Assembly (NCBI RefSeq): GCF_026210795.1
Contig: NC_089447.1
Location: 436,501 to 500,500, forward strand
Source: Rhizophagus irregularis
Taxonomy: Eukaryota; Glomeromycota; Glomeromycetes; Glomerales; Glomeraceae
Length of the DNA: 64,000 nucleotides
Direction of reading: 5' to 3'
A program made the translations under genes and the position numbers. Below the pieces are notes generated by a model. It saw only the letters and a program-made list of their open reading frames with translations, made no database searches and was not told the origin of the DNA. Positions 1 through 64,000 of this stretch are shown one piece after another. Every line of letters starts with the position of its first letter. Within the stretch, counting starts at the first letter, position 1.

Positions 1-90
1 ACAAAACAAAAGCCTTCCTTTAATAAATAACTGACGTTACAAAATTGTTGCAACTGAATTAATAACAGTAGCTGGTAGAATTAAACATAT
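1..90 (-). pseudogene. Relic of NYDH-family small gene (5' end, cut by window edge)
   Basis: On the minus strand an ATG at 88-86 is followed by sequence matching the start of the intact copies at 3379 and 32391, including the stretch coding for INxVATI. A length change after the ATG puts this stretch out of frame, and a TAA follows the VATI codons. The remainder lies outside the window. The flank at about 60-300 reappears inverted at about 44690-44930, so the relic belongs to a duplicated block. No product is expected. Confidence 0.55.
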
Positions 91-1343
91 TGCTTCTTTG
101 ATGTATAATTGAATAATTAATTATTGGCGATTTTTTTTGGGTTTATATAAATATTTAATTATGTTGCTAAGTTTTTACGTCTTTACAGAGTTACTAAATA
201 AACATATGATTGTCATAGCATTTGATTGAAACGTACGGTCAGTTTATCATAATCTTTAAAATTATTTTATTATTAACAAAAATTTTTATTATTTAGCGCA
301 CTATGAACAAAACCTTTCCCAAAATTATAAAAATTCTATCACTTTTTCGTTTTTTCATTAAATCATTGAATAAATTTACACTTTTTATTCAGTTATTAAT
401 CAGTCGCAACAATTTGTAGACTATTTTTGGTACTGTACATCATGTGATTGTTATGGAAATGTTGAGTAACATAGGACAACGGGGGCGGAATTCATTTTAA
501 TATGTTAATCATGAGAGTTTCTTCCAAAAAAATAATTATTTTCTTTCTCTTATTTACTGGTCGATTATTATCTATCCTAATATACGTATATCAGAAATAC
601 AAAAAATTTTTGGCATGGAAAATTCGTTTATACAAAGGAAGGTTTTCCTACTGTAGTCCAACTTTTCGACCTTAGACTCTTTGACACTTGTACATTTAAT
701 CGAAGGTAAAAAATTGTTGTTATAAGAATGTAAATAACAGATATTACATACTGTATAAATTTATATAAAGAATGTAAGAATTCTTAAATTTTTTTTTATG
801 ATTGTTGAGCCTGGTAAAGTAAATTAATTTTATTATTTTTTTTATTTTTATAATATAAACAAGATAAATTAAAACTACATATTAATAGTTAAATCCCACC
901 AAGATGGAACCGCTCCACCTGTTATTTAAATACTCGGCTCGGCTAGCTTAAAACTAAAAAAAAATTAAAATGCCCTAATCAAGAAATAAAATTTTTTAAA
1001 AAAGGTATCTATCTAATTTTAATATTCCTTATTTTTCTTTCACCATGTGTAAATATAAATACCGTCAAATATGAAATAGTTCAAAAATAAAGGAAATTGT
1101 TTTTTTTCTTTTTTACTTAGAGAGCCTTACATGACATGACGTTTCTAATTAACAAGGAAGTCGTCATCAGAGAATATGGATTGACGCCGAGGTGATAGTG
1201 AAGTTATCATCGTCGCCATTAATTGCATCATCAATATATCCTCAAGTGGAATCTTAGGACGTCCTTTCGTGAAAGAAATTTACTATCTTTTTTAAGAAAT
1301 GTTTCACCAGAAATTTGTTGGAGAGAAAGTGATATTTTTCTAT

Positions 1344-2232
1344 AACTATATTCTGGTGATTACATAATATGATCGTATGTATGCAGTAATTAGTTTGTTT
1401 TTGCGTCCTTGCCGAAGCTGATTCTTCATCTGAAAGGGGTGGGTGGAGATGGCGAATAGATTTGTAGAGTAAATATTAAATCCGCTTAATAAAGGTGTTG
1501 ATGAAATAGTTGACAAAGGGATTAACTATATTCTGGTGATTACATAATATGATCGTATGTACGCAGTAATTAGTTTGTTTTTGCGTCCTTGCCGAAGCTG
1601 ATTCTTCATCTGAAAGGGGTGGGTGGATATGGCGAATAGATTTGTAGAGTAAATATTAAATCCGCTTAATAAAGGTGTTGATGAAATAGTTGACAAAGGG
1701 ATTAACTATATTCTGGTGATTACATAATATGATCGTATGTACGCAGTAATTAGTTTGTTTTTGCGTCCTTGCCGAAGCTGATTCTTCATCTGAAAGGTGT
1801 GGGTGAAGATGGCGAATAGATTTGTAGAGTAAATATTAAATCCGCTTAATAAAGGTGTTGATGAAATAGTTGACAAAGGGATTAACTATATTCTGGTGAT
1901 TACATAATATGATCGTATGTACGCAGTAATTAGTTTGTTTTTGCGTCCTTGCCGAAGCTGATTCTTCATCTGAAAGGGGTGGGTGGAGATGGCGAATAGA
2001 TTTGTAGAGTAAATATTAAATCCGCTTAATAAAGGTGTTGATGAAATAGTTGACAAAGGGATTAACTATATTCTGGTGATTACATAATATGATCGTAATT
2101 ATTTTGTTTTTGCGTTCTCGCCGAAGCTGATTCTTCATCTGAAAGGGGTGGATGGAGATGACGAATAGATTTGTAGAGTAAATATTAAATCCGCTTAATA
2201 AAGGTGTTGATGAAAGAGGTGACAAAGGGATT
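1344..2232. repeat. Tandem array, five units of 180 bp
   Basis: Units begin at 1344, 1524, 1704, 1884 and 2064; the first four are exactly 180 bp and differ at only a few positions, and the last is slightly shorter. The paralogous positions in copies B (about 18260-18430) and C (about 31270-31440) contain a single unit, so the expansion is private to copy A. The last unit resembles the B and C single units; the first four share derived differences, showing that they multiplied from one variant. The unit overlaps decayed F-box-like coding sequence on the minus strand, and 180 bp equals 60 codons, but stop codons interrupt it. Confidence 0.95.
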
Positions 2233-2239
2233 TGGTTGT

Positions 2240-2720
2240 GCTAAATCTTCATCATAACAAATGAAATGTTTCTTCCGCAATCAATTGAAATCCAAGATCA
2301 ACCGTCAGGAATTATCTAATCAGTTGGTGGATTAGGAGGGAAATGAAATTGAAGCAGCACCTTGCATCACGAGTTCGTTGACATCACTGCAAATTTCATG
2401 GAATCTCATATTTTTCCATCGCTCTTAAGTTGACGGCTATTTCATAACCATTAGAGGTTTATCAACATCCATGACAGAGTCGTAAGCAGCGACTCTGGTA
2501 CGTTTATTGGTAGGGTTGGTCAAAGGTGGAGTAGTAGAAGGACCAGACGAAGAGCCTTTGGGGTAATCTTTGTGAACTCTCGCTTGCATTAATTGAATAT
2601 CTACGGCATCTTCGTTAAGAGGAGCTAATTAATTACTAAAGGACTAGCTGATAGGAAATGAAATAATTCTATATCATTCCTTTAATCACGAGATTCTGAT
2701 TAACTAAGTATTATATTAAT
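2240..2720 (-). pseudogene. F-box-like gene relic (middle part)
   Basis: The reverse complement aligns with codons of the intact F-box-like gene at about 50250-50790: the stretch coding for CSDVNELVMQGA is clear at about 2345-2400, and parts before and after are recognisable in order. Stops, deletions and frame changes break it. It starts directly after the conserved 3' flank of the NYDH gene at 2975-3379, on the same strand. A loosely related insertion around 2460-2560 has no counterpart in the intact gene. The same relic recurs in copies B and C. Confidence 0.6.
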
Positions 2721-2974
2721 TTAGTAAAATTGGAACCATCATGGTAAAAAATTTTAATCATGAAATATAAAAATTCATAAGAGTTGATTAATTAATTTTT
2801 GGTAATAATGAAGGAAGAGGTGAAGGAATTGTGATGAGGGAAAGTAAAGTTTGAAAAGATGAAGGAAGTATGGTGTAAGGAGGAATATTTTATTTTTAAA
2901 AATCCTAATTTATTACGTGAAACCAAAATAATTTAATAAGTTTGTAGATGTGATAACGCACCATAACGTACTAT

Positions 2975-3379
2975 TTAAATTATAATTTCATCCGTTCCTT
3001 GTGAAACACGTAAATAAAGCTTTATATATAAGCTTTCTTCAAGGTTTAATTTTTGTTGTGGAGATAATGGTGTTTCATTATTCCGTGTATTTATATCAAA
3101 TTGCTCATTATTCAGTAAATCTTCAACAATTAAATGAGGTAATAATTTACACCTGACAAAGTAATTCGTTGTATAATATTGATAAAAAAATTCATGATCG
3201 TAATTAAAATTATAATCAGGATCATTATCATTTAAAAAATCGGGATTTTCTTGAACAATTTTGTAAGTTATTAAAAAAAAATTTTTATCCTTTGGTGTAC
3301 TATGAAAAAATCTTCCCTTAGTAATTAATCGTTGCACGATTGTTGCGACTGGATTAACAGTAGCTTGTGAAGTAGACAT
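2975..3379 (-). CDS. NYDH-family small protein, 134 aa, intact
   Basis: Function unknown; I recognise no named domain. Visible blocks: a conserved N-terminus (MSTS...VNPVATI, residues 1-14), KGRFFH (21-26), NYDHEFF (59-65), RCKLLPH (76-82), LSPQQKLNLEE (105-115) and a C-terminus ending in III. No signal peptide or membrane segment is evident, and the protein is rich in N, Y, F and D. The start is fixed by conservation across at least eight copies in this window, all beginning at the same ATG shortly after a GAAGCAAC-type leader. Intact relatives lie at 31984-32391 and 43559-43975. The 3' flank (about 280 bp) is conserved among copies and then runs into F-box-like gene sequence. Whether it is expressed is unknown. 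The same domain heads the long Asn-rich proteins nearby. Confidence 0.7.
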   Translation of the reverse strand: MSTSQATVNPVATIVQRLITKGRFFHSTPKDKNFFLITYKIVQENPDFLNDNDPDYNFNYDHEFFYQYYTTNYFVRCKLLPHLIVEDLLNNEQFDINTRNNETPLSPQQKLNLEESLYIKLYLRVSQGTDEIII

Positions 3380-4959
3380 GTTGCTTCTTTGATTTATTAA
3401 ACAATCGGAGTTTTATTTTCAATAATTTTAATGAAAAAAAGGTAAACAGGTTATAGAATTTTTGCAATCGGGTTTGGTGTATTTATATATATGATACAAG
3501 ATCGGTATAAAATTACCAAACAATAAAGCTAACTATTTTAGCTTAGTTTTTGTTTGTTTATGTCTTTAAATAAAGAAGGTATAAATATAGATTAATTTAT
3601 CGATTAAAGTATACGAAATTTTTTTTACCATATTTATACTTGAACCGATAAAAAGAACAATATTATCAATAGAGATATTGTTAACAAAGTGCATAAATCA
3701 GATTGATAGGACTAGAATATCAGATTTTGAAATCGAAATTATAAATTTAATCAAAAACTTCTTGTGTTTGTGTTGTGAATGGTAGATCTTTGTTTGTCTG
3801 TTTATTATGCATCGTTTCATCATAAGTAGAAAAAAATAAGGTTAGTCTCGGAATCTTTAGTTACACAAAATAAATTTAAAATTTTATAAAAATAAATGTC
3901 GAATTTATTTCTTAATTTGTTTCATTAGTCATTGAAAATTTAATATAATAGAAAATGTTCTTTATTTTTCGTTTAATTATACAATGCTTCCTATAAATAT
4001 AATCTAATCAAAGTACATTAACCTCAAAATAATATTTTTTTTTTAGCTTGATCATGTTATAAACCTCATGATCAATATTTATTGTATTTATTGCATTATA
4101 GTAATCTAATATGGGAGATCAACGTGTCATTCAGATACACAAAACTGTAATAAACTTTAATCGACGAAATTAGGAAATCATAACAAAGCAATTTTCAAAT
4201 GAATAAGATCAAAGAAGGGAAATCATAAAAAAACTGTATTTATGTGGTATGTACTGATAGTACTGTAGATATAAAAAGAATATTAAAACGTACCTTCCAA
4301 TTTTGAGGAACAAGAAAACAATAATAAATATACAAAATAAAAAAAGTAAATAAATTTATAATATTCTGAACAGTGCATCGGCTCATATAAAATTAATATA
4401 ATAAATCGAATAAATTTAATTAAAATATGTTTATCATAATAATTTCGTTTAAACTCTTTCCTTCTTATTAAATAATTCAAAATCACAATAAATTCAAGAG
4501 CTTTAGGAAATTTTTTACAATAAGAATCATTATAGAAATATAACTGAATAGAGTCGGTCAGCGTCCTACATTATATTATTACACGGTACTGAATATTAAG
4601 CATTTATAATACAGAGAAAAAATTGGTTCTCCTTTTTTAAAACCATTGAATACATTAGTTCTTGTTAAATAATTACTTATATAGTAGTATTATCAATAAT
4701 ACCATCAGAATTTCTGATTATAATCAAAAATTTTAAAATATAAATTTTTTAATAACCTGCATCGATTATTACATACATATATACTGTATATGTATATATT
4801 TGAATAGTAGGAATAATATCTAATTAATTAAAAAGTCAGTAAATAAAGATACTAATAAAAGAAATCGTTATACCAAATATTTATTTTTTATTCCTCTATT
4901 GTAAACATTTACGTTCAAATACTAATCACTATTCTTTTTTCTTTAAAAAAAACGGACAT

Positions 4960-5420
4960 ATCCACTTATGAAAAGATATAGATAATCATATGAGAAAACA
5001 AAGTGTAACGAAAACAATAAATCACTGCATACAAAATATTTTCAAACAGAATGGGGGTTGTGTTACATTTATTCTTTAACCATTTACAAATTTGGTCGCA
5101 TTTTCAATGTCGTGCTATTATTTTTTATAATACTTGTTTTTTTTTCTTAACCTCGAAAAAATTTTTGGGGTTGCAGAGACTTTTTCCTGATTTGACGTAG
5201 AATTTCATTTATCCTACAGAATTTTTTAATGATGCAATGACAAAAATAATTACAAAGCTTATAAAACCTAAATCCCCTTTCCTTTTCACTCTTTCATTAA
5301 ATCATTGAATAAATTTTACACTTTTATCAATTATACGTTGGCCAAGTTACTTTACTTTCAAATAATTTTTAAGGGTACCAGAATCAGCATACTCCATCAC
5401 TAACATATAATTTTTTGCTT
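4960..5420. other. Non-coding spacer with block-2 promoter-like sequence
   Basis: No gene is visible. Around 5080-5310 the sequence resembles stretches at about 28630-28940, 40500-41070 and 45230-45680 (the part leading to a leader like CATTAAATCATTGAATAAA). This repeated stretch lies upstream of NYDH copies at 5.6 and 45.7 kb and could be their old 5' region. That role is inference. Confidence 0.4.
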
Positions 5421-5423
5421 GAG

Positions 5424-5520
5424 AATTTTGATTTTCTAATGGAATTCCGCAGTCTCGCGCTAATTGGATAATTTATAAGTACGGTCATGCACATGCACTG
5501 TTTCACGCAGTAAGGCTTGG
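5424..5520 (+). pseudogene. F-box-like gene relic (N-terminal part)
   Basis: The stretch corresponds to residues of the intact protein at 49818 around SQDP..R..WLIYKYG..HALFH. It ends just after the HALFHAVRLG codons, about 70 bp before the NYDH copy at 5594 on the same strand. The initiating part is not recognisable. The same fragment precedes the NYDH copies at 22.6, 35.0 and 44.0 kb. Confidence 0.55.
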
Positions 5521-5593
5521 GAGCTCTCCACATTTTAACTAACATATAATTTTTTCATTTATATTATAAAACTAAGTCTCCTAAAGAAGCAAC

Positions 5594-5977
5594 ATGTCTA
5601 TTTCATCAGCTACTGTTATTAATCCAGTCGCAACAATTATTCAACGTTTGCTAATTACTAAGGGAAGATTTTTTCATTATACACCAAATGATAAAAATTA
5701 CTACTTGATAACTTACAAAGTTATCCAAGAAAATTCCGATTATTTCAATAAAAATGTATTACGATCATGGATTTTTTTATCAATATTATACAATAAATTA
5801 ATATGTCAGGTGTAAATTATTACCTCATTCAATAGTTGAAAATTTATTGAGTTTGATATAAATACACGAAATAACGAAACACCATTATCTCCACAATAAA
5901 AATTAAACCTTGAAGTAAGCTTGTATATAAAGCTTTATTTACGTATTTCACAAGGAACGGATGAAATTATAATGTAA
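5594..5977 (+). pseudogene. NYDH-family copy with frameshift
   Basis: The first 50 or so codons are well preserved (MSIS...VINPVATI, KGRFFH), then sequence is lost before the NYDH motif and the frame changes, so translation ends at 5815. Later blocks (SPQ codons, final ACGGATGAAATTATAATG before TAA) are still readable in other frames to 5977. A further in-frame TAA replaces a Gln codon in the SPQQK stretch. It sits between an F-box-like N-terminal fragment (5424-5520) and an F-box-like middle fragment (6255-6650), all on the plus strand. Confidence 0.7.
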
Positions 5978-6254
5978 ACAGTACATTATGGTGCGTTTAT
6001 CACTTTTATTATTATTAAATTATTTCAGTTTCTATAGTTTCTATGAATTTTAAGATATAAATATTTCTCTCCTACACTATACTTCATTCATTTTTTTCAA
6101 ACTTTACTTTCCTACTATAGTCCTACTATATCTTTTAACTCTTTCATCTCTTCCTTCATTATTACCTAGAATTATTTGATCAACTCTTATTCATTATTCT
6201 TATACTGTATATAAATTTTTCAATTTTTATTAATTAATTACTGAGAATATAATA

Positions 6255-6650
6255 ATTTAAGTGACTATGATCTCATGATTAAAGAAAATGATATAGATTA
6301 TTTCATCAGTCTTTTATTAGTGGTTGATCAAGATCCTCAAAAAATAATTCTAAAAATTTGTACCTTTTTCACCTCGTCCTAATCTATTTACGAAGATTAC
6401 CAAAGCTCATGAAGAATATCTACTGTACAAAGGGTGGTCATGAAAATAGTCGTCAACCTAATGTCGTGGTTAGAGCAATATCGTACATCTAATTCGAAAT
6501 TTACAGTGATATCAACGTTAATTTGATTTTGTCCACCAACTAATTGGTAATTCCTAATTCTGTATTTATCGTTTATACCAACTTGGATTTCAATTAACTG
6601 GAATTATTATGGAAGGAAGCATGTCACTTGTTTGAACATAAATTTGAAAT
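6255..6650 (+). pseudogene. F-box-like gene relic (middle part)
   Basis: The sequence resumes the F-box-like reading order at codons matching LSDHDLVMKGNDMELFHFL of the intact protein and continues through the FVPFPPRP region and the SRQLNVVARAI region towards QLTEIVMEEA. Many indels and stops are present. Together with 5424-5520 it shows the F-box-like gene split around the NYDH unit. The paralogue at 46225-46610 has the same arrangement. Confidence 0.6.
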
Positions 6651-6964
6651 ATAACAACGCTAAGCGTTGATTATCCGATATTTTCACTAAATAGCTAGTC
6701 CCATAAGTGAAGCTCTATAGGTTCCTGTCGGTTAAACCTTACAAATGCCAGTTACTACAAATAGGCTATTAGAGTAAAATTTAAGGCTAGAAGGGCTTTT
6801 CTACAATTAGCTAATATGAAACAACATAATCACATGATTTTGCTCATCATTTGTGTCAGGAAAATGTACTGTTACTACTGTACAGCTTAAATGGAGCGAG
6901 ATCGGGCTCTTTTTGATGTTTCGTTTAATGGATTTAATCACGTGATTTCAATAACTAATATTAA

Positions 6965-9367
6965 ATGTCTACCAAATTAACAAATACTTTACCAGACGAA
7001 GACCAAAAGAAACTCTTTCGGACGATCGTTAAAACCAAAATTTTTAGGAAGAAATTTATTAAAAACTGCTATTTCTTCATAGACAACTGTTATTTTTTTC
7101 ACTTTTTTTTGGTCTCTACGCTCGATCCGATACATATTTACATGAGTTTTCGTATAGGAAAAAAATTTCAAAAAAAATTTCTCAAAAATATAGAAGAATC
7201 CCATCGCTCAGTTACTAACGAAGAAGACATTTATTATACATATTCTTCGTCCAACAAGAATACCAAAATGACTTCTAACCAAAATACAGATACTCAAACT
7301 CTTAGAACAACACAAAATATTACAGACGAAACTGCTCCTATGGAAATAGAAGCTACTACATCCACCCATATTCTATCTAACTCTGAACAAGACGTTACAT
7401 CACGTGATTTGCAAAAAGAAAATGATATTCATACACAAACACCAATTACATCAACCATACAAGAATCTACTTATATGGAAGAAGATCATATTGAACTTAA
7501 CACAAATAAAGGAAAATCAGCAGAATATCAAACAAACACACAAAATGAATTACCAGATAAAATACACTTTACTATGCTCAACAACCTATTTGAACAAACG
7601 CCACAAGACTTAAACAAAGCACACAAAGCATTCGTCCCTAAAGACAGCTTTCAACCAAACATCAGTAACAATGATATCATCAACATCTTAAAAACCGCAT
7701 TTATCAATGATAATAATGCATTCAAATTTGAAGTCAACGTCCTATCAACATATAGATATTTCACCATATACTTTAGAACACGTGACTCCCTTGAACAATA
7801 TATCAAGAACAGTCCACCCTCGTTAAAAAATATAAAAATCTACGAACTTAATAAAACTACTATCAACACATTAATTGAACAAAAATTCAAAAATCTAGAT
7901 AACGCTGTTATCAAAATCATGGATATTCCATACAACTACGACACCAAGATGTTACTCAAACATCTCGCCAATAAAACCAGCAGCGCAATTCTCGAACACA
8001 CAGAAATCAAAAAACCTCCTAGAAAAATTCCTAATCGCAATAACCAAAAGAAACCAATCTTTATAAAACCTGCATACAAACAACTAATAGTACGATTCCA
8101 AAAACAAACAGCATATGATTACTTCATGAAGGAAGATTATTGGAGCTTAGAAATTGAAAATTTCCTTGTAAGAATCCTTCCAGGCAACTCTGAAGACCAA
8201 GAATACAAAAAACGTACTAGTAAATTTTTTAAAATCACAGGACTACCAATTAATACAACGGTTAGAGACATCGACCCAATTATAAAACACGTATACGGGC
8301 GTACATGCACATTTACACAACCCTCAAAATATTCAACAATGAAAAACGCATATGTTTATGTACACCCGGATAACTACCCAAAAGATGTAAATAGTATAGT
8401 TAGCACACCATTTAATGGGTCGCTAGTATATATACATCCATGTTCTTTATCACCAAAAACATGTAACATTTGTGGATCACATACACATACTATACAAAAC
8501 TGTGACGAAAAAAATTTTATTTTAGATAAAAACAATAGAAAAATATTTACAAAACGAATTATCAAACGAAATGACGAAAAAATCACTATCAACGAAGACT
8601 ATAAATCAAAATTTAGTCACGTTATCACTCTTAACGCTACCAATGCACGCCACAACGAATATCAAAACCATACTCGTCCACAACAACAAATGTCCAGACA
8701 AAATCAAAACAAATACATATCTCCATTTTCACAACATAAGGAACAAAACACTCCTCATGATCAATTTAGACAAAACGAGCGCTATCCAACATCAAAACGA
8801 CAAAATAATGACTACACATCCGACATATCAACACAAGATAAAATCCGTAACCTAGAAAACCAAGTAGCTACATTAACAGAAAAAATCAATAAAATGGAAA
8901 ACATTCTTAATCAAAACAACCTGCAAATGGACAACATTCAGAAAAATTATACGACTATCCCGGAATCAAATTTCAATATAGTCAATTCTAAACAAGACAG
9001 ATACGATGAAATTTTACAAAGACTCACGGATAACTTAGCTAAACTTAGCGACAAAATAATTGACAATGAACGATCAATCAAATCACCTAAACGTTCCTCT
9101 CCATATGATAAATCCTCATACGAACAAACAAAAAGAAAATACCATCTAAGATCTAACAAACAATCACGTGCGTCAGCAGAAGATAGCGATGCTGTTCCAG
9201 CAACTGATGAAGATTTAGATCTTCAAGATACCACCACATTAACTGACAACACGACATATGAAGGAATAATCGAACCAGACTCAGATTACACTCCAAACAC
9301 TTCCACATTTATGGCATCATCTTACAATCCTTTAAACATAATCTCAGGAATGACTACACGTAAATAA
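6965..9367 (+). CDS. LINE ORF1 protein, 800 codons, uninterrupted
   Basis: This is probably the nucleic-acid-binding ORF1 (Gag-like) protein of the LINE. Residues 500-513 form a CCHC zinc knuckle (CNICGSHTHTIQNC, spacing C-x2-C-x4-H-x4-C). Before it, about 330-480, are two stretches with the look of RRM-like folds seen in LINE ORF1 proteins. After it, about 625-660, heptad-like leucine and isoleucine spacing suggests a short coiled coil, and the C-terminal 100 residues are acidic and charged. The N-terminal 60 residues are aromatic- and basic-rich and might be untranslated; later Met codons at 7142 and 7267 are alternative starts. An 800-codon open frame in AT-rich DNA beside a wrecked ORF2 is notable. 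Expression is not shown. Confidence 0.85.
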   Translation: MSTKLTNTLPDEDQKKLFRTIVKTKIFRKKFIKNCYFFIDNCYFFHFFLVSTLDPIHIYMSFRIGKKFQKKFLKNIEESHRSVTNEEDIYYTYSSSNKNTKMTSNQNTDTQTLRTTQNITDETAPMEIEATTSTHILSNSEQDVTSRDLQKENDIHTQTPITSTIQESTYMEEDHIELNTNKGKSAEYQTNTQNELPDKIHFTMLNNLFEQTPQDLNKAHKAFVPKDSFQPNISNNDIINILKTAFINDNNAFKFEVNVLSTYRYFTIYFRTRDSLEQYIKNSPPSLKNIKIYELNKTTINTLIEQKFKNLDNAVIKIMDIPYNYDTKMLLKHLANKTSSAILEHTEIKKPPRKIPNRNNQKKPIFIKPAYKQLIVRFQKQTAYDYFMKEDYWSLEIENFLVRILPGNSEDQEYKKRTSKFFKITGLPINTTVRDIDPIIKHVYGRTCTFTQPSKYSTMKNAYVYVHPDNYPKDVNSIVSTPFNGSLVYIHPCSLSPKTCNICGSHTHTIQNCDEKNFILDKNNRKIFTKRIIKRNDEKITINEDYKSKFSHVITLNATNARHNEYQNHTRPQQQMSRQNQNKYISPFSQHKEQNTPHDQFRQNERYPTSKRQNNDYTSDISTQDKIRNLENQVATLTEKINKMENILNQNNLQMDNIQKNYTTIPESNFNIVNSKQDRYDEILQRLTDNLAKLSDKIIDNERSIKSPKRSSPYDKSSYEQTKRKYHLRSNKQSRASAEDSDAVPATDEDLDLQDTTTLTDNTTYEGIIEPDSDYTPNTSTFMASSYNPLNIISGMTTRK

Positions 9368-9480
9368 TTTACGTCTATTATTCCTCTCATTATCATATAT
9401 AACACCGGTAACGATTCCCTATTACTGATTATAATCCATCATTTATTATAAACACATACCCAAATTTATTTTATTAATCT

Positions 9481-10290
9481 ATGAAATACACCAATAATAA
9501 TTCACTGATTGGCCTCGAAAACCAATCCTCAAATATTTCTTCACATATTTCCCCTTTAACTCAAAAAAATCATAAAAATCAAAAAAATAATAAAATTATA
9601 GAAAAAACAAAAAAACTTCATATTTTAACCCAAACTCTTTTATATCTAATTCAATTAACGTCGCTTCACCTAACATTAGAGGATCATTTGATCAACTCTG
9701 ATATCCATTTTTTACATTTATGTGAAACACATAAATACGATCCCAAAAACTCGTACAACAATGATAACGATTTCCAACAAAATAACAAAAATAACAACAA
9801 ACTATTACCTCACCTACAATTTACACATACACCTTCCAATCAAAAATTTATCATTATACATAATCCAGATCCAAATAATAAAGCATCTGGAAATTCAATT
9901 ATAATATCACCTATTTTATATAAACATATAGGACCATTATACTTTATACCAGGCAGATTAATACACGCTACATTTTATTTCAGAAAACACCATCAATTAA
10001 ATATAATTAATTATATTTACCACCCATTACGTCAGCTAAAAATAATTACACAGTACTACAACTCAACTAATAGATAATTATATATCTAAAGTACTTAACA
10101 AATCTAACAAACATAATTATTTTATTCTAATGGGCGATTTTAATATTAATCCACATAATAGAAAAACATTAAACATAACTCAAAACGAGGATGAAATACC
10201 TATAGACATAAATAATACCAACCCTAATATTCCACAACATTATTACCACAAACATATTTTACATACATTAAAAGAGAAATTTTATAAAGA
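9481..10290 (+). pseudogene. LINE ORF2, endonuclease N-terminal part, frameshifted
   Basis: This is the start of the APE-like endonuclease/reverse transcriptase polyprotein. An INVASPNIRGSF-type N-terminus is readable at about 9650-9690 in one frame, and IHFLHLCETH follows in another (about 9705-9730), so a frameshift lies near 9690. GNSIIIS and the catalytic-loop region follow up to 10077, where a TAG ends the frame. GDFN, the conserved Asp/Asn motif of this nuclease superfamily, is at 10133-10144 after a further shift. At about 10290 forward homology stops and the opposite-strand block begins. Confidence 0.75.
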
Positions 10291-10291
10291 T

Positions 10292-10981
10292 TTAGTTGAT
10301 AGATATATATATCAATTTGTGGTCCGTATTGATGGGTGCATCTAGTAGTATATTACCAAATGTAATGTAATTAATTAAATTTTGTGATCCAAATATTATA
10401 TCTATATATGATGTTTGATTATTGTGATTAATGAACGTTGGAGGTGGGGTTAATAAAGATTTTAATATTTCTTGATCCGTTTGCGTTATCGCCATTTTGA
10501 TCTTTAGGTCAGAGGATATACGTTTTAATCTGTTTAATTTTTTTGGGCTATTCCAAAAGTTTAGTAATGGTAAGTGTTTAGAGTTGTTATTAACAGAAAA
10601 ATATAATTGTGACAGTCTGATCAATTTAAGTATATAATAAAGATCATTTTGAAGTACACGTATTTCATGTGTATATTCGTATTGATGAGAATTATTTTTT
10701 AGTATAGGAAAATGTAGTGATTTGATGGTACAGTTGATACTTTGAGTAAAATTATCATATGTCGCATTAATAAATGTTTGTATATTATTATTTTGCGTTA
10801 TATGTGATTTTCTGTGTATATATTCATCCCATACAAAATTATGAAAGTCGGTCCATTGTTCTTTTGTGACTTTTTTATAATTAATTTTTTCATTGGATGA
10901 GATATGTTTTTTGTTGTTTAATTCTATAATGTTGTTTGACGTGGTGATGTGGTTGTGTGTGTTCGTGAAGAAATTGTTCAT
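10292..10981 (-). pseudogene. LINE ORF2 block lying on the opposite strand
   Basis: A 229-codon frame on the minus strand carries LINE ORF2 sequence while everything around it reads on the plus strand. Its C-terminal end (about 10292-10460) holds the endonuclease C-terminal motifs YIDIIFGS and TDHKLI, which should directly follow GDFN. Its N-terminal part (about 10460-10981) holds the linker with WTDFHNF and NRLKRISSDL, which should follow TDHKLI. In plus coordinates the two parts are therefore in the expected order but each is individually reversed. A single inversion of the whole block would have swapped their order. The frame is open across the internal junction. Confidence 0.7.
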
Positions 10982-13713
10982 GTGGCCTCACAATTTAATA
11001 CACAATAATTTTTCGGATATATTAGAAAAATTAAAGACTATTCATAACATCCTGAAAATATCTTACGATGAAGCAATAAGTCATTTTAACAAAAACAAAA
11101 TAGAAAAATATATTAATCAAAGAGATAATATTATTATTACTAATCAAAAAAGGATGCTTAATTCATTATTAGATCAAAAACCAAATATCATCAAAATTGA
11201 TAGACTAATATATGATGATGAACATGGTGTTAAAACCTTTACTACCGATCCCGAACAAATAGAACAGCGAACCATAGACCACTATAAAAACATATCCAAA
11301 TCAAAAAAACTAATAGATCTTATGATCAAAATATCCCATTACGACAACCTTGGAAAGATATTTACCAACCGATGAATCATATCCCTTCAGCAGAAATTAA
11401 CAAGTTGATCGTTCCAATTACAATGGAAGAACTCAAGAATAATATTAAAGACCTCCCTAACAACAAAGCTACAGGTCCTAACAACATATCTAATGAAATT
11501 ATAAAAAAACTACTGCAACAAATGTTGGAAGTACTCCTTCTCATCTTTAATAGATGCCTTGAACATGGAATAATACCATCACAATTTGAATTAGCATACT
11601 TATACCCAATACCGAAGCCACAATGGTGGAATTATGATATTAACCTGACTAGACCTATCATATTACTAAATTGTATAAGAAAATTGATGGTCAAAATCAT
11701 TAATGGTAGACTTAACCATTATTTGTCGACTAATTATATTCTACAAATAAATAATCAAGCAGGCATACAAGGCGTGTCCTGTAATGAAATAATTCTACAG
11801 ATTCAAGCTATCATAGTCTCATAGATCACCAACACGATACAAAAAACTCATTTTATCTCGCCCTTCAAGACCTCAGTAAGGCATATGACAGAGTGGATTT
11901 AAACCTACTACAACTAGCTTTAAAACGAATCAATATCCCAGAAATATTAATCACATTTATTGAAAAATTATTTTCAAACCATCGTAATCAAATATTATTT
12001 CCCTTTGGTTGTGGATCTGAATATACCACTACGAATGGCATTATACAAGGGGAGTTATCTCTCCCTTGCTATGGGTAATATATTATGATCCCATGTTCGC
12101 TGCTATTAATAATTCACCCTATCCAGGCTACAACCTCCACGTAGCCATTCCAAAAAATATTTTTCACAACAATGATCTTCACGAAAAATCAATAAATATC
12201 AAACTCCTAGGTTACCAACACAACTTGGTTCACTCAAAATTTTAACGACCTACAAAATAATTTATCGATTGCCGATGATTTTTATGCATTAGCTAATATC
12301 AAAATTAACAAAGATAAAACAAAAATCCTTACTAATGATAAGGATATTAACAAAAAACAACATATTCCTCTAAAATTTGGGGAAGATTTAGTGGATATAA
12401 CAGTCGTTCCTCCATCAGATAACGAACGCATATTAGGAATTTATATCAATACTAACAACAAATTCCAATTTACAATTAACAAAATTAACAGAATGTTGAA
12501 ATATACTTGTTCTAATCTACGAAGAAAAAGAATCACACACGACCACGTTATATACTACGTCATCAACATACCTAGAATAGAATACCTTTGTCAACATTTT
12601 ATATTGTTACCGTATATATGTAACAATTTTAATAGAACTATTCGATCCATTTACAAATCATCCCTTTTACTCCCACGCTCTATTTATAACACAATTATTC
12701 ATAATCAAATTTACCCGAATATATTAAATATCTGGGATCGCCAATTTGCATCGTTATTAAATGCACAAGCAAATAGTCCCCTTACACGTGATATTATTGA
12801 ATATCTTATTTTATATTCTCAATCGAGATTATGGACAAATGATATTTTTTTTACCACAAAGTTCCTTGATTCACCTTCTAAAAAATTAAATAGAATTGAA
12901 AACTTATTATGTATTATGCACAATTATAAATTAGAATTCAAATTTTCCTTCAAATTTAATACTAAAGGAGGTGTTTACCCCTTTTCAGCATATCTTATTC
13001 GATCAAACAAATTTTTTAGTTATATTAAATCTTTAAAAACTAAAGAACTCTTTTATCTACAACAGATTATTACCGTTGATGGACTATTTCTTAAATCATG
13101 GAAAGAAATACAAAATTCGTTATCCAACAAAAAAGGTCGACCTCCTGCATGGTACAAATATTTACGTGAATGTATCGTTCTCAACCAAAATAACTTACAA
13201 TTAAATTTTGACTTACCAGTAAATAATTATCATAATTCGACTATTACAAAACCAAAAGTTATCGCTCAAAATTCCAAAATTACAAGAATAAAAAATATAT
13301 GGATTGCCTATTGGTGTCCCAGAACTAATAACGTAATTTATGGAAGAGTCATAGAAAAAAATCACTTTTATAACCACCATCAAACTATTACCTTTGAACA
13401 TTTTATACACATACCTGATTCACATCCTTCCAACAATAATTTGACACCACGATCATGCCCCACGTACCTTTCTAAATGTACTGGTTGTCGTTTGTCAGAA
13501 CAAAATGTTTATAACAATAACAATTTAAACACTTGTTATATTACTTCATTATCAAATTCTACATTTATTATTAATATATCAAAAAGTAATCATACCTTTC
13601 CTAATTACCAAAAACCAATTTACAAATGTTCTAAACAACATTCTACTATTAGACAAATAGCTTTAATAGATTTTAATTTCTCGCCCTTTAGAAAACCCGG
13701 ATATTTCAAATGA
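10982..13713 (+). pseudogene. LINE ORF2, reverse transcriptase region, frameshifted
   Basis: This is the RNA-dependent DNA polymerase part. Readable blocks: linker (10982-11370); KATGPNNIS (about 11466-11492); a TRPIILLN-type block (about 11648-11675); QDLSKAYDRVD with the first catalytic Asp (about 11866-11900); and NGIIQGE followed by SP...LLW (about 12033-12070), where a one-base length change in the GGGGAG run shifts the frame. At about 12211-12223 the GY-to-TTW segment lacks the codons that carry the paired catalytic Asp, with a frame change. From about 12221 to the TGA at 13711-13713 one frame is open and codes for the thumb/connection region, with a CPTYLSKCTGC Cys cluster. No active enzyme can result. 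Confidence 0.82.
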
Positions 13714-14035
13714 TCCTATAATATATCGATCACAATTACAACAATTAATAGATTTAGACTCGATTAATCAGCTTAATAGAAATCTTATTATACAATTAAT
13801 TATACCCAATTTATTACATATTCCTTTATTAAATATTTCTTTTCAACTTTTTTCTTTTACTAACTTAGAATTCCCTATAAAAAATTTTATCCGTTATTTC
13901 TGTAAAAACTCCGTAAAAATGAGCCTTTCATGGATCCATTCACGGAAAATGTAAATAATTCGATAAATTCCGTGATATAAGGTTATTAATTCCAGAAATA
14001 TGAGCCTTTTACGGAAAAAAGACGGAATATAAAAA
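13714..14035 (+). other. LINE ORF2 linker with a small inserted segment
   Basis: 13714-13880 looks like continued, frame-broken linker between the reverse transcriptase and RNase H regions. From about 13890 to 14030 the sequence changes character: two imperfect copies of an AATGAGCCTTT...ACGGAAAA segment occur about 80 bp apart, with several CCGT/ACGG motifs nearby. This looks like a small insertion, but I could not define ends or a target duplication. Confidence 0.35.
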
Positions 14036-14569
14036 ATGGATAGACTTTTTTTACAAGGATTTTATACAGATGGATCGCTCAGTCGAGACGATGATATACC
14101 AATCATGGGTTTTGGTTGGATTTTCACCTCTGATTTATCAATGAATATTAAATATTCAGGCTCATGTAAAGAATGGGCCAGCTCAACGAAAGCCGAATTG
14201 GTCGCTATTATTACAGCATTAATAGTCTGCCCACCCCATAGTACTATCAATATTTATACCGATTCGAACAATTGCATTAACACATTTAATGATCTACACT
14301 CTCCAAAATTAACTGCTAGACGTTTCCAAAAACTTAACAATTGTTCCCTATGAAATACGCCCGAACATATCATTAATACTTTACATTTGAAAGTTTCATT
14401 AATTAAAGTGAAAGCACATTCAGACAATCCTCTTAATGATGCTGCTGACATTTTAGCAAAAGAAGGTAGATCTTCGATTAATTTTATACAATTCAACATA
14501 CAACACATTAAAACACAAACATGCCACCTTACGTTTAATAATACTACAACTGTTGATCGTAACATATGA
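14036..14569 (+). pseudogene. LINE ORF2, RNase H domain with two TGA stops
   Basis: This is an RNase H1-like domain, which removes RNA from the RNA-DNA hybrid during retrotransposition. YTDGSL (first Asp), STKAELVAIITAL (Glu), IYTDS (second Asp) and, after an in-frame TGA at 14351-14353, KAHSDNPLNDAADILAK with the final His/Asp motif are all visible in one frame. A second in-frame TGA lies at 14567-14569. Both TGAs stand where a Trp codon (TGG) would be plausible. All catalytic acidic residues appear retained, unlike in the reverse transcriptase. Confidence 0.8.
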
Positions 14570-15508
14570 AAATCTATCAGAAGAATAACCAACTTTCAAT
14601 ATTTTGAATGGCACTTAGCACATCAGAACTTACAAAAAGTAAAACATTACGCTCTCAATAATATTATAGATTGGGAATATTCACAATTATGGTTTAAATA
14701 TAATTCATTTTCTAAACCAACTAGCAAACAATATACCAAACATATAAGCTGGAGAGTTAAATGCTCCAGTCATAATTTACCAACACTGGACATCCTCAAT
14801 CGTAATTATCCTGAATTACTTCAAAATTATGAAACTTGCATCTTATGCTCAACATATATATAAAGAAACTAACGAACACTTATGGAACTGCCCGCAAGTG
14901 TAATTCTTCTTACACCAATATTCGAAGAACATTACAACAAATTCAAGACGCTCATTACTTCGGAATCAAACTCGCTTTATGCCTTATATTCAGATTCCAT
15001 CACGCGTAACCCCATTTTTAAATGGGTTAAAAAACCACCTCAACAAATCATCAATATACCCGAACTCCATTGCCTTCTGATGAACTTTATTCCAACTTCC
15101 TTAACCTATCCATTCAAAGTGGCTAAAATTAGCTTATTGAAATTTCTATTCGACCTATATAAAGATATATATGAGAAAATATGGAAACAACAAGCTATAG
15201 CATGGCGCCAATTCAAAAAATCATGAGGTATCACTAAAAAATCTTTCACCAATTACAGACGTAATTATCATCAAGAAACAGCTCAAAGACTTAGACAAAC
15301 TGATTATAATAATATTAACCATATCAATGGATATCACTGTCCGTTGAACAACTCAAGATGACGAGTTGAGAATAACAACCTATGGATTTACCTAACCTCA
15401 TCGAACTTTTTACATAACCTACCTTGGTTATCATCGCTCAATGACGATCTATCAAATTTTCATTTAACAATATATTTTTATTTTACATATAAGCCTGACG
15501 GGCATTAA
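14570..15508 (+). pseudogene. LINE ORF2 C-terminal region with zinc-binding segment
   Basis: The frame runs on after the TGA at 14567 and reaches CILC at about 14838-14850. A shift in the TATATATAA run then moves it to the frame reading ETNEHLWNCPQV, giving a broken C-x2-C...H-x4-C zinc motif usual after LINE RNase H domains. A further frame (14882-15226) gives a continued C-terminal tail ending in a TGA. Readable sequence continues through another TGA at 15359-15361 to a TAA at 15506-15508. Confidence 0.65.
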
Positions 15509-15782
15509 TATTTACTACTTTACTACCTACTGATTTTACTAATATTAATGTTTCTTTTTTTTTAGATTAGTTTTTGTTATATATAGTTCTTTTTCTAATC
15601 TTTATCAGTAGCGTAGTTTTACTGTTAGAGTAGTTCCGCCCGGAGGGTGAGGTCCTGTTTACAGGATATATAACCACAGTACCCCTAATAGTATAGTTTT
15701 TCACTCAAGTTGTTGTTAACTTATATTAGGTATTCATCATAGGTTACTCCTCTCTAAAATAAAATAAAATAAAATAAATAAT
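15509..15782 (+). repeat. LINE 3' UTR and AAAAT tail
   Basis: The stretch is untranslated and relatively GC-rich around 15625-15690, where a short hairpin with CCTGT/ACAGG arms lies. It ends in repeated AAAAT units (15756-15782), the kind of tail left by target-primed reverse transcription. The sequence beyond is paralogous to about 35980 onward. Confidence 0.7.
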
Positions 15783-16892
15783 ACTTTACCAGACTATCGA
15801 TCGTAATTCATACATTCCTATTCCTTTATTATATAATACCTCATATGTGATATCCAATTTTTATCTTCAATTAATTATAAATATAAAATTATATAAATTA
15901 TAAATATAAATACTGCCAACAATTCAAACAACATTATAAAACAAACATTAAATCTTGTTATTAATAAACAAGAAATGAAAGTTTCCAGTTTTTTTTGCCA
16001 ATATTTCGTTTTTCACAAAAATGCCTAGTGAAATAAAGTTTAGTAGAAATGTTGAAAAATGTACAGTAGACTTGAGAATCCCTAACCTTCCTCACGTGAT
16101 TAAGTTTTTTATCATAATTATACGTTGTGCAACAAAAAAAATCGTGAGTGATGCAAATCATGCAACAGCCATATATGTAAAGTCCTTAAAGTCCTGTGAT
16201 TAAAATGATGATCTGTCAGGTGCTTGTATAAAAAAACATTTAATTTATTAAAATAAATTTTTAATAATCTAAAGTATAATTATAAAGGAATATTTGAATA
16301 TTTGAATAAGGAGTTGCTTCTTTGGTTTTTATTTTCGACATTTTAAGAGTGTAAAAAAATATTTTATTATATGTAAAATTTTAAAATTTGTAAGTAAACG
16401 TAACAGCATTATAAACAATTCCTTTTTCCCGCATAATTTTATTTGTTTTCACGAGAAATTATAAAAAATAGCTTACTTTATTTTACTATTAAAGAATGGG
16501 AAAAAAAATGATTGTGATTTGTGATATGCAAGTCCTGGGTCGAAGACCGTAAAGATCAGTCCTAAGACCAGGACCGGTACTCCTAGGACTACTAAATGAA
16601 CAAATTTAATTAGTTTAAATTAAGACTCAAACTCATGGAAAAGTACTACTATATAACTTCGCAAGAAATGATATCTCTTTCACTGTATCACAAAAAAATG
16701 AAATATACTATTAATTACCGAGTCAAGACTTTCATGATTGTATTTAAGAATTAATTATGTATCCTCTAAAAATTTTTTCAAACGTAAGTTATTTATTATA
16801 TTTACTCTTACTAATCAGTTTTAGTTAAGATTTAAATGGCGCAGTATTATTAATACTGAGTCTGTTAGTTACGGTACCTGCTAAAAGGTAAA

Positions 16893-16928
16893 GATCGTAA
16901 CACTCTGGAGTACTGGAGTGCTACGATC
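16893..16928. other. Imperfect hairpin
   Basis: Arms GATCGTAACACTC (16893-16905) and GAGTGCTACGATC (16916-16928) pair with one mismatch around a 10-nt loop. The paralogue at about 29759 keeps the left arm but has lost the right one, so no conserved role is indicated. Confidence 0.6.
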
Positions 16929-17076
16929 AATTAAACCACATTAGTAGCACTTGAATACATTACCGATATAATTAATTATATTTACTTATGTATTGGATTT
17001 TTTTTTGATCGGTTTTCCTTTTAGTTCTTAACATTTGGAAATTTCAATAAGGATTTTAATGAAAACTGATGACCAA

Positions 17077-17235
17077 TATGTCTATTACTATGATCTCCAG
17101 TTGCAACAACTTAAACCAAACGATAAATTAATAACTTACAAAATTATTTAAGAAAATTCTATTTTTCTAACGATAATGATTAGTTCAGATTATAATCTTT
17201 AAAATTATGACATGAATTTTTTATTATTATATTTT
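17077..17235 (+). pseudogene. Relic of NYDH-family gene inside block 2
   Basis: Fragments matching the NYDH gene are in order on the plus strand: CCAGTTGCAACAA, then codons for NDK, then ATAACTTACAAAATTATT, then GAAAATTC and the motif before NYDH. There are large losses and stops. The same relic is at 30157-30313, and a further decayed one at about 41654-41880. Confidence 0.5.
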
Positions 17236-18439
17236 TATTGACAAAATTAGGGGTTTTTCAAAAACATACCGCATGGTAAACGTAACTTTGATAAAATACA
17301 AAAAAGGGGAAAAAGGTAACACATGAATTTTTTATTATGATTTATAACAATTTGAGTACTGTACATCATGTGATTTTTATGGAAATGTCGAGTAACATAG
17401 GACAAGTATCGTTTTCCATTTAAATATATGAGAGTTTCTTCCAAAAAATAATTATTTTCTTTCTCTTATTTACTGGTCGATTATTACCTATCCTAATATA
17501 CGTATATCAGATATACAAAAAGTTTTTGTCATGGAAAATTCGTTTATACAAAGGAAGGCCTTCCTACTGTAGTTCAACTTTTCGACCTTAGACTCTTTGA
17601 CACTTATACATTTAATTGAAGGTAAAAAATTGTTGTTATAAGAATGTAAATAACAGATACTACATACTGTATAAATTATTATATAAAAGAAATGTAAGAA
17701 TTCTTAAATTTTTTTTTATGGTAAAGTAAATTAATTTTGTTATTTTTTTATTTTTATGGTATAGACAAGACTGTTAAATTAAAACTACTATTAACAGTTA
17801 AATTCCACACCAAGATGGATTCATCCCGCCTGTTATTATACAGGCTCGGCTAGCTTAAAACTAAAAAATTAAAATGCCCTAATCAAGAAATAAAAATTTT
17901 TAAAAGAGGTATCTATCTAATTTTAATAGTATTCCTTATTATTCTTTCACCATGTATAAATACTGTCAAATATGAAATAGTTCAAAAATAAAGGAAATTG
18001 TTTTTTTTTCTTTTTTCCTTAGAGAGTGTGCTAACGAAACCTCACATGGTACGACGTTTCTAATTAACAAGAAAGTCATGATCATCAGAGAATATGGATT
18101 AATGTAGTCTCCTTTTCCTCCGAGGTGATAGTGAGGTTATCATCGTCGTCATTAATTGCATCATCAATATATCTTCAAATGGAAGCGTGGGACATTCTTT
18201 CGTGAAAGAAATTTACTATCTTTTTCAGAAATGTTGCACCAGAAATTTATTGAAGAAAGTGATATCTTCTATAACTATATTCTGATCGTATGTACGCAGT
18301 AATTATTTGTTTTTGCGTTCTCGCCGAAGCTGATTCTTCATCTGAAAGGGGTGTATGGAGATGACGAATAGATTCGTAGAGTAAATATTAAATTCGCTTA
18401 ATAAAGGTGTTGATGAAAGAGGTAACAAAGGGATTTGGT

Positions 18440-18790
18440 TGTGCTGAATCTTCATCATAACAAATGAAATGTTTCTTCCACAATCAATTGAAATCCAAGA
18501 TCAACCGTCAGGAATTATCCAATCAGTTGGTGGATTAAGAGGGAAATAAAATTGAAGCAGTACCTTGTTCGTTGACATCACTGCAAATTTCATGGAATCC
18601 CATATTTTTCCATCGCTCTTAAGTTGACGACTATTTCATAACCATCCTTTGGGGGGATAATCTTTATAAACTCTCGCTTGCATTAATTGAATATTCTACG
18701 GCATCTTCGTTAAGAGGAGCTAATTGATTACTAAAGGACCACTACATCATTCCTTTAATCACGAGATTCTGATTAACTAAATATTATATT
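18440..18790 (-). pseudogene. F-box-like gene relic (middle part), copy B
   Basis: This is the same relic as at 2240-2720, shortened. The reverse complement keeps the codons for the VNEL region and the region before it, with gaps and stops. It follows the 3' flank of the NYDH pseudogene at 19024-19405 on the same strand. Confidence 0.55.
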
Positions 18791-19023
18791 CTCAGTAATT
18801 AATTTAGTAAAAATTGGATAAAAATTCATATGAGTTGGCTAAATAATTCTTGGTAATAATGAAGGAAGAGGTGAAGGAATTGTGATGAGGGAAAGTAAAG
18901 TTTGAAAAAATGAAGGAGTATGGTGTAAGGGAGAATATTTTATTTTTAAAAATCCTAATTTATTACGTGAAACCAAATAATTTAATAAGTTTGTGGATGT
19001 GATAACGCACCATAACGTACTAT

Positions 19024-19405
19024 TTAAATTATAATTTCATCCGTTCCTTGTGAAACACGTAAATAAATCTTAATATATAATCCTTATTCAAGGCTTAATT
19101 TTTGTTGTGGAGATAATGGTGTTTCGTTATTCCGTGTATTCATATCAAGTTGCTCATTATTCAGTAAGTCTTCAACAATTAAATGAGGTAATAATTTACA
19201 CCTAACAAAGTAATTCGTTGTATAGTAATATTGATAAAAAAATTCATGATCGTAATTAAGATTATAATCAGGATCATTATCATTAAAAATATCAGAATTT
19301 TCTTGAACAATTTGTAGGTTATTAAGAAAAAATTCTTCCCCTATTAATTAAATAACGTTGCATAATTGTTGCGACTGGATTAACAGTAGCTGATGAAGTA
19401 GACAT
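19024..19405 (-). pseudogene. NYDH-family copy, broken, in copy B
   Basis: It starts like the intact copies (MSTS.ATVNPVATI) but a deletion of about 35 bp removes the FFH...K region and brings a stop after 27 codons. Downstream blocks, including NYDH, CKLLPH-like and LSPQQK codons, are still recognisable to the TAA at 19024-19026. The paralogues in copies A and C are intact. Confidence 0.7.
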
Positions 19406-20340
19406 GTTGCTTCTTTGATTTATTAAACAACCGGAGTTTATTTTCAATAATTTTAATGAGAAAAAAGTAAAAAGGGTTATAGACCTCTTGCAATCGGGTT
19501 TGGTATATTTATATACGAAATTATCAAACAATGAAGCTAACCATTTTAGCTTAGTTTTTGTTTGTTTATGTCTTCAAATAAAAGAAGGTATAAATATATA
19601 TTAATTTATCGATGAACATACTGTAAGTATACGAATTTTTTTACCATATACTTGATACATGATTCGAACCGATAAAAGAACAATATTATTAATAGAGATA
19701 TTGTTAACAAAGTGTATAAACCAGATTGATAGAGCTAGAACTAATATCAGATTTCGAAATCGAAATTATAAATTTTTTTAATCAAAACTTGTGTTTGTGT
19801 TGTGAATGTAGATCTTTGTTTATCTGTTTATTTATGCATCGTTTCATCATTTATTTGTCAATATAGGATAAATAGAAAAAAAAATAAAGGAAGGAATTTT
19901 TAGTTACACAAAATACTAATTTAAAACTTTATAAAAAAAATGTCGAATTTACTTCTTAATTTGTTTATTTGTCATTGAAAATTTAATATAATAGAAAATG
20001 TTTTTTATTTTTCGTTTAATTATTAAAAATATAATCTAATCAAAGTATGTTAACCTTATCATAAATATATTGATTGAACAACCTCATCATTGCATTATAG
20101 TTTAATATGGGGATCAACGTCGATTAATAATTATACAGTAATCATAAAATAAAAAAGTATAATATTCTGAACAATGCATCGGCTCATATAAAATTAATAT
20201 ACTGAATCGAAAAAATTTAATTAAAATATGTTTGTCATAATAATTTCTTTTAAACTCTTTACTTTTTATTAAATAACTCAAAATCACAATAAATTCAAGA
20301 GCTTTAGGAAAATTTTCACAATGGGATCATTATAGATTTA

Positions 20341-20473
20341 CATATCGGCTGATTGGAAAAATCAAGCCAATTAATATTTAAGCTCAGTTGATGGGTTCAT
20401 TATATAACTGATGGGTTACTTATTGTCATTAGTGTATAAAATTATGGGGAGGCTTTTCTGATCAGCCGATATG
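20341..20473. mobile_element. Short inverted-repeat element (MITE-like)
   Basis: The ends are inverted repeats: CATATCGGCTGAT at 20341-20353 and its complement at 20461-20473, with similarity continuing inward (GAAAA..TCAAGCC against GAAAAGCC). It is absent at the corresponding places in copies A and C. The target duplication is not clear. Immediately right of it GCGTGCACT-type words repeat three times (20489-20518). Confidence 0.6.
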
Positions 20474-20734
20474 ATATACGCATAATATGCGTGCACTGCG
20501 TGCACTGCGTGCACTGTGCGGAATATAACTGAATAGAGTCGGTAAGCGTCCTGCATTATACTACACATCGTACTAAAAATTAAGCTTTTATTAATGCAGA
20601 GAAAAATTGGTTCTCTTTTTTAAAACCATTGAATAGTACATTCTTGTTAAATAATTACTTATAATTCAAAAATTTCAAATATAAAAATTTTTTAATCGAT
20701 AATAATTTTCTTATAATTCCTTTAGTCTTGCTGA

Positions 20735-20929
20735 CCCTATAAAAACGAAATGTGTTGAATTTGTTTTATATTTGTGCTCATGTGTAATAAATATCTAAAA
20801 AAGCATCATTTTATCCGATTTATGTCTTATTACAAAAAAACAAAATTAAACAAAATGGTGCTTTTTCAGACATTTATTACACATGAGCACGAATTTAAAA
20901 TAAATTTAACACATTTCGTTTTTATAGGG
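20735..20929. mobile_element. 195-bp inverted-repeat element with CCCTATAA ends
   Basis: Both arms run inward from CCCTATAAAAACGAAATG and stay similar for about 70 bp, so nearly the whole element is a long imperfect hairpin. It is flanked by TGA on both sides (20732-20734 and 20930-20932). The paralogous sites in copy C (about 33890) and at about 28245 lack it and read straight across. This is a non-autonomous DNA transposon. The 3-bp duplication and end sequence match the larger element at 26617-28118. Confidence 0.85.
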
Positions 20930-21542
20930 TGAAGTTTCTTCCCGCTATATTTTACTTTGTGTATATTGAATAATAGGAATAATATGTAATTAATTAAAAG
21001 TCAGTAAATAAAGATACTACTAATAAAAGAAACTGTTATACCAAATATTTATTTTTTTATTCCTCTATTTGTAAAAATTTACATACTAATCACCATTTTT
21101 TTTTTTAAAAAAAAAAGGACATATTCGCTTATGAAAGGATAAGATCATCATATGGAAAAATAAAGTGTAATGAAAACAATGAATAACTACTACAAACAAC
21201 AATGGATGAACTGGTTGAAAAAAAACTGCATAAATTAATTTTAGCTTTTTTTTTTAATAATTACACAAAAAGCTAATAAGGGACTATGGGGTTGTGTTAC
21301 ATTTATTTACATTGAAAGTGTGTCCAAATTTGGTCATGTTTGAAAGGAGTGAATGAAGCTAATCACAATTCAGCAAAGTTAATTCCAGACTGAATAATAC
21401 GAATTTTAATTAATAATTTAATATTATTATATTTTAAAGCTTAAGAAGTTCAATACGATTTGAAGGAGTGAATGAAACTAATCACAATTCGGTTAGTTAA
21501 TACAGTAGTAGAAAAACCATTAATAACTATACGGCACCATAA

Positions 21543-21846
21543 GGCCACACAAATTCAATTTTTCGGTTCACGTAACATTGAAATTTAAAATCAACCCGGG
21601 GACCCGGGGTTTATTGTTTATTAGTAAAAAAAGTTTATATATAAAATCGTGACATTTGATTGGTTGTCTTTTAAAAGGGAGGAATTTATTTTCTCAGAAG
21701 TTCTCAGCCGCGTGATAAACTTACCCGCCAATAAAATTACGTCCTGATCACATGATAAATTTTTTATATATAAACTTTTTTTTATTGAAATTTGAAAAAG
21801 TGACCCGGCCGGGTGAAGTGAACCGAAAATTCGAATTTGTGTGGCC
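21543..21846. mobile_element. 304-bp inverted-repeat element flanked by TAA
   Basis: Terminal repeats start with GGCCACACAAATTC, and similarity extends past CGGTTCAC to about 35 bp. Both flanks are TAA (21540-21542 and 21847-21849). The paralogous site near 35720 (opposite strand) reads CCATAATATGG with a single TAA, an empty site. TAA duplication is typical of PIF/Harbinger-type elements; that assignment is inference, as no transposase is present. Subterminal GC-rich words (CCCGGG, CCGGCCGG) occur just inside the ends. Confidence 0.85.
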
Positions 21847-22176
21847 TAATATGGCTATCATAATAAGAAAATTTTGCCTTAAATTTTATTATATGCGTAG
21901 TGATTGATATCATTTCCTTTATAAATTATTTAAAAATTAAAAAATTTACAGTATAAGAATGATGTGATAAGCATAAGAGTTGACCAAATAATAATTCTAG
22001 GTAATAATGAAGGAAGAGGTGAAGGAGTTAAGAGATATAGTAGGGAAAGTAAAGTTTGAAAAAAACGAATGAAGTATGATTATGGTGTAGGAGAGAAATA
22101 TTTTATATTTTAAAATTCACAGAAACTGAAATAATTTAATGATAATAAATGTGATAAACGCACCATAATGTACTAT

Positions 22177-22588
22177 TTACATTATAATTTCATCCGTTCC
22201 TTGTGAAATACGTAAATAAAGCTTTATATACAAGCCTTCTTCAAGGTTTAATTTTTGTTGTGGAGATAATGGTGTTTCGTTATTTTGTGTATTTATATCA
22301 AACTGCTCAGCATTCAATAAATCTTCAACTATTAAATGAGTTAATAATTTACACCTGACATAATACTTCATTGCATAATGTTGATAAAAAAAATTCATGA
22401 TCGTAATTAAGATTATAATCAGAATCATTTTCATCGTAATAATTTGAATTTTCTTGAATAATTTTGTAAGTTATCAAGTAAAAATTTTTATCATTTGGTG
22501 TACAATGAAAAAACCTTCCCTTAGTAATTAGAAAACGTTGTATAATTGTTGCAACTGGATTAATAACAGCAGCTGGTGAAGTAGACAT
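22177..22588 (-). pseudogene. NYDH-family copy with one homopolymer frameshift
   Basis: This is a nearly complete family member: MSTS...VINPVATI, KGRFFH, NYDHEFF, then in the next frame YYVRCKLL, LSPQQKLNLEE and DEIIM. The only break is in the run of A at about 22385-22392 (coding-strand T run after NYDHE), which has eight bases where intact copies have seven. This could be a true mutation or a sequencing error; if an error, the gene is intact. An F-box-like N-terminal relic lies directly upstream on the same strand. Confidence 0.7.
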
Positions 22589-22639
22589 ATTGCTTCTTTA
22601 GGAGACTTAGTTTTATAATATAAATGAATGTTAGTTTAC

Positions 22640-22775
22640 TGCGTGGAACAGTGCATGTGCTCATAAATTAGCCAATCAGCGCGAGACTGCGGATCTTGCG
22701 AGATAACATACCCCTTTTTATTAGTAAGAGCGAATGAAATTGATGTATCTACAGTTTGTTGTATAGAGACTCCAT
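22640..22775 (-). pseudogene. F-box-like gene relic (N-terminal part)
   Basis: The minus-strand ATG at 22775 starts codons matching MESLYN.L; a TAG follows. SQDPQSRADWLI-type codons appear further on in another frame, then the HALFH region. It is followed by the NYDH copy at 22588 on the same strand, the same arrangement as at 34834-35421. Confidence 0.6.
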
Positions 22776-23695
22776 TTTTTTTGTAAATTTATTTTGATGA
22801 AAGTTGAGGCACTTTTATACTAATTACCTCGGAAAGGAGCGGCGGAGATGATCATTGTACCATACATTATTCAAAAGTCCCAAAAAAGGGAACCAATAAG
22901 TTCATTCGGTGTGCGTAAATTTTTGCCCCAAATGCATAAAAAAAGCAAGCTATCCCGCTATTACATTTTTCGATTTTAATTATTTAAATAGCTTTTAATT
23001 ATTTCCCTTGAGGATAGTAAACAAATTTCATAACAATTAAAATGATCAACAAATTATCTCGTATATATAAAAATTTTTTTAAGGCAAATTTGAACTTCTT
23101 AAGCTTTAAAATATAATAATATTAAATTATTAATTAAAATTCGTATTATTCAGTCCGGAATTAACTTTGATGAAGGTTTGCAATTTTACCGATTATGTAC
23201 TATTAGTCGCAAAGTTCATAAAATCCCTATTTTATAAAATTAAACAATCAATAATTATGTAGAGAAACCTTGATCACAAATTTTCAACAATTGAGTTTCC
23301 TTTGTTCTTAGAAAGAATAATAAAGGTGTCTGACATATGTATTTCAATGTATAAATTATAAGTAGTTCATCATCGGAAAAAAGCCGCTGTTTTAAATAAC
23401 ATCTTATTTCCTTATTATTCATAATTTTTTAATTTTAATGAACTTATATTCATAATAAAGTAATACTCCATAAATTAAAAATAAAGAAAAAAATAAAAAA
23501 GTCCTTAATTGAACCATATTAAATTGGCTAATTCTTAATAATTTAAAACCTAAATAATCTATTGTATACATGTTATTTTTATTTCTTCCAGACATAACAT
23601 AAAATAATATATTCGTTAATTTTGGTTAGTCCTTCAGTTATTTTATAAGCCCGTCTATTTTAACTAACGTAAACGAGAAATAAAATTAAATTTAC

Positions 23696-25027
23696 TCAAA
23701 CCGGTTTCACATGTTGTAATCGAGTAACTTGGTGAATATCATTTACATCGTGATCGCATATCAAGTCGTTGGTTTGCGTTGTCATTACATTGTTATCAAA
23801 ATTATTATTGTGCGAATTTGTGTCCCTATAATTGGTAGTGTTGATATGATTGACTTGGTCATTTATATCTTAGTAATCGCGTATCAAGCCATTAACTTGC
23901 GTTGTCGTTACATTGTTTTCAATATTTTCATTATGTGAATCTGTATCTCTATGATTATTGTTGATATTATTAGCCTGGTTAATATCATTTATATCTTGGT
24001 GATCGCATGTCAAGCCATTGGTTTGCGTTGTCGTTACATTATTTCCAATATTTCCATTATGTAAATCTGTGTCTCTATAATTATTGTTAAGATCAACTTG
24101 TTGCTGTATGTAAGCAAAGTTTCTAGCGCCATTTACATCTTGGATATAATTACCATAGTTTTGATTAATATCAGTTGTCAAAACAGATTGTGTTACGGGT
24201 GTATTGTGCACAATATTTCCATGAAATGAATTTAAATTTCCATAATAATTCGATCTCATTTCTCTATCTGTAATTTGTTGTGGAATATTATTGAAATCAA
24301 TTTGTTGTTGTGAATTAGTAACATTATAAGTAACTCTATTTCGTGGCACCGAAGATGTTGAACTTGAAAGGGGATTGATGGGTTGAGGAAAACCATTGTT
24401 TTGACTATCTGTTATCGAAACTGCTTGTGTTGTCATTACATTATTTCCAATATTTTCACAAAATGAATCTGTATTTCCTTTACAACGTAATCGTTCAGGG
24501 ATTTGTTGTGGATTAATGACATTATTAGTAAAATATCCGGCTCTAGTTTGTTGAGGGAAGTTATTATCAAAATTAGTTTGATTATCAGTTATCGAAATTG
24601 TTTGTGTATTATCATGTTCGTAAGAAGAATTCATTCTTATTTCTTTATTAGTAGTATGATATTGTTTAAGATGAAAAGGAAGAATTCGTTCCAAATCTTG
24701 TTCCAAATTCAATCTTTGATTCAAAGATAATAATTCTTTTCGTTCCAAATTATTTATGTCAATATCTATTCCGTATATTTTTTTATTCAACATATTTGTG
24801 ATCAAAGAATGTGGAAGTATTTTACACGTGACATAATAATTTGCTGTAGGGTTAATATTATAAAAGAATCCATGATCATAATTGTAATTATCAAAGGAGT
24901 CAAACCCTTGTAAAATAGTTTGACAAGTTATATGATAAAATTTATCATAATTTGGTGCATAATGAAAAAATTTACATTCATTCATTTGTGTGTTACTTTG
25001 CGTATTAGGTTGAATATTCATATTCAT
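23696..25027 (-). CDS. Asn-rich NYDH-domain protein, 385 aa, probably shortened by a nonsense codon
   Basis: Function unknown. The N-terminus (residues about 19-115) carries the NYDH domain (KFFHYAP, NYDHGFFY, CKILPH, LSLNQRLNLE). The rest is low-complexity, rich in N, Q, T and D, and ends in a 41-42-residue repeat built on DLHNGNIGNNVTTTQ. Translation stops at 23870-23872, where TAA replaces the CAA found in the same repeat of the other copies. The frame continues open for 57 more codons to a TGA at 23696-23698, matching the C-terminus of the 37413 copy (NDIHQVTRLQHV). I give the full remaining frame as the gene extent. The start is supported by identical positions in all three copies and a conserved upstream block. 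Confidence 0.75.
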
Positions 25028-26616
25028 AATGGTTCTTTAATTGATAATAACGTTGATAAAGTTGGATGAAATGTAACGATGGAGTTATTTGAGAGGAGGA
25101 TAATCGTTGGTTATAAAAAAAAATTTATTAAATAACAATAAAGGTAAAAGCTTTTAATATAATATCATTCTATCAAGATAAGCACGAATTTTTATGAAGA
25201 AAAAAATTTAAGAATAAAAATAATTTGTAATTTTTTATTTTTGAAAGACAAATGGAAAGCCGTTCCTGAAAATATTATGGGAACAAATGGATGATCCTAA
25301 ACTTCAATATATTCATATAAAGGAAGCTTAAAGTTTCTACTTTATTTTATTAACTAAATTGTTTTGAGTGGTATTGGAATAGAAAGTAACTTTAAAAATC
25401 GACTTAAAAAATTTATGAATTTATCAAATTTTTCGATGGTTTTTATAAGTAAAGTATGATGTGATACAACATTTTCGATGATTTTCATAAGCAAAAGTTT
25501 GATGTGATACAAAAAAAAAAGCCAAATAGACCATTGTTTCTGACTAATAGGTGAAACACTAAAGAAATTTTGATTGGATCCGAAAGTTTTTATTTAACAA
25601 ATGTAGTTACTGTATGTACTGTAGATCTTTGATTATTTTCTTTGTTATATTAAAGCTTCTGAAATAGAATATGCTGCATCATTAATTTCATCAGATGTTC
25701 TTTTTATCTTATAGATTATAAAAAAAGTAATAAAGTAACATGATATAAAGTGGTTAATCAAATAGAGATCACCACATTCCGGCTCATCAATATCTTGCAT
25801 GCTAAAAAGAGAGGAAGAAACAAAAAAAAAGGACTATCCCAATTGTTAGTCATTAAAACTAAAAATTTTAGAAAAAAAATGATAAAATAGAAAATCTTTA
25901 TGAACTTTATAATTTCAATGTTTCCTAAAAATATAATTTAATCAAATATAGTAATTATTTTGTTAAATAGCTTAATCATGTTATATAATAACAAATAAAC
26001 TTTTTTACAAAAATACTGATTGAAACGACCACATGATCAATATTTGCGAATATTTATCTTTCATTACATTATTTATTTAATCTAGATTCTTTTGTCGAAA
26101 TTGAAAGATCAACGTGTTATTCAAATGATACACAAAACTGTAGTAAACTTTAATCAACAAAATTAGGAAATCACAACAAAGCGATTTTCAAAATGAATAA
26201 ATAAGATCAAAGAAGGAAAATCATAAAAAAACTGTCGTTACTATATTAACTAATTATGTGTAATCAAAAATGGCGTCACGGAATTTACTGTAACTATAAA
26301 AGGGAATTCTAAGAAAGAGAAATAAAAATAAATGTTACACCGCAGATTATTTCATCATTTATCGTTTTATAAATATACGTATGGATATGCGTACAATATG
26401 CGGAATAAGACCGCATAAAGTTAATTAGCGCCTTGTATAATTCTCCTTACCAGTTAAATCACTAGATACGGAGTCATATTATGCAATACCATAAATATTA
26501 CGATATCCTTCTTAGTTATTGCCTCGGGTACTAAAAATTAAGTTTTTCAGTTATTAACGCAGAGAAATAACTGGTTCTCCTTTTTAAAACAATAGATTCT
26601 TGTTGAATAATTACTT
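25028..26616. other. Upstream region of the Asn-rich gene and duplicated spacer
   Basis: 25030-25400 is conserved upstream of all three Asn-rich copies and is probably promoter and leader. Around 25450-25520 is a short stretch that in the paralogue at 39.2 kb has become a minisatellite. 25900-26616 repeats parts of segmental copies A and C (compare 33100-33770). No gene is visible. Confidence 0.5.
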
Positions 26617-27004
26617 CCCTATAAGAAATATGTATACGGAAAGGATACGTTTTGTATACATTTTTTGTACGTTTCTATAGATTCCGTATACAAATTCCGT
26701 ATATTTAATAAGCAATTCATTTTTGAACATTTTTTAAAAAAACTAATGTATAAGAAATGTATACGGAAAAAATTAATCATGCGGAATGTATACGGAATTT
26801 TTAAACTTAATATTTTTAGAAGATAATTTTACAAAAATCCCGTATCATAACACGAGATCACATGATTGTTTATTGTTTTGTTATGATACGTTTTTTGTTT
26901 TTTATATAAACCCTTACTTTGATGAGTTTGATCTTCCGATCTTCCTTTCTGTCTTGTCTTATTTTTGTTATTTTTTCTAAATTTTTCTTCTTTTTTCGTC
27001 ACCC

Positions 27005-27290
27005 CCCTTTTAAAAAAAAATTTTTTTTTTCGTACCTCACTTTAAAAATTTTTCTTTTTCATCACTCCTTTAAAAAAAAAATTTTTTTGATTTTATTCTT
27101 TTATTCCCACTCTTCTAAAAATTTTCTTCTTTCTATTTCTATTTCCTCTTTATAAAAAATTTTTTATTTTTCTAACTTTGACGTCCTCCCTTTAAAAAAA
27201 AAATTTTTTTTAACTCTCCTAACTTCGTTACCCTCTTTTTTAAAAAATATTTTTTTTTTGATTTATTCTTTATTCCCCTTTCTTTTTTAT
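27005..27290. repeat. Phased A-run/T-run tract inside the 1.5-kb element
   Basis: About seven blocks of the form CTTT-A(5-10)-T(5-10) are separated by 35-70 bp of C/T-rich sequence. Each block is self-complementary and would be strongly curved or easily unwound DNA. It is a degenerate tandem repeat; a role in the element is not shown. Confidence 0.7.
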
Positions 27291-27354
27291 TTATATTTAT
27301 CCCTTTTTTTATTTCATAGGCCAGCAGATTTTTTTTTTGAGAGAAGATTCAGTT

Positions 27355-27745
27355 TTTTTGTAGATCAGTTTGGGAGTCCTTTCCTTTTTGTAGGATTGGT
27401 CAGGATTTTTTTCTTTTTTTAGGTCAGTTCAAATTTTCTTTTTTTTTTTTTTTGTAAGTTGGGTTCAGATTCTTTTATTTTTGTAGGTTGTTTCAGTTTT
27501 GTTGCTTCAGAGTCTTCTTTTTTTGTAGGTCAGTTTTGGATTTATTTTGTTGTTTTGGTTTCTTTTTCATCAGATGCTTCATAATTCTTTTCATTTATGT
27601 AGGTCAGACATTCTGGAGTTCTCTTTCTTTTTTTGTAGGAATGCTGACCTTTGGTGACTTGGACGATTGCAGATACTATATGAAGGGGGGTTTTGTTTCC
27701 AATTAAGTTAGACGTTCTTTTTTGTTTTTTTTAGGTTGTTTGACT
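27355..27745. repeat. Repeated T-tract plus GTAGGTCAG words
   Basis: About nine occurrences of a T-run followed by GTAGGTCAG or a close variant (around 27360, 27388, 27418, 27448, 27482, 27522, 27597, 27632 and 27728). Each resembles a fungal 3' splice site (pyrimidine run, TAG). The stretch is probably a degenerate minisatellite of the transposon interior. Confidence 0.6.
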
Positions 27746-29852
27746 CCAAATGAACCTGAACTTATAGATAATTTTGGTTGCAATAGGTGGCCTTAATAAG
27801 GAGTGAATTTTCATAATGTATTTGTATTTTGTTTATTTTTTATTTTTTATTTAATTTAATAAAGTAAAATTAGATTTATGTAAATATAATTATAGTAAAC
27901 TGTAATACAAATAGTAAATTCAGTGACCAAATCGTAGGTAAAATCAGTGATCAAATCATGTAAATTCCATATGAATTCCGTGCAAATTCCGTATCCAAAC
28001 CATATTTTTAGTGATACGGAATTGTGCATTTTTCCGTATCCTATTATGATACGTTATTTCTAAGGAAAAAAAATCGTATAAAAACTTTATAAAAAACGTA
28101 TCCAATTTTTTTATAGGGCTTATATAGTATTATTAATAACACCATCGGAATTTCTGATTAGAATTCAAAAATTTTAAAATATAAAAATTTTTTAATAACC
28201 TGCATCGACAATAAGCTTCCTTATAATTTCTTTGATCTTTGCTAAAATTTCTTGTCGCTATATTTTACTTTGTGTATAGGAATAATATGTAATTAATTAA
28301 AAAGTCAGTAAATAAAGATACTGATAAAAGAAATCGTTATACAAAATATTTATTTTTTATTCCTCTATTTGTAAACATTTACATTCATTACTAATCATAA
28401 TTCATTTTTTAAAAAACGGACATATTCGCTTATGAAAAGATATAGATAATCATATGGAAAAACAACGTGTAATGAAAACAATGAATATATTAATTTTGGA
28501 TTTTTTTTTTTAATTATTGCACAAATGGGGTTGTGTTACATTTATTAACATTCCAAATTTGGAAATATAAATGGACTACGAATAATAACTAAATAATTCA
28601 TTTATTTTTTTTTATATTATTTTCATGTTATTTTAAAGTCAAGTAGTTCATTATGCAGGCCAAGAAAAATTTTGCATATACGAGATTATGGACCGTAGTT
28701 TTCTCGGTAAATAAAATTCACATCACATGCAAACGTTGCAAAAGGCTGTGCAACCCAAAAAACGGGTTTGAGGCCAAGGGAAAAATAAACAACGTAAAAA
28801 AAGACGAATCAAACGTAAATTGTGCGACAGCGATCAATAATTATTGCCAGAGACGAAGTTTATTATCGTATCTTATATAAAACCCATATTATATATTTTT
28901 TTTCGTAAATTTCTTTTACTATTTCCATTAAATCAGGCTTGAGAATTCCTAGCCTTCCTCACGTTATTAAGTTTTTATCATAATTATAAAAGTTTTCTTG
29001 GACAATATCTTAGAAAGACCTTCCGCGTTGTGCAACAAAAAAAATCGTGAAACATAATATAGTGATGCACATGCAAAGTCCCGTGATTAAAATGGTGATC
29101 TGTCAGGTGCTTGTATAAAAAACATTTAATTTATCTGTTATTAAAATAAATTTTAATAATCTGAAGTATAATTATAAAGAAAAATTTGAATATTTGAATA
29201 AGGAGTTGCTTCTTTGGTTTTTATTTTCGACATTTTAAGAGTGTAAAAAATATTATAAGTAAAATTTTAAAATTTCTAAGTAAATGTAACAGCATTATAT
29301 TTTTCCGCATATTTTTATTTGTTTTCACGAGAAATTATAAAAAATAGCTTACTTTATTTTACTATTAAAAAATGGGAAAAAAAATGATTGTATGCAAGTC
29401 TTGGGTCGAAGACCGTAAAGATCAGTCCTAAGACCAGGACCGGTCCTCCTAGGAATGAACAAATTTAATTAGTTTAAATTATACATCAAATAAGACTCAA
29501 ACTCATGGAAAAGTACTACTATATAACTTCGCGAGAAATGATATCTCTTTTACTGTATCACAAAAAAAATGAAATTATACTATTAATTATCGAGTCAAGA
29601 CTTTCATGATTGTATTTAAGAGTTAATTATGTATTCTCTAAGTATTTATTAAAAATTTTTTCAAACGTAAGTCTTACTAATCAGTTTTAGTTAAAATTTA
29701 AACAGCGCAGTATTATTAATACTGAGTCTGTTACTTACGGTAACTGCTAAAAGGTAAAGATCGTAACACTCTGTAGTGCTGGAGACATTAGTAGCACTTG
29801 AATTCATTTATTCATATTACCGATATGATTAATTATATTTACTTATGTACTA

Positions 29853-30085
29853 GGACCCCCGAACAATACTGAAATAGGTCATAGGAAAAAATGCGTAGAA
29901 AAGGCCAAAATAACCATGAAAATCTTTCCTTTTTTAGATAATTTTTGATAATGTTGGTCAGATTTTTATTACTTATTTTAGTAACCGACCAACATTATCA
30001 TAATTCCGGCCCTGAAAAAATGCGTAGAGCTAATAGTAAAATTTTTCCAATTTCCTATGACCTATTTATATATTACTCGGGGTCC
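29853..30085. mobile_element. 233-bp inverted-repeat element with a long target duplication
   Basis: The ends are GGACCCCCGA... and ...CGGGGTCC. Inside, both arms share AAATAGGTCATAGGAAA. TTATGTACT is present on both sides (29843-29851 and 30086-30094). Block 2 at about 16985 has only one such word (TTATGTATTGG), an empty site. A 9-bp duplication suggests the Mutator-like group; this is inference because there is no transposase. A second, inner hairpin (GATAATGTTGGTC and its complement) lies in the centre. Confidence 0.82.
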
Positions 30086-30156
30086 TTATGTACTGGATTT
30101 TTCTTGATCGGTTTTCCTTTTTAGTTCTTAACATTGGGGAATTTTAATGAAAACTG

Positions 30157-30313
30157 ATGACCAATATGTCTATTACTATGATCTCCAGTTGCAAAAATTT
30201 AAACCAAACGATAAATTAATAACTTACAAAATTATTTAAGAAAATTCTATTTTTCTAACGATAATGATTAGTTCTGATTATAATCTTAAATTACGACATG
30301 AATTTTTTATTAT
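30157..30313 (+). pseudogene. Relic of NYDH-family gene in block 2
   Basis: This is the same decayed fragment as at 17077-17235, with the CCAGTTGCAA and ATAACTTACAAAATTATT words and stop codons. It is too degraded to be functional. Confidence 0.5.
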
Positions 30314-31439
30314 TTTTATTTTTATTAAGAAAATTAGGGGTTTTTCAAAAACATACCGCATGGTAAACATACTTTGATAAAATACAAAAAAGGGACGATC
30401 GACCTGTAAATAATTGGATGGTAGAAAAAGGTAAGAGTACTGTATATCATTTATTTTTATGGAAATGTCGAGTAACATAGGACAAGTATCGGAATTTAAG
30501 TTAAATACGAGAGTTTTTCTTCCAAAAAATAATTATTTTCTTTTTCTTATTTACTGGTCGATTATTATCTATCCTAATATACGTATATCAGATATACAAA
30601 AAGTTTTTGTCATGGAATATTCGTTTATACAAAGGAAGGTCTTCCTACTGTAGTTCAACTTTTCGTTTGACACTTATACATTTTATAAGAATGTAAATTG
30701 TAAATAACAGATACGTATAAATTATTATATAAAAGTATGTATGAATTCTTAAATTTTTTTTTTTTTATGATTATTGAGCCTGGTAAAGTAAATTAATTTT
30801 ATTATTTTTTATTTTATGATATAAACAAGACTGTTATATTAAAACTAATATACTATTAATAGTTAAAATCCCACCAAGATGGAATCGCTCCACCTGTTAT
30901 TTACACAGGCTCGGCTAGCTTAAGACTAAAAAAAATTAAAATGCCCTAAGGAATAAGAATTTTTTAAAAAGGTATCTATCTAATTTTAATACTCCTTATT
31001 TTTCTTTTACCATGTTCAAATATGAAATAGTTTAAAAATAAAGGAAAATTTTTTTTCTTTTTTCCTTAGAGCCTTACATGACACGACGTTTCTAGTTAAC
31101 AAGGAAGCCGTCATCAGAGAATATGGATTGATGCCGAGGTGATAGTGAGGTTGTCATCGTCGTCATTAATTGCGTCATCAATATATCCTCAAATGGAAGC
31201 GCGGGACATTCTTTCGTGAAAGAAATTTACTGAAATGTTGCACCAGAAATTTATTGAAGAAAGTGATATCTTCTATAACTATATTCTGATCGTATGTACG
31301 CAGTAATTATTTTGTTTTTGCATTCTCGCCGAAGCTGATTCTTTATCTGAAAGGGGTGGATGGAGATGACGAATAGATTTGTAGAGTAAATATTAAATCC
31401 GCTTAATAAAGGTGTTGATGAAAGAGGTAACAAAGGGAT

Positions 31440-31750
31440 TTGGTTTTGCCGAATCTTCGCTATAACAAATGAAATGTTTCTTCCTGAAGTCCAAGATCAA
31501 CTTCAGGAATTATCCAATCAGTTGGTGGAGTAGGAAGGAAATAAAACCTTGCATCACTAGTTCGTTGGCATCATTGCAAATTTCATATTTTTCCATCGCT
31601 CTTAAGTCGACGACTATTTCATAACTATCTTTTGGGGATAATCTTTATGAACTCTCGTTGAATATTCTACGGCATCTTTGTTAAGTGGAGCTAACTAATT
31701 ACTAAAGGACCGCTGAATCATTCCTTTAATCACGAGATTCTGATTAACTG
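31440..31750 (-). pseudogene. F-box-like gene relic (middle part), copy C
   Basis: This is the shortened counterpart of 2240-2720 and 18440-18790, with the same order on the minus strand and more deletions. It follows the 3' flank of the NYDH gene at 31984-32391. Confidence 0.5.
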
Positions 31751-31983
31751 AGTATTATATTAATTTAGTAAAAATTGGATAAAAATTCATATGAGTTGAC
31801 TAAATATTTCTTGGTAATAATGACGGAAGGAAGAGGTGAAGGAATTGTGATGAGGGAAAGTAAAGTTTGAAAAGATGAAGAAGTATGGCGTAAGGGGGAA
31901 TATTTTAAAAATCCTAATTTATTACGTGAAACAAAAATAATTTAATAAGTTTGTAGATGTGATAACGCATCATAACGTACTAT

Positions 31984-32391
31984 TTAAATTATAATTTCAT
32001 CCGTTTCTTGTGAAACACGTAAATAAAGCTTTATATACAAGCTTTCTTCAAGGCTTAATTTTTGTTGTGGAGATAATGATGTTTCGTTATTCCGTGTATT
32101 CATATCAAATTGCTCATTATTCAGTAAATCTTCAACAATTAAATGAGGTAATAATTTACACCTGACAAAGTAATTCGTTGTATAATATTGATAAAAAAAT
32201 TCATGATCGTAATTAAAATTATAATCAGGATCACTATCATTAAAAAAATCAGTATTTTCTTGAACAATTTTGTAAGTTATTAAAAAAAAATTTTTATCCT
32301 TTGATGTACTATGAAAAAATCTTCCCTTAGTAATTAATCGGCGTTGCACAATTGTTGCGACTGGATTAACAGTAGGTGGTGAAGTAGACAT
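31984..32391 (-). CDS. NYDH-family small protein, 135 aa, intact
   Basis: Function unknown. It has all blocks of the family: MSTS..TVNPVATI, KGRFFHST, NYDHEFFY, RCKLLPH, LSPQQKLSLEE, and ends in III. It is very close to the 2975-3379 protein, differing at scattered positions and by one extra Arg before LITKG. The start ATG and the leader (CTTCTTTGATTTATTAAA on the plus strand) are the same as in copies A and B. No membrane segment or signal peptide is seen. It remains open while the copy in segment B is broken, so it may be functional, but two intact copies among many broken ones do not prove selection. Confidence 0.7.
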   Translation of the reverse strand: MSTSPPTVNPVATIVQRRLITKGRFFHSTSKDKNFFLITYKIVQENTDFFNDSDPDYNFNYDHEFFYQYYTTNYFVRCKLLPHLIVEDLLNNEQFDMNTRNNETSLSPQQKLSLEESLYIKLYLRVSQETDEIII

Positions 32392-33927
32392 GTTTCTTCT
32401 TTGATTTATTAAATAATCGGAGTTTTATTTTCAATAATTTTAATGAAAAAAAGGTTATAGAATTTTTGTAACCGGGTTTGGTATATTTATATATGATACA
32501 AGATCGGCTTTACAATAAAGCTAACTATTTTAGCTTAATTTTGTTTGTTTATGTCTTTAAAATAAAAGAAGTTATAAATATAGATTAATGTATCGATTAA
32601 CGTATGCCGGATTTTTTTACCATATTTATACTTGAACCGATAAAAAGAACAATATTATTAATAGATATATTGTTAACAAAGTGCATAAGCCAGATTAATA
32701 GAACTAGAATATTAGATTTCGAAATCGAAGTTATAAATTTTTTTAATCAAAACTTCTTGTGAATGATAGATCTTTGTTTGTCTGTTTATTATGCATCGTT
32801 TCATCATTAATTTGTCAATATAGGATAAGTAGAAAAAAAATAAAGTAAGGTTAGTTCTCGAAATATTTAGTTACACAAAATAAATTTAAAACTTTATAAA
32901 AAAAAATGTCGAATTTAATCCTTAATTTGTTTCATTAGTCATTGAAAGTTTAATATAATAGAAAATGTTCTTTATTTTTCGTTTAATTATGTAATGCTTC
33001 CTAAAAATATAATCTAATCAAAGTACTTAACCTTCTCAAGATAATATTTTTTTTTAGCTTAATCATGATATGCATAGTTTATTTAATCTAGATTCTTTTG
33101 TCGAATTTGAAAGATCAACGTGTCATTAACAACAAAGCGATTTTCAAAATGAATAAGATCAAAGAAGGGAAATCATAAAAACTGTCGTTGACTACTAAAT
33201 GGAGTCACGGTATGTACTGTAGATATAAAAGAACACCGCAGATTATTCCAATTTTGGGAAACAAGGATTTAGCGAACAAACTTTGCAGTTTTGCAAACTA
33301 ACCTACCAAAAATGCCATGTTAATAACGTTAATAAAATTTACGATGATAGTTATAATTTTCTCGATTAATAAAAAAGCATAATATTTTTATCTCATATAA
33401 GATTAATATTAAATCGAAAAATTTACTTAAAAATGTTTATTTTGTTTAAGCTCTTTCCTTTTTTATTAAACAATTCAAACCATAATAGTCTAAATAAAGA
33501 ATCATTATTTATCGATTTATATATATACGTATGGATATGCGTACACTATGCGGAACAAGACCGTATAAAGTTAATTAGCGCCTTGTATAATTCTCCTTAT
33601 GTACAATATCTCCCCTACATACGGAGTCATATTATGCAATACCATAAATATTACGATATCCTTCTTAGTTATTGCCTCGGGTACTAAAAATTAAGCTTTT
33701 ATTAATGCAGAGAAAATACTGGTTCTCCTTTTTAAAACAATAGATTTTTGTTGAATAATTACTTATATAGTATTATTAATAACACCATCGGAATTTCTGA
33801 TTAGAATTCAAAAATTTTAAAATATAAAAATTTTTTAATAACCTGCATCGACAATAAGCTTCCTTATAATTTCTTTGGTCTTGCTAAAATTTCTTGTCGC
33901 TATATTTTACTTTGTGTATAGGAATAA

Positions 33928-34070
33928 CTTTACAGAAACTTAGCGATGGCTTAATGCGCAGTAACTGCATATATGTAATTTCTTTACGATTACATAATGT
34001 GGTCACTATGTATTTATAACGCAGTTACTGCGCATTAAGCCATCGCTACAATCTTGAAGTTTCTGTAAAG
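33928..34070. mobile_element. 143-bp near-palindromic element flanked by TAA
   Basis: The arms begin CTTTACAGAAACTT and contain AGCGATGGCTTAATGCGCAG on both sides in inverted orientation, with a short right-arm interruption. TAA precedes (33925-33927) and follows (34071-34073). Two paralogues, at about 20970 and 28280, read GGAATAATATG with one TAA. Harbinger-type MITE by target preference (inference). Confidence 0.88.
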
Positions 34071-34833
34071 TAATATGTAATTAATTAAAAAGTCAGTAAT
34101 AAAGATAATACTAATAAAGAAACTGTTATACCAAATATTTATTTTTTATTTCTCTATTTGTAAGCATTTGGCATTCAAGTACTAATCACCATTCATTTTT
34201 AAAAAAAACGGCTTATGAAAGGATATAGATAATCATATGGGAAAACAACGTGTAATGAAAACAATGAATAACTGCTACAAACAACAATCAAAACGAATGA
34301 CATGAATGAACTGGTCGAAAAAAACTGCATTTGGCTTTTTTTTTTAATAATTACACAAAAATTTTTTTTTCAAAGCTAATAAGGGACTATGGGGTTGTGT
34401 TACATTTATTTACATTGAAATGTGTCCAAATTTGGCCATGTTTGAAAGGATTGAATGAAACTAATCACAATTCAGCAAAATTAATTCCGGACTGAATAAT
34501 ACGAATTTTAATTAATATTATATTTTAAAGCTTAAGAAGTTCAATACAAAAATGATTAATATTAACATATATTTAACAAGAAGAAAATTTGCCTTAAACC
34601 TCAAGGGAAATAATTAAAAGCTATTTAAATAATTAAAATCGAAAAATGTAATAGCGGGGATGGCTTACATTTGGGGGAAAAATTTGCACACACCGAATGA
34701 ACTTATTGGTTCCCCTATTTGGGACTTTTGAATGAACATATTAAAAAATTTGTACAATGATGATCTCTGCTCCTTTCCGAGGATAATTATAAAAGTGTCT
34801 CAACTTCATCAAAATAAATTCACAAAAAAAAAA

Positions 34834-35010
34834 ATGGAGCCACTATACAACGAGTTAAGAATCGAAATATTCAAATTTGTAGATACACCAATTTCACTCG
34901 CTCTAACTAATAAAAAGTGGTATGTTATCTCGCAAGATCCGCAGTCTCGCGCTGATTGGCTAATTTATAAGTACGGTCATGCACATGCGCTGTTCCACGC
35001 AGTAAACTAA
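34834..35010 (+). pseudogene. Truncated F-box-like protein, 58 aa
   Basis: The N-terminus matches the intact 49818 protein (MEPLYNELR, EIFKFVDTPISLALT, SQDPQSRADWLIYKYG, HALFHAV) and is fully open, but a TAA follows after 58 codons where the intact protein continues for over 500 residues. The NYDH copy begins 41 bp downstream. It could still make a short F-box-like peptide; I treat it as a fragment. Confidence 0.65.
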
Positions 35011-35050
35011 CATTCATTTATTATAAAACTAAGTCTCCTAAAGAAGCAAT

Positions 35051-35421
35051 ATGTCTACTTCACCAGCTGCTGTTATTAATCCAGTCGCAACAATTATACA
35101 ACGTTTTCTAATTACTAAGGGAAGGTTTTTTCATAGTACACCAAATGATACAAGAAAATTCCGATTATTTGATGAAAATGATTCCGATTATAATCTTAAT
35201 TACGATCTTGAATTTTTTTATCAACATTATGCAACGAAGTATTATTATGTCAGGTGTAAATTATTAACTCTGAAGATTTATTGAATGCTGAGCAGTTTGA
35301 TATAAATACACGAAATAACGAAACACCATTATCTCCACAACAAAAATTAAACCTTGAAGAAGGCTTGTATATAAAGCTTTATTTACTTATTTCACAAGGA
35401 ACGGATGAAATTATAATGTAA
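35051..35421 (+). pseudogene. NYDH-family copy with two internal deletions
   Basis: A perfect family start (MSTSPAAVINPVATI, KGRFFHSTPND) is followed by loss of about 30 bp, a compensating small change that restores frame for SDYNLNYD, and a second small deletion after CKLL that shifts the frame and ends translation at 35284. The remaining blocks are readable in another frame to TAA at 35419-35421. It lies directly behind the F-box-like fragment. Confidence 0.75.
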
Positions 35422-37412
35422 ATAGTACATTATGGTGCGTTTATCACGTTTATTATTATTAAATTATTTCAGTTTCTATGAATTTCAAAATATAAAATAT
35501 TTCTCTCCTACACCATACTTCATTCATTTTTTTCTTAGCTCCTTCACCTATTCCTTCATTATTACCTAGAATTATTTGGTCAACTCTTATGCTTATTACA
35601 TCATTCTTATACCGTAAATTTTTCAATTTTTAAATAATTCAAGTGACTATGATCTCATGATTAATATCAATCACTGCACATGTAATAAAATTTAAGGGCA
35701 AAATTTTCTTTGATAGCCATATTATGGTTCCGTATAGGCTTTTCTACTATTAGCTAACATATGCAACTAGTGCTTCGATCCGGATGAAACTTGAATATTT
35801 TCATGTGACGATTATGGCTGAGAAAGATTATGAATTTCAGACTTAAACAGACTATAATTTAAACCAACATTAAAGTATTATTATCCTAAAAATTTATACT
35901 AATTCTTGCCAAACTCATAGTACCAGCGAAATTTAATGAAATTCAATCCGGATGAAAAACCGGATAAAACCGCTACGGATCAATTATTCCTTTATTATAT
36001 AATACCTCATACAATTTTTATCTTCAATTAATTATAAATATAAAATCATATAAATTATATATATAAATACTGTCAACAATTCAAACAATCTTGTTTATTA
36101 ATAACATTTCGTTTTTCACAAAAATGCCTAATGAAATGAAGTTTAGTAGACAATGTTGACAGTAGGCTTGAGAATCCCTAACCTTCCTTACGTGATTAAA
36201 CTTTTATCATAATTATAAGAGTTTCTTGGACGATATCTTTGTCGATCCAGGAAGACCTTTCCGCGTTGTGCAACAAAAAAAATTGTGAAACATAATATAG
36301 TGAGTGACTTGCCATGCAAAGTCCCGTGATTAAAATGATGAGTTTGTATAAAAAAAAATAAATAAAACATTAATAAATTTTTAATAATCCAAAGTATAAT
36401 TGTAAAGAAAAACTTACTTTTCTTTGAATAAGGAATGGCTTCTTTGGTTTTTATTTTCGACATTTTGAGATTGTAAAAAAAATATTAAAAATTTAAAATT
36501 TGTAAGTAAACGTAACAGCATTACAAACAATTCCTACAAGTATATTTTTACTATTAAAATAGGAAAAAAAAGAATAAAAAGATTTATAATATGTTAGTAG
36601 TTAATGTTAATAACAATCCTTACTTCTAGAAGATACTTAATAATAATTTAATTACATAATAACTCTCAAATACGATCATTTTTGACAATTAATATATATT
36701 TTATTCTTTTATGAAGGAGATATCATTTCTCGCGAAGTTATATAGTAGTACTAAGATTTAAACGACGCAGTATTATTAATACCTTTAGCCTGTAAGGTAA
36801 AGATCGTAGCACGAGTTATAGAAATACTGCGGCGACCAATAGGAATTAACGTCATTAATAATGCTAATTGAAGTATCACAAAGTACAAAAAAAAAAATAT
36901 CTTTTTAATATTATTTGTTATTAGTCACTTCTTGCAATTTTGCCGATTATGTATTGAAACACAAAGTTCATAAAATCTCTATTTTATAAAATAGAACTTT
37001 GATTAAACAATCATTATAATTATGTAGAGAAACTTTGAATCACAAATTTTCAACAATTGAATTTCCTTTCTTATTTTTAGAAAGAACAATAAAGGTGTCT
37101 AGTTAGTAATTCATAACAATCATACATCGGAAAAAAGCCGCTGTTTTAAATAACATCTTATTTCCTTATTATTCATAATTTTTTAATTTTAATGAACTTA
37201 TATTCATAATAAGGTTAATACTCCATAAATTAAAAATCATAAAATTAAAGAAAAAATAAAAAAAGTCCTTAATTGAACCAAATTAAATAATCTATTGTAA
37301 TATATTCGTTAATTTTAACATAGATTAGTCCTTCAATCATTTTATAAGTCCGTAATTTTATCTAATGTAAACGAGAAATAAAAATTAAATTTAAAAGTAT
37401 GTCAAACCGTTT
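35422..37412. other. Conserved NYDH 3' flank, then duplicated spacer
   Basis: 35422-35680 is the conserved 3' flank of the NYDH unit, ending at codons for SDHDLM of the F-box-like gene. 35765-35970 is unique and starts and ends with ATCCGGATGAAA in direct orientation. 36000-36860 is block 2 (third copy). 36936-37412 is paralogous to 23187-23695. A 91-codon minus frame at 36188-36463 lies in block 2 and is not conserved. Confidence 0.5.
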
Positions 37413-38765
37413 TCATTGTTGATGTTGAATATGATGGGAATCAACATGCTGTAATCGAGTAACTTGGTGAATATCATTTACATCGTGATCGCATATCAAG
37501 CCGTTGGTTTGCGTTGTCATTACATTGTCATCAATATTATTATTATGCAAATCTGTGTCCTTATAATTATTGTTGATATGATTATCTTGGTGATTATCTT
37601 GCTGATTATCATTCATATCTTGGTGATCGCATAACAAGCCATTAGCTTGCGTTGTCGTTACATTGTTTTCAATATTTTCATTATGTGAATCTGTATCTCT
37701 ATAATTATTGTTGATATTATTATTAACTTGGTTAATATCATTTATATCTTGGTGATCGTTAGTTTGCGTTGTCGTTACATTATTTCCAATATTTCCGTTA
37801 TGCAAATCTGTGTCTCTATAATTATTGTTAAGATCAACTTGTTGCTGTATGTAAGCAAAGTTTCTAGCGCCATTTACATCTTGGATATAATTACCATAGT
37901 TTTGATTAATATCAGTTGTCAAAACAGATTGTGTTACGGGTGTATTATTCACGATATTTCCATGAAATGAATTTAAATTTCCATAATAATTCGATCCCAT
38001 TTCTCTATCAGTAATGTGCTGTGAAATATTATTGAAATCAATTTGTTGTTGTGAATTAGTAACGTTATAATTAACTCTATTTTGTGACACCACAGATGTT
38101 GAACTTGAAAGGGGATTGATTGGTTGAGGAAAACCATTGTTTTGACTATCAGCGATCGAAACTGCTTGTGTTGTCGGTACATTATTTGTATTTTCATTAC
38201 AACGAATTCCTTCAGGAATTTGTTGTGGAATATTATTTAAAACAAGTTGTGGATTAATGTCATTATTAGTAAAACACCCAGCTCTAGTTTGTTGAGGAAA
38301 GCTATTATCAAAATTAGTGTGATTATCAGTTATCGAAATTGTTTGTGTATTATGCACATAAGAAGAATTCATTCTTATTTCTTTATTAGAAGTATGATTT
38401 TGTGTAAGATGAAAAGGAAGAATTCGTTTCAAGTCTTGTTCCAAATCTAATCTTTGATTCAAAGATAATAATTCTTTTCGTTTCAAGTTATTTATGCCAA
38501 TATCTATTCCATATATTTTCTTGTTCAACATATTTGCGACCAAAGAATGTGGAAGTATTTTACACATGACATAATAATTTGATATAGGGTTAATATTATA
38601 AAAGAATCCATGATCATAATTGTAATCATCAAAGGAGTCAAACCCTTGTAAAAGAGTTCTGTAAGTTATATGATAAAATTTATCATAATTTGGTGCATAA
38701 TGAAAAAAATTACATTCATTCATTTGTATGTTACTTTGCGTGCTAGGTTGAATATTCATATTCAT
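37413..38765 (-). CDS. Asn-rich NYDH-domain protein, 450 aa
   Basis: Function unknown. NYDH domain at residues about 19-115: NFFHYAP (19-25), NYDHGFFY (49-56), CKILPH (68-73) and LSLNQRLDLE. A long N/Q/T-rich central region follows (TQTISITDN, QPINPLSSSTS, QQQIDFNNI). Three C-terminal repeats of about 38-45 residues are built on RDTDLHNGNIGNNVTTTQ; the middle one has SHNENIENN and the last LHNNNIDDN. It ends VTRLQHVDSHHIQHQQ. There is no membrane segment. Compared with the 23.7-25.0 kb copy, the reading frame is intact to the natural end. The start is set by conservation of MNMNIQP in all three copies. Low-complexity Asn-rich tails of this kind can be disordered; any role is unknown. Confidence 0.8.
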   Translation of the reverse strand: MNMNIQPSTQSNIQMNECNFFHYAPNYDKFYHITYRTLLQGFDSFDDYNYDHGFFYNINPISNYYVMCKILPHSLVANMLNKKIYGIDIGINNLKRKELLSLNQRLDLEQDLKRILPFHLTQNHTSNKEIRMNSSYVHNTQTISITDNHTNFDNSFPQQTRAGCFTNNDINPQLVLNNIPQQIPEGIRCNENTNNVPTTQAVSIADSQNNGFPQPINPLSSSTSVVSQNRVNYNVTNSQQQIDFNNISQHITDREMGSNYYGNLNSFHGNIVNNTPVTQSVLTTDINQNYGNYIQDVNGARNFAYIQQQVDLNNNYRDTDLHNGNIGNNVTTTQTNDHQDINDINQVNNNINNNYRDTDSHNENIENNVTTTQANGLLCDHQDMNDNQQDNHQDNHINNNYKDTDLHNNNIDDNVMTTQTNGLICDHDVNDIHQVTRLQHVDSHHIQHQQ

Positions 38766-39200
38766 AATGGTTCTTAAATTGTTAATAACGTTGATAAAGT
38801 TGGATGAAATTTAACAATGGGGTTATTTGAGAGAAGGATTATCGTTGGTTATAAAAAGAATTGTATTGAATAACAATAAAGGTGAAAAATAATTTTAATA
38901 TAATATCTTTATATCAAGATAAGCACGAATTTTTATGAATAAAAAATTTAAGAATAAAATAATTTGTAATTTTATTTTTGAAGGATAAATGGAAGGGGGA
39001 GTAGAAGGTCGTTCCCGAATATATTATAGGAACGAATGGATGATCCTAAACCTCAATATATTCATATAAAGGAAGCTTAAAGTTTCTACTTTTTTTATTA
39101 AATTGTTTTGAGTGGTATTGGAATAAAAAGTAAATTCAAAGATCGATTTAAAAATTTTGTGAATTTATCAAATTTTTCGAGGGTTTTTATAAGAAAAATT
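38766..39200 (-). promoter_or_regulatory. Conserved upstream block of the Asn-rich gene
   Basis: About 400 bp upstream of the ATG are conserved at 25028-25430 and, inverted, at 62310-62706. The best-kept parts are the GTTGATAAAGTTGGATGAAAT leader-side segment and the GATCATCCATTCGTTCC segment (with variants). Conservation across three copies is expected from duplication alone, so promoter function is inferred from position only. Confidence 0.45.
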
Positions 39201-39615
39201 TGATGTGATACAACAAAAAAAAAAGGAATTTAAGATCATGTGTAATGTTATACAACAAAAAAAAATACAAGGCTGGAATTTAAGGTCATGCGTAATGTTA
39301 TACAACAAAAAAAAATAAAGGCTGGAATTTAAGGTCATGCATAATGTGATAACAACAAAAAAAAGATAAAGGCCGGAATTTAAGGTCATGCATAACGTGA
39401 TAACAACAAAAAAAAATAATAATAATAAATTTAAGGTCATGCATATTGTGATAACAACAAAAAAAAATAATTTAAGGTCATGCATAATGTGATAACAACA
39501 AAAAAAAATAATAATTTAAGGTCCTGCTGTCTCATGCATAACGTGATAACAACAAAAAAAAACAAAGCCCGGAATTTAAGGTCATGCATAATGTGATACA
39601 ACAAAAAAAAAAGAA
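39201..39615. repeat. Minisatellite of about eight units
   Basis: Units of about 40-58 bp contain AATTTAAGGTCATGCATAA, TGTGATAACAACA and an A-run of 8-10. They occur around 39233, 39283, 39333, 39383, 39434, 39475, 39520 and 39579. The paralogue at about 25450-25520 has only one or two relatives of the unit. The array lies 0.44-0.85 kb upstream of the Asn-rich gene. A 105-codon minus frame through it is a by-product of the repeat. Confidence 0.9.
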
Positions 39616-39619
39616 AGAA

Positions 39620-42530
39620 AAAACTGGGTTTCCAACGCCAAATAGACCATTGTGTCCCTGAATAATGGGTGATACACTCACTTATTACTAGGAAACGGAA
39701 ATTTTGATTGGATTCCGAAATTGAAAAATTTTTAACAAATGTAGATCTTTGATTATTTTTCTTCGTTATATTAAGCTTAGAATATGCTGCATCATTAATT
39801 CACCAGATGTTCTTTTTATTTATAGATTATAAAAACAAGTAATAGAGTAACATGATACTTCTTATTCGGTCTTCTATTTGTTCAAAGTGTAATCAAACAG
39901 AGATAAGATCACCATATTCTAGCTCATTTATAAATCAATAAAAAGAGAGGAAGTAATAAAAAAAGGACTAGCCCAATTGTTAGTCATTAAAACTAAAATT
40001 TTAGAAAAAAAATGACGAATCTACTTTCATTTGTTATGAAAATTTTGATAAGATAGAAAATCATTTTTTATTAAACTTTATAATGTCAATGTTTCCTAAA
40101 AATATAATTTAATTAAATATGGTAATCTAAGGTATGATATGCGTACATAATGCGGCATAAAAACTGGTTCTCCTTTTTAAAACAATAGAATACATTCTTG
40201 TTAAATAATTACTATTAAAAGTCAGTAAATAAAAATACTAGTAAAAGAAATTGTTATACCAAATATTTATTTTTATTCCTTTATTTGTAAACATTTGCAT
40301 TCAAATACTAATCATCATTCATTTTTGAATAACAACAATCAAAATTATTACACCAAATTTTTTTCAAAGCCAATAAGGTAAACAGATGGGGCTGTGTTAC
40401 ATTTATTAACATTGAAATGTGATCAAATTTGGAAATAGATTAAAGGGGCTAATTTACTTCCGAATAATAACTTAATAATAAGTCATTTATTTCTATTTAT
40501 ATTATTTTCATGTTATTTTAAAGTCATTGCCAAGAAAAATTTGGCATACATCACAAAATTCTCAGGTAGCACAAATAGTTAAATTTCTCAAAATTTATGC
40601 AATATAATTAACAATATTATATGTATAATTCTTTGTACAAATTTATATAAAAATCAACGCATTTTTTACAATATATTGTATGGAAAATACATTATATATA
40701 TTAAATATGCAATTAATGTGCATTTTCAGGGTGAGCAAATCAATTTTTTCATGCACAAATTATTGCATATTTTTTACATATAAAAAAATTTCCTGATGTA
40801 TACGAAATTATGAATCGCATCTTCTAGTATTCTAGAATTCTGGACAAATAAAATTCACATCACATGCAGGTAAAAGTTGCCAAAGTCTGTGCAACCCAAA
40901 AAACGGGTTTGAGGATAAACAACGTAAAAAGACGAATCAAACGTAAATTGTGCGACAGCGATCAAATATTATTGCATAGCCAAAGACGAAGTTTATTATC
41001 GTATCTTATATAAAACCCAAATTATATATTTTTTTTCGTAAATTTCTTTCACTATTTCCATTAAATCAGGAGAATCCCTAGCTTTCATCACGTGATTAAG
41101 TTTTTATCATAATTATAAAAGTTTTTTGGACAATATCTTAGAAAGACCTTCCGCGTTGTGCAACAAAAAAAAATCGTGAAACATAATATAGTGATGCACA
41201 TGCAAAGTCCCGTGATTAAAATGGTGATCTGTCAGGTGCTTGTATAAAAAAACATTTAATAAATTTTTAATAATCTAAAGTATAATTATAAAGAAAAATT
41301 TGAATATTTAAATAAGGAGTAGCTTCTTTGGTCTTTATTTTCGACACTTTAAGAGTGTAAAAAAAATATTTTATTATAAGTAAAATTTTAAAATTTCTAA
41401 GTAAACGTAACAGCATTATAAACAATTCCTAGAAGTTGCATTTTTTTCGCATATTTTTATTTGTTTTCATAAAAAATAGCTTACTTTAGTTTTACTAGTA
41501 TTAAAAAATGGGAAAAAAAGAATAAATAGTAGCACTTGAATTCATTTATTCATATGACCGATATGATTAATTATATTTGGATTTTTTTTGATCGGTTTTC
41601 TTTTTTAGTTTTAGCAGCAGAGTTTTAACATTTGGAAATTTCAATGGGATTTTAATGAAAACTGATGACAAATATATCTATGATTATGTAATTCGTATAA
41701 GCAAGCAACGTCAGTTACTTGTTAAAAGACATAGTAAACCAAACGATAGAAAATTCTGATTTTCTGATTTTCGTAATGATCCTGATCGTGAATTTTTAAG
41801 TTATTAAGAAATTTATTATTTGATGTACTATGAAAAAGCCTTCACTTGATGAAGTAAACATATTACTTTAGAAACAAGTGAAGATTATTTTTGCAATTTT
41901 ATATGAAAATAATATTTTAACAATTATAATTAAATATCAATTTCTAATTAAAATTTAAATCTATAACTTTATATACAAAAAGTATTACTTTATAAACTCT
42001 AAAAAAACTGTCACCTTTTAGTGTATAAATTGTGCAAACATGGAAACGCGTGAAACGTCTTCGGCCAATCTATATTAAAATAATTTGGTTGGCCATCAGA
42101 TCATGTGTACGTTCTGTGAAATTTTAATTGGACATTTTTTTTTTTTGCTACGACCGAAAAAGTTTGGTTACTGAAAATAATTTTTTTTTATTGATTATTA
42201 TTTTTTATTAGTTTCAATATTTTTTTTTCAAAACCAAAAAAAAAATTTTTTTTAATTAGTTTTATTTTCAGGTTTTTTATTTTGATTTTGTGAATTTTTT
42301 ATTATTTTATATATTTTGTTGAATTTTTGTTTAATTTAATTGTTTGTCTCCATCCAACATAAGTTGTAATAAATTCTTAATAATATAAGATAATTAATGA
42401 TATTAATTATAAATCATAAATTAAATATGTTTCCAAATACTAACTAATACGGCTGTCGTACATCTTTCGTATATTATGCATCAATTCTTTATAAATATAA
42501 AGTATTTATAGTATTGTTAATTTTGTGATC
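39620..42530. other. Duplicated spacer including block 2 (fourth copy)
   Basis: 39640-40080 is paralogous to 25500-25940 and 40080-40460 to parts of copy C. 40490-41880 is block 2, ending in a decayed NYDH relic at about 41654-41880. 41880-42530 is AT-rich and I see nothing in it. Confidence 0.5.
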
Positions 42531-42533
42531 TAA

Positions 42534-42701
42534 ATGACTTCCTCTCAGGAAATATTTGAAGTTGAGGTGCCTGAACAACGTAAAAAAGATTATGTAAAGA
42601 CCAAGTCTGTATCAGAAAAAGGGAAAAGGCCATGGCACATGGGCATAAATTTTATAGATAAGCAGCATATTCCTGTTGAAGTTGTCTCTCTAAATAGTTG
42701 A
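42534..42701 (+). CDS. Small ORF, 55 aa, or first exon of an unrecognised gene
   Basis: The frame starts MTSSQEIFEVEVPEQ and continues with a charged, lysine-rich middle and PWHMGINFIDKQHIP to a TGA. It stands out from its surroundings: GC content is higher, codon use is varied and the protein has no low-complexity runs, as expected for real coding sequence. I do not recognise the family. The upstream region is very AT-rich. Downstream, the ending could be an exon boundary rather than a true stop, since CTAAATAG followed by sequence to CATCTACAG is intron-like, but no splice pair is compelling. An F-box-like relic starts 125 bp further. Confidence 0.35.
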   Translation: MTSSQEIFEVEVPEQRKKDYVKTKSVSEKGKRPWHMGINFIDKQHIPVEVVSLNS

Positions 42702-42826
42702 GGAAATTTAAATTTGGGTTTATACAACGTTCTCATCTACAGTGTTGTAGAATAAAATATTAATACAATACATATCTTTAATAATATGAATAATTATTGT
42801 TTTGCTTAAATTTTTGTTTAACGCCA

Positions 42827-43110
42827 TCTCACAGGATCCTCATGTCCGTGGTAGCGGATATTAATATGTAAATGTGGTCGAACCACACTTTATTTCACGC
42901 TGTTAGACTTTGATTCGATTTTTTATCAGTTGATGTTTAAGCTTTTACTCGCAAGAAATGTGATGATTTCTAGTAATTTCACTTTGGATCTTATGATAAA
43001 ATTTTATAGAACTTTGAAGTTCGAATCCTATCAGATTTACATTATGTTGGATTTTAAGTTGCATATTTTTTGGGGTTACTTATTTTCGGAGGAATACGGT
43101 AATTCCTTTT
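42827..43110 (+). pseudogene. F-box-like gene relic (residues about 30-100)
   Basis: It corresponds to the intact protein from SQDPHVRG through HALFH, LKLDVVQALLARNAMIS to LIELK. Frame breaks and stops are present. The stretch coding for KLLLARN.MIS (about 42935-42975) is best preserved. A decayed second copy of its last 80 bp follows to about 43320. Confidence 0.6.
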
Positions 43111-43558
43111 GAAAGGACACGGATTCTATCAAAATCAATTTGATTGACATTATGTTGGACCTTAAGTTTTATAAGTTGTTTTGCATCGTAAGATCTAAAA
43201 TGCATTAATAGACATCTAAAAATTAGCGCATTTATTGTCAAAGTCTAACATTTTTAGGGTTGCTTATGTTTGGAGGAATACGGTAATTTCTTTTGGAGGC
43301 ACGAATATTTGATCAATTTTGCATTCAAATATTATAATATAATAAAATAAACACTTAAAATAAATCAATATATATGCTAAATAACCTAAAAGTATTTTAT
43401 TAATAAATTAGATTCAAATTTCACAAGTAATTATGATAAAATAAATTCCTCAATACAAGATTTTTTACGTTATTTTCTGTTAATCAAATTTCAATAATAC
43501 ATATCTTAATTATAAATAAAAAAGTTTGCACCTTTTCCATCCCGTCTTAACTTACTAT

Positions 43559-43975
43559 TTACGAAGTTATAAGTATAATTTCATCCGTTCCTTGTGAAAT
43601 ACGTAAATAAAGTTTAATATACAAGCTTTCTTCAAGGCATAATTTTTGTTGTGGAGATAATGGTATCTCGTTATTTTGCGTATTCATATCAAACTTCTCA
43701 TTATTCAATAAATCTTCAATTATTGAATCAGGTAATAATTTACACCTGACATAATAATTCGTTGTATAATATGAATATAAAAATTCATAATCGTAATTAA
43801 GGTTATAATCAGGATCATTTTCATTAAAAAAATTCGAATTTTCTTGAATAATTTTGTAAGTTATTAAAAAAAAATTTTTATCCTTTGGTGTAATATGAAA
43901 AAACCTTCCCTTAATAATTAATTGACGTTGCATAATTGTTGCGACTGGATTAACAGTAGCTGGTGAAATAAACAT
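43559..43975 (-). CDS. NYDH-family small protein, 138 aa, intact
   Basis: Function unknown. All family blocks are present: ATVNPVATI, KGRFFHITPKD, NYDYEFLY (a variant of NYDHEFF), RCKLLPD (variant of RCKLLPH), LSPQQKLCLEE and DEIILITS at the C-terminus, four residues longer than the relatives. The N-terminus reads MFIS instead of MSTS. It is the most diverged intact copy, which argues that the frame was kept for some time. Upstream on the same strand is an F-box-like N-terminal fragment (44024-44272). Unlike the copies in segments A-C, no F-box middle part follows. Confidence 0.72.
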   Translation of the reverse strand: MFISPATVNPVATIMQRQLIIKGRFFHITPKDKNFFLITYKIIQENSNFFNENDPDYNLNYDYEFLYSYYTTNYYVRCKLLPDSIIEDLLNNEKFDMNTQNNEIPLSPQQKLCLEESLYIKLYLRISQGTDEIILITS

Positions 43976-44023
43976 GTTGCTTCTTTAGGGACTTATTTTT
44001 ATAATATAATATAAATGAAAAAA

Positions 44024-44272
44024 TTATGATGTTATTTTTGAAGAAATTAAAATGTGGAGGGTGTATACGTCCCCCGCGTGTGCACGACCGTATTTATAAA
44101 TTAGCCAATCAGCGCGAGACTGCCGATCTTGTGAAATAGCATCCGTAAGATCAAGTGAAATTAGGGAAATTAGGGTATTTACGACTTGAATATTTGGATT
44201 ATTTAATTCGTTGTAAATACTTTTAATTTGATTTTCGCGAAGAAAAGAAAGAGAGAGAAAGTAACTTTCCAT
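44024..44272 (-). pseudogene. F-box-like N-terminal fragment, 82 aa
   Basis: The open frame begins MESYFLS and includes IYNELNNPN, a degraded FxxxxTxxSL segment and the well-kept SQDRQSRADWLIYKYGRAHA, then ends in unrelated residues. The usual LFHAV end is lost. It lies 48 bp upstream of the intact NYDH gene on the same strand, the same order as at 22.6 and 34.8 kb. It may be transcribed together with that gene, but nothing shows it. Confidence 0.5.
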
Positions 44273-45690
44273 TTTATAAGTAAAAATGTCCGGAGTAAAC
44301 GATCATCGGTAATTTTTTTAATGTCCATTTAACCCAAATAGGGTAAAATAGTGAATGAAATTCCTCAAATGTATAAAAAAAAGCAAGCTATCCAGTTTAA
44401 GTAAAATGTTCTAAGCAATTTTACTTTTTAATAGAGCTTTTTAACTTTAAAATAATATTTAAAATAGTATTTTATAATTATTAAAGCCTTATTTATTAAT
44501 TTATTATTCAAAATTATTTTTTCTTAATTGTTATTGGCTCGTCAATATCATAAATGTCACACATAACCCTATTTTTATAGGTCTTTGGATATTGGCCTTG
44601 GCTAAAAAAAAAAAAATTTTTCTACGATCAAACTTTGCAAATCAAAAATAATTACGCAAGTGATGATAAACTGACGAATCATATATTTCCATTAAATGCT
44701 ATTATAATCATTTGTTTATACCTTCTTTTTATTTAGTAACTCTATAAAGACATAAAAAAAAAAACTTAGTTAACATAGTTTTAAATATTCATATAAACCA
44801 AAATTATAAAAAATTCCATTACTGATATTACTGATATTCAATTATACTGTACATCAAAGAAGCAATATGTTTTAATCCAATTACAACAATTTTGCAACGT
44901 CAGTTACTTAATTAAAGGGATCGTATTTTGACAACAAAGATATTGACTATTTTTAGCTTAGTTTACGCCTTTACAGAGTTATTAAATAAAAAAAAAGGTA
45001 CATGGAATTCTTCGCAAACTTAAACGTGACCTTTTTTTATGTTAGTTTCAGATCCTGCATATATGGAAAAAAAAAATGCAATGACAACACAATCAAAATG
45101 AATGAATTGGCCTTAAAAAGTTAAGAATGGCGTTGTATTACATTTATTGACATTTGATTGTGACCAAATTTGGAAATGTATTAATGATAAAAGAATGGAT
45201 GTTGATTCTGAATAAAAACTGAATATTAAAACTTTTTGTAATTATTGATTTATATTATATTCATGTTAAGTCAAGGAGTTCAATATATAAAATGATTAAT
45301 ATTTAAAATTTTAGTTTAAAAAATTTTACATATACGAGATTATTTGACCGATCATTTGCACCCACAACTTGTTGGTGGGAGGTATTGAATCACGTGATCA
45401 TAGGAAAAAATACCGCATGACTATTTTAGCTTAGATTTGTTTTTTTCTTAGCCTCAAACCGTTGCACAGACTTTGCCTGATTTGGCGTAGAATTTTTTTT
45501 AACGAAGAATTCTTTCATAGAAAATGATAAGTGAAAAGGTTGTGATGCGACGGCGATCTACGAAGTTTTATCATATCATATAAAACCTAAATTATAATTT
45601 TTTTTTCAAAATTTTATCACCTTTTCTTTTCACTCTTTTCATTAAATTATTGAATAAAGATTATTCTTTTATACAATTATATATCAAAAA
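44273..45690. other. Spacer with inverted copy of the window's left edge
   Basis: About 44690-44930 is an inverted relative of 1-300, including an NYDH start relic at about 44865-44935 (plus strand). 45060-45690 resembles the block upstream of the NYDH copy at 5594. No gene is visible. Confidence 0.45.
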
Positions 45691-45696
45691 AGCAAT

Positions 45697-46024
45697 TTGT
45701 TTACTTCGCTAGCAGCTACTGTTATTAATCCAGTCGCAACAATTATGCAACTTTTAATTATTACTTCTTAATATCTTATAAAATTTAATCAAGAAAATTC
45801 TGATTGTATGATCCTGATATAATTTTAATTACGATCATGAATATTTTTATCAATATTTACCAAATTCAATAGTTGAAGATTTATTGAATACTGAGCAATT
45901 TGATATAAATACACGAAATAACGAAACATCATTATCTCCACAACAAAAATTAAACCTTGAAGAAAGCTTTTATATAAAGCTTTATTTACGTATTTCACAA
46001 GGAACAGATGAAATTATAATGTAA
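45697..46024 (+). pseudogene. NYDH-family copy, start codon lost
   Basis: The family start is changed to TTG, the FFH region is deleted, and a TAA lies early. Later blocks (NYDHE, LSPQQKLNLEE with a Ser for Pro change, LRISQGTDEIIM) are well kept to the TAA at 46022-46024. It is followed by the conserved 3' flank and then F-box-like middle sequence at 46225-46610, as at 5.6-6.6 kb. Confidence 0.68.
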
Positions 46025-46224
46025 ACAGTACATTATGGTGCGTTTATCCATTTATTAATTATTAAATTATTTCAGTTTCTATGAATTTTAAAATATAAAA
46101 TATTTCTCTCCTACACCATACTTCATTCATTTATTTCAAACTTTACTTTCCCTACTATATCTCTTAACTCCTTCACCTCTTCCTTCATTATTACCTAGAA
46201 TTACCTAGAATTACTTAGTCAACT

Positions 46225-46610
46225 CTTATGTTAAAGGAAATAATATAGAATTATTTCATGTTCTATCAAGCAGTCCTTTATTAATGATCCTCAAAAAATA
46301 ATTTTAAAAAAATTTGTACCTCTTCCACCTCGTCCTAAATCAATTCACGAAGATCTATAAAGGATGGTTATAAAAATAGTCGTCAATTTAATGTCGTGGT
46401 TAGAGCCATATCGTACATCTGATTTCGAAATTTGAAGTGATGTAAACGATCTCGCTATGCAAGATGCCTTTTGATTTTATTTCTTCCTGATCTACCAACT
46501 AATTCGGTAATTCCTGACGTAAATTCTGTATTTGATCGTTTATATCAACTTGGATTTCAATTAACTAGAACTATTATGTAGGGAGCATTTCATTGTTTGA
46601 ACATAGAAGG
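46225..46610 (+). pseudogene. F-box-like gene relic (middle part)
   Basis: It matches the intact gene from GNDMELFHFLS through the FVPFPPRPK stretch, SRQLNVVARAI, CSDVN and the INSIVTRLRQL region to FQLTE.VMEEAFHLFEH, with stops and small indels. It is the best-preserved middle fragment in the window and confirms the junction between NYDH flank and F-box sequence seen at 6255. Confidence 0.62.
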
Positions 46611-46619
46611 AGCGTTGTA

Positions 46620-47080
46620 TAATGATACAACGGCAGAGACTTGATCAGACTTGCCATATGCAAAGTCCCGTGATTAAAATTATGATCGTAGTTTGTCTAA
46701 GTAAAAAAACATTTAATTTATCAAAATAAATTTTTTAACAATCAAAAGTATAATTATAAAAAAAACTTACTTTTTCTTTGAATAAGGAATAGCTTCTTTG
46801 GTTTTTATTTCGTCTTTCTAAGATCATAAAAAAAATATTTTATCATAATCAGTAAAATTTGTAAGTAAACGTAACAGCATTACAAACAAGTTCCATGCAG
46901 TTTCTCGAAAAATTATAAAAGATGGCTTACTTTATTTTACTATTAAATTAAAAAAAAAATGGGGCAAAGGGAAAAGTAAAAAGAATAAAATATGTCAACT
47001 GTTGCTTCAGTTGTTAGCCACAAATCAAAGATTTAATGAATAAAATTAATCGGTAATTTTAATCTCCTTACAATAGACCC
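46620..47080. other. Block 2 remnant
   Basis: The CCCGTGATTAAAATTATGATC segment and the following 300 bp resemble 36315-36560. No gene is visible. Confidence 0.4.
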
Positions 47081-47084
47081 AAAA

Positions 47085-47190
47085 GCCCCCCAGACAGCGG
47101 TTTCCACGGTGATCTACTCGACCGCCAAATTAGACGATGTTCGCCTGCCATTTTACAAAGTACTGACAGATATTCTACAGGCTTTGTAAA
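47085..47190 (+). other. GC-richer coding-like fragment (possible exon)
   Basis: After TTACAATAG, which resembles a 3' splice site, 34 codons are open and read like ordinary protein (DPKAPQTAVSTVIY, KLDDVRLPFYKVLTDIL), ending at a TAA. The GC content is clearly above that of the surroundings. I do not recognise the family and see no convincing neighbouring exon. It may be an exon remnant or a captured gene fragment. Confidence 0.3.
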
Positions 47191-47304
47191 TCATCTATTT
47201 CACGATCATTGTGTAAATCATTGATATCCACATAATTAAGCCCATACCTAACGTCAATCAGTTGATTTCGTTTTTTTCAAAAAAAAATTAAGCTTTCGTT
47301 AGGC

Positions 47305-47495
47305 TAGCAATTTATCTTCACCAATTTTTACGAATGCAGGGCTTAATAATTAATGAAAATTTCGTGATTAGAGGAAATATTATCAGCTGGTTTTAGTAAT
47401 AATAATTATTTTCAAAAACTTTCCGCAAAATCTTAATTATAAAAATTCGTACCTCTTCTACCCGTTCTAGACCTACGAAGATACCATAGATTTTA
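47305..47495 (+). pseudogene. F-box-like gene relic
   Basis: It matches the intact gene from SNLPLPIFTK through the SDHDLVMKGN area to FVPFPPRP and FEDTIE, with large gaps. At about 47495 it meets an NYDH relic in the opposite orientation. Confidence 0.5.
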
Positions 47496-47496
47496 A

Positions 47497-47660
47497 TTAT
47501 TATAATCTCATCCGTTCCTTATACTGTAAATAAAGCTTTATATAGACTTCAAGGCTTAATTTTTGTTGTGGAGATAATGGCGTTTCGTTATTTCGTAGTA
47601 ATTAGCAAACGTTGTATTATTGTTGCAACTGGATTGACAATAGTTGATGTTTTCTTTAGA
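47497..47660 (-). pseudogene. NYDH-family relic with central deletion
   Basis: On the minus strand, start-region sequence (TTGTCAATCCAGTTGCAACA) is followed directly by the LSPQQK codons and the end of the gene: the centre, including NYDH and CKLLPH, is gone. Confidence 0.55.
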
Positions 47661-47804
47661 AACAAGTGAGCATTTATTTTTAAAAAGTTTAAAATAAAAT
47701 TTTTTGAAAAAATCAAAATTTCGGTAGAATATTAATATTAATACATTATATGAAAAATGCATTGGCACGATCGTAATCATAAAATCATGATGGAAATAAT
47801 TTCA

Positions 47805-47858
47805 GCATGTTACGTCATTTATTGCTGGAGATATTCGGCAATAAATGATGTAACATGC
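47805..47858. other. Strong hairpin, 21-nt arms
   Basis: GCATGTTACGTCATTTATTGC (47805-47825, 21 nt) pairs with 47838-47858 with one mismatch around a 12-nt loop. It could be a tiny transposon relic or fold in RNA. No flanking duplication was identified. Confidence 0.7.
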
Positions 47859-47879
47859 CGAATATGAGCAAAATTGATT

Positions 47880-49745
47880 AATTTATCATGATCACGTAAG
47901 GCTACTAGGAATATAACCACTTCGTTATTCAATAATGATTATTGTCATGTGCCACTGCATCGTATAATGACATTCAATCATTCAACATCTTTCCATATTA
48001 ACTTCGTGATTACGTGCCTAATAAGTATAACTATGTAATAATAAGCCAATTTTGAATTTCACGAAACGAAATTTTTTGTTATCACTCATGTCACACTATC
48101 TTTGTCATTCTTTTTTAAGGAGGTCGGCGTTATTTTGGCGTAATAATATTTTCATTATTTTTATCACGAGCTTTTATATATTAATATCTTTTTATTGATC
48201 ATCTACTACATGCAGGATTACAAGATAAAGGTAATAATAAAGAGATTTATAAATTGGATGAATGGGCAATAATTGTTGTTTCACTCATAAAAAAAAATGA
48301 ACTGCCAGAATCGTATTAAAAATTCTTTTTATATTAATATGAAGTCACCGTGGAAAAGATAATAAGATTTTTATTGATTTTCTTCTTCGAAGATCAAATG
48401 TGTCACAATGAACTTTAATAAAGGAAATAAAGGGAAAAATGTATAGCTTATGAGAAATAACTAGCTTATTATCGTACTTAATTTAGTAAAATATGGAATT
48501 ATATACGGTATAAAATATATATATGTATACAAGTAAGTATAAATTATAATTCCGTACTAATATCTAAAATATCTAAATTAATTTAATTTAAACCTCCGAA
48601 ATTATATACCAGATGGAACAAGTAAGATCACATGATTAATCTGACCGAATCTATGACTTCGGTCCGATAATAAATTATTAAATTCTTTAGTAGCCGATCG
48701 ATTCCCCCCTTTTTTCGCTTCTAGGGATAAGTTGTGATCCGAAAGTTTATATAAACGAATACAAATAAGAGAAATAATTAAAGTTTTTAAAAAATTACTA
48801 ATTTTATTTATTTATTTATTTTTTTAAGAATATTCTATAGGCAAACCGGAAGATTTACTTTTATGGTAAACTATTCCATGAAGGAACAATCATTTAGAAA
48901 AAGATTCGAACGAATAAAAGAAAAAAAGATATATCGACCTTACTTTTCCCATTTATATATTTAAATATTTTTATCCATCCTTCTTGCAGTCTTGCTTAAT
49001 ATCACCATGAATCTCCAACTACTAAATCCTAAATAAAATATAAAATCCCTTTAAGAAACTTTTATTTGATATTTTTGTTGTTACATTGTAATTTCTAGAA
49101 CTGTATTATTCTTTGAATCATTTCCATTATCGTGAGAATTAATTTTGTGTAAAATATTAATACAACTTCACCCTTGTTTAGAACTTTTTAATGATGTTAC
49201 TTCAAATGTAAATGTAAACAAAACATTTATAATTTAGAAAAAAACATGAAAGATTAAACACACCCCTTAACTTAAATTATATTAAAGTATCATATATTTC
49301 TTTATGGCTACGTAATGCCACTACCAGTAGCGTATGAACATGGGTTGATCTACCATTATAAATTAATTCTATTGTTGTTACAAAATTCAAAAATTCTATT
49401 ATAATTATGACATCGCTATCGTCAAACCAATTGTTTATTATTTTTAAAAAAAATATTTTTAAATTAAAATTTTATGCATAGCTGCTTTTGGTAAAAATAT
49501 CAAAGGATGAAACACAGAAAATGAATAATTTGCCAAAAATAATAAAAAATATTTGTGCGGTTTTTTTTTTGTGTCACCAAAATTCCAAGTTCTTCTAACA
49601 AGTCAGGCAGTGTTACCCATATGGCAATTTTTCATTCATAATTTTCCTAAATTTGATGAGGCAGGGGCAGCAATTTGGCGTTGCACATGCATATTACCTA
49701 GTATAAATTGATTGTAGCACATAGCACAGCCGCACAAATAATTTT
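47880..49745. other. Intergenic, no gene seen
   Basis: The stretch is AT-rich without supported frames. 49485-49600 contains two words also found at 61933-62105 (GCTTTTGGTAAAAATATCAA and GTGCGGTTTTTTTTTTTGTG), so a shared element of about 110 bp lies upstream of the F-box-like gene and upstream of the third Asn-rich gene. Confidence 0.5.
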
Positions 49746-49817
49746 GTGTATGACCTAATGAATCCAATAAATAATCATTTTAGGGTGAAATGTGGGAAAT
49801 GTTTTCCCTTTTTTGCT

Positions 49818-51617
49818 ATGGAGTCTCTACTTCATGAAATTAGAAGTGAAATATTTAAATTTATAGATACACCTATTTCACTTATTCTTACAGATCGCAA
49901 ATGGTATGCTGTCTCGCAAGATCCTCATGTTCGTGGGGAATGGTTAATATATAAATATGGTCGATCCCACGCTTTGTTTCATGGCGTTAGGCTTGGAAAT
50001 GATTTTTTAAAGCTTGACGTTGTTCAGGCATTGCTCGCAAGAAATGCCATGATTTCTAGATATTTTGTACAACGTCTATTAATGCATTTTGGGTCATATG
50101 ATGAAAAACTTATAGAACTTAAGATCCAACATAATGTAAATCAAATTGATTTTGATAGAATTCGTGCTTTTCAAAAGAAGTTACGTTGTCCTTGGGCTAG
50201 TAATCTACCTTTACCAATTTTTACTAAACTAATCACTGAAGGATATAATACTTTAAGTGATCATGATCTTGTGATGAAAGGGAATGATATGGAATTATTT
50301 CATTTTCTATCGGCTGGTCCTCTTGTCATTAATGATGCTCCTCAAAAACTTCTTCAAAATCTTAATAATATTGAAGATTTGATTTTAAATAAAAAGTTTG
50401 TACCTTTCCCCCCTCGTCCTAAACCTATTTTCGAAGATACCATAGAATATATTCAATTAATGCAAGCGAGAGCTCATGAAGATTATCCTCCGAAGGATGG
50501 CTATGAAAATAGTCGTCAACTTAATGTCGTGGCTAGAGCGATATTGATACATCCTGATTTAGTAAATTTATGGAAGAAAATTGGCTATCGCGAAGTTTGT
50601 AGTGATGTCAACGAACTCGTGATGCAAGGCGCTCTTTTAACTTTATTCCCTCCTACTCCACCCAATAGTTGGGTAATTCCTGACGTTAATTCCATTGTAA
50701 CTCGTTTAAGACAACTCCTTGATCTCGGATTCCAATTAACTGAAATTGTTATGGAAGAAGCGTTTCATTTATTCGAACATAGATTAAATGAAATGGGCGA
50801 TCTTTTGATAAGTTCGTTTCAAAAAATTCGTAATGAATCAAAATCCACTATTTCTCGATCTTGCCTCATCCAAGCCATAAAACCCGAAAGAAATCATAGA
50901 AAATTTGATTTATTGGAATTCTTGATTAATAGAATTGATCAACCAGAAGAAGCTTTAGAAGACGCATTAAATCATTATAACGTTGGGTTTAAATATGACT
51001 CCAATTCACTTACATCATCAAAAATGAGATCATTGTCGGTTCATTCAAATTTTTATTATTGGGTACTTAAAAAATATGGTCCAAATTCTAGAATTACGCA
51101 ACTATGTTTTGATGATATTTTAGAATCAAGAATTTGGATAGATTTAAAATTAAATGAAAATCCTGAATTAGACGTTCCGGAACATCTTACTTCACAAGCA
51201 TATAATTCAATTTGTTCTATTTATTTAGAATTTTGCAATGACAGAATTCCATTTAAAGCAAATTATTTACCATATTTGAAATTATCCAACGATGAAGAGA
51301 TAATTAAACCATTTTTTGAAATAGGATTACCAATTATTTTTAATTTAGAATTAAATAGCAAATTGCTTTATGATATTAGTTATGAATGCAATAGACCAGA
51401 GTATAAAATTAATAAAATTACTCAGAAACATAGAAGAAAAAATAATAAGGTGATCAAAATAAATAAGAATGAGGTGAAGGAATGGTTTAGAATATTTAAG
51501 AATATATATTACGATCACGCTCCTGTAAATAATTCTATTACCGACGTTTTTAGAAGATATTTGGAAGAATTTTGGGAAAGAATTAATTCGTCTCAAACTT
51601 TAGAAATTGATGATTAA
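49818..51617 (+). CDS. F-box-like protein, 599 aa, intact
   Basis: This is an intact member of a large F-box-like family of arbuscular mycorrhizal fungi (recognised from memory). The N-terminus LLHEIRSEIFKF, then TPISLILTDRKW, SQDPHVRGEWLIYKYG and HALFHGVRLG (residues about 3-65), resembles an F-box-type helical start. F-box proteins usually act as substrate adaptors of SCF ubiquitin ligases, but that role is not shown here. The remainder is mostly alpha-helical in look without clear repeats: ALLARNAMISRYF (about 77-90), NLPLPIFTKLITEGY, FVPFPPRPKP, SRQLNVVARAI and NSIVTRLRQLLDLG. The C-terminus is basic, then acidic (ENP, EIDD). An in-frame Met lies 24 codons upstream (49746), but relatives begin at the internal Met before ESLLHE, so I start there. 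It appears to have no introns. It is the reference for all F-box-like relics in this window. Confidence 0.85.
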   Translation: MESLLHEIRSEIFKFIDTPISLILTDRKWYAVSQDPHVRGEWLIYKYGRSHALFHGVRLGNDFLKLDVVQALLARNAMISRYFVQRLLMHFGSYDEKLIELKIQHNVNQIDFDRIRAFQKKLRCPWASNLPLPIFTKLITEGYNTLSDHDLVMKGNDMELFHFLSAGPLVINDAPQKLLQNLNNIEDLILNKKFVPFPPRPKPIFEDTIEYIQLMQARAHEDYPPKDGYENSRQLNVVARAILIHPDLVNLWKKIGYREVCSDVNELVMQGALLTLFPPTPPNSWVIPDVNSIVTRLRQLLDLGFQLTEIVMEEAFHLFEHRLNEMGDLLISSFQKIRNESKSTISRSCLIQAIKPERNHRKFDLLEFLINRIDQPEEALEDALNHYNVGFKYDSNSLTSSKMRSLSVHSNFYYWVLKKYGPNSRITQLCFDDILESRIWIDLKLNENPELDVPEHLTSQAYNSICSIYLEFCNDRIPFKANYLPYLKLSNDEEIIKPFFEIGLPIIFNLELNSKLLYDISYECNRPEYKINKITQKHRRKNNKVIKINKNEVKEWFRIFKNIYYDHAPVNNSITDVFRRYLEEFWERINSSQTLEIDD

Positions 51618-51864
51618 ATTGGGCATTGATACTTTATAAGTTCTTGAAAAAAGGAAAGTAATTTTACTTTTATTAAAATGTTCAATTAATTAAATTATAT
51701 TAAAGAAATTGTTTTTGGTCGGTCCTCAAAATATAACCCGTTGAATTACTCGTATCGTGAATAATAACGAATAAAGCTTTTCTAATTGTTCTTTTCGAAT
51801 ATCAAATTTAAATTTTTTCTCGCCTCCCTTTATTTCTCAATGTGTATAATATACTGTACATGTT

Positions 51865-52649
51865 GCCGAAACTCGGCAATTTCGGAATAATTTCCTTCGG
51901 CTAATCATTCTAAAGCGAAACTCAAGTCGAAAGTTGGGCCGAAATTTCTGACCGCATTATAAATTTTGTGTAACATTAATGTAACACAAAATAATTCCAT
52001 CACAGGTAGATCTGACCGGATGATTTGTTTCATCGTTCAGATTTTTGAAATTTTTTTAAAAAAAACTCTTTTTTTTTATATGTAATGACTTTGGGATGGT
52101 ATGTTTTTGTGGTTTTTTTTTTAGTTTAAAACATTTATTAACATTCTATTTTTTGTTTTTTTTTTGTGGGTTAGACTTGTAGATATTTGCCGGAATCAAT
52201 TAAAAAATAACAAAAAAAATTGCTTTTCATTAATAACAAATTTAAAAATTATACTTAATTAAAAATCATTAATTATTTTTCAAAAATTAATGGTGGAATT
52301 GCAGCATTTAGGATTCAAAATCCACAGTACCGAACGCTGTGAAATTCCATGGAATTTCTGCAGGTTCGGATGATTCAGATCACCTGCTTCATCCGCTGTC
52401 ATCTGATCTGTCAGATCGGTTCTGACAGACATCTGCCTCATCTGATAGATGACGGATGTGACGGATGACAGGTCATAACTCTAATCGCAGGCATGAAAAT
52501 TTTTTTGTGTAGCAATCTTTCCTGGTGGCTAAACTTTATCTGATGTCACGTGATATATGATTCTGGCCAACACTAGTTTCGGACATTGATCTCAAGTTTC
52601 AGCGGATGCGAAACTTTCCGATCCAGCCATGTTTTCGGCAAGTTTCGGC
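51865..52649. mobile_element. 785-bp inverted-repeat element with 8-bp target duplication
   Basis: The ends are GCCGAAACT-CGGCAA (left) and the complementary TTCGGC-AAGTTTCGGC (right), flanked by TACATGTT (51857-51864) and TACATGTA (52650-52657), seven of eight bases identical. TTTCGG/CCGAAA words recur inside both ends. The centre (52340-52490) has clustered GATCTGTCAGATC / TCTGACAGACATC palindromic words. No transposase is recognised. The 8-bp duplication suggests the hAT group; this is inference. Confidence 0.75.
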
Positions 52650-55500
52650 TACATGTATAGTGTATAAATTCGTATTTAAAAATTCGAAAAAAAAAGTGGT
52701 CATTTAGTGTGGTTGAGGCGCAGCACAAATTTCACAAAGATATATGGAACTTGCGTTGTGTTTTTCAAAATGAGACTATGAGATGCTTTGCATCTCATTG
52801 ATATACTATTCGCTAAGATCATGCGATTATTATATTATTGTTTTAGAAATTCGCGGACGGGACGATGATTATTTAAAAATATGGATAAAAGGTCTATCAG
52901 CACGAGTTAAAAGGTATATTTAAAATTTTTATGGTCAGAACCGAAATCAATTATTTCATCGGAGACGGGGTCCGTGCGTCCAAAAATATTTGTTATTCCG
53001 GTTAATATATTAGCATCATCTGCTTAAACAGGAAATTTTTTGCTTAATTTTGTGTTAGTTTTGTAAGTAATTGTAAAAATTTCGTACACATATACCTCCA
53101 CTGCAAGGTTATGCGATCATGTCTAAAAAAAATTTCCGGATGTGGGTGTCAAATAATTTACTGAAGGTATTTTTTATTTAAAAACTGAATAATTAATAAT
53201 TTTTCATAATATTAGAGACTGAATGTGAGGTAGGTTATTGTCTTTAATAATTGATAAATTGAGAAGCAAGTTCAAAGGATGCGTGATTTCACCACATGCA
53301 TTATGATAAATTATAACATTGGGATGTATTAATGGATTATAATAAATTAAGGCCTCTTGATGCTAGATATCGACTGTATATTATGCAAAAATGGAAATAT
53401 TCTGGATCTATAGAAATTATGGAAAATAAGTTCATATTAGGGATCATTTTTTATATTGAATTCTGTATAATTGATCTTAAATTAAAGATAAAAAGAATAC
53501 AAAACAAACAAAATTAATATTACTAGATATTCGAGATTTTGTTGCCGAATTGTAAAAAAAAAACATTGTTTTGTACCAAGATTAATTTGTTAATCACCTT
53601 TCTAAGCGGTATCAAGATCATTTTCAAATTAGCCAAATCACTCGTAAATTTTAAAGTGGATACCACGGAAATGACGGAATACATTATGACATTATATAAT
53701 TCAAGAATTTAATAACTTGGCGGAGGCAAAAAAAAAATAATAAATGTTATACAATATATACAAATATTATTTCAAGCGTACCCTTATAAAAATACCCGTC
53801 TTAATATATAGAATATGTAATATTTCTAAAAAATTATAAACTAAATTTAAATTTAAATTTTTCTAATATTGATGGGACCTGGATCTAAATAATGTTTTAA
53901 ATTTAGTAAATCAAATTAGACCCGGATATTTTTGTCAGTGATGCATGGTATTAAATGAGTATTAATAAATATTAGATAGATCCATTGTAATTAATGTTCG
54001 CTGGTATAATAGCGCCTGTTTCATTTGATTTGTGCTCTCTGAAGTGACAATTAAGCGTTCCTTTAAAATAGAATCGATGTCTTTGAAGCATACATATTTC
54101 AACAAATTCCATATATTCTTAATTTGATATATATAAATGTATAATAAAATAAATATTAAGTAATTCTCATTATCATTTCCAATTAATTACTAAGATATAA
54201 ATGAAATATATAATCAATATAACATTATTATTAAAAATTAAATTAACAATTTAATAACAATTTAATAACTATTCATCCTCTTCTTTAGCACTAAGTATTT
54301 CACTTAAAATAAAATTTATAATATAATAGAGTTTACATATTCTCAATATATAAAAAAAATAAATGTAATTAGAAATAAAAATTAAATCAAATTCCAAAGT
54401 TATTTATTCAATAATTATAATTAGAAAATAATAAATAATTCATATTTAATTACCTTTATATATATCTTATTTTTTGCTAAAATACTTTTATCTTATTTTT
54501 TAAAATTGAATTTTTATTTTAATAAATTTGTCAGTAATTCACCATTATATTATTAAATAATTTATAAATGGATTTATTCTGCATATCATTACCTAATAAT
54601 AATTAAAAAAAAACAAAACTCGGTGATATATTTTAATTAAATAAAAAAGTTAGTAAAATATTTTGAATAAATAATTTAGAAAAGCTAAAATCAATCCATT
54701 TTATGCCAAATTAATTCATCAAATCTAATAATATATTTAATATTCAAGTAAATAATACAAATAAATATAATCCACATATCTTTTTATTCTTTCATCATTA
54801 AGTATGCCTTTATATTTGTTAATAATGTCATATCCATTGTTAATATAGTAGTAAAAAATAAGTTATTAATATACAGTTTTATATAAACAAAAAACAAATA
54901 AATTAACTAAATTAAGTTTACAAATAGACAATACCATGTGTTTTTGTCGCAGATTAATTGGAAAATGACGGAATTATTTAGAATTCCACGGATTTCCACG
55001 GATTTAAACGGAAAAAAAATTCCAGTTGTACCAATTTTTTCCATTATTTTCCTAATATATTTTCAGAAAATTTCTATTAATTTCCATCTAATTCTTCATA
55101 TCCACTATTAATAATTTCTATTGAATTATTTCCACTCATATTCATTATTATTTAATAATATCCAATGTATATTATCATCAAGATAAATTAGTAATATATT
55201 ATAATAAATTATTCCGTATACATTTTTATTATTCATTTCAATCGAATTCTTCTCTACATTATAATATACTATAAACAACTAGAATGTAAAATTCTTCAAA
55301 TCATTTTTCTTAATTATTAATAATATCCTATCGAATTCAACAGTAGCTTTTATCTCATATTCATATATATTCTGTATATTACACTATCAAGGAATAAGAA
55401 AAACAAATCATTCCATGGCATTTCTTAATTATTTTATTTTAATTATAATATGATAAAATCGATTCAATTCAATTTGATTTGATTTAATGCTTTTTTTGAA
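52650..55500. other. Very AT-rich intergenic region
   Basis: No gene can be supported. A 61-codon frame at 53332-53517 has no recognisable features. 54080-54950 and 55080-55480 are almost entirely A/T with many ATTAAT-type words. 54950-55030 contains short repeated GGATTTCCACGG / GGAAAATTCC-like words. Confidence 0.5.
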
Positions 55501-55509
55501 TCAATCATG

Positions 55510-55695
55510 AAAGACGTTTTCACAACGCTTTTTGTTAAAACAATTAAAAAACGTTGCGAACCGTTTTTTTATTTGCTAAATTACATGTTAAAAACGTTTC
55601 GCAACGTTCTTTAACTGTTTTAATAAAAAAACTGTTGCGAACGTTTTTTATTATTAATTTACTTAATTAAAAATGTTTCGCAGCGTTTTAATAAG
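55510..55695. repeat. Four alternating copies of an AACGTTGCGAACGTT-type word
   Basis: AACGTTGCGAACCGTT, AACGTTTCGCAACGTT, AACTGTTGCGAACGTT and ATGTTTCGCAGCGTTT occur within 150 bp in alternating orientation, each surrounded by T-runs or A-runs. Neighbouring copies could pair with each other. This resembles subterminal repeats of a DNA transposon, but ends were not found. Confidence 0.6.
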
Positions 55696-55785
55696 TCATC
55701 TATTACGTAAATGATCTGTGTTGCTCAATAAATTAAATTATTTTATCCCTTTTGATATTAATGAAACATCCTTTTTGTTTTTTAG

Positions 55786-55829
55786 ACTTGAATCTAGATC
55801 AGTGATCGGATTGACGATGTGGTGTTATG
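55786..55829 (+). other. Possible 44-nt internal exon
   Basis: The segment is preceded by a pyrimidine run ending in TTTTTTAG and followed by GTAAGC, a good fungal donor. Further right, TTTTTTTTTAG at 56255-56265 precedes another GC-richer stretch (56266-56330, with ACCACGAGGAACGCGTG). This suggests a spliced transcript on the plus strand, coding or not. I found no first exon or long frame. Confidence 0.25.
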
Positions 55830-55949
55830 GTAAGCATCTTATCTTCAATCCTTATTTTTAATAATAATTTATTGCTGATTTTTTTTTCGTTTTTTCAAAC
55901 AAAAGCCTTCTTAACTCGTATAATTAAAATAATATATACTGTATAAAGC

Positions 55950-55993
55950 AATGATCAGAGGGCGTTTAACATGCAAAACGCCCTCTGATCATT
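55950..55993. other. Perfect hairpin, 18-bp arms
   Basis: AATGATCAGAGGGCGTTT (55950-55967) and its exact complement (55976-55993) enclose an 8-nt loop. It is the most stable small inverted repeat in the window and is GC-richer than its surroundings. It may be a minimal transposon relic or a folded RNA element. Confidence 0.8.
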
Positions 55994-56481
55994 ACTAAAT
56001 AGTACTAAATCACAGGAGCGTTGATAAATATATTTCTCTCATATTTTAAAACCTATATTATAAAAACATTAACTATTAATAATTCAAATGAATTAAAAAT
56101 ATCATTATTATTTTAAATTCGAATATTTTTATGTGCTTTATTTAATAAATTCTCACTGGTATACGCTAACATATATTACAGCATTTGTTTGTAAGTTAAT
56201 AAATTAAGTAAAAAAGTCTATTATTGATAAGATATGTCGATGATAATTAATATATTTTTTTTTAGATTTAACCACGAGGAACGCGTGACTACGCGGATGC
56301 TGTATCAGGTTTCATGCTCGACCCGAGTAGCTTCTTAGTAAAATTATTCAATACACCAAGATTAAGTGGTTAAGTTCTTTAAAACATTCATTAAACTTGT
56401 ACTTAAAGATCAAACTGAGCAACGGAATAAGAATGTAAGGGAATTTTATACATGGATCTTTCACTAATAATAATGTATTAT

Positions 56482-56998
56482 TTATTTTAACGTCCATACA
56501 TATAATACTATATATGTTTTTCTTTTATGTTGATCCAAAGCTAAAAAATTATTTAGTTCTTCAACACCAAAGACGACAGAATTAATATAATTTTCATCCC
56601 TATTACTGTTAACATCTTTAAAAATGACGTCGAGTGCCTTTGCAATTGTGAGCTTTCTTTTTCTACACTTTCCCGAAAATTGTTCATAATTCATAGTTCC
56701 AGAAATAAAGTGCTTGTATTCTAGAGCCTTTCTGATATGGATGTTCACTCCAGTGTCTACTTTTATGGTAGAGTGTTTTTGTCTTTGTCTCGATAAGGCC
56801 TAAATGTCGTAAGTTGTGAGATAGTTTCTGTCTTTGATTAGGGGAGAGTGTAGTTGTGACCGTATGTATACTGTTGGGGTTTTTATATGATTTTGTTTGT
56901 TGTGCAATATTGTTGTGGTTATTATGACATTTCTTTAATGGAAAAGTTTGCTTTAGATTTCGTGTTTTTCGTGTTTTTCTCTTATTAGGCAAACTCAC
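56482..56998 (-). pseudogene. Hypothetical reading frame broken by a frameshift
   Basis: On the minus strand a 104-codon frame (56684-56998; MSLPNKRKTRKTRN..., TTTLSPNQRQKL) ends while a second frame (56482-56748; RKALEYKHFISG, KRKLTIAKALDVIFKD) continues in the same direction with an overlap of about 65 bp. The two may be one gene with a shift. I do not recognise the product. The region is GC-richer than the spacer to its left and looks coding or formerly coding. A separate 68-codon minus frame lies at 57109-57315 with NFKQAIDVIDKNFRNSL. Confidence 0.3.
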
Positions 56999-57419
56999 GC
57001 TCTTTTAACTATCTCCCATCCTTCAAATTACACTCTACGACGCATCCATCCAACATTTTACGACTCCTTCTCCTCATAACAACATACTATCACGTGACGA
57101 AAGATTTATCAAAACCAACATCTGTAAAAATATACAAGAGACCGTATGGAAGTTACCTGTGCAGGATTTGTCGATAGTTTGTCTTTGCTGTGGGAGTGCT
57201 CTTTTTTTAGCTTTTGTTTATCTAAGGAATTACGAAAATTCTTATCAATCACATCAATAGCTTGCTTAAAGTTACATTGTTTTAAGGCCATGGGTGGACT
57301 TGGGCTTATCATCATCGTCTACATTGACTACTTATTTTCCTCACAACAATCTATATAACGAAGAACATTTAACAAATATCAAACATTATCAATCGGTTGC
57401 GTGCATGTGTGTTATGTGT

Positions 57420-57500
57420 GTGGTGTTGTTTTGCTTTCCCTCGCTCTTTCCCCTTCCTCTTCCTTCTCTCTCATCCCCTTTCCCTTTCCCCTTTCTCATC
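57420..57500 (+). repeat. Pyrimidine tract
   Basis: Over 70 bp of almost uninterrupted C and T. It generates spurious Pro/Leu/Ser-rich frames. Confidence 0.7.
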
Positions 57501-57559
57501 TTTTTCTCTCAAGACGACACACAAGACTACAACTATCAACATCCGTCAAGGATACAATA

Positions 57560-57880
57560 AAAAAAAAACGAATTATCAACTATTTCATCACTAGAACTCA
57601 GAAAAAAGTGGAGGCAACGTATAAAACATTAGCTATAAAATATCAAGAACTTAAAAACTGTATAAAAAACAACAATAATCAATGAAAAGATACGAAACAA
57701 AACATCGTCAACCTCCAGATAAACGTTACTAGTTTGGAACAAAATTTCCAATTATACGAACAAACCCAAACTCAAATGAACCAAAAACAAGATCCCATTA
57801 TTAACAAAATAACAAATACATTTATACCATCTCAACCAAAACAATACCAATACGAAATTCTCTCCCTTTTTATCTTTTAT
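57560..57880 (+). pseudogene. Coiled-coil fragment, possibly LINE ORF1-like
   Basis: On the plus strand codons for KKVEATYKTLAIKYQELKNC, a stop, then VTSLEQNFQLYEQ and TQMNQKQDPI give heptad-like spacing of hydrophobic residues. Such coiled coils occur in LINE ORF1 proteins of these fungi, but no zinc knuckle is adjacent, so this is a weak call. Confidence 0.25.
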
Positions 57881-58235
57881 CAGTCTATTACCAAATCAAC
57901 GGCTTTTTGATTAATCCAACTTTACTTTACGCATATCGATTTTTAACACATTACTATCAATGACAGAACCAGATTTCACACTGGTTGCGAAAATTATAAT
58001 TCTTCTCTTCACCTTTTCTTTGAATATTTATTTAGAATGGAAAACTGAAAAAAAGAAGATATAAAACTAATTAGTAAGAAAATCACCTCCAAGAATTGAA
58101 CTTGGACACAGATATTGTGGAACCAACGGTGATGGATAATTGTTGAGTTGATAAGTTATTAAGGAAAGAACTCAACAAAGGAATAAAATAAAGGGTATCA
58201 CATGTGAAGAATGAAATCACATGAGATAGATCAAA

Positions 58236-58450
58236 TGACCAAGAAAGAGTAAATTTTTACAAGACAAAGGATCTCTCTGACACCAATTAAGGGCGATGCA
58301 AACGATCCCCTTGTAAAATTTATCTATCTAAGAATGGTCAAATGATCAAGAAAGGGTAAATTTTTACAAGACAAAGGATCTCTCTGACACCAATTAAGGG
58401 CGATGCAAACGATCCCCTTGTAAAAATTATCTATCTAAGAATGGCCAAGT
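58236..58450. repeat. Direct duplication, two units of 107 bp
   Basis: The segment with TTTTTACAAGACAAAGGATC and CACCAATTAAGGGCGATGC occurs at about 58251 and again at about 58358, with only a few differences. It is recent, and GC-richer than its surroundings. Confidence 0.9.
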
Positions 58451-58555
58451 ATTCCCGAGTTGACCAAAGGGTAAAGATTACGTCTCCATGCTATATTTGG
58501 TAAGCCATGGACCTAGCTACGTAATATAAAATTATTTAATTAAATAATGTCTAAT

Positions 58556-59308
58556 TTATTGGGAATTTTCAAGGGTATTTTTTAAATCAACTATCAAATC
58601 AATTTTATGTTTGTAAAAAGAAAGTGAAGATAAAAGAAATAATATTATAGAATGAGTTAACTCATAAAGAAAATCAAGAAAATAAAGAAGAGAATCAAGA
58701 AATAAAAGAATAATTGACATAGCAAGAGAATATTGTGATAATAATAAAAGATTTGAAATAAGAAAATGTTTAAAAGGAGAGAGATTTGATAGAAGATTTG
58801 ATGGATGAAATTGTTGGAGGAGAAGAGAGAGATTTGAGAGAGAGAGATTTAAGGAAAGGAAAAAGAAAGTATTAATTATGGTTTTTATCAATATTGAGAA
58901 TAAAATGAGTGTATTGGTGAGAAGATTTGTATATATGAATAAAAATATAAAAAGAATGTATAAGTAAGTAATGAATATTGATAAATACTGAGAGGTAAAT
59001 GGTTCAGCAGATTGAAGATGGTATGGAAAACATTTGTCAAGAGGAATAGTATTTAAAGGAGTATTGATGAAATTTGCACACATTTGGTAAGACATTTTAG
59101 ATTTTAGTAATATTTGAGAAAATTCAAATTGAAAAATTTGGTTGAAAATTTGATTGTAAATTTGATTGTAAAAAAAAATTGGTTGAAAATTTGATTGTAA
59201 ATATATATTTGAAAAAAATTGAAAAGTTTGTTTGATTTTTATTTTCCCTTGAGAAAAATTTAAGGGTATATATATACTTGTAAAAACCCTTGATACATAG
59301 TGACTCAT
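58556..59308 (-). CDS. Long low-complexity frame, 250 codons, possibly membrane protein
   Basis: An open frame of 250 codons is rich in L, F, I, S and N with several hydrophobic stretches (for example SIFITYLYILFIFLFIYT and SIILLFLDSLLYFLDFL) that could span membranes. The plus strand here is strongly purine-rich, and that bias alone reduces stops on the minus strand and produces such residues. A tandem repeat with TTTGATTGTAAATTTGATTG lies at 59140-59205 near its start. I give low weight to it being a gene. Confidence 0.25.
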   Translation of the reverse strand: MSHYVSRVFTSIYIPLNFSQGKIKIKQTFQFFSNIYLQSNFQPIFFYNQIYNQIFNQIFQFEFSQILLKSKMSYQMCANFINTPLNTIPLDKCFPYHLQSAEPFTSQYLSIFITYLYILFIFLFIYTNLLTNTLILFSILIKTIINTFFFLSLNLSLSNLSLLLQQFHPSNLLSNLSPFKHFLISNLLLLSQYSLAMSIILLFLDSLLYFLDFLYELTHSIILFLLSSLSFYKHKIDLIVDLKNTLENSQ

Positions 59309-59310
59309 AA

Positions 59311-59789
59311 AAAAAAATTAAGATTATGTATGAGTCACATTGTGGCTTATAATACATACAATCTATAATATTGTGTAATTAATATATTATTTAACTAATA
59401 TTTTGACTAATATCTATGATCATAATTTATTGATTTTATAAAATCTAGTATTTTTTCGTAATATATCTCATTTTAAAACCACATAAAAAAATAATATTTT
59501 ACAATTCATATTACGCGTAACATTCAAAAATTTTTAGATTATTTAAAAAAAAATTAAGATTATGTATGAGTCACATTGTGGCTTATAATACATACAATCT
59601 ATAATATTGTGTAATTAATATATTATTTAACTAATATTTTGACTAATATCTATGATCATAATTTATTGATTTTATAAAATCTATTATCTTCAGTATTTTT
59701 TCGTAATATATCTCATTTTAAAACCACATAAAAAAATAATATTTTACAATTCATATTACGCGTAACATTCAAAAATTTTTAGATTATTT
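59311..59789. repeat. Direct tandem duplication of about 235 bp
   Basis: 59311-59544 and 59549-59789 are nearly identical, starting from AATTAAGATTATGTATGAGT and ending CAAAAATTTTTAGATTATTT. The second unit has an extra TTATCTTCA-type insertion. This is a recent duplication. Confidence 0.95.
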
Positions 59790-59865
59790 TGTGTAATTCG
59801 TGTTGGATTCTTTTGCATAAGATGGAAGTTGTGAATTTAATAATGTTATTAGGATTGTACAAGAG

Positions 59866-60695
59866 TAGAGGTTGGAACCGATTAACGTTAATCGATTAAT
59901 TAATCGGTTAAGGCGGTTAATCGGTTAGAAGTATCAAAAAATCGGTTAATCGACTAATTAACCGACTAAATTAACCGATTAATTAACCGACTAATTTAGT
60001 CGGTTAAAATAATATGCAGATCATTTTCTCAGATTAGATGATTTTTTATCCCGAAATTCCGATAAGAAGTTTTTTTTAATATACAGTATTGACAAACTTG
60101 TCAAAAAAATAAACCCATTTAAACTTTTTATAAAAACTTGAGAAATTTTAATTTATTATAAAAAAAATTATACAATATGGGTGATAATGAAACAAATGAC
60201 ATTTTTTCAGAATATATTGATTATAGACCTATTGAAAATGAATCTCTATCTGGTCATTTATTATATATTTTTTTGTAACATATTTAAATGCTTTTATAAG
60301 TATTTGTTTTTATTTTAAGTTATTTATGGCGTAGCTAAATGTCATGTGATATATATTACGCAAAATATTCAAATGGGCGGCGGAATAAAAACATTCCTAA
60401 AAACTTGCAATTCAATTCCACTATCATTAATATTGTTAATTTCCATTTAAGTAAACCTTGAATTAAAGTCAGTTCTCGTTTCCCATTAAAATTTGATATA
60501 ACTTTTTGAAATAATACATGTATATTATCCATATAGGGTGCAAAATTTATATATTAACCGATTAATTAATCGGTTAACCTCATCACAAATTAACCGATTA
60601 ATTAACCGATTAATTAACCGATTATTATTCGGTTATGGTAACTGATTAGTCGATTATTAATCGGTTAAGGTTTTTTTGGTCGGTTCCAACCTCTA
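59866..60695. mobile_element. 830-bp inverted-repeat element with subterminal TTAACCGA arrays
   Basis: The ends are TAGAGGTTGGAACCGA and its complement (CGGTTCCAACCTCTA). Directly inside both ends are dense arrays of TTAACCGATTAA-type words in both orientations (59877-60007 and 60557-60670), typical of transposase-binding subterminal repeats. The middle is AT-rich and holds a 33-codon open start (60177; MGDNETNDIFSEYIDY), perhaps the remnant of a transposase 5' end. The end sequence resembles hAT elements, but an 8-bp duplication is not evident, so the class is uncertain. Confidence 0.75.
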
Positions 60696-61085
60696 CGTCT
60701 TCCATCACTTCTTTTCGTCTCCCATCACTTCTTTTCGTCTCCCATCACTCCTTTTCATCTCCCATCACTTCTTTTCATCTTCCCACTTCTTTTCGTCTCC
60801 CATTACTCCTTTTCATCTCCCATCACTTCTTTTCGTCTCCCATCACTTCTTTCGTCTCCTATCACTCCATCTTCCCATCACTTCTTTCCGTCTCCATCAC
60901 TCCTTTTTATCTCCCATCACTCCTCTTCTTCTCCATCACTTCTTTTCTTCTCCTATCACTTCTTTTTGTCTCTCATTATTCCTTTTCGTCTCCCATCACT
61001 CTTTTCATCTCCCATCATGTCCTATTTCTCCTTTTTGTCTCCTATCACTTCTCATTACTCTTTTTTACTCTCTTTCTTCTTCTAT
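60696..61085. repeat. C/T-rich tandem array, about 20-bp unit
   Basis: About 18 units of CTTTTCGTCTCCCATCACTT with variation and indels. It begins exactly at the right end of the 59866-60695 element. A 182-codon frame through it (60676-61224) is a consequence of the repeat (SPITSF, SLLFVSHHF) and not a gene call. Confidence 0.85.
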
Positions 61086-61239
61086 TACTTTCCATTACTC
61101 CATTGTTATTTCATTTTTTTTATTAGCACCTTACTCCTTTAATCATTGTAATTTATTTATCTTTTTTATTTATTTTTATTTGTATCACTTCATTAAAAAT
61201 AAATATACCGATTTTTTTCTTTGAAATCGAAAATGTGTG

Positions 61240-61966
61240 ACTTAAATTTTAATATTTTTAATATTTGCAAATAAAATTTCATTAAATAAGATTATTTTGA
61301 ATAATTATGTCTGCAAAAAAATTTTTAAAAAATATCTTTGCAATAAAATTTTAAGTTTAACCAATTTTTAAATTAACCTTACATTCTGTACCTTATATAA
61401 GGGGAGTAATGTAAAGTAAATATGCCGGCAAAGGTGGTAACCTAATTTTATTAACAGCACAACATACAGAAAAGGATTATGAATAAAATATATTATTTTA
61501 TAAGATGTACAACGCCAGTTACCGGGGAGAAGAAAAAAAATTACAAAAAAAAATATATATATATATCAAAAAAAAATTTGTCCATTGTTACGAAAAAAAA
61601 AGATTATTATAACGCCAGTTTAATATCTAATTTGAAAATACCTAATTTGAAATAGTTCTGGCGCAGTTTCGCAGACAGGTCACATGACACTCATAAACTT
61701 TTTTAAAAAAAAGAAAATAAGAAAATAAAAAGGTAAATTCCTTTAAACTTATTTTTTCAGATGACCCTTCTATATTAATCACAAGAGTGGTGACAAATGA
61801 TGCAGTAACAAGTGAAACAGTGATAAGTGAGGCAGTGCAAAACGATTTTATAATTATTTTTAATTGACAAATAAGATGGTCTTAACTTTTAAGTTTAAAT
61901 CAGGCACTGATCACTTCTAGGCGCAGATGATAGCTGCTTTTGGTAAAAATATCAAAGGATGAAACA
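61240..61966. other. Intergenic, no gene seen
   Basis: The stretch is AT-rich. ACGCCAGTT occurs twice (61512 and 61611), and GCAGTAACAAGTG / GCAGTGCAAAACG-type words are clustered at 61800-61850. Nothing can be assigned. Confidence 0.4.
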
Positions 61967-62030
61967 GGTGATCATCAAAGGTTATAACCTTACGATTTAT
62001 GTCACAAGTGTATACCAGGTTATGATCACC
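61967..62030. mobile_element. 64-bp palindromic insertion
   Basis: The ends are GGTGATCATCAAAGGTTATA (left) and the complement of GGTGATCATAACCT (right). It lies in the element shared with 49485-49600, where GGATGAAACA is followed without this palindrome by sequence leading to ATATTTGTGCGG. It is therefore an insertion or replacement within a duplicated sequence, and a minimal MITE. Confidence 0.6.
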
Positions 62031-62309
62031 CGAATGGGAAATGAAAAATTCACCAAATATATTTGTGCGGTTTTTTTTTTGTGTCACCAAAATTCCAAGT
62101 TCTTACAACAAATATTTATTTATGGAGGACATGCATAAATTAATTAGCCGAAATACTGTGAAAAGAAAGATCTTCTCAATTAGTAACACTATTGGAAGAT
62201 TATTTCCTTTTTTCATTGTAGAATCACGTAGCTCTGACCAAATTAAGACATCCCTGGGTACTGAAAAAATGTTTATATCTAGACCTCAAAAATCACCGAA
62301 AAATTCATA

Positions 62310-62706
62310 AAATTTTTAAGAATTTACTTTTTATTCCAATACCACTCAAAACAATTTAATAAAAAAAAAAGGAGAAACTTTAAAATTCCTTTATATGACA
62401 TATATATTGAGGTTTAGGATCATCCATCTCGTTCCCGTAATATTTTCAGGGACAGCCCTCTACTCCCCCTCTTCATTTTTCTTTCAAAAATAAAACCATT
62501 TAATTTATTTAAATTAAGATTACAAATTATCTTTATTTTAAATTTTTTTTTTTTCATAAAAAATTTCGCGAATAAAATAGAAAGATATTATATTAAAATT
62601 ATTTTTCACCTTTATTGTTATTTAATACAAATTTTTTTTATAACCAACGATAATCCGTTACATTTCATCCAATTTTATCAACGTTATTAACAATTTAAGA
62701 ACCATT
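62310..62706 (+). promoter_or_regulatory. Conserved upstream block of the third Asn-rich gene
   Basis: It is the inverted counterpart of 25028-25430 and 38766-39200, with the AATACCACTCAAAACAATTT, GGATCATCCAT and TCCAATTTTATCAACGTTAT segments. The minisatellite found at 39.2 kb is absent. Homology starts at about 62300, which marks one edge of the inverted duplication. Confidence 0.5.
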
Positions 62707-64000
62707 ATGAATATGAATATTCAACCTAATACGCAAAGTAACATACAAATGAACGAATGTAAATTTTTTCATTATGCACCAAATTATGATAAATTTTATC
62801 ATATAACTTGCCAAACTATTTTACAAGGTTTTGACTCCTTTGATAATTACAATTATGATCATGGATTCTTTTATAATATTAACCCTACAGCAAATTATTA
62901 TGTCACGTGTAAAATACTTTCACATTCTTTGGTCGCAAATATGTTGAACAAGAAAATATATGGAATAGATATTGGCATAAATAACTTGGAACGAAAAGAA
63001 TTATTATCTTTGAATCAAAGATTAGATTTGGAACAAGACTTGAAACAAATTCTTCCTTTTCATCTTACACAAAATCATACTTCTAATAAAGAAATAAGAA
63101 TGAATTCTTCTTATGGGTATAATACACAAACAATTTCGACAACTGATAATCAAACTAATTTTGATAATAGTTTTCCTCAACAAACTAGAGCTGGGTGTTT
63201 TACTAATAATGTCATTAATCCACAACTTGTTTTAAATAATATTCCACAACAAATCCCTAAAGGAATTCGTTGTAATGAAAATACAAATAATGTACCGACA
63301 ACACAAGCAATTTCGATCGCCGATAGTCAAAACAATGGTTTTCCTCAACCAATCAATCCCCTTTCAAGTTCAACATCTGTGGTGCCACAAAATAGAGTTA
63401 CTTATAATGTTAATGTTACTAATTCACAACAACAAATTGATTTCAATAATATTTCACAGCACATTACTGATAGAGAAATGGGATCAAATTATTCTGGAAA
63501 TTTAAATTCATTTCATGGAAATATCGTGAATAATACACCCGTAACACAATCTGTTTTGACAACTGATATTAATCAAAATTATATCCAAGAAGTAAATGGT
63601 ACTAGAAACTTTGCTTACACACAGCAACAAGTTGGTTTTAACAATTATTATAGAGACACAGATTTGCATAATGGAAATATTGGAAATAATGTAACGACAA
63701 CGCAAACCAATGGCTTGATAAGCGATCACCAAGATACAAATGATCATGTTAACCATATCAACACTACTAATTATAGAAACACAGATTTGCATAATGGAAA
63801 TATTGGAAATAATGTAACGACAAGGCAAATCAATGACTTGACATACGATCACCAAGATATAAATGATATTCAACAAGTTGATCATATTAACAATAATCAT
63901 AGAGATACAGATTCGCATAATGAAAATATTGAAAACAATGTAATGACAACGCAAGCTAATGGCTTGATATGCGATCACCAAGATGTAAATGACCAAGATA
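62707..64000 (+). CDS. Asn-rich NYDH-domain protein, 3' end outside window
   Basis: Function unknown. Open from ATG to the window edge (431 codons, no stop). NYDH domain at residues about 19-115 (KFFHYAP, NYDHGFFY, CKILSH, LSLNQRLDLE), then the N/Q/T-rich centre (TQTIST, QPINPLSSSTS, QQQIDFNNIS) and at least three C-terminal repeats beginning at 63652, 63775 and 63901, thus 41 and 42 codons apart (DTDLHNGNIGNNVTTTQ and variants). The Gln codon that is TAA in the 23.7-kb copy is CAA here. It is oriented opposite to the other two copies. The sequence differs from both by scattered substitutions and small in-frame indels (for example an added NV in YNVNVTNS), as expected if the frame is maintained. 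Confidence 0.8.
   Translation, partial: MNMNIQPNTQSNIQMNECKFFHYAPNYDKFYHITCQTILQGFDSFDNYNYDHGFFYNINPTANYYVTCKILSHSLVANMLNKKIYGIDIGINNLERKELLSLNQRLDLEQDLKQILPFHLTQNHTSNKEIRMNSSYGYNTQTISTTDNQTNFDNSFPQQTRAGCFTNNVINPQLVLNNIPQQIPKGIRCNENTNNVPTTQAISIADSQNNGFPQPINPLSSSTSVVPQNRVTYNVNVTNSQQQIDFNNISQHITDREMGSNYSGNLNSFHGNIVNNTPVTQSVLTTDINQNYIQEVNGTRNFAYTQQQVGFNNYYRDTDLHNGNIGNNVTTTQTNGLISDHQDTNDHVNHINTTNYRNTDLHNGNIGNNVTTRQINDLTYDHQDINDIQQVDHINNNHRDTDSHNENIENNVMTTQANGLICDHQDVNDQD

Follow-up and report, generated by a model that had tools for sequence, protein, structure and literature searches.

Our sequence comparisons indicate that the small proteins and the N-termini of the long, Asn-rich proteins encoded in a 64-kb stretch of the Rhizophagus irregularis genome (contig 19, positions 436,501-500,500; the whole stretch is referred to as the window) are homologous and have one domain in common, and this domain is real, expanded and so far unnamed. 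Three intact small genes and two long genes lie inside the window and a third long gene runs off its right end, all of them beginning with the same N-terminal block, and beside these genes lie four fragments and no fewer than five decayed small copies (Table 1). The ORFs of the 134 aa and the 450 aa protein are intact on the minus strand, and frame 1 of the plus strand is full of stops. As an earlier note on this DNA had described, a small protein is nearly the domain alone, and an Asn-rich protein is the domain followed by a long low-complexity tail.

Table 1. Positions of domain genes, their decayed copies and fragments, and remains of a neighbouring gene family in the window
Position	Strand	Feature	Remark
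2975..3379	-	Small domain-only gene, 134 aa, intact	ORF
31984..32391	-	Small domain-only gene, 135 aa, intact	ORF
43559..43975	-	Small domain-only gene, 138 aa, intact	ORF
23870..25027	-	Long gene, 385 aa, domain at about residues 18-125 and Asn-rich tail	ORF; genome-search match continues past one stop beyond its end
37413..38765	-	Long gene, 450 aa, domain and Asn-rich tail	ORF
62707..64000	+	Third long gene, domain and Asn-rich tail, passes window end	495 aa open frame in genome
5594..5974	+	Decayed small copy, stops and frame changes	
19027..19405	-	Decayed small copy, stop and frame change	
22180..22588	-	Decayed small copy, two frames	85 aa ORF 22177-22434 is its 3' part
35051..35418	+	Decayed small copy, two pieces	
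45818..46021	+	Decayed small copy, 3' part only	
47515..47659	-	Small-copy fragment	Best E 2e-7
17107..17235	+	Weak small-copy fragment	E about 6e-4
30204..30308	+	Weak small-copy fragment	E about 1e-4, only without composition adjustment
7..84	-	5' fragment of small copy at window edge	E about 5e-4
5447-6642		Remains of 619 aa gene	
22657-22767		Remains of 619 aa gene	
34834-35043		Remains of 619 aa gene	
43101-44227		Remains of 619 aa gene	
2247-2678		Remains of 619 aa gene	
18450-18692		Remains of 619 aa gene	
31433-31584		Remains of 619 aa gene	
46230-46593		Remains of 619 aa gene	

Homology of the two protein groups and the domain signature

The proposal that one domain links the two groups is upheld by BLASTP, shuffling and profile-profile comparison alike. 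The best BLASTP alignment of the 134 aa with the 450 aa protein spans 114 columns at 34% identity (E = 2e-15), the further segments of this pair being chance matches, and its 59.7 bits compare with a maximum of 25.8 in 2,000 shuffles of the first 140 residues of the 450 aa protein. A profile of 10 small domains matched one of 12 long domains with E = 2.4e-22 and a score of 120.8, where none of 100 column shuffles exceeded 21.1; this comparison left out an L011 row that had stood among the long domains although of the wrong clade, and one row from L023. A third, more distant clade matched both the small profile (E = 1.8e-7, score 44.4, column-shuffle maximum 17.2) and the long profile (E = 4.8e-19, score 104.6, maximum 17.6). 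Window sequences seeded the HMM that collected the rows of the clade profiles, which introduces a circularity for which column shuffling does not correct. Compared directly by BLASTP, the small protein and L060, a member of the distant clade, gave a non-significant E of 0.18, and their link rests on profiles and intermediate sequences.

The FFH, NYDH and CK motifs stand at the residues that the earlier note had given and follow each other in the same order, but their spacing is not the same, since the long proteins have six residues fewer between FFH and NYDH, one additional residue ahead of NYYV and four more following LN. The nine freely differing residues said to separate NYDH from CK are in fact 14 to 15, and this stretch is not freely variable, with F64, Y66, N72, Y73 and V75 (small-protein numbering) invariant in five window sequences. 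Nor do FFH, NYDH and CKxLPH serve as the signature of the whole domain: they are subfamily traits whose residues alternate across 73 aligned rows. The third place of FFH is Y in 42 rows, H in 28 and F in three, NYDH ends in H in 34 rows and in Y in 29, and the LPH block reads S (37) or P (27) followed by H (39) or P (16), a pattern indicating that all three are local forms of looser patterns. The wider signature over the 73 rows is Y-x-[VI]-x-C-[KE], LN and then Q-K-x-x-L-E-x-x-L, and the most constant columns are F (72/73), C (72/73), L (73/73), N (71/73), L (70/71), L (71/71), Y (65/73) and L (64/70). Because H and Y alternate at the FFH and NYDH places, we rule out family-wide metal binding through these histidines.

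Genome-wide expansion, internal duplication and tails

Searches of the genome (146,748,485 bases on 32 contigs) with seven members gave at least 92, 79, at least 119, at least 115, 72, 99 and at least 137 matches, the first from 94 of 116 candidates scored and those with 119, 115 and 137 matches from 150 candidates scored each. Match places were collated by eye and merged when overlapping or at most 60 bases apart, and nine rows of the 92-match search were left out (eight covering only the tail, one at query 80-181). This gave about 178 domain places on 23 of the 32 contigs, a rough lower bound in which decayed copies and fragments are counted, and within its own genome the domain is strongly expanded. 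A single array on contig 19 (141-749 kb, 0.6 Mb), which includes the window, accounts for 48 of these places, two arrays on contig 25 comprise 23 and 16, and 149 of the 178 have a neighbour within 100 kb. It is plausible that the domain is restricted to AM fungi.

From 70 fetched loci, some overlapping, out of the roughly 178 places, an iterated profile (111 rows in its match table, 88 in its alignment) and a tree were drawn. The tree comprises 73 non-identical rows of at least 85 residues and is midpoint-rooted for drawing only, with 18 of its 70 inner branches open; it separates 23 from 50 rows with support of 100/100. The small group of contig 19 joins a group from contigs 8, 4 and 25 on a branch supported at 100/97, and the four ORFs of the latter group have 55 to 103 flanking residues on either side of the domain. 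The long group forms the neighbouring branch, with weak support where L033 is included (80/28).

The first two thirds of the domain are an internal duplication, with halves that read FFY..PND..YHITCK and FFYQ.....YxVTCK..S..I...LN. Compared as profiles, the first half matched the second with a probability of 97.8, E = 1e-12 and a score of 51.8, whereas 200 column shuffles reached at most 15.6 and the reversed profile 8.1, and from this match we conclude that the domain most likely grew by doubling of a hairpin unit. At eight loci on contigs 5, 6, 15 and 25 the whole domain occurs twice within a few hundred bases. In all eight, a scripted search placed a candidate in-frame intron between the copies, each time at the same position and with GTTCGT or GTTTGT as donor (in L041 this donor was tied with another), and we predict that an intron separates the doubled domains there; a 320 aa frame on contig 17 contains two domains with no intron.

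The tails of the long window members contain 20-21% Asn and 29-32% Asn and Gln together; in the 450 aa protein the values are 21% and 32%, with 8% Asn expected from base composition. That the tails are repetitive, as had been noticed by eye, is confirmed by self-BLASTN, in which each of the three long genes pairs with itself over stretches of about 220-260 bp shifted by about 120-140 bp; these repeats are imperfect, and Tandem Repeats Finder reported only two short, weak arrays at 37413-38765. Among the 73 rows, 40 have a same-frame flank of at least 40 residues (23 C-terminal, 10 N-terminal, seven on both sides) and 33 have neither, a count in which introns and cut loci hide some flanks. The flanks contain at least 20% Asn and Gln in 32 of the 40 flanked rows (median 25.5%).

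Pooled dN/dS was 0.25 for the small domain (bootstrap 0.15-0.36, nine sequences), 0.38 for the long domain (0.22-0.56, 11 sequences) and 0.53 for the Asn-rich tail (0.38-0.67, 10 sequences), based on 100 bootstraps with 15 pairs each, with L026 left out of the small group and L008 out of the tails. With the divergent L026 included, the value for the small group rose to 0.28 (10 sequences); three other groups gave 0.235, 0.245 and 0.25, and single pairs reached 1.1 (small) and 1.0 (long). Pooled values below 1 indicate that the intact copies are, or recently were, functional proteins, and by the same measure the tail appears to be under looser constraint than the head.

This result bears on the idea that the family consists of secreted effectors or host-interaction proteins evolving fast in tandem arrays. 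The genes do lie in a tandem array within a duplicated, partly decayed region, and PMC10234402 describes lowly expressed regions of the R. irregularis genome that are richer in recently evolved genes, likened there to a two-speed genome model. However, the pooled dN/dS of the domain is well below 1, the N-termini, judged by eye, look polar with no evident signal peptide, and we regard such a role as very unlikely.

Comparison with known folds and families

Both predicted structures, that of the long-protein domain (mean pLDDT 71.9, pTM 0.68) and that of the 134 aa protein (69.3, pTM 0.65), consist of two strand pairs, a short helix and a long helix at moderate confidence. They were built on only 10 and 11 window sequences, shallow alignments with largely shared rows, and the lower-ranked models of the long-protein domain had a pLDDT of at most 55.9 and down to 35.7, those of the second job down to 40.6. 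At E <= 0.001, Foldseek found nothing in PDB with either model, nor in BFVD with that of the long-protein domain. The VIA-align rows, with Z of at most 4.5, include AcrIIC2 (Z 4.5, rmsd 4.3 over 77 residues) and many protein kinase N-lobes (Z 3.3-4.4, rmsd 2.3-4.6 over 54-75 residues), rows that are tied and rest on moderate models, and kinases appeared again in a second run with Z up to 4.2; on the scale of the tool itself, Z below 5 is uninformative. The likeness to AcrIIC2 and the kinase N-lobe lies in antiparallel strands with a helix, but the kinase N-lobe alignments barely cover the C-terminal helix and neither protein occurs among the PDB sequence matches listed.

Sequence searches likewise found no named domain, as the earlier note had stated. 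Pfam searches with 44 members at E <= 1 placed none of the 25 families listed in more than two members; the best single match was TRAF_BIRC3_bd (E 5e-4, one of 44 members), a family that scored 17.3 bits in the longer ORF of L032, below its cut-off of 30.5. Searches of PDB sequences gave nothing significant, with best E values of 0.2 for a 44-row profile, 0.94 for a five-row profile and 0.083 for a single protein. That the domain belongs, in divergent form, to a known family or fold that sequence searches and shallow models do not bring out, with a function that would follow that family, is a reasonable though lesser possibility. The moderate confidence of the models, the shallow alignments and the VIA-align rows up to Z 4.5 speak for it; the absence of a Foldseek match at E <= 0.001 in PDB or BFVD, the uninformative range of those Z values and the lack of significant matches to Pfam and PDB sequence profiles speak against it. 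None of the rows listed by Foldseek and VIA-align is a convincing relative, and on these models we consider the fold unassigned, not proven new.

Scanning prokaryote contigs (33 pattern matches) and viral contigs (two) with one member confirmed no relative, and three stray single-member matches were found in PHROGs (E 0.004-0.008). A viral or prokaryote origin was set aside, given the lack of a confirmed contig relative and of a BFVD fold match, neither of which excludes relatives. A literature search that included disorder and incompatibility found no account of the domain family within a coverage that left out most subscription journals.

Lineage-specific families of unknown role are common in AM fungi, and in our view large unnamed families contribute to these genomes being hard to read. 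Sel1, protein kinase and BTB proteins are among the expanded families of Rhizophagus, and the HMG-box yielded at least 150 matches above the curated cut-off in this genome (150 of 275 candidates scored) and none in 14 control genomes. Like these families, ours has many paralogs in one genome, often clustered; unlike them, it matches no named domain, and it has no HMG linkage beyond chance. The arabinogalactan-like and disordered proteins that the authors of PMC8786786 found only in the subphylum Glomeromycotina are also of low complexity, some of them rich in Gly and Asn. They are cell-surface proteins rich in Pro and Gly or in Gly and Asn with ER and GPI signals, whereas the long window proteins combine a domain of predicted fold with an Asn/Gln-rich tail. 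A profile uniting the roughly 178 places, with the core signature and internal repeat that it defines and the connection that it makes between small, Asn-rich and double-domain proteins, would let annotators name the family, check its spread in fungi and choose a representative for structure work. The internal duplication and the copy number make the family a good target.

Possible role and genomic surroundings

The constant columns are mostly structural and include no conserved polar set, which is suggestive of a domain with no catalytic centre, and the domain is acidic, with a median net charge of -4 and 69 of 73 rows at or below zero. Taken together, these features make a protein-binding head the likeliest role, and we tentatively propose a compact intracellular domain of about 105 residues, in which two beta-hairpins derived from a duplicated 'FFY..PND..YHVTCK' unit would be followed by two helices, first a short one formed by the IxxxLN block and then a long C-terminal one (QKxxLExxLxxxL). 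This head may act in docking or self-association inside the cell. About half of the rows would have it joined in-frame, at one end or at both, to arms that look flexible and are mostly rich in Asn and Gln, and in some genes it would be doubled. The small proteins of the window would be head-only versions, probably descended from armed ancestors, for which we count their place beside the group with two-sided flanks in the tree. Tandem duplication may have spread and varied the heads while selection kept the core, and head-only proteins could, as a conjecture, compete with or cap armed ones. The fold searches returned no match backing a binding role.

The same data bear on the idea that the domain binds nucleic acids or regulates transcription, its Asn/Gln-rich arms serving for activation. 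Such arms do occur in transcription regulators, and HMG-box genes are expanded in this genome. The acidity of the domain, however, disfavours general nucleic-acid binding, and no HMG box was found in seven ORFs or in four family ORFs, nor did the Pfam families listed for 44 domain stretches include one. The distance of HMG loci from domain places is roughly that expected by chance (three of 150 within 5 kb, 1.2 expected, 95th percentile 3, in a shift test with some contig sizes assumed), so that the test shows no link between the two families beyond chance. We consider this reading improbable. A bolder version of the binding-head proposal, which we regard as a long shot, is that a new fold was born in AM fungi by beta-hairpin doubling and that well over 100 heads, many of them Asn/Gln-armed, serve these multinucleate fungi as a diversified intracellular recognition or assembly system, which could act, for instance, between nuclei that coexist or hyphae that fuse.

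The small genes of the window are associated with a 619 aa gene, which is intact at 49758-51617 (+) and has no Pfam match at E <= 1. Pieces covering its residues 21-90, approximately, lie just upstream of four of eight small copies, and pieces from residue 93 or later lie downstream of six of the eight. We infer that a small gene and 619 aa remains formed a composite that was later duplicated; the pattern looks as if the small gene had entered the 619 aa gene near codon 91 before the block duplicated. Broken ORFs at 6965-15226 (+) resemble by eye a LINE-type retroelement, with a zinc-knuckle-like first ORF followed by reverse-transcriptase-like and RNase-H-like pieces; Pfam found nothing significant at 6965-9367.

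These surroundings, in which small copies sit among remains of another gene family near LINE-like remains judged by eye, and the five or more decayed small copies would suit a family that arose as a by-product of segmental or transposon-driven duplication and has no present function. Pooled dN/dS of 0.25 (upper bound 0.36) and 0.38 (upper bound 0.56), values of 0.235-0.25 in three further groups, and frames that stay open over the domain in members on many contigs argue against it, and we hold it to be highly improbable.

At the right end of the window, a 136 aa ORF at 63508-63918 (-) is an antisense frame of the third long gene, for which no separate explanation is required. Finally, three small copies have the stretch TATATAAATA in common, upstream of 3379, 32391 and 19405 on the minus strand, and at its place the four other small copies examined carry remains of the 619 aa gene.
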